A stretch of 32,755 nucleotides of DNA. Source: an uncultured Clostridia bacterium. Lineage in GTDB: Bacteria; Bacillota; Clostridia; Christensenellales; Borkfalkiaceae. Numbering within the stretch: the stretch's first letter is position 1; every line of letters starts with the position of its first letter. Below the pieces are notes generated by a model. It was not told where the DNA came from. It did not search any database and saw nothing but the letters and a program-made list of their open reading frames with translations. Where the stretch lies: assembly GCA_947629665.1 (NCBI GenBank), contig CANREJ010000014.1:1-32755 (forward strand), given 5' to 3'. Shown here in pieces: positions 1 through 32,755 of the stretch. A program made the position numbers and the translations under genes.

Positions 1-185
1 CGGGACGAATGCGCTCACTCATCTCACTTCGGCACGCACAGCGCACTGTGCTGTGCTATGAAATGCCTCGCTCGTCCCTCTGCCCGCAATAAATAAGGGC
101 GCACAATATAATCGCAGGCATTCACCCCGCTCAGGCGAAAGTATTCGCAAATTGGGTCTTGCGGCGCAGGGGAACCCTGCTTGCA
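1..185. repeat. Shared repeat modules, left island
   Basis: This gene-free stretch is built of modules that recur at 28140-28400. Positions 1-77 match 28313-28390 with only a few differences. Positions about 86-178 match about 28172-28263 more loosely, including a shared AATGGGxxCTTGCGGCGCAGG-like end (here AATTGGG). A short CCTGCTTGCAAC segment follows the modules at both sites. A hairpin (GCACAGC, 7-nt loop, GCTGTGC) lies near 38-58. The module order differs between the two islands. ORFs across this stretch read through repeats and are not believable genes. Confidence 0.75.
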
Positions 186-259
186 ACATAATTATTTAAA
201 ATAATTATTGTCTTGCTTGTTTCTAACCCGTTGCTAACTACGTAAATACAAAAGTTCAC

Positions 260-295
260 AAAAAATGCGGAGCCTTTGCGGGCCCCGCATTTTTT
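260..295. terminator. Bidirectional intrinsic terminator
   Basis: An 11-bp perfect stem pairs AAAAAATGCGG (260-270) with CCGCATTTTTT (285-295), with a short inner GCC/GGC stem. The A tract on one side and T tract on the other give a run of U on either strand. It is the first good terminator downstream of the leftward pectin operon, which would then have a 3' UTR of about 220 nt containing repeat hairpins. It could also end a rightward gene lying left of the window. Confidence 0.75.
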
Positions 296-320
296 AAATG
301 TTTGCAATGTAATGTTAATG

Positions 321-511
321 TTTGACTTGTGGCAAACTTCGTCCACCGTAAACGCAATTAAGAAACCCGGCCGCAGCGACACGCTGCAAGAAACCCGGCC
401 GCAGCGACACGCTGGGCAACGGCGACACGCCATCGTTTGACTTGCGGCAAACTTCGTCTATTGCCAACGCAATTAAGAAACTTGGGTGCAGCGACACGCT
501 GCAAGAAACCT
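321..511. repeat. Modular 67-bp hairpin repeats (two units plus partials)
   Basis: Two 67-bp units, 321-387 and 436-502, share the order TTTGACTTG(T/C)GGCAAAC, a variable middle, AACGCAATTAAGAAAC, then a small hairpin. Partial copies lie at 388-431 and 503-511. The hairpins are GCAGCG-ACA-CGCTGC at 373-387 and 488-502, an imperfect copy at 401-416, and GGCG-ACA-CGCC at 421-431. The last partial copy ends three bases before the stop codon of the leftward gene at 515. The same family, with other hairpin cassettes, occurs at 28577-28910. Confidence 0.8.
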
Positions 512-514
512 GGG

Positions 515-2518
515 TTAAGCGTCACGTTTATCGAGGATATATGTTTCGATACCTTCGAGGGCGCAGGCGGCCGCCCAGAGGTTATAGCTGAACCAACTGC
601 TGTACTCTTTTCCGTCGCTGAAACGTTCTATTGTGAGCCCGTCGCTGGGGCACCATCTTTCGCTGAGCACGCCGTATCTGCCGTAGCCCGTTTTATCGGG
701 ATACATTTCCAGACACTGCAAAATAAACGCGGTGGAATCGTCTGCGCGGTCGAGGTAGTAGGCGTCGCCCGTGAGCGAATATAAATATCTCATTGCGCTG
801 TCGGCAAGTATGCCCATGGGGTGGATATGCGGATTGGAGACGGAAGTAACGGACCCCCCGCGTGAACGCCAGCCCTTGTTTAGCGGCGCATATTCGGGGC
901 GGGAATTGTAGGCGAACCTCCACAACAGCTCGTAGTCGGCGGAATCTTTAAGGTAGCCTATGTATTTATTATCCCCCGTGATTTGGTGCAGAAGTTTTGC
1001 ACCCGTAATAAATGCGAGGTTGCCCTCTTCGTCCACGGCTTTGCGCGTGTCCATGGGAGTGCCGTAAACATTGAGTTCCGCAACAAACTTATAGTAATAA
1101 TCCTCGCCCTTTTGGGCAGAGCGCAGATACTTTTTATTGCCCGTTACAAGATACAGTTCGGCGAGCGCGGGCACGAACCAGCAGCCCGCAAACCCGTCAA
1201 AGTCGGCAACTTCCTTCCGGTCGTCCCAATAGGAGTACCCAAACGCCCCGTCGCCGCGCTGTAAGCCGGCAACCGTTTCAAGGCATTTTTCGGTGCGTTC
1301 AAGCCAAAGCGGGTTAAAGCTCTCCTTGCGCTTCTTTAAAAGCAGTATAGTCTTTAAAATGTAGTGGCACGCCTCCGCCAAAGTATAGGCAAAGTGCTTG
1401 TGTTCCTTCTCTTTGTTGAACCAGGCGGAGGTGTTCAAATCGCCGTCGAGTCTGGGTTTATAGAGGTTATAGAACATATCCGTTGCGGGATTATAGGCGT
1501 TTACTATCCTGTTGAAAATATCTTCGCCGTCCATAACGCCCGTAAAATCTATGCCGTCCAGCGCCCCGTCTATTTCGCGGGCGAGGTAGTAGGGATATGC
1601 CAGAATGGAACCGCCCGTCCAGCCTGTTTCGCACACTTCCCGCCAGGGTAGAAGGTGAGTGTCGCGGGGCGGCTTGCATTTTCTGTTGGTATATTCTCCC
1701 GATTGCCTGTCAAAGTTCAGGTTTACAAGCGAGTCTATAATGGCGTTCACCGCCTGCACGGGTGTGTTTTTATACTCCGCACGCTCCCCGCGTATCAAAT
1801 AATATTCTTCCCTTATAATTTCGTGCAGGGCGCGCCTGTCGCCCGCACGGAAATATATTCTGCCGCACGCTTCGGCCCTTTTTGCCGACTCGCAGGTGGA
1901 GGGGTTTAAAAGCTCCCTGTGCGAAAAGGTGTAGGGGAAGTTTGTATAGCCGAGGCTCACGCCCAAAACCCCGCCCGTCTGCGCGTATAGCCCGTTGTGG
2001 ATATAGTTTACGCCATACACTTGCGGGTAAACGCCCTGCGGCTCCTCTTTTGCGGCGCTCTTTATATACCCCGTAACCGTTCTTTTTCCGCCTTCGGCGT
2101 CGCTGTACGGCTGTATGGAGATTGCCGCAACGCCCCCGTCGGTGCATATTGCCGAGAGCGGCGCGGCCGCCCTGTCTGCGCGGAATTCCCACCTATCCGA
2201 GGCGAACGGAGTCGCGCCGGAATTTACCAAAAAGGGCAGGGTATAGGGGAACGAACCCTTAAAATTATTGTCGCCGTGCAGGTTGCAGGGAATGATGTTA
2301 AAGGGGTTTTTGCCGTCGGTGCGCATCTCCATTTTAAGTTTGGTATCGTATGCGCAGTCAAAGCCCATAGTGTACGAAACGTGCCCGCCGTCCTCTTTTG
2401 CGCGGCAATAGTATCTGCCGCCCCCGCACGAATATTCCATGTTACAGCCGTTCACGCTGTTTTCGGGAATTTGGTTCCACTTTCCGTCTTTTTCATAATA
2501 AAATATAAATTTACGCAT
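515..2518 (-). CDS. Putative (alpha/alpha)-barrel glycosidase-like enzyme, unassigned
   Basis: The product is a 667-residue cytoplasmic protein with no signal peptide or membrane segment. I do not recognise a family with confidence. The first 230 or so residues look beta-rich. The rest is helical, with repeated aromatic-rich segments of the kind LxxxTGxxxYL (for example near residues 455-465, 515-525 and 600-610), as in (alpha/alpha)6 toroid glycosidases and lyases. ETGWTGG near residue 298 and DFDGFAGCWFVP near residue 445 could line an active site. The start is supported by AGGTG five bases upstream. It is the last gene of the five-gene leftward pectin operon, 17 bp after the GH3 gene, so a role on pectin side chains is inferred from position. 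It could instead be non-catalytic. Confidence 0.6.
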   Translation of the reverse strand: MRKFIFYYEKDGKWNQIPENSVNGCNMEYSCGGGRYYCRAKEDGGHVSYTMGFDCAYDTKLKMEMRTDGKNPFNIIPCNLHGDNNFKGSFPYTLPFLVNSGATPFASDRWEFRADRAAAPLSAICTDGGVAAISIQPYSDAEGGKRTVTGYIKSAAKEEPQGVYPQVYGVNYIHNGLYAQTGGVLGVSLGYTNFPYTFSHRELLNPSTCESAKRAEACGRIYFRAGDRRALHEIIREEYYLIRGERAEYKNTPVQAVNAIIDSLVNLNFDRQSGEYTNRKCKPPRDTHLLPWREVCETGWTGGSILAYPYYLAREIDGALDGIDFTGVMDGEDIFNRIVNAYNPATDMFYNLYKPRLDGDLNTSAWFNKEKEHKHFAYTLAEACHYILKTILLLKKRKESFNPLWLERTEKCLETVAGLQRGDGAFGYSYWDDRKEVADFDGFAGCWFVPALAELYLVTGNKKYLRSAQKGEDYYYKFVAELNVYGTPMDTRKAVDEEGNLAFITGAKLLHQITGDNKYIGYLKDSADYELLWRFAYNSRPEYAPLNKGWRSRGGSVTSVSNPHIHPMGILADSAMRYLYSLTGDAYYLDRADDSTAFILQCLEMYPDKTGYGRYGVLSERWCPSDGLTIERFSDGKEYSSWFSYNLWAAACALEGIETYILDKRDA

Positions 2519-2535
2519 TTTTCACCTGTGATTAA

Positions 2536-4905
2536 TTATTCGGCTTCCGCCGTTGCAAAAAAGTCGCGGCGGTTGGGGTTTACTTTTACGGTATTTTCCA
2601 GCCTGTACGCACAGCACTTCTCGGCAAGGCTGTCGCTCCCCGCATAAAAGGTAAAGTCGCCCTTTTCGACAATCCAGCTCCCGTCGGGGGTTTGGAAGGA
2701 CAGAATGTTTATGTTGAATTTAAAGCGCACCGTTTTGCTCTGCCCGCTTTTAAGCGCAACCCGCTTAAAGCCTATAAGCTCCCTCGCGGGTCTTACGCAG
2801 GAGGCAAATTCGTCCCTGCCGTAGAGCTGTACGACTTCCTCGCCGTCCCTTTCGCCCGTATTTTTAACTTCCACGCACACCGTTATGTTGCCGTTGTTAT
2901 CGTGCGAAAGTTTGGGTGCGCCGTATTCAAAGTTGGTGTAGCTCAGCCCGTAGCCGAAGGGCAACAGCACGGTTGAAGGCGAATCGGCGTATCCCGTTAT
3001 GCCGAAATTTTCATGTGTGTGGGACAGAGAGCCGTTCATCTGCCCGAAATAAGCGGGAGAGTGCCCCGCATCTCTCGGCAGATCCACGGGCGTTTTTCCG
3101 CCGGGGTTATATTCCCCGCACAGTACGCGGGCAACGGCCTCGCCGCCGAAAGTTGCGGGGAACCACGCTTCAAGTATTGCGGGAATGTGTTTGTACGCCC
3201 ACTCCCAGCACAGCGGCTTGCAACCCGTGTGCACAATAACGCAGTTTCCGTTTGCGGCGTACACGGCCTTGACAAGTTCGTTCTGCACGCCGGGCAGGGC
3301 CAGGCTTGCGCAGTCCACGCCCTCGCCTGAGGAGCAGGAGGGATCCAGCCCGCTCTTTTCGCCCACGCAGAGGATAACCAAATCGCTCTCCTTTGCAAGT
3401 TTTTCCGCCTCTGCAAAGCCGCTTGTATCGCCGCCCTTGTAATCGCACCCCTCGGTAAATTTAACGCTTGCGAATTTCTCTTTTATGCCCTCGTACAGCG
3501 TTTTTGCCAAGGGATATGCCTGCCTTATATCATCGTCGAAAATATATTTGCTCTCTATTTCGCGGGGGCGTATTTTTTTGACGCTTCCGTCCGCGCCCTG
3601 GTTCATGAGGTTTATAAAGTCCGCACTGCCCGAATTTTCGGACTTTATGGAATCTATAACTTTAAGCATTTCCCAGGCCGCCACGGCGGTGTAGTGGCCG
3701 TACATCAGCCTGAGGGAATTTCCGCAGGGGCCTATTACGGCGAGCTTTGCCTTCCTGTTTTCAATGGGCAGTATGCCGTCGTTTTTAAGCAGGGCAATAC
3801 TCTTTAACGCCGCTTCAAGCGAGCCTTCGTTTGCGGCCGTGTTGTCCATGGCGGAGGCGTAATCGCCCACGAAGAAGGGGTTTTCAAACAGCCCCAGCTC
3901 GAATTTTAAAGTGAGCAACCGCAGAACAGAGCGGTCTATCAGTTTTTCGTCGATTTCGCCCGCGCGCACTGCGGCAACCAGCTCGTCGCCGTAGATTACG
4001 CGGTTGGGAAATTCCACGTCCAGCCCCGCTTCAAGGCAAAGTCTTGCCATTTCAACCGTGTCTCCGGTGATGCGGTAGCGCGTATTTAAGTGGTTTATTG
4101 TGCCATAGTCCGAAACCACCGTGCCCGTAAATCCCAAATCGTCCCTCAAAAGGTCGGTAAGCACCTGTTTGTTGGCGCACACGGGCACGCAATCTATCAT
4201 GGAGTAGCTGTTCATTACGCACTTTACGTCGGCAAGGTTTATGGCCGCCTCAAAGGGCTTTGCGTACTGTTCGCGCAAAATTTTAAAGGGCATAACCGTC
4301 TGCTGTAAATTCAGCCCGCTCTCGGTGAAGGAATATCCCAAAAAGTGCTTGCAGGTTGCGGCCACGCCGCAGGTGAGGTCGTCGCCCTGCATACCGCGGA
4401 TAAAGCTCACGGCAAAGCCGGCGCAAAGGGTGGGGTCGCCGCCGTAAGTTTCGTTGCACCTGCCCCAGCGCAGTTCGCGCGCCAGGTCAAGCACGGGCGA
4501 AAGCGCGTGCCTTATGCCGTTTGCGGCAAGCTGTTTACGGGTGAACGAAGCCATCTTTTCAACAAGTTCGGGCTCAAAAGTTGCGCCCAGGCCTATGGGC
4601 GCGGGATATTGGCACCCGCCCAAAAGACACACCGGCCCCGAAAGCCCCTCCGCGTGCATGAGCGCGGGAATATGGTGGGGGGATTTTTCCATTATATAGG
4701 TCTGTACTTTTTTAACGTACTCGCGGTAGTCGCCATGGCGCACAACGCCTAAAACGGCACAGCCCGTGGCGGGGGAGTTGAGGCTGTCGATATTTTCGGG
4801 CTTTACGTTAAGGCAGGTCAGCTGGTTCACCTTTTCTTCAAGGGAGAGTTCGGCCAACAGCTTGCGCGCACGCCCGCAGGCAGTCTTTTTGGAAATCTTG
4901 TTCAT
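2536..4905 (-). CDS. Glycoside hydrolase family 3 (beta-glycosidase)
   Basis: This 789-residue GH3 enzyme releases terminal beta-linked sugars (glucose, xylose or arabinose; the exact specificity cannot be read here). The N-terminal TIM barrel has KHFLGY (residues 186-191) and the nucleophile motif VVSDYG with Asp266. The alpha/beta sandwich domain carries GEGVDCASLALPGVQ, the usual GH3 pattern near the acid/base. A fibronectin III-like domain ends the protein. Length is normal for three-domain GH3 enzymes. There is no signal peptide, so it should act on imported oligosaccharides. The start is preceded by AGAGG six bases upstream. It lies 40 bp after the MFS gene in the leftward operon. Confidence 0.93.
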   Translation of the reverse strand: MNKISKKTACGRARKLLAELSLEEKVNQLTCLNVKPENIDSLNSPATGCAVLGVVRHGDYREYVKKVQTYIMEKSPHHIPALMHAEGLSGPVCLLGGCQYPAPIGLGATFEPELVEKMASFTRKQLAANGIRHALSPVLDLARELRWGRCNETYGGDPTLCAGFAVSFIRGMQGDDLTCGVAATCKHFLGYSFTESGLNLQQTVMPFKILREQYAKPFEAAINLADVKCVMNSYSMIDCVPVCANKQVLTDLLRDDLGFTGTVVSDYGTINHLNTRYRITGDTVEMARLCLEAGLDVEFPNRVIYGDELVAAVRAGEIDEKLIDRSVLRLLTLKFELGLFENPFFVGDYASAMDNTAANEGSLEAALKSIALLKNDGILPIENRKAKLAVIGPCGNSLRLMYGHYTAVAAWEMLKVIDSIKSENSGSADFINLMNQGADGSVKKIRPREIESKYIFDDDIRQAYPLAKTLYEGIKEKFASVKFTEGCDYKGGDTSGFAEAEKLAKESDLVILCVGEKSGLDPSCSSGEGVDCASLALPGVQNELVKAVYAANGNCVIVHTGCKPLCWEWAYKHIPAILEAWFPATFGGEAVARVLCGEYNPGGKTPVDLPRDAGHSPAYFGQMNGSLSHTHENFGITGYADSPSTVLLPFGYGLSYTNFEYGAPKLSHDNNGNITVCVEVKNTGERDGEEVVQLYGRDEFASCVRPARELIGFKRVALKSGQSKTVRFKFNINILSFQTPDGSWIVEKGDFTFYAGSDSLAEKCCAYRLENTVKVNPNRRDFFATAEAE

Positions 4906-4945
4906 TGTTTACCTCTTTTTGATTTATAAAATATAACCGCAGGGT

Positions 4946-6136
4946 TTATTTTTCGTCTTTGTTTGTGCAGAGCGGCAAAGCCTCCGTTTTGCGCTTATAG
5001 AATATCAAATATATAAGGTCGGCCACGGTCAGCGCGGCGAAAATCATGTAAAAATAGGGGTAGCCTATCGCGGAGATTATATATCCCCCGCACAGTTTGA
5101 ACACGGCGGTAAACGCTTCAAGGAAAAACCAGCACAAAACTATGCCCGTGGTGGACTTTTCAAAGCCGAGTATCCTGATTATGTGCGGTGTGGAGACATA
5201 AAGAGTTATGCCCCAGGTAATTCCCCTCGAAAGCTGGGACGCGATAAGCGCCCAGGTGGGCAAAAACGGGAGGGACTGTATAACCAGCCTTACCGCCAGC
5301 ACCCCGCAGGCAATGACCAGATATTTAAGTTCGGGCTTTGCAAACTTGTTCATAACCAGCATGGTGGTTATTTCTATCAACACAAAGCCGAGCATAACAA
5401 AGCTGTACAAATAGTCGGGGTTGCCCTTTGAAACGAGATACAGGGAGTAAAAATCGTCGCACACCTGCATACTGCCTATCATCAAGACGTAAAACAGAAC
5501 GTAGCCCATAAAATTCCCGTTGCCGAGAATACCCGTTATCGTTACCTTTTCTGTTGATTTTTCGGGCGGTTCGGGAGCCCTCACAAACAGGAATATCGCG
5601 CTTACTATAACGTACATTCCCGCCGCCACGGGGAAGGCAATCCGGTACAGCGTCTGGGCGGCGTCTCCCAGCGCCCTTATTATATTTCCCGCGCCGAAAC
5701 AGCACAGACTGCCTGTCATATAGGCAATCCCGCCGAAAACGCGCACCGAGCCGAACTGTTTGCCGCTTTCCGAGCATATCAACCCCAAAAGACTGTCCAG
5801 CAGCCCGTAGTTGGAGCTGGACATTATGCTTATGGCAATAATAAGTGCAACGGCGGCAACAAAATTCCCGCCGAAAACCAGCAGTGCAACCACAAGGGCG
5901 GCTTCAACGGCGCCCATAACCGAGAGCGCCGCCTTTGCCTTTTTGGGGGTATTGAAAAATTTTGCGTAGAGAGGGGTACACAGCAGGGCGGTCAGGGGAA
6001 TCAGCCCGATAATAATACCCAGCTGTCCCTCGGTAAAACCTTTTCCCCTCAAAAACAGACTTATATAAGGCAGGCAGAGGGACTCGCCGAACAGCCTCAA
6101 AAACAGCAATAATTTTGCTTTGGAAGTAGATTTCAT
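4946..6136 (-). CDS. MFS transporter (MFS_1-like sugar permease)
   Basis: This 396-residue integral membrane protein has about 12 predicted transmembrane segments. The N-terminal LPYISLFLRGKGFTEGQLG and the central FGSVRVFGGIAY are typical of the MFS_1-like/LacY-like branch, which imports sugars or aromatic acids by proton symport. Its ATG overlaps the TGA of the GH140-like gene (ATGA at 6133-6136), so the two should be translationally coupled. Position inside a pectin operon suggests it carries a mono- or disaccharide from pectin or exports a product. The substrate cannot be read from the sequence. Confidence 0.88.
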   Translation of the reverse strand: MKSTSKAKLLLFLRLFGESLCLPYISLFLRGKGFTEGQLGIIIGLIPLTALLCTPLYAKFFNTPKKAKAALSVMGAVEAALVVALLVFGGNFVAAVALIIAISIMSSSNYGLLDSLLGLICSESGKQFGSVRVFGGIAYMTGSLCCFGAGNIIRALGDAAQTLYRIAFPVAAGMYVIVSAIFLFVRAPEPPEKSTEKVTITGILGNGNFMGYVLFYVLMIGSMQVCDDFYSLYLVSKGNPDYLYSFVMLGFVLIEITTMLVMNKFAKPELKYLVIACGVLAVRLVIQSLPFLPTWALIASQLSRGITWGITLYVSTPHIIRILGFEKSTTGIVLCWFFLEAFTAVFKLCGGYIISAIGYPYFYMIFAALTVADLIYLIFYKRKTEALPLCTNKDEK

Positions 6137-7371
6137 GATTTATGCAATATAATAACGCGGTCGTGCCCGTCCCATGCGGGGAAGATGTAACCGTCTGCGG
6201 CTTTGTTGAAGCCCAATGGCCGCCTGCACCCGTTTCCGGGGTTGAATTCAAAGGCGTTAAAAGGGGAGTTAAAGGGCGCGCGCAGGCGTATCTCCCCGCC
6301 GTTGCAGTTGTATATAAGGACAAAATCCTCCCCCGCAAAGCATACGGAGTGGTCGTACCGCACGCCGTTATCGATAATAAGACCGGGGCGGGGCGAACCT
6401 TGCGTAAAATCAACCGACAGCATGAGTTGTTTTAAATATTTCATCTGCCGTGCGCCTTCGGCGGAGAGAGCCGTGCGCCACTCTTCGCGCACGCCGTAGT
6501 TTGCGTCGGGGTCGCCGAAGGAGTGAAACTGCATCACGGCATTGTTGCCGTAAGTAAAGCCGCACGCCCCCGAAAGCACGCTCCAATAGGCGTAGCGGCG
6601 CACGTCGCGGGCCGTCCAATAGGGCTGGGAAAAATCGTGCAGACCCTGTACAATCCCCTCATAGGAAGGCTCCCCGTCCAGAACGGGCTTAACGGGGTTT
6701 AAATTAAGCGCCTCTTCAACGTATTTGTAGTTGTCCTCTTCGTAATCGGGTTCGCCGTTTTTGCCGTTATCGGACACGTTTGCAAAGGTCTGGCCGTATC
6801 TCCTGTGCCCCGACTGGAACATGTTGAAGTCCAGCCACCCGCAGCCGTTGAACCAACGGCAGGAGCAGGTGCGCCCGAAGGGGTGGAAGGAGATAAGGCG
6901 TTCGGGATTATAGCTTTTAAGCGTCTTTGCAAAGACGTCGTACAGCGCCGGGTCTACGTCTCCGCGGATATCGCCGCCGAGGATCCATATGATGTTATCG
7001 TATTTATTGAACCGTCTGCCGAGAAAACGTGCGTAAGTTTCAACGTTGCCGCGGTCTATTATCTTATTTTTCACAAAACTTCCCCAGCAGGGGAGCAGGG
7101 CCATATAAATGCCGAGTTTGCGCGCGTATTCCACAGCCGAAGCTATTTTGTCAAAATACTCCGCACATGCCGTTTGTCCGCTTTCAAGCCTTTGGGAGGT
7201 GTGCAGTACGGTTGCCTGCACGACGTTAAAGCCCTTGCCCGCGCGGTCGGATAGGTAAAGCTCTGTTTCTGCGGGCGTAAGTTTTTCAAAAAGCAGCCAG
7301 GCGGTATCGCCCAGCCAAAAAAACGGTTTGCCGTCCTCAAACAGGTACCGTCCTTTCACCGAAAGAGTCAT
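6133..7371 (-). CDS. GH140/DUF4038 apiosidase-like glycoside hydrolase
   Basis: The product is a 412-residue TIM-barrel enzyme. FWLGDTAWLLFEKL (residues 18-31), GFNVVQ, NIIWILGGDI (126-135), SFHPFGRT (161-168), DFNMFQSGHR (181-190), LDGEPSYE (231-238) and DVRRYAYWSVLSGA follow the DUF4038 pattern of GH140. Characterised GH140 members remove apiose from rhamnogalacturonan II side chains. Asp181 and Glu234 are my candidates for the catalytic pair. A longer reading frame reaches 7527, but the extra 52 residues lie inside the pectinesterase gene and look random. The ATG at 7371 overlaps the pectinesterase TGA (ATGA), which fixes the start. There is no signal peptide. Confidence 0.88.
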   Translation of the reverse strand: MTLSVKGRYLFEDGKPFFWLGDTAWLLFEKLTPAETELYLSDRAGKGFNVVQATVLHTSQRLESGQTACAEYFDKIASAVEYARKLGIYMALLPCWGSFVKNKIIDRGNVETYARFLGRRFNKYDNIIWILGGDIRGDVDPALYDVFAKTLKSYNPERLISFHPFGRTCSCRWFNGCGWLDFNMFQSGHRRYGQTFANVSDNGKNGEPDYEEDNYKYVEEALNLNPVKPVLDGEPSYEGIVQGLHDFSQPYWTARDVRRYAYWSVLSGACGFTYGNNAVMQFHSFGDPDANYGVREEWRTALSAEGARQMKYLKQLMLSVDFTQGSPRPGLIIDNGVRYDHSVCFAGEDFVLIYNCNGGEIRLRAPFNSPFNAFEFNPGNGCRRPLGFNKAADGYIFPAWDGHDRVIILHKS

Positions 7372-8291
7372 TTTAAAAACCCCGCCTCTTTTTTGAGGTA
7401 ACGTTCGGTTATTTTGTCCGCCTCTTCGGCAGTAAGCCGTTTGGCCCACGGTTCGGGGTGCCCGCAGAACCCCGAAAGGTTGTAGTAGGAAAACCTCGCC
7501 GTTTTGTTGCGTTCGGTATCGTTCCATTTGTTTACGAGTTTATCGGCCAAATGCCCGTCGGCGGTGCAGTTTATAAACGCACACAGCCCGTAGTCTCTCC
7601 ACGGCCTGGCGAGATACACGCCCTGTTCCGCCCCGCCGTCGGTCAGCTTGCAATCTATAAAGTAAAAGCCCGTGTCTTGCTCCTTGGGGTGCGCGGGCGC
7701 CGCCAGATAGCCGCCGTGGCGGCTTTTGAGGGAGATAATTTCGCAGTCCTTGAAATATGCCTCCGCACAGCCGAAAATAAAATCCACCGTGCCGTAAATC
7801 CTGCAATTTTTAAAGATGTGCGCGTCATATCCCGTCATGTTCAGCCATTCGGGCGGAACCAGCTCGGAATCCTTTATTATGGGTTCCTTGGGGAAGGGCG
7901 CAAGGAACAGCGTGTCCTGGTGGGATAAAAGGTCGACGTTCTCGGCAAAAAACCGCTTGCAGATCACAGAAAGCGCAACGCACTGCCCGCCGGAGGGGTC
8001 GGCGTAATTTTCCACCGTAAGATTTTTGAGTTTGACGTTTTCGCCCGTAACGCACATGGTATAGGTGCGAAAAGTCTGGTAAACCCTGCCGTCGGCGTGC
8101 AGTTTGGAAGCGTAGTCGTCAAATCTGATCTTCACGCCTTCGCGGCTCTCGCCCACAAGCGTTACGTCGGAGGCTCTAAGCACGGTTTTTTGGTTGTAGA
8201 TTCCGTTTTTTAAAAAAATTTCCGTGGGACAGTCAATCCCGTCAAATGTTTTTTGCAGGTCGTCGCCCGGCCCGATAACAATTCTTTTCAT
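7368..8291 (-). CDS. Pectinesterase (CE8), intracellular type
   Basis: This 307-residue right-handed beta-helix esterase removes methyl groups from galacturonate. CE8 signatures are present: GGQCVAL (101-107), SHQDTLF with Asp126, YGTVDFIFG with Asp170, and ARPWR with Arg229, matching the Asp/Asp/Arg catalytic set. The QDT-to-DFIFG interval is about 44 residues, roughly 20 more than in secreted plant and bacterial pectinesterases. No signal peptide is present, so it should act on imported methylated oligogalacturonides. A TTG start at 8309 is possible, but the ATG at 8291 has a G-rich stretch (GGGGG) five bases upstream and fits the family start. It is the first gene of the leftward operon. 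Confidence 0.93.
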   Translation of the reverse strand: MKRIVIGPGDDLQKTFDGIDCPTEIFLKNGIYNQKTVLRASDVTLVGESREGVKIRFDDYASKLHADGRVYQTFRTYTMCVTGENVKLKNLTVENYADPSGGQCVALSVICKRFFAENVDLLSHQDTLFLAPFPKEPIIKDSELVPPEWLNMTGYDAHIFKNCRIYGTVDFIFGCAEAYFKDCEIISLKSRHGGYLAAPAHPKEQDTGFYFIDCKLTDGGAEQGVYLARPWRDYGLCAFINCTADGHLADKLVNKWNDTERNKTARFSYYNLSGFCGHPEPWAKRLTAEEADKITERYLKKEAGFLK

Positions 8292-8318
8292 AAAAACCCC
8301 CGTTTTCAAACTTCAAAC

Positions 8319-8347
8319 ATTGTATCACATTAATATATATATTGCAA
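8319..8347 (-). promoter_or_regulatory. Promoter of the leftward pectin operon
   Basis: On the minus strand TTGCAA (8342-8347) is followed by a 17-bp spacer and TACAAT (8319-8324), close to the sigma-A consensus. It lies about 28 bp before the pectinesterase ATG at 8291. Confidence 0.7.
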
Positions 8348-8372
8348 CACTATAAAACGGCAAATGTTTATT

Positions 8373-8392
8373 TTGTTAAAATAATGTTAAAA
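8373..8392. promoter_or_regulatory. Possible operator between divergent promoters
   Basis: TTGTTAAAA (8373-8381) and ATGTTAAAA (8384-8392) are direct copies 11 bp apart, one helical turn. A third TGTT lies at 8365. They sit between the two outward promoters, where a shared activator or repressor would bind. No family can be assigned, and the region is AT-rich, so chance is possible. Confidence 0.3.
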
Positions 8393-8412
8393 GTGAAATT
8401 TAAAAAAATCTA

Positions 8413-8444
8413 TTGACAAACTCCCGGCCGTGTGATAGTATAAT
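8413..8444 (+). promoter_or_regulatory. Promoter of the rightward transporter operon
   Basis: A perfect TTGACA (8413-8418) is followed by TAGTAT at 17 bp (8436-8441) or a perfect TATAAT at 20 bp (8439-8444). It gives a leader of about 65 nt before the ATG at 8515. The offset or long spacer suggests an activator-dependent promoter. Confidence 0.6.
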
Positions 8445-8514
8445 GTTACTTATTTATAAAAAAGGCGTGTAGTTGACTTTTTACGGTCGATAAAAATGAT
8501 TAATTTGTCAGAAA

Positions 8515-9195
8515 ATGCGTAAAAATGGTTCAAAATTCATATCCATAAAGCAATATCGCGCCGGTGATCTCTGTATATTTACCGCTTTGGCGGCCATAAC
8601 CGAATTGGTTTGTTACTTTTCCCGTTTCTGGTTCTCGTCCGCCGCTATATATACTTTAAACTTAATGCTTCCGTTAATAACTCTCATAATCGTTCGATGG
8701 GGATGGTGGGGAGTTTTTGTTGCGGTGTTTGAAGGCGTTCTGTACGCCGCAATCCGCGGCGGCGCCTGGCAGACCTACATAATAATGGTTGTAAGCAACG
8801 CCGCCATAGCCGCAGAGCTTCTGTTTATAAAACTGATAAAGAACGAACGGCTTTACAAGCATTGGTATTGGGCGTTCCTGCTGGTACTTACGGGCTGGGT
8901 TGCGGTAAATTTCGTAAGAGCGGGCTTATCGGCAATATTTTATAAAGACTTCGTAACACAGCTTGCAACCATGTTCGGGTTTTCCGACGGCGGCCTTCTG
9001 GCGCTTGTGATGGGCGAAATAATAATACTTGTTCTGCGCAGGCTGGACGGAATGGTGGAAAACCAGAAGGGCTACCTTCTGCGGCTCAAAAAGGAGCGGG
9101 AGGAAGAGGCCCGCCGCGACACGTTCGGGGATGAGCCGATAGATTTGGACGACGAAACGCTATCCATTCTCAACAAGCGGACGGACGATTTGTAA
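8515..9195 (+). CDS. Six-TM membrane protein resembling an ECF S component
   Basis: The product has 226 residues and about six hydrophobic segments (near 18-35, 45-60, 64-80, 86-107, 116-135 and 155-175), followed by a charged cytoplasmic tail (177-226) rich in Lys, Glu and Asp. The RWGWWGVFVAVFEGVLYA stretch (61-78) resembles the loop and helix of substrate-binding ECF S components. No ECF energising genes are nearby. The ribosome binding site before the ATG is weak. As first gene of the transporter operon it may be an accessory subunit of the sugar importer or a stand-alone transporter. Family assignment is tentative; the membrane topology is clear. Confidence 0.7.
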   Translation: MRKNGSKFISIKQYRAGDLCIFTALAAITELVCYFSRFWFSSAAIYTLNLMLPLITLIIVRWGWWGVFVAVFEGVLYAAIRGGAWQTYIIMVVSNAAIAAELLFIKLIKNERLYKHWYWAFLLVLTGWVAVNFVRAGLSAIFYKDFVTQLATMFGFSDGGLLALVMGEIIILVLRRLDGMVENQKGYLLRLKKEREEEARRDTFGDEPIDLDDETLSILNKRTDDL

Positions 9196-9250
9196 ACGGC
9201 AATAAACCGCAATAAATAAATGTGATAAAATTCCAAAAAAATTATAGATT

Positions 9251-9344
9251 GGAAGGGCGCCCTTCCGTATAATCGCTGCTTTGCAGTGATTATACGGAAG
9301 GGCGCCCTTCCGTATAATCGCTGCTTTGCAGTGATTATACGGAA
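9251..9344. repeat. 45-bp tandem hairpin duplication
   Basis: Two identical 45-bp units, 9251-9295 and 9296-9340, are followed by a final GGAA. Each contains a hairpin with a 17-bp stem and a 3-nt TTT loop, starting TTCCGTATAATC and ending GATTATACGGAA; the only imperfection becomes a G-U pair in RNA. The GGAAGGGCGCCCTTCC at each unit start is itself a perfect 16-bp palindrome, so alternative folds are possible. The unit is 15 codons long and keeps the downstream frame open. Confidence 0.9.
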
Positions 9345-9363
9345 ACATTTAACAGGAAAGGAC

Positions 9364-9537
9364 ATAGCAAAAAAAGAATATCCCGACGACGGAAGAACAA
9401 TTATAAATATGAACGTCGAGGGGTTCGGGTGGTACAAACCGGAAGAGGAGCAAAAGGCAGGCAAGTCGCTTGCAGGAAAATCCCGAAAGGAGAAAAAGAA
9501 AATCTTTCGCTCCACAAGGTTTTATATAAAAAAATAA
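9364..9537 (+). CDS. Small conserved-looking soluble protein, start uncertain
   Basis: This is a short basic protein of about 57 residues: AKKEYPDDGRTIINMNVEG, then GWYKPEEE, a Lys-rich linker and a basic C terminus. From memory, short proteins with a KKEYPDDxGRTI start occur in Clostridia, usually beginning MAKKEYPDD; I cannot check this here. At the expected position the codon is ATA (9364-9366), preceded by AGGAAAGG at good spacing. The in-frame alternatives are GTG at 9286 or 9331, both inside the hairpin repeat without a Shine-Dalgarno, or ATG at 9409, also without one and cutting off the motif. The gene may therefore be impaired or start unusually. It sits between the ECF-S-like gene and the ABC permease. 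Confidence 0.55.
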   Translation: MAKKEYPDDGRTIINMNVEGFGWYKPEEEQKAGKSLAGKSRKEKKKIFRSTRFYIKK

Positions 9538-9571
9538 GGAGGAAAATTTTTCCAAATGGAGGGCAACTTTA

Positions 9572-10675
9572 ATGTTTAAACTATTGAAGTATGACGACTT
9601 TTTGGAACGCGATGAGGTAAGCGGCGCTTATAGGATGTCATCCGAGCAGAGTGTGCGCGACGAAACGGAAAAGAACAAATGGAAAAACGCGGGATTCAAT
9701 CTGTTAAAAGATTGGCGTTTGTACATAATGCTCGTTCCCATGATTTTCGTTTACATATTCTGGAAGTACATGCCCCTGTACGAACTCGTAGCTGTTTTCA
9801 AACAGGGTGAAGAAGTTGAAGCGCTCGACCGTGCCTGGGCAGGGTTCGAGAACTTCAAGTACATTTTCGGTATCGGCGTTTACAAGGGTAACTACCACAC
9901 CAACTTGTTCTGGATGGCTTTCAGAAACACGTTCATATTGTCTTTCTACGGGCTTTTGTTCGGTTTCCCGTTCCCCATCATACTTGCGCTCTTCTTCAAT
10001 GAAATCCGCTCCAATGTGCTAAGGTCCATACTGCAAGTTTGCGTGTATCTTCCCAAATTCCTGTCCACCGTTGTTGTAACGTCCCTGTTGCTGGCGTTGT
10101 TCCGCGGTTCCGATGTGGCTCAGGGTCAGGAACTCGGCGCAGTATCGCGCGTGCTGGTGGCAATCATAGGTTCGGACAGGTTCCGATCGGAGGCCGCGGG
10201 CGGTCTGTTCTATTCGGCAACCTATTTCAGAGCTCTGTATGAGATTTCAAACGCATGGGAGGCCGCGGGCTACGGCTCCATAGTGTACTTTGCGGCGGTA
10301 ATTTCCATTTCGCCCACGTCCTATGAGGCGGCTCAGATAGACGGCGCGGGCAAAATGCAGCAAATGCGCTACGTGGTTATCCCCAACATACTCTCGACCG
10401 TTGTTATAATGCTTATAATGAAGATAGGCTCGCTCCTTTCCGTAGGCTACGAAAAGCTCTACCTGTTGAACCCCGCTCTTGACCAGCAGGGCAACTACGA
10501 GGCGGCAACCGTTGTATCCACCTTGGCGAACGCGTTGTCATCGGGCGAAGGCACATCCAAGACCACGGCTGCCTACGGTATGGCGGCAGAAATGACCAAC
10601 AACCTCATAGGTATGATTTTGGTAATAGGCGCAAACGCAGTTGCAAAGCGCGCTGCCAACGTATCGTTGTATTAA
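9572..10675 (+). CDS. ABC sugar permease, LplB type
   Basis: This 367-residue membrane permease belongs to the LplB branch of CUT1 importers for complex oligosaccharides. After a 45-residue cytoplasmic N terminus comes the first membrane segment and FWKYMPLYELVAVF, matching the usual YxPMYG start of the family. The EAA loop, SYEAAQIDGAGKMQQM, contacts the ATPase. It is about 50 residues longer than usual because of the N-terminal extension and an insert near residues 175-225 containing LGAVSRVLVAIIGSDRFR. GGAGGG precedes the ATG by eight bases. It is paired with the permease gene 12 bp downstream. Confidence 0.93.
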   Translation: MFKLLKYDDFLERDEVSGAYRMSSEQSVRDETEKNKWKNAGFNLLKDWRLYIMLVPMIFVYIFWKYMPLYELVAVFKQGEEVEALDRAWAGFENFKYIFGIGVYKGNYHTNLFWMAFRNTFILSFYGLLFGFPFPIILALFFNEIRSNVLRSILQVCVYLPKFLSTVVVTSLLLALFRGSDVAQGQELGAVSRVLVAIIGSDRFRSEAAGGLFYSATYFRALYEISNAWEAAGYGSIVYFAAVISISPTSYEAAQIDGAGKMQQMRYVVIPNILSTVVIMLIMKIGSLLSVGYEKLYLLNPALDQQGNYEAATVVSTLANALSSGEGTSKTTAAYGMAAEMTNNLIGMILVIGANAVAKRAANVSLY

Positions 10676-10687
10676 GGAGAAACGCGT

Positions 10688-11671
10688 ATGAAAAGAAAAA
10701 TGGAAGTAAGCGAACTTATCTTCAAGATAATTTCGTACGTATTTTTGATATTGTTTGCTTTAATGTGCGTATATCCCATGATATTCGTGCTTGTGGCAAC
10801 CTTCTCCGACCCGATAGCGGTAAACAACAACCTCGTTACCCTGTGGCCCACTTCCCAATCGGGCGGGCTCGGCTTCTCCGGTAACGCCTTCTCGGTTATA
10901 GTTCAAAGCAGTCAGTTCTGGATTTACTATTCCAACACCTTCTTTGTAACCTTCCTGGGAACGTTGTGGTCCATGTTCTTCACAATATTTGCGGCGTACG
11001 CGCTCTCCAAGCGCAGACTCATGGGCAGGCACGCCTGGAACTTCTTCCTCGTGTTCACCATGTGGTTCTCCGCAGGTATAGTTGCATCCTTCAACAACTT
11101 CCAGAGAACGGGCGAAATTTTTGCCAGAATCACCGGCAGCGGCACCAGCATGTACGATATCGACCTTAAATGGCTCGTCGTTATAGCAATGGGCGCCAAT
11201 GCAACCAACCTCATCCTTTTGAGAAACGCCTTCGAGGGCGTTCCCTCCGAGATAGAGGAAGCGGCAAGAATAGACGGCGCAACCGAATTCCAGATTCTGT
11301 GGCAGGTATATATCCCCATGAGCAAAGCTACCATCGCAACCGTTGCATTGTTCTTCGGTGTAGGTAGGTGGAACGGCTACTTCTGGTCGTATAGGATCAT
11401 GGGTCAAGGCCAAAAGTACAACTGGCCCGTACAGGTTTATATAAGGGACTTCATTTCGTTATATACTGGTCTCACGGGCGGCGAGTTCGATTTGGAAACG
11501 CTTTCAAAGAATAAACCGCCTCACGGCGTTGATTGGGATCAACGCACGGGTAACGCAACTGCCGTTGCCTATGCAATGGTACTTCTTTCCATAATTCCCA
11601 TTCTGGTTGTTTATCCCTTCGTGCAAAAGTACTTTGCAAAGGGCGTCAACATGGGCGGCGTAAAGGAATAA
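10688..11671 (+). CDS. ABC sugar permease, YtcP type
   Basis: This 327-residue second permease forms a heterodimer with the preceding gene product. YPMIFVLVATFSDP near residues 24-37 and the EAA loop EIEEAARIDGATEFQILWQ (about 181-199) are typical of the YtcP/AraQ branch. The C terminus, PFVQKYFAKGVNMGGVKE, is the standard ending of the family. AAGGAG precedes the ATG. Members usually work with LplB-type partners and a lipoprotein binding protein, as here. Confidence 0.94.
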   Translation: MKRKMEVSELIFKIISYVFLILFALMCVYPMIFVLVATFSDPIAVNNNLVTLWPTSQSGGLGFSGNAFSVIVQSSQFWIYYSNTFFVTFLGTLWSMFFTIFAAYALSKRRLMGRHAWNFFLVFTMWFSAGIVASFNNFQRTGEIFARITGSGTSMYDIDLKWLVVIAMGANATNLILLRNAFEGVPSEIEEAARIDGATEFQILWQVYIPMSKATIATVALFFGVGRWNGYFWSYRIMGQGQKYNWPVQVYIRDFISLYTGLTGGEFDLETLSKNKPPHGVDWDQRTGNATAVAYAMVLLSIIPILVVYPFVQKYFAKGVNMGGVKE

Positions 11672-11683
11672 TAAAGGTTTTGT

Positions 11684-11698
11684 GCGGGCTTTGCCCGT
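11684..11698 (+). terminator. Small intercistronic hairpin
   Basis: CGGGC-TTT-GCCCG (11685-11697) lies in the 67-bp gap between the permease and binding-protein genes. There is no U tract, so it is more likely a processing or stability element than a terminator. Confidence 0.35.
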
Positions 11699-11738
11699 CA
11701 TAATAAAAAATTTATAAATAATTATAAGGAGAAAAATA

Positions 11739-14567
11739 ATGAACAAAACAAAGAAAATTGCGTTTGCTGCGGTTTCCTTCGTAATGGCCGGAACGCTGGT
11801 AGGCTCCATGACGGCCTGCGGTCCCAAAGGCCCCAAGGGACCCGCAATCGATAACACAATTGAAATCATCGAGTATGAGCCGGGCACAAAGGTAACCGTT
11901 GCCTTGGGTTATGACGGTGATACAACCAAGATTTCATTCGACACAACCACATTGCCTTTGAAAAACCCCGATGGTTCGGCGGCAGGCACCGAAATTAAGC
12001 TCCCCGACGGCAAAACCTATCAAAAGGGCGCTTTAAAGCCCATTTGGCAGAACTATCAGGAAGCTCTCAATATCCAAATAGTGGATAAGTGGGAAGGCAA
12101 GGACGCAAAGCTCGACCTGTATACCCAGCTCGGCCTTCAAAACTATGATATTATAGGCGCATCCGACCTCAACTCCATACAGACGGCCATCGACGCGGGC
12201 AGCCTTTTGGATTTGTCCAAGTACATGAACAACATGCCCAACCTCCGTCATTTCCTTGACAGCAACGCTCTTGCAGAGCTGGGCACCCTGTCCGATACCG
12301 AAACGGGCGCTATCTACTACTCGCCCTACTATGCAGGTATGAACGACGCCGAAAGATACAACCTGTTCAGAAAGGACTATGTTTCCGAGTTGCTTGACTA
12401 CGCTAACCTTTCGCAGGCTTCATCAAAGAACGGCGGCACAATAACCTTCAAGGCTCAGGCCGACGCAAAGAAGGGACTTAATCTTGGTAACCGTACCACA
12501 CAGGAAACCTACGATGGTACAAAGGCTAGTATCGAATCCTATATGGGCAAGACGGGTTCCTATGTTGTTAAGACAACCGATCCCTCCGATATTTTAAAGA
12601 CCGTTTGGGTAAAGGTTGACTACGACGCGGCTCTGGCGGCCGCCAAGGACGCAAGCTCTGCTCTCGGCAAGGCAATCTCCGACGCCGCAGGTTCTACCTA
12701 TAACGGCACCAGCGGCAACATAGTTGAGTTGCAGAACTTTGCAATCAACGCCAAGAGCGGCGAATTGAAGGGCGAACATCTCCTCAACATTCTCCGCGAA
12801 TATATAAAGGTAGCTTACAAGTGGGCGGACAGCGAAAACGCAACCGAGTGGAGCCAGTTCTACGGCTCAACCGTAAAGGGTCAAACCACGAAGCTCAGCG
12901 ACCTGTTCAATGCCACATACGCGGCTTGGGACGTTGATACCTATGCCGCAATAGGCAGGGTATTCGTAACTTGCGGCAACTTCCTCGGTTCGCACCAAGC
13001 ACAGACCAGCAAGGATACCAACGAAGGCGCTTCCACTTGGCTGTATGTTCCCCGTACGGGTTTCACAAACAGAACCACGCGTAACACGGCCATGATCGGC
13101 GAACTCTACGGCGTGCGCGGCATGGAGTCCATGAACTATCTCGATAGCTCCGGTAACTTCCGTGAAACCCGGTTCAACGTAAGCACTTGGGACGCGCTCA
13201 CAAGGTTCAGCGCATTCCACACCGAAGGCCTTGTTCCTTCTTTCAATGCAAACTCCGCGAAAGGTGAAACAGGTTCGTTCGGTGGCGCTTCCTCCAACAG
13301 TGGCTATGATGGTGTACCTGGACATTTCCAGGGTCTTTCCTCCAACGACTTCGTTCACACTCAGACAGTCGGTACGGCAGACGCAACCAAAGACGGCAGA
13401 GTAGAAACTACCGAGGGTTACAACTGGACTTGCGTGGTTACCCCCGTTTCCAAGTGGCTCACCAACGATACTTCCACATATAATGCCAACAACGGCGCGC
13501 TCACAACCAACGATAAGCCCCTTGCAGAGCGCAATGCCAGCGACATCACGGTTATGAGATTCACCGAGAGCGCTTTGAAGCTCAAGACCGGCGGCCTTGT
13601 AATACCTGCGGCTGTTGCACAGGATCAAAACAGGCTCGGTGCGGCTCTTGCCCTTATGGATTATATCTACTCTCCCGATGGCCTTACGCTAACGACCTTC
13701 GGCGACCGTTCGGATACGGATAACCTCACCGGCAGCGACAGCGCGGGCTACACCACAACCAACAACGGCTGGTGGTACGGCGAACCCGTAACCAAGCTCA
13801 ACATCAACGGCAGGGAAACGGATGTATCCAATATGTCCATGCCCGAACTGTATGACCTCGGCGTAGTTACAACTTACGACAACGGCAAACAGTACACCAT
13901 GACCCCCGAATATCAGGGCTATGCTCTCGTATATAAGAACAAGCTCTATCGCACCGGTACCGACGGCGCCAACACCGAATATCCTAACGGCTACGTTTAC
14001 AACGGCGTTATGACCCCTTACTACACCCGTGCGGTTCGTCAACTTGTTTTAACCAACACGCCCGTAAACGGTTACAAAAACGATGGCGCGGCAATGTCCA
14101 ACACCAACGTACAGAACTTGCTCCTCGGCGCAGAGAGCCACGGTATTTTGAACAACTCGGCAATGGTTCAGCTCTGCAACGATATGGCTGTAAAGGGCTT
14201 CGATATCTTCGGCGCGGCATTAGGTAACGGCGCAACCCGCACGGTTGAGCAGGCAATAGGCGATAACCCTTGGTACACCTGCGCTCCCAGCATCACCCTT
14301 CCCAAGTCCGCATCCGATACTATCAACACCTATGCAGACTTCACGGCGCTCTTCAAGACAGGTAGCGATCTTACCAACTACTTCATCCTTGAAGTTGCGG
14401 CTTACGGTGCAAACGCAGGCTTCGGCGACTTCGGCGCCGTAGCTAAAACGGGTGATGTAAGCAGTCCTTCTGCAATAGTTACCTACCTCAAGAGCATAGC
14501 TCCTCAGTATGAATCTTTGAGGAATGCGGCTTGGCAGGAGCTGTACACCTATTACGTAAACAAATAA
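11739..14567 (+). CDS. Large ABC solute-binding lipoprotein
   Basis: This 942-residue extracellular binding protein serves the upstream permeases. A lysine-rich start, a hydrophobic stretch and GSMTAC with Cys27 form a lipoprotein signal, so it should be anchored on the outer face of the membrane. ALKPIWQNYQEALNIQIVDKW (about residues 88-108) is typical of the N-terminal lobe of LplA-type proteins, but quoted only as a landmark. At 942 residues it is nearly twice the usual 450-560, with large inserts rich in Thr, Asn, Gly and Tyr across the middle. A larger or more complex ligand, such as a branched pectic oligosaccharide, is inferred. ATAAGGAG provides a strong ribosome binding site. Confidence 0.88.
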   Translation: MNKTKKIAFAAVSFVMAGTLVGSMTACGPKGPKGPAIDNTIEIIEYEPGTKVTVALGYDGDTTKISFDTTTLPLKNPDGSAAGTEIKLPDGKTYQKGALKPIWQNYQEALNIQIVDKWEGKDAKLDLYTQLGLQNYDIIGASDLNSIQTAIDAGSLLDLSKYMNNMPNLRHFLDSNALAELGTLSDTETGAIYYSPYYAGMNDAERYNLFRKDYVSELLDYANLSQASSKNGGTITFKAQADAKKGLNLGNRTTQETYDGTKASIESYMGKTGSYVVKTTDPSDILKTVWVKVDYDAALAAAKDASSALGKAISDAAGSTYNGTSGNIVELQNFAINAKSGELKGEHLLNILREYIKVAYKWADSENATEWSQFYGSTVKGQTTKLSDLFNATYAAWDVDTYAAIGRVFVTCGNFLGSHQAQTSKDTNEGASTWLYVPRTGFTNRTTRNTAMIGELYGVRGMESMNYLDSSGNFRETRFNVSTWDALTRFSAFHTEGLVPSFNANSAKGETGSFGGASSNSGYDGVPGHFQGLSSNDFVHTQTVGTADATKDGRVETTEGYNWTCVVTPVSKWLTNDTSTYNANNGALTTNDKPLAERNASDITVMRFTESALKLKTGGLVIPAAVAQDQNRLGAALALMDYIYSPDGLTLTTFGDRSDTDNLTGSDSAGYTTTNNGWWYGEPVTKLNINGRETDVSNMSMPELYDLGVVTTYDNGKQYTMTPEYQGYALVYKNKLYRTGTDGANTEYPNGYVYNGVMTPYYTRAVRQLVLTNTPVNGYKNDGAAMSNTNVQNLLLGAESHGILNNSAMVQLCNDMAVKGFDIFGAALGNGATRTVEQAIGDNPWYTCAPSITLPKSASDTINTYADFTALFKTGSDLTNYFILEVAAYGANAGFGDFGAVAKTGDVSSPSAIVTYLKSIAPQYESLRNAAWQELYTYYVNK

Positions 14568-14613
14568 GTTACAGTAAAACGCTTTTCTCGGGCGTAAAAA
14601 AAACAAATTAACG

Positions 14614-14650
14614 TTACTTGCCGCCCGCTTTCGGGCGGGCGGCAAAGTAA
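14614..14650 (+). terminator. Strong hairpin after the binding-protein gene
   Basis: TTACTT-GCCGCCCGC pairs with the mirrored arm ending GGCAAAGTAA, giving a stem of about 15 bp with one bulge. No T tract follows, and the next gene begins 20 bp later. It probably protects the 3' end of the binding-protein mRNA, raising its level over downstream genes, rather than ending transcription. Confidence 0.55.
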
Positions 14651-14669
14651 ACGGATAAACGGGGAAACA

Positions 14670-15404
14670 ATGAAAACTCAAATTAAATTTCAAAAAATTC
14701 TGTTTTTGGTTACGCTGATTTTGGCGGCTTTAAGCCTTGTATACGGCTTTGCCTTCTGCACGGGGTCGCTCAGCTATGCCTTTGCCGCAAGGTCGGGGCA
14801 GTTCAGCTCTCCTCTTAGAAAGGACCCCATAGGCGCCGACGCGCTCTTTACCTTTGTTATAGGCAAGGAGTATGTGAATAACACCTGGACGGCTACGGCA
14901 ACGGGCTTTAACGATCTTATAGTTATCCTCGGCGTTGTATTTGTTGTTTTGGCGGCGTTGCAGTTCTTCTTTGCAACCAACAGCCGCCGCAACTACTACA
15001 TAACCAACTACATTTCCGTGGGCGTGCTTGCTGTATTCGGCATTGTTTTGGCGGCGATAGGTTTCTGGGGCGTAGCCCGCACCGAATCCCTGTTCGGCGC
15101 TCTGGACTTTGAAAGATATAAGTCCGTTTATGACGGCGTTACAACGGCAAAGGAACAGATTGCACAGGGCATGCCCAACGTAACTGTTCCCATAGGTTGG
15201 GAAAAATATTCCGACTCCCACGCAATATTTATCATCGGCTATGTTCTCTATGCCGTGGTAATAGTGGACGCGGTTATGCTTGTTCTCAACACGGTTTGGA
15301 AGACTTTGCTCATGAAGGGCGAAAAGGCTCTTCTTGCGCAGGGCGCCGCAACACCGCTTGAAGAAAATAAGGTAGAGGAGGCAGTAAATGGAGAAGCCGT
15401 CTGA
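14670..15404 (+). CDS. Four-TM membrane protein, transporter-operon accessory (1)
   Basis: I do not recognise a family for this 244-residue protein. Hydrophobic segments lie near residues 8-30, 80-101, 110-133 and 186-210, separated by two polar loops of about 50 residues that should face outside, and followed by a charged cytoplasmic tail ending in Glu-rich sequence. It starts 102 bp after the binding-protein gene, behind a hairpin, and overlaps the next gene by 17 bp. Its place between the binding-protein and ATPase genes suggests a role with the importer. Confidence 0.8.
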   Translation: MKTQIKFQKILFLVTLILAALSLVYGFAFCTGSLSYAFAARSGQFSSPLRKDPIGADALFTFVIGKEYVNNTWTATATGFNDLIVILGVVFVVLAALQFFFATNSRRNYYITNYISVGVLAVFGIVLAAIGFWGVARTESLFGALDFERYKSVYDGVTTAKEQIAQGMPNVTVPIGWEKYSDSHAIFIIGYVLYAVVIVDAVMLVLNTVWKTLLMKGEKALLAQGAATPLEENKVEEAVNGEAV

Positions 15405-16008
15405 AAATCTTAAAATTGTTCGCGACGACATAATGCGCTATAAAAAGAACAAACTCGGCCAGTGGCTCTGCTATGGCGGGTTGGCGTTCGGGTGCTTGTA
15501 TATAATGCTTTTGTATGCATATAACAATTCCACTTTCTACACCGTTTTAATGGGTGCTTCGGTTTTGTATACGCTGGTATTGTTGCTTGCCTCATTCCTG
15601 TGCGCCGAGGGCGTTAAAGTGTACAATAAGCGTTACTGCATTGTACTTTTAATACTTGCCGTGGTTGAATTTGCGCGCATATTTATATACCCCAACATTG
15701 CTTGGAGAGACCAGGCATTTTGGATTACTTTAAACAAAACGCAAGTCGGTAAGGACTACTTCGGTGCGATTCTTTCGCAACCTGCGGCACGTTCTATACT
15801 TATAGTATATCTTGTGCTGTCGACTCTGTTCTACATTGCCGCCGCGGTGTATTCGTACTTTGTATGCGTTCGCCACGAGGCGTTCGAAAAGAGAATCGCC
15901 GAAGGAACGGTTGACGTTGAACTTGCACTCAAAGGCCTCGAAGAAGAGGAACTTGCAGCTGCTGCGGCACAAGAAAGCGCGGCTCCCGCCGCAGAGGAGG
16001 TTCAATAA
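15388..16008 (+). CDS. Four-TM membrane protein, transporter-operon accessory (2)
   Basis: I do not recognise a family for this 206-residue protein. A basic N terminus (residues 1-24) leads into hydrophobic segments near 25-45, 50-73, 80-100 and 134-160. A loop between the third and fourth segments contains YPNIAWRDQAFWI. The cytoplasmic tail is acidic and Ala/Glu-rich. AGGAGG precedes the ATG, which lies inside the end of the previous gene. The TAA overlaps the ATPase ATG (TAATG), so translation of this gene and the ATPase is probably coupled, supporting a shared complex. Confidence 0.8.
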   Translation: MEKPSENLKIVRDDIMRYKKNKLGQWLCYGGLAFGCLYIMLLYAYNNSTFYTVLMGASVLYTLVLLLASFLCAEGVKVYNKRYCIVLLILAVVEFARIFIYPNIAWRDQAFWITLNKTQVGKDYFGAILSQPAARSILIVYLVLSTLFYIAAAVYSYFVCVRHEAFEKRIAEGTVDVELALKGLEEEELAAAAAQESAAPAAEEVQ

Positions 16009-17102
16009 TGCCTTCCGTAAATATACAACATCTGGATAAAATTTATGACGGCGGTGTTCAGGCCGTTTGGGACTTCAATCTCGACATTGACGACGGCGAA
16101 TTTATCGTTTTGGTAGGCCCTTCGGGTTGCGGTAAATCCACAACACTCAGAATGGTTGCCGGTCTTGAAGATATAACCAACGGCACGTTGCTCATCGACG
16201 GGAAAGACTGTACGCGTCTGCCCCCCAAGGACAGGGATATCGCTATGGTTTTCCAGAACTACGCGCTGTACGGTCATATGACTATTTATGAAAACATGGC
16301 TTTCTCGCTCACTTTGAGAAAGGAGAAAAAGGAAGTCATACACAGAAAGGTTATGGCGGCCGCCGAAATCTTGAACCTTAAAGACCAGCTCAACAAAAAG
16401 CCCAAACAGCTTTCCGGCGGTCAAAGGCAAAGGGTTGCAATAGGCAGGGCTATCGTCCGTAACCCCAAAGTTTTCCTCTTTGACGAACCTCTTTCCAACC
16501 TGGACGCAAAACTCCGCGGTTCGATGAGAAGGGAAATGATACTTTTACACCAACGTCTGGGCGCGACGATGATATACGTTACTCACGACCAGACCGAGGC
16601 CTTGACGCTTGCCGACAGAATAGTGTGCATGTCTATGGGCTATGTTCAGCAGATAGGTAAACCCCTCGATTTGTACGAGCATCCCGCAAACACGTTTGTG
16701 GCGACGTTCATAGGGCTTCCTCCCATGAATATGTTCCACGGCACGGTGAAGGGAAACAAGTTTGTAAACGAATTGTTTGAATACAATATTCCTCAGGAAT
16801 ATAGCGAAAAACTTGCAAATTACGACGGCAAAGAGATAATTTTGGGCGTTCGTCCCGAAAATATCGTTTTGGGCGGAAACATCAAGCTGTTTGTGAATAA
16901 CAACGAGAATTTAGGTATGAATACTTTGGTTCACGGCGTTATCGGCGGCAAGCAGAACGTTGTTTGCAAGTTTGCAAGATGGTGCGGTTATAAGTACGGC
17001 GATGAAATCGACATCGGTTTTGACCCTGAGAAAATTCATTTCTTTGAGTTGCCCACCCACGACGAGTCTGGCAGAGAGTTGCCCGGCGTTACGATAGCGT
17101 AA
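16008..17102 (+). CDS. ABC sugar importer ATPase (MsmX/UgpC family)
   Basis: This 364-residue ATPase energises the permease pair. Walker A GPSGCGKST (37-45), LSGGQ (135-139), Walker B VFLFDEP (155-161) and the switch histidine in YVTHDQTEA are all present. A C-terminal TOBE-like region follows, with ILGVRPENIVL as its usual opening. Length and domain order match MsmX/UgpC/MalK proteins. In many Firmicutes one MsmX serves several importers and is encoded elsewhere; here it is inside the operon. GAGGAGG lies upstream. Confidence 0.95.
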   Translation: MPSVNIQHLDKIYDGGVQAVWDFNLDIDDGEFIVLVGPSGCGKSTTLRMVAGLEDITNGTLLIDGKDCTRLPPKDRDIAMVFQNYALYGHMTIYENMAFSLTLRKEKKEVIHRKVMAAAEILNLKDQLNKKPKQLSGGQRQRVAIGRAIVRNPKVFLFDEPLSNLDAKLRGSMRREMILLHQRLGATMIYVTHDQTEALTLADRIVCMSMGYVQQIGKPLDLYEHPANTFVATFIGLPPMNMFHGTVKGNKFVNELFEYNIPQEYSEKLANYDGKEIILGVRPENIVLGGNIKLFVNNNENLGMNTLVHGVIGGKQNVVCKFARWCGYKYGDEIDIGFDPEKIHFFELPTHDESGRELPGVTIA

Positions 17103-17114
17103 GGAGGAAAGACA

Positions 17115-17768
17115 ATGGCAGAAGAAATTGTAAACACAACTCCGGAAGAAGTTGAACAGGTTGCCGTAGCCGAAGAAAGCGCTTCCAAGGGCTCTTTCTG
17201 GAAACGGCTGGGTGCAAATCTCAAAGAGAGATGGCGTAAGTTTTTGGTAACCACCAAGCGTAAGCCTCAAAGGTTGGCGTTTTTCCCGCTTATCATTTCC
17301 ACCATTGTATGGATGTTCGGCGTGGTTTATAGCGGCCAAGCGACCATATACGACGATATTCCCGGCATGGGACTTTGCATATTCGTAAACACGATGTTGT
17401 CGATTTTGACTCTGCTCCTGTTTATGAATACCTTCCCCAAGCGCGCCAAACACATGAACTATGTAATGCTTGCACTCACGTTTGTGTTTATGGCGGTTAT
17501 GCTCACCTGTGATTTGGTATGGTACATAAAGAGCTATGACGTTCATATGACGGCATATAACAATGCAACGGCAGATACTTTGGCGGCCATTGAACCCGGT
17601 CTTAAAGCGTTCCCCATAGTGTTAACGCATATAGTGCTGGTTGGGCTGTCTGCACTGTTGCTTGCAACCCTTCCTCTTTACAGAAAACTCATTCTTAAAA
17701 TCAATACTGCAAAAGTTGTTGAAAGTAACGAACTTAAAGAAGAAATCGACACCAGCGCAGAGGTTTAA
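17115..17768 (+). CDS. Four-TM membrane protein, transporter-operon accessory (3)
   Basis: I do not recognise a family for this 217-residue protein. An acidic N terminus (1-25) and a basic stretch with FWKRLGANLKERWRKF precede hydrophobic segments near 53-75, 82-103, 113-135 and 166-190. The polar loop between segments three and four and the acidic C-terminal tail echo the two proteins encoded before the ATPase, so distant paralogy is possible. AAGGAGG precedes the ATG 12 bp after the ATPase stop. A terminator-like hairpin follows the gene. Confidence 0.8.
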   Translation: MAEEIVNTTPEEVEQVAVAEESASKGSFWKRLGANLKERWRKFLVTTKRKPQRLAFFPLIISTIVWMFGVVYSGQATIYDDIPGMGLCIFVNTMLSILTLLLFMNTFPKRAKHMNYVMLALTFVFMAVMLTCDLVWYIKSYDVHMTAYNNATADTLAAIEPGLKAFPIVLTHIVLVGLSALLLATLPLYRKLILKINTAKVVESNELKEEIDTSAEV

Positions 17769-17790
17769 GTTAAAAAACTCAATAAAAAAT

Positions 17791-17829
17791 AAAAAAAATC
17801 GGCAAAGCTCGTATTTGACGATTTTTTTT
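17791..17829 (+). terminator. Terminator or attenuator inside the operon
   Basis: AAAAAAAATCG (17791-17801) pairs with CGATTTTTTTT (17819-17829), with an inner CAAA/TTTG stem, and ends in a run of eight T. It probably reduces or ends transcription after the transporter genes; the downstream genes would then be read through or use another promoter. Confidence 0.7.
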
Positions 17830-17846
17830 AAAAGGAAAATAATTTA

Positions 17847-18542
17847 ATGCCCAAAAAAAAGAAGAGCAAAATTGAAGTAATAGAGAACTACTACGACCTA
17901 AAAGTAGACAAAGTCGACGAGCTTGTGGCCGCGCTTAAAGGCGAGGATACGGAAGATTTGCCGCCCGTTTCCATGAATATCAGCGATTGCACGGGCATAA
18001 ATGACCCCGCTAACGTCAAGCGCAACGGCGAGCAAAAGCAATTTGACCCCTACAAGCGCGATATTTTAAGCCGCATTCCCGTGTGGTTAAAGGCTCTGTT
18101 TATCAAGTGGTGGTTTTTTGGTGCGGTTGCGTATTTTTCGCTCATGGGGTTGATGAATATAAACGACAACCTCGATAAAATGGTTATAACGGGAATAATC
18201 GCAGGCATCATCGTAGAACTTTTTGTAAACCCCATATTTAGATATATGGAGGTGGACGGCGAGTATAAGCCCTACACAATGTTCCCCTTCCCTTTTAAGG
18301 CATTTTGGACGTTTTTTGCAAATATCCTTTACTATTTGCTGGTTGTGTTTGCCGTAAGCTGGATATACACGGGTATAAACATTATGATAGGCGCAACCCG
18401 GACTTCGGGATATCTTGCAATAGAACCTCTCTTATTTGCGCTGTTCATGCTGGCAGTGGACATGGCGGCTATCGGCGTTAAAGATTTGGCCGTATATATA
18501 ATAAAAAAATTTCATAAAAAGAAAGTGGTTGAAAATGTTTAA
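17847..18542 (+). CDS. Four-TM membrane protein upstream of GH28
   Basis: I do not recognise a family for this 231-residue protein. A very basic start (PKKKKSK) is followed by about 80 soluble residues and then hydrophobic segments near 91-107, 116-132, 151-177 and 188-215. The end is basic (KKFHKKK). The soluble N-terminal part contains DLPPVSMNISDCTGINDP and could bind a cytoplasmic partner. Unlike the three upstream four-TM proteins it lacks a long loop between segments three and four. AAGGAA precedes the ATG. The stop overlaps the GH28 ATG by eight bases. Confidence 0.78.
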   Translation: MPKKKKSKIEVIENYYDLKVDKVDELVAALKGEDTEDLPPVSMNISDCTGINDPANVKRNGEQKQFDPYKRDILSRIPVWLKALFIKWWFFGAVAYFSLMGLMNINDNLDKMVITGIIAGIIVELFVNPIFRYMEVDGEYKPYTMFPFPFKAFWTFFANILYYLLVVFAVSWIYTGINIMIGATRTSGYLAIEPLLFALFMLAVDMAAIGVKDLAVYIIKKFHKKKVVENV

Positions 18543-20070
18543 ATTGATTTATAAATCAAGCGTTTCCGCTTGCTTTGAACTTGACAACAACAATCCCTAT
18601 TACAGCCCCGAAGGCTACAAGGTTTATCTGAACGGCGTGCAGGCCGGCGGGGAACGTAAAGAGAACGTTTTTTCACTCTTCAATCTTGAACCGGACACAG
18701 AATATTCCGTTAAAATAAGCCTTTTCGCGGAAGAAGTTAAGTTTAAAACTTGTCCCGAAACCGCGCTTGTGAATGTGCGCGAACTCGGCGCCAAGGGCGA
18801 CGGCGTTTTTGACGACACATACTACGTGCAGATGGCAATTGATATGTGTCCCAAGGGCGGAAGAGTTTTAATTCCCGCGGGCTCCTATCTGGTGCGTCCC
18901 ATAGTTTTAAAAAGCGGCGTTACGCTTGAACTCAAAAAGGACGCCGTGCTTTTGGGCGACACTCTCGAAGAGCATTATCCCTACATAAAAGCCACGCTCG
19001 ACGAGGACGACGGCGTGAACGGAAGCTGGGAAGGCGAGCCGTTCGACTGCCATCAATCATTTGTTTCGGCATACAAGCAAAAGGACTTTGCGATTGTGGG
19101 CGAGGGAACCATTGACGGCAACGCGCAAAACTCCACCTGGTGGCAAAGGCCGCGCGGCAGAAAAGTTGCGCGCCCCAGATTAATGTTTTTGAACAGGTGC
19201 CAAAATTTTGTTATGCACGGCGTAACCTGCCAACATTCGGCCGCCTGGAACCTGCACCCGTTTTTCTCGCAAGATTTGGGCTTTTATGACGTAAGGATAA
19301 ACAACCCCAAAATTTCCCCCAACACGGACGGCCTCGACCCCGAAAGTTGCGACAGGGTGGATATAGTGGGCTGTGTGTTCAGCGTTGGCGACGACTGCGT
19401 TGCCATAAAGAGCGGCAAGCGCTATATGGGAATGAAGTACAAGACGCCGGCAAGCAACCACACGCTCCGCAACGATTTGTTCCGCAACGGGCACGGCGCC
19501 ATTGTATTGGGCAGTGAAATGAGCGGAGGCGTTAAAAATTTGACGGTCAACCGCTGTATCTTTGAAAATACCGACAGGGGTTTGAGAATCAAAACCCGTC
19601 GCGGCAGGGGCAAGTACGGAGTTATTGACGGTGTGCTGTTTGAAAATATCAAAATGCACGGCGTTTTGACTCCCCTTGTAATCAATATGTATTATTTCTG
19701 CGATCCCGACGGCCATACGGAAGCCGTTTGGTCGCGCGATCCCAACATTCCCGTTGACGACGGCACACCCTATCTCGGCAATTTCACATTCCGCGATATC
19801 GAGTGTACCGACGTCGACCACTGTGCCGCCTATTTTGACGGGCTCGTGGAACAGCCCATAAATCAAATAACAATAGAAAACGTGTCTTTCTCGTACAAAG
19901 AGGACGCCGTCGGCGGTCATCCGGCAATGCTGGAATTTGTCCGCGACTACCGCAAGGAGGGCATTTACGTAGACAACGTAAACAAGCTCATACTTAAAAA
20001 CGTAACGTTCGACGGTGTTGAGGGCGAAAAGATAATAAAGAAAAATTGCGGCGAAATAATTGAATGTTAA
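18535..20070 (+). CDS. Polygalacturonase-type glycoside hydrolase (GH28)
   Basis: This 511-residue right-handed beta-helix enzyme hydrolyses galacturonan or rhamnogalacturonan backbones. The GH28 catalytic set is complete: NTD (263-265), GDDC with Asp286 and Asp287, GHG (319-321) and RIK (351-353). An N-terminal domain of about 80 residues looks fibronectin III-like and precedes VRELGAKGDG, the usual helix start. There is no signal peptide, so it acts on imported oligomers, probably as an exo-enzyme. A TTG at 18529 is also possible, but the ATG at 18535, overlapping the previous stop, fits better. Confidence 0.95.
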   Translation: MFKLIYKSSVSACFELDNNNPYYSPEGYKVYLNGVQAGGERKENVFSLFNLEPDTEYSVKISLFAEEVKFKTCPETALVNVRELGAKGDGVFDDTYYVQMAIDMCPKGGRVLIPAGSYLVRPIVLKSGVTLELKKDAVLLGDTLEEHYPYIKATLDEDDGVNGSWEGEPFDCHQSFVSAYKQKDFAIVGEGTIDGNAQNSTWWQRPRGRKVARPRLMFLNRCQNFVMHGVTCQHSAAWNLHPFFSQDLGFYDVRINNPKISPNTDGLDPESCDRVDIVGCVFSVGDDCVAIKSGKRYMGMKYKTPASNHTLRNDLFRNGHGAIVLGSEMSGGVKNLTVNRCIFENTDRGLRIKTRRGRGKYGVIDGVLFENIKMHGVLTPLVINMYYFCDPDGHTEAVWSRDPNIPVDDGTPYLGNFTFRDIECTDVDHCAAYFDGLVEQPINQITIENVSFSYKEDAVGGHPAMLEFVRDYRKEGIYVDNVNKLILKNVTFDGVEGEKIIKKNCGEIIEC

Positions 20071-20080
20071 GGTAAAAGTT

Positions 20081-21214
20081 ATGGATTATTCCGTTATTGA
20101 CAAATATATCGACAGGCTTATAGAGGACACCACGCCCGACAGACCCATATGGAACATAGAGAACATAAAGCAGGGTAAAAAACCGGCGTGGAACTATATA
20201 GACGGTTGCATGATGAACTCGCTCTACACAATCTACAAGCTGACGGGCATAAAGAAGTATATCGACTTTATAGATACGTTTGTGGATTACTATGTGTTTG
20301 AGGACGGCACCATACGCGGCTACGACGTGGAGGCGTATAATATCGACAACCTCAACGAGGGCAGGATTCTCTTTGATTTATACCGCGAAACGGGCAAGGA
20401 GAAGTATCAAAAGGCAATCGAACTTTTGCACACGCAGATACTCGGCCAGCCGCGCACGGGCACGGGTAACTTCTGGCACAAAAAAATATACCCCAACCAG
20501 GTATGGCTGGATGGGCTGTATATGGGTCAGGTGTTCTACACCCGCTACGAGGTTGAGCGCAACAACTGCAAAAATCTTACCGACATAGCAAACCAATTCC
20601 AAGGCGTTTACGACAATATGTTCGATAAAGAGAAAAAGCTCTATTATCACGGCTGGGATTGGTCCAGAACGGCGTTCTGGGCGGATAAAAATACGGGACT
20701 TTCCAAAAACTTCTGGCTCCGCGCCGAAGGCTGGTACACCGTTGCGCTCGTTGACGCTCTCAGCTATATCCCCGACGGACAGGTGGAAATAAAGGATAAA
20801 TTGAAGGCAATTTTCAAGGCCACGATCGAGGGGCTGGAACAGTATATCGACCCGAAGGAAGATATGTTCTACCAGGTTATCGACCGCGGTGGCAGCGAGG
20901 GCAATTATTTAGAAACTTCGGGCAGCGCCATGATAAGCTATGCAATGCTTAAAGGCGCGCGCCTCGGCTATGTGGATAAGCGTTTTGCCGCCGTCGGCAA
21001 GCGCGTGTTTGACGGCATATGCAAGAAGTACCTCTCGGCAACCGACGGCAAGCTCAATTTGGGCGGAATTTGCCTTGTTGCCGGGCTTGGTCCCGAAAGC
21101 AACCGCCGCCGCGACGGCTCTTACGAATACTACATATCCGAACCGGTGGTTGAAAACGACGCCAAGGGCACTGGTCCGTTCGTAATGGCGTACACCGAAC
21201 TCAAACAGCTTTAA
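20081..21214 (+). CDS. Unsaturated rhamnogalacturonyl/galacturonyl hydrolase (GH105)
   Basis: This 377-residue (alpha/alpha)6-barrel enzyme of the YteR/YesR type releases the 4,5-unsaturated uronic acid left by pectate or rhamnogalacturonan lyases. YNIDNLNEG (Asp89), GQPRTGTGNFWHKK, YPNQVWLDGLYM with the catalytic Asp144, and RAEGWY are family signatures. No signal peptide is present. The ATG at 20081 has AAGGT upstream and begins like other members; a TTG at 20060 would overlap GH28. It is the last gene of the rightward operon, 10 bp after GH28. No pectate lyase is seen in this window, so its substrates must come from enzymes elsewhere or other organisms. Confidence 0.96.
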   Translation: MDYSVIDKYIDRLIEDTTPDRPIWNIENIKQGKKPAWNYIDGCMMNSLYTIYKLTGIKKYIDFIDTFVDYYVFEDGTIRGYDVEAYNIDNLNEGRILFDLYRETGKEKYQKAIELLHTQILGQPRTGTGNFWHKKIYPNQVWLDGLYMGQVFYTRYEVERNNCKNLTDIANQFQGVYDNMFDKEKKLYYHGWDWSRTAFWADKNTGLSKNFWLRAEGWYTVALVDALSYIPDGQVEIKDKLKAIFKATIEGLEQYIDPKEDMFYQVIDRGGSEGNYLETSGSAMISYAMLKGARLGYVDKRFAAVGKRVFDGICKKYLSATDGKLNLGGICLVAGLGPESNRRRDGSYEYYISEPVVENDAKGTGPFVMAYTELKQL

Positions 21215-21243
21215 AACTCAATACGTATCGGCAATTTAAGTAT

Positions 21244-21279
21244 TTAAGCGCGCGGAGCTTTGCGGCTCCGCGCGCTTAA
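21244..21279 (+). terminator. Hairpin ending the pectin operon
   Basis: A perfect 15-bp stem, TTAAGCGCGCGGAGC with its mirrored arm and a TTTGCG loop, lies 30 bp after the GH105 stop. The following sequence is only weakly T-rich, so termination may be incomplete. Confidence 0.75.
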
Positions 21280-21357
21280 TTCATGTTTGATAATCGTACC
21301 CACAGGCGGTGTTTTTACTTAAAATTGCCTGGGCAACCCAAATGTTACATTCAAATA

Positions 21358-21386
21358 TTGACTTTTTGGTCATGGGCGGATATACT
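21358..21386 (+). promoter_or_regulatory. Promoter of the XRE/repeat gene
   Basis: TTGACT (21358-21363), a 17-bp spacer and TATACT (21381-21386) lie just upstream of the AAGGAG at 21403 and the ATG at 21415. Confidence 0.75.
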
Positions 21387-21414
21387 TTACTCACAAACCG
21401 CTAAGGAGCAAGCA

Positions 21415-22227
21415 ATGACAACCGGTCAAAAGATTTTACAGTGCAGAAAGCAAAAGGGGCTCACCCAATCCCGGCTTGCCGAATTGTTGGGCGTAACCCG
21501 GCAGACTGTCTCCCGTTGGGAGAGCGACACGGTATTCCCGGAAACGGAAAATTTGGTTGAGATGGGCAGGCTGTTCAATGTAACGGTGGATTATCTTTTA
21601 AACTATGAAAATGACGGCGGAGTTCCGCTTGGTGCGGGGCATAAACCGCTCAATCTGTCCGATATTTTTAAAAACGGCGTTTACTTTGAATACAGAAGCA
21701 AAAGGACTCTGTTCGGGCTTCCGCTCGTCCATGTGAATATAGGTTTGGGCAGGGCGGCAAAGGGGATAATAGCTGTGGGTCTTGTCGCAAAAGGGGTTAT
21801 ATCCTTTGGGCTGCTCGGTCTTGGGGTAATTTCATTCGGGCTTCTTTCCTTGGGCGTGCTTGCATTCGGCACATTGGCGTTGGGGTTGTTCGCCGCGGGC
21901 GCAATTTGCCTTGGGATAGTAATTGCCGTAGGCGCAATATCTTTGGGAATGTTCTCTCTTGGCGCGGTGAGCGTGGGGCTGTACGCTACGGGAGCCGTCT
22001 CATACGGCTATTTCGTTGCAATAGGAGACAGGGCTGTTGGAATTATTGCTGTTGGCGGACATTATGCGCGGGGAGCATATTCGGCTGTTGCCGGCGAGCT
22101 TTATAACTTAAAGGATATAATTTACGGCGGCTTTAACAGGCTGCCTACGGCGTTCGCGCTCTTTAACGGTTGGAGCAAAAGTATTTTTGAAGATGTTTTA
22201 AACGGCGTTATAACACTCGGCGGATAG
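21415..22227 (+). CDS. XRE-family protein with C-terminal glycine pentarepeat domain
   Basis: The 270-residue product starts with an XRE helix-turn-helix (residues 4-58; KGLTQSRLAELLGVTRQTVS carries the recognition helix). A linker with KRTLFGLPLVHVNIG leads into residues 112-214, where Gly recurs almost exactly every five residues in a hydrophobic pattern such as GVISF-GLLSL-GVLAF-GTLAL. This could be a beta-solenoid or a membrane-embedded domain. From memory, similar XRE fusions are common in Clostridia without known function. A longer frame begins at 21283, but promoter, AAGGAG and domain start all support 21415. It is a single-gene unit between two terminators and is not an obvious regulator of the pectin locus. 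Confidence 0.88.
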   Translation: MTTGQKILQCRKQKGLTQSRLAELLGVTRQTVSRWESDTVFPETENLVEMGRLFNVTVDYLLNYENDGGVPLGAGHKPLNLSDIFKNGVYFEYRSKRTLFGLPLVHVNIGLGRAAKGIIAVGLVAKGVISFGLLGLGVISFGLLSLGVLAFGTLALGLFAAGAICLGIVIAVGAISLGMFSLGAVSVGLYATGAVSYGYFVAIGDRAVGIIAVGGHYARGAYSAVAGELYNLKDIIYGGFNRLPTAFALFNGWSKSIFEDVLNGVITLGG

Positions 22228-22232
22228 CCGAA

Positions 22233-22276
22233 AGGCGGCGGGCGCGAAAATTCGCGCCCGCCGCCTGTGGTTTTTT
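22233..22276 (+). terminator. Strong intrinsic terminator
   Basis: A perfect 16-bp GC-rich stem (AGGCGGCGGGCGCGAA and its mirror, 22233-22266) is followed by TTTTTT at 22271-22276. It ends the XRE/repeat gene and separates it from the convergent mgtE. Confidence 0.92.
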
Positions 22277-22312
22277 AACACCTGTATTTGGTTTTGGATA
22301 GCCGTATGCTCT

Positions 22313-23980
22313 TTATCCCAAAGTCGCAACGGACAAAATACAAAAGATTATGAGCGACACGGCATCCACGATAGTGGTTATAAAGGGGCTGGCAACGGCG
22401 GCAGGGTCCAGCTTGCAGGCCTTGACCAAAAGGGGAAGAAGGCACCCCACCAGCTTGGCAATTATTATGGTTACGCAGAGTGCCAGCGACACGATTGCGC
22501 AGAGTACGGGCGTATATCCTTTATAGCCGAACAGCAGGTTATCTATGAGCATCAGTTTTGCAAAGCAGGCTACGCCGAGGGTAACGCTAAGTAGCAGCGA
22601 TGCTCTAAGTTCCTTCCACAACACTTTGCCGCTGTCTTTCAGTGTGAGTTCTCCAAGCGCCAGCGCGCGGATTACCGTAACCGAAACCTGGGAACCGGAA
22701 TTGCCGCCCGTATCCATCAGCATCGGCACGCAGGCAAACAGCACGGGGCTTATGGCGTTCAGCCTTCCCTCAAACGTGTTGATTATAAGGCCGGTAAACG
22801 TGGCGCTCACCATCAGTATCAACAGCCAGGGCACGCGGCTCTTCCATATGGAAAAGACGCTTGTTTTAAGATAAGGTTTGTTGGCGGGCATAATGGCCGC
22901 CATTTTTTCTATGTCCTCGGTGTTTTCTTTTTCAAGGACGTCCAACGCGTCGTCAACCGTAACTATTCCCACAAGCCTCTTTTCGTTGTCGGTTACGGGT
23001 ATGGCCAAAAAGCCGTAATCCGATATGGTACGGGCAACGTCCTCCCTGTCGTCAAGGGTGTTCACATAAATCACGTTGTCCTCCATAATATCGGAGATGC
23101 GCGCATCTTTTTTGGAGATAAGTAAATCCTTTGCGGTTACCAGCCCGATAAGCGTTTTGCGCTCGTCTGTTACATAGCAGGTATAAATTGTCTCTTTGTC
23201 GATTGCCGTTTCCCGCATGCGGTCCAGAGCTTCTTCCACGGTCATTTGCGGCTTAAATTCCACAAATTCTATGGTCATAATGCTTCCCGCGCTGTTTTTG
23301 GGGTATTTAAGCAGGTCGTTGATATATCCGCGCGTCTCTGCGTCGCTGAGCGCCAACAGTCTTTTTACTACGTTTGCGGGCATTTCTTCAACAAGGTCTA
23401 CCGTATCGTCAAGGAACAATCCGTCCATTATGTCCTTGATTTCCCTGTCGGTCAGTTTTTTTAACAGAGCTTCCTGTGTGTCCCGGTCTATCTCCGCAAA
23501 CATATCCGCCGCCAAATCCTTTGGCAAAATGCGGAACAATACGGGCAGATCTTCCTCCTGTACGTGTTCAAAAATTTCCGCCAGGTCGATTTCATTCATT
23601 TCGGCAAGGAGGGGCTTTAAAACGGCGAAGTTTTTATTTTGCAATAATTGCAAAATTTCCTCCTCCTCGGCTATTCTGCGGGCGACATCCTCAGGCAGGT
23701 CCTCGATTATGTCTACGGTATCCTCAACGGAAACGTCGTCCATAACTTTTTGCAACTCGTCGTCCCTTAGGCCTGAAACTATCTGTTGCTGTACGGACGG
23801 GTCAAGCAAAATAAGCGCATTGGCTAAAACGCCCTTGTCGAGGACGCGGCAAAGCGGAATCAATTTGTCCCCGCCGAGTGAAGAAATAGCTTCGGCTACG
23901 GCTTCGGGAGGCATGTCGTTCAGCAATATGGCCGCACGGCCAATATCTGTTTCAAGCAGGTTTTTAATTTCCTCTGTCAT
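22313..23980 (-). CDS. mgtE: Magnesium transporter MgtE with duplicated N domain
   Basis: This is a 555-residue Mg2+ channel/transporter. The usual order is present: MgtE_N superhelix, two CBS domains (about residues 240-365) and a five-helix membrane domain (about 380-555) with the hallmark MDTGGNSGSQ and SPFITTIVDAVSLI. It is about 100 residues longer than the typical 450. The excess is a second N-type domain: VSVEDTVDIIEDLPEDVARR (83-102) repeats as FLDDTVDLVEEMPANVVKR (189-207), 105-106 residues on. AAGGAGG precedes the ATG. The gene lies 42 bp after the lipid kinase gene, probably in one transcript. No Mg2+ riboswitch is visible in that short gap. Confidence 0.96.
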   Translation of the reverse strand: MTEEIKNLLETDIGRAAILLNDMPPEAVAEAISSLGGDKLIPLCRVLDKGVLANALILLDPSVQQQIVSGLRDDELQKVMDDVSVEDTVDIIEDLPEDVARRIAEEEEILQLLQNKNFAVLKPLLAEMNEIDLAEIFEHVQEEDLPVLFRILPKDLAADMFAEIDRDTQEALLKKLTDREIKDIMDGLFLDDTVDLVEEMPANVVKRLLALSDAETRGYINDLLKYPKNSAGSIMTIEFVEFKPQMTVEEALDRMRETAIDKETIYTCYVTDERKTLIGLVTAKDLLISKKDARISDIMEDNVIYVNTLDDREDVARTISDYGFLAIPVTDNEKRLVGIVTVDDALDVLEKENTEDIEKMAAIMPANKPYLKTSVFSIWKSRVPWLLILMVSATFTGLIINTFEGRLNAISPVLFACVPMLMDTGGNSGSQVSVTVIRALALGELTLKDSGKVLWKELRASLLLSVTLGVACFAKLMLIDNLLFGYKGYTPVLCAIVSLALCVTIIIAKLVGCLLPLLVKACKLDPAAVASPFITTIVDAVSLIIFCILSVATLG

Positions 23981-24022
23981 AATCGCCTCCTTGCCGTAAC
24001 CGCGCCCCGGAGTTGCACGGTA

Positions 24023-24925
24023 TTAGATTCGTGCGGTATATTCGGTAACGTTCAAAATGGTCTCGCCGTCGATTTGCAGGGCGCAGGGTGCGTCGAACTT
24101 AACGGTTATCTCCTTGCCCTCCAAAATCTTGACGGCCTTTTCCTTTTTAATGTGTTCGCCCTTAAAAATTTTGGGGAAGATCAAAAGTGTGCCGATTTTT
24201 CCCTTGCCGTACATAACGCACAGGCTCAGTTTATCGCCCGTCTTTCTGTTCTGCGCGGGCGTGGGGATCATGCCGCCGCCGTAGTAACAGCCGTTCATTG
24301 CGGGCGCAATCCATACCTTTTTAAACTCGTACTCCTTGCCGTCTACAACAACCTTTGCGTTTTTGGGCTTAAAGTGGAACAAAAGTCCCTTGATTGCAAT
24401 GGAGGTGTAGTTCACCTTTTTGCCCTCGGCTTTAAGTTTGTCGCCCACTTCACAGCAATATCCGTCTATGCCGTAGCCTATGCCGTTTACAAATTTATAT
24501 TCCTTGCCGTTCACAACAACGACGGGCAGGTTTTTAATGTAATCGTTTATCTGGAAGAGAGTGCAACGCTCGCTTATAGTGTTCGTGTCAAAGTCCGCTT
24601 TTAAGGGGAAGAACTCCTTGGCATGCGCCTTTAAATCGGTAAAAAAGTCGTTGCCGTTGCCGGAAGCGTACAGATACACCTCGTTTTTAAGCCCGTCGCA
24701 GTCCACGCTGTTCACAAACTTATTCAGGGTGCCGTCGCCGCCCGCAATCAAAATTTTAACTTCGGGGGCAAGCTCCGCGATTTTTTGGGGAAGAGTATCG
24801 CCCAGCTCCGTCAAACTTTCAAACGTGAGATTCTCACCCTCCAAAAGTTGCGAAATGTTTTGCTTAACCGCGTCAACTTCGCCCTTGCCCGCAAGCGGAT
24901 TGTAGTAAACTATGTAATCAGCCAT
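24023..24925 (-). CDS. Diacylglycerol kinase-family lipid kinase (YegS/DgkB-like)
   Basis: This 300-residue soluble ATP-dependent kinase belongs to the diacylglycerol/sphingosine kinase family. YYNPLAGKG (8-16), the nucleotide-binding GGDGTLN (82-88) and SGNGNDFF near residue 108 are the family motifs, with a C-terminal domain ending in LQIDGE. Members phosphorylate diacylglycerol or related lipids in membrane lipid turnover; the exact substrate is unknown. AGAGAGGAA precedes the ATG. It lies 78 bp after the AraC gene and 42 bp before mgtE on the same strand. Confidence 0.9.
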   Translation of the reverse strand: MADYIVYYNPLAGKGEVDAVKQNISQLLEGENLTFESLTELGDTLPQKIAELAPEVKILIAGGDGTLNKFVNSVDCDGLKNEVYLYASGNGNDFFTDLKAHAKEFFPLKADFDTNTISERCTLFQINDYIKNLPVVVVNGKEYKFVNGIGYGIDGYCCEVGDKLKAEGKKVNYTSIAIKGLLFHFKPKNAKVVVDGKEYEFKKVWIAPAMNGCYYGGGMIPTPAQNRKTGDKLSLCVMYGKGKIGTLLIFPKIFKGEHIKKEKAVKILEGKEITVKFDAPCALQIDGETILNVTEYTARI

Positions 24926-25003
24926 AAAAATTCCTCTCTTGTATTTTTTATTTTTTACAATCCGCGCTCTGTGCGGGACTGTCCCTTTATAAATTATTGA
25001 AAA

Positions 25004-25747
25004 TTATTGTTTAACCGCGCCTGTTGTCCAAAGCCGCCTCGCCTCGGAGGGCGAAAGCCCGAACTGTTTTTTAAACACCCGCGAAAAATACAGCGGCTCC
25101 GAAAACCCGCACGCTTCGGCAATCTGCCCCACGGAGTAATTGCTGTACCTGTTGCCCACGCGTCCCGTTATAATGTTTTGCGCAAGCTCCATGCGCAGGC
25201 CTGTAAGATATTCGTGCGGGGTTGCGCCCACTTCTTTTTTGAACAGTTTGCGCACGTAGTCGTAGTTGAGCGGCAGAAGTTTAATGCAGTCTTCAAGCGA
25301 AAAGGAGGGGTTGGAAAGATTTTTTTTGATTTCCCCGCACACCGTCTGCACCACGGGCGAAAGCTGTTTGTCGCCCGCAAAGTCCGCAAGATATGCGGCA
25401 ATCAAGCCTCCCAAGGCCGCCAAAATGCCGTTACGTGTTGAGTTTTGTTCAAAATAATACTGCGCCTGCCGCGCCGCAAAGGCAATTGCGCGCTCCTTGC
25501 CGTCGGCAATAACGCAAATATCTTTAAAGGGCAACAGCGCCTGCTCCAAACTTATAAGCACGGCCCTGCCCGCAAGCGAATATTTAACAAGGGGCGGCAC
25601 AACGGCAACAAACCCGTCGTCAAATTCCGTATTCCCGCCGCCGTGCGACAGAACGCACTTTTCAAGGGCGACCAAAACGGAAAAATTTTTATCCGCGCGC
25701 AAGGCGTCGCGTTGCTCCGCCTGCCCCGCAAATGCAATACCGTTCAT
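25004..25747 (-). CDS. AraC-family transcriptional regulator
   Basis: This 247-residue regulator has an N-terminal sensing domain of cupin type (about 1-85), a helical linker, and two C-terminal helix-turn-helix motifs (about 140-240), including SVGQIAEACGFSEPLYFSRV and the FKKQFGLSPSEARR ending. AraC proteins of this build usually activate sugar-use genes. It is the only carbohydrate-type regulator in the window and a candidate for the pectin locus some 4 kb away, though it sits beside a lipid kinase. No Shine-Dalgarno precedes the ATG, and a promoter -10 lies just six bases upstream, suggesting a leaderless message. Confidence 0.93.
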   Translation of the reverse strand: MNGIAFAGQAEQRDALRADKNFSVLVALEKCVLSHGGGNTEFDDGFVAVVPPLVKYSLAGRAVLISLEQALLPFKDICVIADGKERAIAFAARQAQYYFEQNSTRNGILAALGGLIAAYLADFAGDKQLSPVVQTVCGEIKKNLSNPSFSLEDCIKLLPLNYDYVRKLFKKEVGATPHEYLTGLRMELAQNIITGRVGNRYSNYSVGQIAEACGFSEPLYFSRVFKKQFGLSPSEARRLWTTGAVKQ

Positions 25748-25753
25748 AACCGT

Positions 25754-25782
25754 ATTTTAACATAAAATATCCGTTTTGTCTA
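25754..25782 (-). promoter_or_regulatory. Leaderless-type promoter of the AraC gene
   Basis: On the minus strand TAGACA (25777-25782), a 17-bp spacer and TAAAAT (25754-25759) are followed after six bases by the ATG. The start of transcription would coincide with the A of the ATG. Confidence 0.55.
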
Positions 25783-25886
25783 TAATCTTACGCCATATTT
25801 CTATCGGTTAATTTTAAAAAATAAATTCCTTTGGTAAAAAGCAAAACCGCCGCGCCGCGCGCAAAAATGCAACACATGTGCCCTTT

Positions 25887-27371
25887 TTAAACTTCAACGG
25901 CATCGTAGGGTATGTTAAAGGGCGCAGTTTTAACAACCGTTTTTTCCTCGTTGTACGTCCTGTGCGGCACGGCGTAAATTTTCGCCCCGCCGGAGTGCGC
26001 TTTAAGGTCGTTGCGCATCTCCGTCCAGTCCATCAGACGCGAAAACACGTCTATATTCATATCCACCCTTATATCGCCCGCGCCGCAGGCGTACATGCCC
26101 AAAAGTTTGGCGCGGAGTCCCACCAAAATGAACTCCGGCGAGCAGATTTTCCCCGAACCGCCGCAGTGTTTGCAGGGGTTAGTGGTCTGGGAGAGTGGGG
26201 ATAGCCCTATGCGCTTGCGCGTAAATTCCACAAGTCCCAGGCGGGACATGGGCGAAACGCAACACTTTGCCTTGTCGTTCTTTAAAGCCCTTTCAAGCTC
26301 TTCCACAAGCGATTTTTTGTGCGCCTCGGCCTGCATATCTATAAAGTCCACAACCACAATGCCGCCTATATTGCGCAGTCTCACCTGCCTTGCAATCTCC
26401 CGTGCGGCGAGAATGTTCGTGTAATATACCGTCTGTTCCAGGCTGTCGTCGCCCGTAAACCTGCCCGTGTTCACGTCGATGACGGTCAGCGCCTCGGTGT
26501 GTTCAATCACGATGTACGCCCCGTTTTCCAGCTCCACCTTGGGCGAAGTCAGCTCAAAAAACTGCGCCGAAATGCCCAGCTCCTCCATCATATCCCTGCC
26601 CGTGTCGTGTAAAATCACCTGGCGACGGGTCTGCGGCGGGTATAGCTTTACTATTTTTTCCACCAGCGCGGCAAGGTGTTCCGAGCCGACGACTATGCTG
26701 TCGATATCGGTGGAGAGGGTGTCCCGCAAAACGCGTATGGGCAGGGCAAAATCGGCATACAAAAGCTCGCCCACGTCCGCCGCGGGGAAGGCTTCGGCAA
26801 TGCCCGTGTACATATTTTTAAGGTATGCGGCTTCCTGTTCCAGCTGCATGCGCTTGGCGTAGGGTGCGGAAGTCCTCATCACCAGCCCTTCGCCCTCGCC
26901 AATCAATTTTTGGGCGGTATATGTTAAGTTTTTCCTGAGTTCGGCGTCTAAAATCTTCCTTGAAATGCCAATTACGGGCGTGTTGGGCATATAAATTAGG
27001 CTCTTGCCCACAATGGAGATCCGCGAAGTTACCTTTGCGCCCTTGTTGCCCACGGGCAGTTTGACCACCTGTACCAGAAGTTCGTCGCCCACGTGCAGGT
27101 CGGGCATGGCGGGCAGGGGTTCTCCGCCGAGATATTTTTCCATGTCGGGGAAGAACTCCTCCGCCGAAAGATAACAATTTTTCTTCAAGCCGCAGTTCAC
27201 AAACGCCGCGCGCATACCGGGCAGCACGCTTTCAACGCGGCCCTTGTAAACGTTGCCCACGGCAACGTCCGTACTGCGTTTTTCAAAGTCGAAGTCGATT
27301 ATTTTTCCGTCCTCGGCAACCGCGGCAATGTAATATCCGCAAAAGGAATCGAAATACAGTGTTTTTTTCAT
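25887..27371 (-). CDS. rng: Ribonuclease G/E family endoribonuclease
   Basis: This 494-residue single-strand-specific endoribonuclease acts in RNA turnover and rRNA processing. An N-terminal S1 domain (about 37-115, GNVYKGRVESVLPGMRAAFV) is followed by the RNase H-like and DNase I-like domains. The Mg2+-binding VIDVNTG (Asp299) and VDFIDM (Asp342/Asp345) are intact. The zinc-link pair is CKHC (Cys400, Cys403). Length fits RNase G rather than the longer RNase E. The Shine-Dalgarno is weak, but a strong promoter lies about 50 bp upstream. Transcribed away from the SecB-like gene. Confidence 0.96.
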   Translation of the reverse strand: MKKTLYFDSFCGYYIAAVAEDGKIIDFDFEKRSTDVAVGNVYKGRVESVLPGMRAAFVNCGLKKNCYLSAEEFFPDMEKYLGGEPLPAMPDLHVGDELLVQVVKLPVGNKGAKVTSRISIVGKSLIYMPNTPVIGISRKILDAELRKNLTYTAQKLIGEGEGLVMRTSAPYAKRMQLEQEAAYLKNMYTGIAEAFPAADVGELLYADFALPIRVLRDTLSTDIDSIVVGSEHLAALVEKIVKLYPPQTRRQVILHDTGRDMMEELGISAQFFELTSPKVELENGAYIVIEHTEALTVIDVNTGRFTGDDSLEQTVYYTNILAAREIARQVRLRNIGGIVVVDFIDMQAEAHKKSLVEELERALKNDKAKCCVSPMSRLGLVEFTRKRIGLSPLSQTTNPCKHCGGSGKICSPEFILVGLRAKLLGMYACGAGDIRVDMNIDVFSRLMDWTEMRNDLKAHSGGAKIYAVPHRTYNEEKTVVKTAPFNIPYDAVEV

Positions 27372-27419
27372 AAAATTACCGTTTCATATTCGCCCGAAAA
27401 ATCAGCCCATTACCTGTAT

Positions 27420-27448
27420 ATTATAATATACCGCCGCAAAAATATCAA
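27420..27448 (-). promoter_or_regulatory. Promoter of rng
   Basis: On the minus strand TTGATA (27443-27448), a 17-bp spacer and a perfect TATAAT (27420-27425). The -10 sits in a 16-bp palindrome, GTATATTATAATATAC. Confidence 0.78.
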
Positions 27449-27487
27449 TTACTTTTTTAAAAAAAGGCGCCCCAAGTACTGCTATTG

Positions 27488-27516
27488 TTGACTTTTTTGG
27501 GCAAAAAGTATATAAT
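27488..27516 (+). promoter_or_regulatory. Promoter of the SecB-like gene
   Basis: TTGACT (27488-27493), a 17-bp spacer and a perfect TATAAT (27511-27516), followed by AAGGAG at 27539 and the ATG at 27551. The two divergent -35 elements are about 40 bp apart. Confidence 0.85.
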
Positions 27517-27550
27517 ACAGCCAAAATCCAAATCATTCAAGGAGAACATT

Positions 27551-27985
27551 ATGAAAATCGACTTCAAAGGAATTACGGCCGAAGAACTTTCCTTTAAAAT
27601 AAACCGCGTGCGTTTAAACCCGGAGGACAAGCTGGATATTAAACCGCAGTTTTCCCGCCAGGTGCGCAAGGTGAACAACAACGAAAAACTCAACTTTGTT
27701 GCGCTCTCCGTAAAGATAGAAAGCACCGAGGCGGAGCCCAAGCCCTTCGACATCAACGTTACGCTTGTGGGCATATTCGAGGTCAGCGACGTTAAAAACG
27801 ATGCAGAGGAAAGGAGCTTTGTTATAGAGGCAACCAAAAATATTTATCCCTATTTGCGTTCGGCGGTAACCAACCTCACCGCAAGCGCCTACATTGCGCC
27901 CCTTAACCTACCCATCATCACGGGTCCGCTGTTTCCGGAGGATAGGGAGCAGTATGCGTTTACGGTAGGCAGCAATTTAAACTGA
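27551..27985 (+). CDS. SecB-like chaperone
   Basis: The product is a 144-residue cytoplasmic protein. It has a SecB-type layout: beta-strands with alternating hydrophobic residues (LNFVALSVKIES, FDINVTLVGIFEV), then IYPYLRSAVTNLTASAYIA and LNLPIITGPLF, close to the conserved C-terminal helix and PPxxLPxIN-like region. SecB keeps exported proteins unfolded; in Firmicutes the SecB-like proteins are little studied. A reading frame from 27485 exists, but promoter, AAGGAG and family start support 27551. It stands alone, divergent from rng, with no toxin-antitoxin genes nearby. I am fairly sure of the family, less of the function. Confidence 0.78.
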   Translation: MKIDFKGITAEELSFKINRVRLNPEDKLDIKPQFSRQVRKVNNNEKLNFVALSVKIESTEAEPKPFDINVTLVGIFEVSDVKNDAEERSFVIEATKNIYPYLRSAVTNLTASAYIAPLNLPIITGPLFPEDREQYAFTVGSNLN

Positions 27986-28003
27986 AAGTTCACAAAAATT
28001 TTC

Positions 28004-28029
28004 GTGCGGTTGCGCGCACTCAAATTTTT
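28004..28029 (+). terminator. Possible terminator after the SecB-like gene
   Basis: GTGCG (28004-28008) pairs with CGCAC (28015-28019), followed five bases later by TTTTT. The stem is short, and the flanks repeat AAATTTTTCGTG-like sequence, so folding is uncertain. Confidence 0.4.
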
Positions 28030-28055
28030 CGTGAGTTTTGGCGGCTCTGCTTCTC

Positions 28056-28150
28056 ACACGGTGTAAGGACAACACCGTGTTCGGGCATCGCCTGCGCCTT
28101 TTTTTGCGCAGGCTCATCTCGCGCGGCAAAACAGCGCACTGTGCTGTTTT
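28056..28150. repeat. Cluster of three perfect hairpins
   Basis: Three successive perfect inverted repeats lie in gene-free sequence: ACACGGTGT/ACACCGTGT (28056-28080, 7-nt loop), GCCTGCGC/GCGCAGGC (28090-28113, 8-nt loop) and AAAACAGC/GCTGTTTT (28128-28150, 7-nt loop). The third resembles the hairpin in the shared module at 38-58, including its GCACTGT loop. Only the first part of the right island carries this set. Confidence 0.8.
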
Positions 28151-28400
28151 GAATACTCCGTGCTCGTCCTTGCCGTGATAAAGAAGGGCGCGCATATTAT
28201 ATAATCGCGGCAATTCCCACCGCCGAGGCGCAGGTATGCGCAAATGGGGGCTTGCGGCGCAGGTTTTCTCGCCAACGGCAAGGAAAAACCGTTGGCTCGG
28301 TCATCGTTCGCGCGGGAACGAATGCGCACACTCATCTCACTTCGGCACGCACAGCGCACAGTGCTGTGCTATGAAATGCCTCGCTCGTCCTGCTTGCAAC
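28140..28400. repeat. Shared repeat modules, right island
   Basis: Positions 28313-28390 nearly copy 1-77, and about 28172-28263 resemble about 86-178. Here the second module comes before the first, the reverse of the left island, and a partial copy of the first precedes both. A further hairpin, GCCAACGG/CCGTTGGC (28271-28296), lies between them. No gene is credible in this interval. Confidence 0.75.
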
Positions 28401-28576
28401 GTAAATTATGCTACCGAGCGGCGTGTATAAGCGTCGTTCTGCTGTGTTGCGCTGCGGCAACTTTCAGTCATGTACTTCTATGTACACTCCTTCAAGTTAT
28501 CCTCGCGCGCCTTGCATAACTCGCTTCTACCCACCGCATTACTCTGTAATTTCAGCTCCCGCAATTTGCTCCCGCA
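28401..28576. other. Gene-free stretch between repeat families
   Basis: I see no gene here. It contains TGTAC/GTACA around a 6-nt loop near 28468-28484 and a recurring CCCGCAAT motif near 28558-28578. It has the look of degenerate repeat sequence, but I find no second copy in the window. Confidence 0.4.
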
Positions 28577-28910
28577 ATAAAGAAACTTGGCCGCAGAGCC
28601 TCTCTGTTTGACCTGCGGAAAAGTAAGCCAAGTGTAAAAGTAATTAAGAAACCAGGGTGCAGAGCCTCTCTGTTTGACTTGCGGAAAAGTAAGTCAAGTG
28701 TAAAAGTAATTAAGAAACCCGGATGCAACGTAACGTTGCCGCAATAAAGAAACCCGGCCGCGGCGACACGCCGCCGTTTGAATTGCGGAAAAGCAAGTCA
28801 AGAACTAACGCAATTAAGAAACCCGGATGCAGAGCCTCTCTGTTTGACCTGCGGAAAAGTAAGCCAAGAACTAACGCAATTAAGAAACCCGGATGCAACG
28901 TAACGTTGCC
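28577..28910. repeat. Modular 66-68-bp hairpin repeats (five units)
   Basis: A partial unit (28577-28606) and units starting at 28607, 28673, 28777 and 28843 follow the order TTTGACyTGCGGAAAAGTAA, a spacer (GTGTAAAAGT or GAACTAACGC), AATTAAGAAACCCGG, then a small hairpin. The unit at 28673 is lengthened by a second hairpin at 28761-28773. The hairpin varies: CAGAG-CCT-CTCTG (28594, 28660, 28830), GCAACG-TAA-CGTTGC (28725, 28895) and CGGCG-ACA-CGCCG (28761). TTGACTT and AAGTCAA in one unit also pair. Same family as 321-511. Confidence 0.85.
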
Positions 28911-28986
28911 AATTATCACGCAGATTTAACAAAGCCAATATCTTAAAAACACAAAACCGTATTACTTTTATATCAAAAGTATTATT

Positions 28987-30231
28987 ATGAAAAAGTCATT
29001 TATTTTGGGGATATTTTCGTGCGCGGCCGCGGCAACCATGATATTTTCCGTTGCCGGTTGCGCTCAAACCCCTCAAACCCCACAGACATACGAGCGCAAC
29101 AGCTACACCGTTGAAGTAACGCAGGCGGAGTCGGGCGAACCCTCCTCCGCAACCGAAGTATTGCAAAAAATCCGTCCGTCGGTTGTTGACGTAACGGGCT
29201 ATTCCCAAACTTCGGCAAGCGCGGGCAGCGGCGTAATTATAGGCGGCGTAAAAAACTCCCAAAACGAGTACTCGCAGTACTATATAGTTACCAACCACCA
29301 CGTAATAGAGGGTAGCGACTCGTTTACGGTGGACGTACTCTCCATAGCCGACGGCGGCGAAGAGAGTACCACGGCATACTCTGCCCGCCTTGTCGGCAGT
29401 TCCAAAAAGCGGGATATCGCCGTGCTTTCCATAACTCCGCCCGCAGGCACTGCGCTCACCGTAGCCACGTTCATTGCCGACAGCGACGCCGTTAAAGTCG
29501 GCGCGGAGGTATACGCAATAGGCAACCCGCTGGGTATTTTGGGCGGATCGGTTACGCACGGCATAGTTTCGGCAACCAAGCGCAACGTAAATGTGGATGA
29601 AATAGGCTCTATGACCTTAATGCAGACGGACGCGCTCACCAACGGCGGCAACTCCGGCGGCGGGCTGTTCGATATGAGCGGCAATCTCGTGGGCATAATC
29701 AACTCAGGCTACGAATCCTACAACGGCAGGCGTGTGGAGGGTCTCAACTTCGCCATTCCCGCCAACGACGCAAGAACCGCCGCATTTTCGCTTATCGAAA
29801 CCCATGTTGAGGAAAACGGCGTGGTAACGGAGTACGGCTACGTGGAGGGCGACGCCCGCATAGACCTCACTTTTTCCACGGCAACGCTCTACGCCGACTC
29901 CAATTTAAGCGCGCGCACCTCCTGCCTTGTCGCCACTGCCGGCAGTGAAAGTTGTCCCGTATACACCGCGTGGGGCAACGCCGCAAAGGCGGTAACGGCA
30001 ATCACGGTAAACGGCGAGCGGCACAGCTTTTTGGAGGCGGCTGACAGCTCCTACGCCCTCACGCAGGCGGCGGACGACGTAATGGCGGAAGTAAAGGCGG
30101 GGGACTCCGTAATCATAGAATATAAGGACGTCCTCACCGTATCCGCGGGATTTTTCTACACCTACAACTATCTTTCATCCGAAACCAAAACCGCCACGTT
30201 CACGGCAGAACAGTACGTCTACGAACCCTGA
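28987..30231 (+). CDS. HtrA-like serine protease lipoprotein
   Basis: This 414-residue trypsin-like protease is predicted to sit on the outer face of the membrane. A signal with lipobox SVAGC gives a lipidated Cys25. The S1C catalytic triad is intact: VTNHHVI (His105), KKRDIAVL (Asp143) and GGNSGGG (Ser223). FAIPANDA ends the protease domain. The C-terminal 140 residues do not show a clear PDZ domain, although HtrA proteins normally have one. There is no good Shine-Dalgarno before the ATG. It begins 76 bp after the repeat array. Likely role is degradation of misfolded surface proteins. Confidence 0.93.
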   Translation: MKKSFILGIFSCAAAATMIFSVAGCAQTPQTPQTYERNSYTVEVTQAESGEPSSATEVLQKIRPSVVDVTGYSQTSASAGSGVIIGGVKNSQNEYSQYYIVTNHHVIEGSDSFTVDVLSIADGGEESTTAYSARLVGSSKKRDIAVLSITPPAGTALTVATFIADSDAVKVGAEVYAIGNPLGILGGSVTHGIVSATKRNVNVDEIGSMTLMQTDALTNGGNSGGGLFDMSGNLVGIINSGYESYNGRRVEGLNFAIPANDARTAAFSLIETHVEENGVVTEYGYVEGDARIDLTFSTATLYADSNLSARTSCLVATAGSESCPVYTAWGNAAKAVTAITVNGERHSFLEAADSSYALTQAADDVMAEVKAGDSVIIEYKDVLTVSAGFFYTYNYLSSETKTATFTAEQYVYEP

Positions 30232-30349
30232 CAGGGCAAACTTCGCAGCAATTGATCCGCAATAAATTTTTGCAAAACGGGCGGCGAGTGTCCGCCCCGG
30301 CGTGAGCCATACATTCCGCTTACGCTACCAATCCGCATGTAAAGCAACA

Positions 30350-30385
30350 CCGCCCGCGGCAGAACGCCGCGGGCGGGTATTTTTT
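30350..30385 (+). terminator. Terminator of the HtrA-like gene
   Basis: A perfect 11-bp stem, CCGCCCGCGGC/GCCGCGGGCGG with an AGAAC loop, is followed by TTTTTT at 30380-30385. It lies between the convergent protease and XRE genes. Confidence 0.92.
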
Positions 30386-30396
30386 AAAATTTCAAA

Positions 30397-30699
30397 TCAG
30401 TCTTCAAGCAGGTCTATAACGGCCCGTTTTTTCTTTTTGGGGAGTTTGCGGAATTGTTCAATCAAATTCTTTTCCTGCGCGCTGACCAGCTCGCTGTCCT
30501 CGTCCTCGGCAAAAAATTGCGCAAGCGTTATGCCGAATGCCCCGCACAAACTCATAAGCGTGTCAAGGCTGGGAAGAGCGTTAGGCTTTGTTAGAAGCGT
30601 TGAAACGGTCGACTGCGTCAACTCGGCTTCCAAAGCAAGCTGGTTCGTACTCCAACCCCGCTCATCACGCAGTTGCTTAATTTTTTCAATTATATCCAT
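30397..30699 (-). CDS. XRE-family transcriptional regulator
   Basis: This 100-residue DNA-binding protein has an XRE/HTH_3 domain over residues 4-66; STNQLALEAELTQSTVSTLL carries the helix-turn-helix. A short acidic region and a basic tail (RKLPKKKKRAVIDLLED) follow. It is divergent from the zinc-ribbon membrane gene and probably controls that gene and itself, since a pair of direct repeats lies across both promoters. The -10 is six bases before the ATG and no Shine-Dalgarno is present, suggesting a leaderless message. Confidence 0.92.
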   Translation of the reverse strand: MDIIEKIKQLRDERGWSTNQLALEAELTQSTVSTLLTKPNALPSLDTLMSLCGAFGITLAQFFAEDEDSELVSAQEKNLIEQFRKLPKKKKRAVIDLLED

Positions 30700-30705
30700 A
30701 GCTAT

Positions 30706-30711
30706 ATTATA
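30706..30711 (-). promoter_or_regulatory. Leaderless-type -10 of the XRE gene
   Basis: A perfect TATAAT on the minus strand ends six bases before the ATG at 30699. The -35 region (about 30729-30734) is poor, which would suit a regulated promoter. Confidence 0.5.
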
Positions 30712-30730
30712 AACAAAACGCCGTTAAAAA

Positions 30731-30769
30731 TTTAGCGACATTCCGTTGACAATTTATCGAACATTCGTT
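30731..30769. promoter_or_regulatory. Candidate operator repeats for the XRE regulator
   Basis: TTTAGCGACATTCCGTT (30731-30747) and TTTATCGAACATTCGTT (30753-30769) are imperfect direct repeats 22 bp apart. They overlap the rightward -35 and -10 and reach the -35 area of the leftward gene, so a bound regulator could act on both. Confidence 0.5.
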
Positions 30770-30774
30770 ATAAT
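30746..30774 (+). promoter_or_regulatory. Promoter of the zinc-ribbon gene
   Basis: Consensus TTGACA (30746-30751), a 17-bp spacer and consensus TATAAT (30769-30774). Being a perfect sigma-A promoter, it probably needs repression. Confidence 0.88.
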
Positions 30775-30808
30775 GTTTCCGTAATTTCGATACATACGGA
30801 GGAAGGAA

Positions 30809-32671
30809 ATGAACAAATGTCCAAAATGCGGCACGGAGTTCGAGGGCAATTTTTGCCCCGAATGTGGCGAAAGCGTTTCAAACACCAAAATCTGCCCCAA
30901 GTGCGGGGCCGAATGTGCAAGCGGGGCTAAATTTTGCAGTATATGCGGCCATTCTTTTGTGGAAGCCGCGGCGGAAAAGCCCGCAAAAAAGCCTGCGGAA
31001 AAGCAAAAGGCGGAATTTTCTCCCAAAACGGAGGCGGCGTTTAAAAAGGCGCACAACATATTTGAGGTTTTGCCCGCGTGGATGCTTTTTATATTTTCCG
31101 TGCTTGTGTTTATCTTCATGGCGTTGCCCGCCGTTGTTACTCCATCGCTTGAAATCATGGGCGAAAAAATCCCATCGGAAAATCTGGGCAGTTTATTTGC
31201 GGCTTACGGCGGAAATGTTGAGGACGTGCCCATAAAGGGCTGTGCGGTAGCCGCACTTGTATTCGCCGTTTTTTCGGCGCTTTTGACGTGTGTTTTGATA
31301 GCGTTCAACAAGATAAGGCAGCTTAAAAGCAGCGCCGTGACGCTGATGGGAATTTACCGTGTGCGGATAAAAAAGATAGCTGAAATTTTGTGTACGCCGG
31401 TATATTTGACCTTTATAATAATAAGCTCCTGCGCAATGGGCATAATCTCGGCGACGGACGAGGGAACGGGGCTTATAACTTCGGGTGTGGGCGTAATACT
31501 CTTGCTTGTATTTGCCTGCCTCGCTTTTGTGCTTGCCATAGCCTGCGCCGCCGCGGACAGGTTCATTATTTTAAAAAACTTCCCGCAGTTTGAAAAGATT
31601 CCCGAAAGAAAGCCGGTAGAACTTAGTGGCATAGCCCCGCAAAAGGTTGAAAAACCCGTTAAATCAACTGAAATTCAAAGAGCACAACGGATATTCAGTT
31701 TTTACACTGCGGCTATATTGGTTTCTCCAATAGGTCTTGGATTACAGATATTGTTATTAAATAAATGTATTTACGCTTGGTCGGGTTATATAATTATTTT
31801 ATATTGGGGCATACATGTAATTATACAAACCATAGGTATTTTAAGCTCGCCGATATTCACAAAAAATAAATTTACCAAAAATAAATTTCCTGCACGGATA
31901 AACTTGGTGCTTTCATTAATTTTCCCCTTTTTAACATGTGTTTATTTCTATTTGATTGTTGATTTGGAAATTTTTACAAATCCGTCAAGCTTTATTTTGT
32001 TACCGATAATCAATTTGATTATAAGTATAGTTGCATTAGTTGCAGTACAAAAATTTAATAAGTTTTTGTACGATGTTTTAAGACCTAAAAAGGATGCGGG
32101 ACTCACTTTAAGCGCCAAAAATCTTCAAGAGCAATATAATATTTATTTGGTCGATTTAAAAAGTTATAAACAATACAATCTTGCAAAATCAATGTGCGCG
32201 GAGGGCTATAATTACTACAACGGCAAGGAAAGAAAGATTTTTTGGGTACACGCGCACAAGTTGTTGAGCGCGCTCATTGCCGTAATAGTATCGGCGGCTA
32301 TCGTTCTGGCGGTGGTATTGCCCGTTACCCTGCCCGCCCCTGAGCCCCATGATTTGGACGGCACGTACTATGTTTACCGCAGTAACAAATACGAAAAGGA
32401 CAACTACATAGTAATAAACGGCAACCATTGGGAGGACGACGACGGCGTAAACGGGCAGTTGGAGCGGAGCGGCAATAACTTATCCTTTAAAAGCATAATG
32501 TTGGGCGTAGAGGATGAAGTGTACAGCGGCGTGCGCGTTGGCGAAGGCGTGTTAATGTTAAAAATTTTCGGCGCGGACATTTATTTTTGTATGGACGGCA
32601 AAACACCGCCCGAAAGTTCCGCAACGGCATATTATTTTACGCTAAGCGCCAAACGGCAGGCGGTTGTTTAA
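30809..32671 (+). CDS. Zinc-ribbon multi-pass membrane protein
   Basis: The product has 620 residues. Two zinc ribbons open it (CPKCGTEF...CPECGE and CPKCGAE...CSICGH, residues 4-50), then an Ala/Lys/Glu-rich linker, about eight hydrophobic segments (near 89-111, 145-170, 195-215, 222-246, 297-317, 322-342, 364-384 and 391-411), one more near 484-508, and a C-terminal domain starting DLDGTYYVYRSNKYEKD that looks like a small beta-barrel outside the cell. No function is known to me. GGAGG precedes the ATG. Residues about 284-462 are encoded by far more AT-rich DNA than either end, and contain a small duplication, FTKNKFTKNKF, so the gene may be a mosaic. Divergent from an XRE regulator. Confidence 0.85.
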   Translation: MNKCPKCGTEFEGNFCPECGESVSNTKICPKCGAECASGAKFCSICGHSFVEAAAEKPAKKPAEKQKAEFSPKTEAAFKKAHNIFEVLPAWMLFIFSVLVFIFMALPAVVTPSLEIMGEKIPSENLGSLFAAYGGNVEDVPIKGCAVAALVFAVFSALLTCVLIAFNKIRQLKSSAVTLMGIYRVRIKKIAEILCTPVYLTFIIISSCAMGIISATDEGTGLITSGVGVILLLVFACLAFVLAIACAAADRFIILKNFPQFEKIPERKPVELSGIAPQKVEKPVKSTEIQRAQRIFSFYTAAILVSPIGLGLQILLLNKCIYAWSGYIIILYWGIHVIIQTIGILSSPIFTKNKFTKNKFPARINLVLSLIFPFLTCVYFYLIVDLEIFTNPSSFILLPIINLIISIVALVAVQKFNKFLYDVLRPKKDAGLTLSAKNLQEQYNIYLVDLKSYKQYNLAKSMCAEGYNYYNGKERKIFWVHAHKLLSALIAVIVSAAIVLAVVLPVTLPAPEPHDLDGTYYVYRSNKYEKDNYIVINGNHWEDDDGVNGQLERSGNNLSFKSIMLGVEDEVYSGVRVGEGVLMLKIFGADIYFCMDGKTPPESSATAYYFTLSAKRQAVV

Positions 32672-32755
32672 AATAAAACCTCAATTGAAAAAGTAAGTTC
32701 TATCGAGTGATAGGAAGTTAGTCTTACAAACGAGAAATAGAAGTTATTGTTACAA
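32672..32755. other. Gene-free AT-rich end of window
   Basis: No gene is seen. A short inverted repeat, CTATC-GAGT-GATAG, lies near 32701-32714, without a T tract. Confidence 0.4.

Follow-up and report, generated by a model that had tools for sequence, protein, structure and literature searches.

Integron attC sites, which are located 3′ of genes, are conserved in structure rather than in sequence. The repeat family described here shares the conserved structure and the location at gene 3′ ends, and differs from attC in being scattered over chromosomal genes, in carrying a hairpin at one end only, and in that no IntI was found above cut-off in the genomes searched. A second comparison is offered by the BOX elements of Streptococcus pneumoniae; in the portion of their description drawn on here (PMC3049150) they resemble the present family in being modular, composite intergenic repeats with a tandem module, in their enrichment between convergent genes and in having no proven transposase of their own. 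BOX elements are described from streptococci, a stop-codon hairpin and hairpin exchange are not among the features given in that portion, and it is by description only that we set the two apart.

The closest described elements are REPs, whose stems, in the available part of PMC3733652, measure 5-13 bp and occur in variants with alternative complementary residues; their loops are short, they lie near ORFs, and their termini supply a stop codon; tagged REP families carry GTAG/CGTC tags and are tied to RAYT transposases. Elsewhere, REPs located at most 15 nt from a stop codon reportedly cause ribosomes to stall (PMC12306157). As far as these extracts go, the present family is likewise high in copy, intergenic and close to gene ends, with short stems, short loops (2-3 nt in REPs, 3 nt here) and stem variants, and in both systems the ends of the element are able to supply a stop codon. 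The preliminary description of this DNA had likened the repeats to composite REP/BIME elements: the resemblance to REPs stands for copy number, stem and loop sizes and complementary stem variants, but the comparison with BIMEs fails, since BIME units alternate in orientation whereas those found here run head-to-tail. The family further differs from REPs in that its unit is longer, ~45 nt of it forming a conserved frame, in its head-to-tail arrays and in lacking the GTAG/CGTC tag, and a Y1 transposase was not detected in unit-rich genomes. Firmicutes are not named among the hosts of tagged REPs in the extract of PMC3733652, whereas RepRanger, by another definition, lists predicted REPs in Bacillota (extract of PMC12306157). 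A survey of the open literature, with subscription papers mostly outside its scope, gave no description of this repeat family.

We consider the chances about even that these repeats form a genus-wide, non-autonomous intergenic family of ~66-69 bp units which works like REPs. Copy number, stem covariation, hairpin exchange, placement at stop codons and recurrent gains or losses at one slot all point to such a REP-like family. An enzyme recognising the hairpin in single-stranded DNA would spread the units, and those at gene ends would be retained, since proteins there keep their ends unaltered; the hairpin may have a further role in tuning translation termination or in shielding mRNA 3′ ends. 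In the species of the window, head-to-tail amplification would have built the arrays, and hairpins would be swapped when units recombine or when the template switches from one unit to another. A high-copy family of this kind in gut Clostridia would open to experiment the question of what moves REP-like repeats in the absence of RAYT, and that of the effect of a stop-codon hairpin on translation termination and mRNA ends.

Repeat units of the window

The window is the entire contig of 32,755 nucleotides (C14) within the draft genome, of 1.86 Mb and 91% complete, of an uncultured Clostridia bacterium (G000). By nhmmer it contains six full units of 66-67 nt and four shorter units, all on the forward strand. 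The preliminary description had placed two clusters at 321-502 and 28577-28910, and both are present there in the sequence and in the nhmmer matches; its constant frame and four hairpin cassettes were also confirmed.

The first cluster opens with a full unit at 321-387 (nhmmer model 1-67; R3 68.4 bits), whose terminal hairpin GCAGCG-ACA-CGCTGC occupies 373-387. This is followed by a short unit at 388-414, which runs from AAGAAACC (model 40-66; hairpin CAGCG-ACA-CGCTG at 402-414), a bare hairpin, GGCG-ACA-CGCC, seen in the sequence at 421-431, and a second full unit at 436-502 (model 1-67; R3 72.6 bits) that ends in GCAGCG-ACA-CGCTGC at 488-502. A further short unit lies at 503-530 (nhmmer 503-528, model 40-65), and its hairpin, TAAGCG-TCA-CGTTTA at 516-530, contains one G.T pair; contrary to the earlier statement, then, not all stems are perfect. 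A minus-strand ORF at 515-2518 has its stop codon at 515-517, at the edge of the same hairpin (ORF list and sequence).

In the second cluster, a 5′-truncated unit at 28568-28606 (model 28-66; hairpin CAGAG-CCT-CTCTG at 28594-28606) is fused to another repeat at CCCGCAAT. Full units follow at 28607-28672 (model 1-66; R3 48.8 bits; CAGAG-CCT-CTCTG at 28660-28672) and at 28673-28739 (model 1-67; GCAACG-TAA-CGTTGC at 28725-28739), the latter with an R3 score of 78.6 bits, the best covariance-model score inside the window. A short unit at 28740-28774, running from CGCAATAAAGAAACC (nhmmer 28740-28773, model 33-66; GCGGCG-ACA-CGCCGC at 28760-28774), precedes two more full units, at 28777-28842 (model 1-66; R3 51.7 bits; CAGAG-CCT-CTCTG at 28830-28842) and 28843-28909 (model 1-67; R3 73.3 bits; GCAACG-TAA-CGTTGC at 28895-28909). 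The gene of a trypsin-like protease (28987-30231) starts 78 bp past the last of these. Rfam gave no matches in the window; in the loci of six relatives (E up to 1) it gave five, every one below the gathering threshold.

Copy number and distribution

With the second cluster (28577-28912) as query, BLAST gave 71 matches within G000. The 185.8 kb around these matches contain 142 nhmmer units (E up to 0.01), grouped into 44 arrays, a copy number that is a lower bound because nhmmer covered only this part of the genome. These counts, like the covariance-model scores in the window, exceed what chance would give. The arrays are mostly intergenic: one of the 44 lies within a called ORF, and several extend 13-59 nt into the end of an ORF.

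Two alignments were used beyond this genome, A1 with 75 units, 74 of them from G000, and A4 with 60 diverse units. The A1 covariance model found the family in 44 of 93 genomes of the genus, in a scan that scored 54 candidates per genome and in which G000, G006 and G014 were probably under-counted; the repeats thus recur both elsewhere in the genome and in relatives, as expected of the family proposed in the preliminary description. The A4 model matched 10 of 248 genomes of the order, seven in the genus and three outside it with one or two copies each, the outside match in G329 being weak. Plain BLAST found the family in 6 of 41 genomes, and the wider detection by the models indicates that the units diverge in sequence but keep their layout.

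A strict DNA pattern applied to 84,980 species, a set that may omit the window's own genome, returned six stretches in two assemblies, Lapin-021 bin90 and Lapin-011 bin85, both titled uncultured Clostridia bacterium; the word Lapin suggests a rabbit origin. Plasmid and phage searches gave no match, and among viral contigs there was one pattern match without the hairpin and none for a second pattern. A copy in G186, which belongs to another family, matches one in G022 at 98.6% over 141 nt, reaching the contig end and the neighbouring gene. The G022 copy also matches a second G186 copy, in a different context, at 94.4% over 90 nt. What G186 has in common with the genus could be due in part to contamination of the bin, or to a gene having been transferred together with its 3′ end.

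Covariation of the terminal hairpin

The terminal hairpin comprises a 6-bp stem and a 3-nt loop. Its positions are 99.7% paired in A4, with both-sided changes at all six pairs, and 98.4% paired in A1, with such changes at five of the six; the co-variation on both arms noted in the preliminary description is thus seen at every pair across 60 units. Slid controls in A4, both helices together, were 24-42% paired. Summed over the two helices, cells with both-sided stem changes number 69 against 14.5 in shuffles for A1 and 100 against 38.9 for A4, and the terminal hairpin accounts for 69 of the 69 and 98 of the 100, respectively. Within this hairpin, the A4 cells, which count sequences and not evolutionary events, comprise 98 double changes, one one-sided change and one unpaired cell; the stems therefore seem to change as blocks and not via intermediates.

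The other helix, hairpin 1 (CTTGAC/GTCAAG, columns 1-6 with 21-26), is paired in 84% (A1) and 80% (A4), with no double changes in A1 and two cells in A4, and was rejected as a conserved structure. The use of G-U pairs to tell selection on DNA from selection on RNA gave no discrimination, with 3 of 324 pairs in element hairpins and 6 of 300 in terminators from the same loci, found with a hairpin finder that favours Watson-Crick stems.

Placement at stop codons

A point not made in the preliminary description is that, on the opposite strand, the hairpin of a unit often begins at a gene's stop codon, a pattern more marked in relatives than in G000. Read in this direction, the order is stop codon, hairpin, a conserved GTWTCTTAATTGC block (GTATCTTAATTGC-like), ~25 variable nt, and a AATCAAAC- or GTCAAG-like end. 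Relatives were sampled around model matches (16 stretches in G004, 20 in G084 with 22 of the 23 listed matches, and 19 in G017); 65 of 69 model matches were used, four partial or weak ones being dropped, and 54 sites had both neighbours called. Flanking genes were called with our own codon-score caller, with longest-ORF starts. The distance from hairpin end to the facing gene's stop is at most 3 nt in 14 of 16 cases in G084 (0.95 expected for a random point in the present-day gap), 8 of 11 in G004 (expected 0.39) and 4 of 12 in G017 (expected 0.22), and in G000 it is at most 15 nt in 6 of 13 (expected 0.65). Facing units farther from the stop number 8 of 12 in G017 (>3 nt) and 7 of 13 in G000 (>15 nt). 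In AT-rich relatives the stop codon is often itself the opening trinucleotide of the stem, and in the gene's direction it forms the first three hairpin bases in 10 of 16 cases in G084 and 5 of 11 in G004. The exceptions are units that adjoin a start codon, at a gene which we take from its sequence to be dnaG-like (G004, G084) and at a presumably nrdG-like gene (G083); no gene faces these units.

Among the 28 arrays of G000 with both neighbours called, 24 have a co-directional gene upstream, and the neighbours are arranged +/+ in 14, convergent in 10, -/- in three and divergent in one. With our own finder, a separate terminator was located past the unit at 25 of the 54 sites in relatives, and the idea that the unit is an ordinary terminator was rejected.

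Placement as exact as this at stops exceeds what tolerance alone would predict, and a function fits as well. It is conceivable, though in our estimation unlikely, that the unit is a cis-acting 3′ UTR RNA element under selection, in which the hairpin and the GTWTCTTAATTGC block would influence how translation terminates, how ribosomes are released or how mRNA decays, its multiplication in some species being secondary. Such an element would account for the exact stop-codon placement, in many cases between the stop and an intrinsic terminator, for stem pairing that is kept despite sequence change, even at the same slot across species, and for the conserved single-stranded blocks, and it agrees with the ribosome stalling reported in the extract of PMC12306157 for REPs up to 15 nt from a stop. 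Several features of the units are difficult to reconcile with it, namely the units that adjoin start codons with no gene facing them, the long arrays in G000, and the variety of the genes served. The ten genes scanned out of 29 stop-abutting host genes encode EF-G, EF-Ts, GMP synthase, a gyrase A C-terminal domain, TrkA, a pyruvate:ferredoxin oxidoreductase-like protein, a MreB-like protein, a GH88 protein, a phosphatase and one protein without a family; this sample is unrelated and has no common pathway.

Slots compared between species

Behind a gene that we take from its sequence to be ypeB-like, a unit is present in 9 of 30 species, with its hairpin starting -3 to +3 nt from the end of the stop (by eye), and the terminus of the protein is alike with and without a unit. 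At this locus in G000 the unit lies farther along, beyond a terminator. Mapped on the protein tree, presence at the slot changes at least six times, four of these changes being forced by well-supported branches (shuffled labels average 7.9), so gains or losses of the unit have recurred at this one position. The 21 of 30 species without a unit at this slot also weigh against a selected RNA element, as does the imperfect hairpin in two of the nine (G017 and G083).

At the slot of a presumed parB, the facing stops are TAG in G000 and G006, TAA in G014 and TGA in G017, 0 to 6 nt from the unit hairpin; no single stop sequence is therefore required. G013 has just a 64-bp gap and a terminator here, and four close species carry units. 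At the slot of the window's protease gene, G006 has one unit and one unit without the hairpin, and G014 and G017 have none (by eye). We infer both the mobility of the units and any RNA role they may have, the former from their dispersal, their gain or loss at fixed slots and the G186 copies.

Search for a mobilising enzyme

The preliminary description had proposed looking for a dedicated transposase, for example of the TnpA-REP type, and none of this (Y1) type came to light in the unit-rich genomes tested: the RAYT-type domain PF01797 was not detected in G000, G006, G014, G017, G020 or G021, drafts in which a gap is possible. Among 11 genomes it was found in one, G001, which shows no units, and as a control it matched 5 of 14 known genomes. 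With both strands counted, a GTAG or CGTC lies no more than 6 nt 5′ of the hairpin in 6 of 120 cases in G000 and 1 of 56 in relatives. Reverse transcriptase (PF00078) was present in 5 of 11 genomes and was not found in G000, G006 or G017; retrotransposition, an idea suggested by units without a 5′ part, was set aside as G000 has no such match. The integron integrase model TIGR02249 had no match above cut-off in 14 genomes, which argues against integron-like recombination, and below cut-off it matched 13 of the 14, ordinary tyrosine recombinases matching too, as in all 14 controls. The Y2 transposase PF04986 matched 0 of 14 genomes, and the control was also silent (0 of 14 control genomes). Inspection by eye of the first 60 residues of each gene product at eight array loci showed no transposase, and the idea of an autonomous copy among the arrays was dropped.

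That no enzyme was found counts against the REP-like reading, as does the fact that neither a target duplication nor a polymorphic insertion was seen. The other explanations for the G186 copies, the precision of placement at stops beyond mere tolerance, the facing units of G017 and G000 that lie farther from the stop and the few units at start codons count against it too. A more specific version, which we hold tentatively and regard as doubtful, is a tag-less REP-like system of Clostridia with its own hairpin-recognising recombinase; here the frame would move and land exactly at the edges of coding sequences, mostly at stop codons and sometimes at start codons, and the hairpin would be an exchangeable recognition cassette.

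Arrays and hairpin exchange

Multi-unit arrays in G000 are same-strand, head-to-tail runs with a 66-nt period, arrays having been grouped by strand, with a single weak opposite-strand match near others at C6:367-431. Among 116 full units there are 15 pairs in different arrays with near-identical frames (~45 nt, at most two mismatches); because seven of them link C51 with C74, two related contig ends, the pairs are not independent. The hairpin class differs in eight of these pairs, in line with the earlier proposal that hairpins are exchanged independently of the frame, and agrees in seven, against 16% agreement in random pairs; frame and hairpin thus remain partly linked. By eye, the breakpoints of the eight swapped pairs fall at GAAACC(C) in six cases, inside the hairpin in one, and are diffuse in one. 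The clearest swap involves two arrays on contig C32, 938 bp apart, which share a leader stem and an identical frame and differ in their hairpins; each terminates by the stop codon of a different gene, one 0 nt and the other 4 nt away. Leaders of several kinds are found ahead of units, which thus belong to a wider mosaic of intergenic repeats.

Such patterns might also arise with neither dedicated mobility nor structural selection, through unequal recombination, and through microhomology template switching at hairpins during replication that copies one arm onto the other and so keeps stems perfect. The head-to-tail arrays with their 66-nt period, the shorter units, the joins between different repeat families at brief stretches of common sequence such as CCCGCAAT, and the block-like stem changes (one one-sided cell against 98) would all be expected, and in the available part of PMC8794818 hairpins are proposed to originate and be maintained through template switching. 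On its own, however, this process leaves the dispersal over many loci, the nucleotide-exact placement at stops and the repeated filling of slots unexplained, and we regard it as improbable. Classical REPs moved by a RAYT (Y1) that is missing from the draft genomes are very improbable: the units agree with the extract of PMC3733652 in copy number, in their location at gene ends, in having stem variants and in the dimensions of stem and loop, and G000 is 91% complete, but PF01797 occurs in 1 of 11 genomes, the unit-free G001, though the control responded, GTAG/CGTC lies near the hairpin in just 7 of 176 cases, and the units run head-to-tail.

Within the arrays of the REP-like family favoured here, hairpin classes differ in position: in five tests, uncorrected, the AGAG class occupies the last array position in 0 of 12 (p 0.009), and the AGCG-TTA class is commoner there (p 0.03).

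Repeat families accompanying the REP-like units

Further intergenic repeat families, recognized from sequence, adjoin both unit clusters of the window at 1-240 and 28200-28565; one example is GCGCACTGTGCTGTGCTATGAAATGCCTCGCTCGTCC, and a second comprises the hairpin TGTACNTCT-TGTACA, then CGCTTCTAACC. Modules from these flanking repeats were found again in intergenic regions of relatives; such regions are therefore mosaics made up of several repeat families. Upstream of single units in G014, a relative of the same genus, lies a second modular family of the form GGGGAGCTG-[hairpin]-CTGAGGGG (stretches L069-L080). Its single frame accommodates differing perfect hairpins, e.g. GTCACC-GATA-GGTGAC and GGCTGC-GAA-GCAGCC, and hairpin swapping is thus not confined to the REP-like family studied here.

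Two arrays in the window's own genome, G000, end at TTGAC directly past the last hairpin (stretches L011, 1393-1459, and L068, 3006-3072). By sequence, this TTGAC resembles the -35 box of a putative promoter of the following gene, and the promoter-like strings at these ends read TTGACT-17-TATAAT and TTGACT-17-TAAATT.

Other features of the window

A long perfect palindrome, with parts GGAAGGGCGCCCTTCC and TCGCTGCTTTGCAGTGA, occurs in two tandem copies at 9255-9345, upstream of a sugar ABC-transporter-like operon. Within a plant-cell-wall sugar locus (2536-21214), transporter-like genes are surrounded by GH3, GH28 and GH88 proteins together with pectinesterase and apiosidase-like ones. A SecB-domain protein (27485-27985; PF02556, E 1.5e-11) is also encoded in this Clostridia genome, its gene divergent to that of an RNase E/G (25887-27371).
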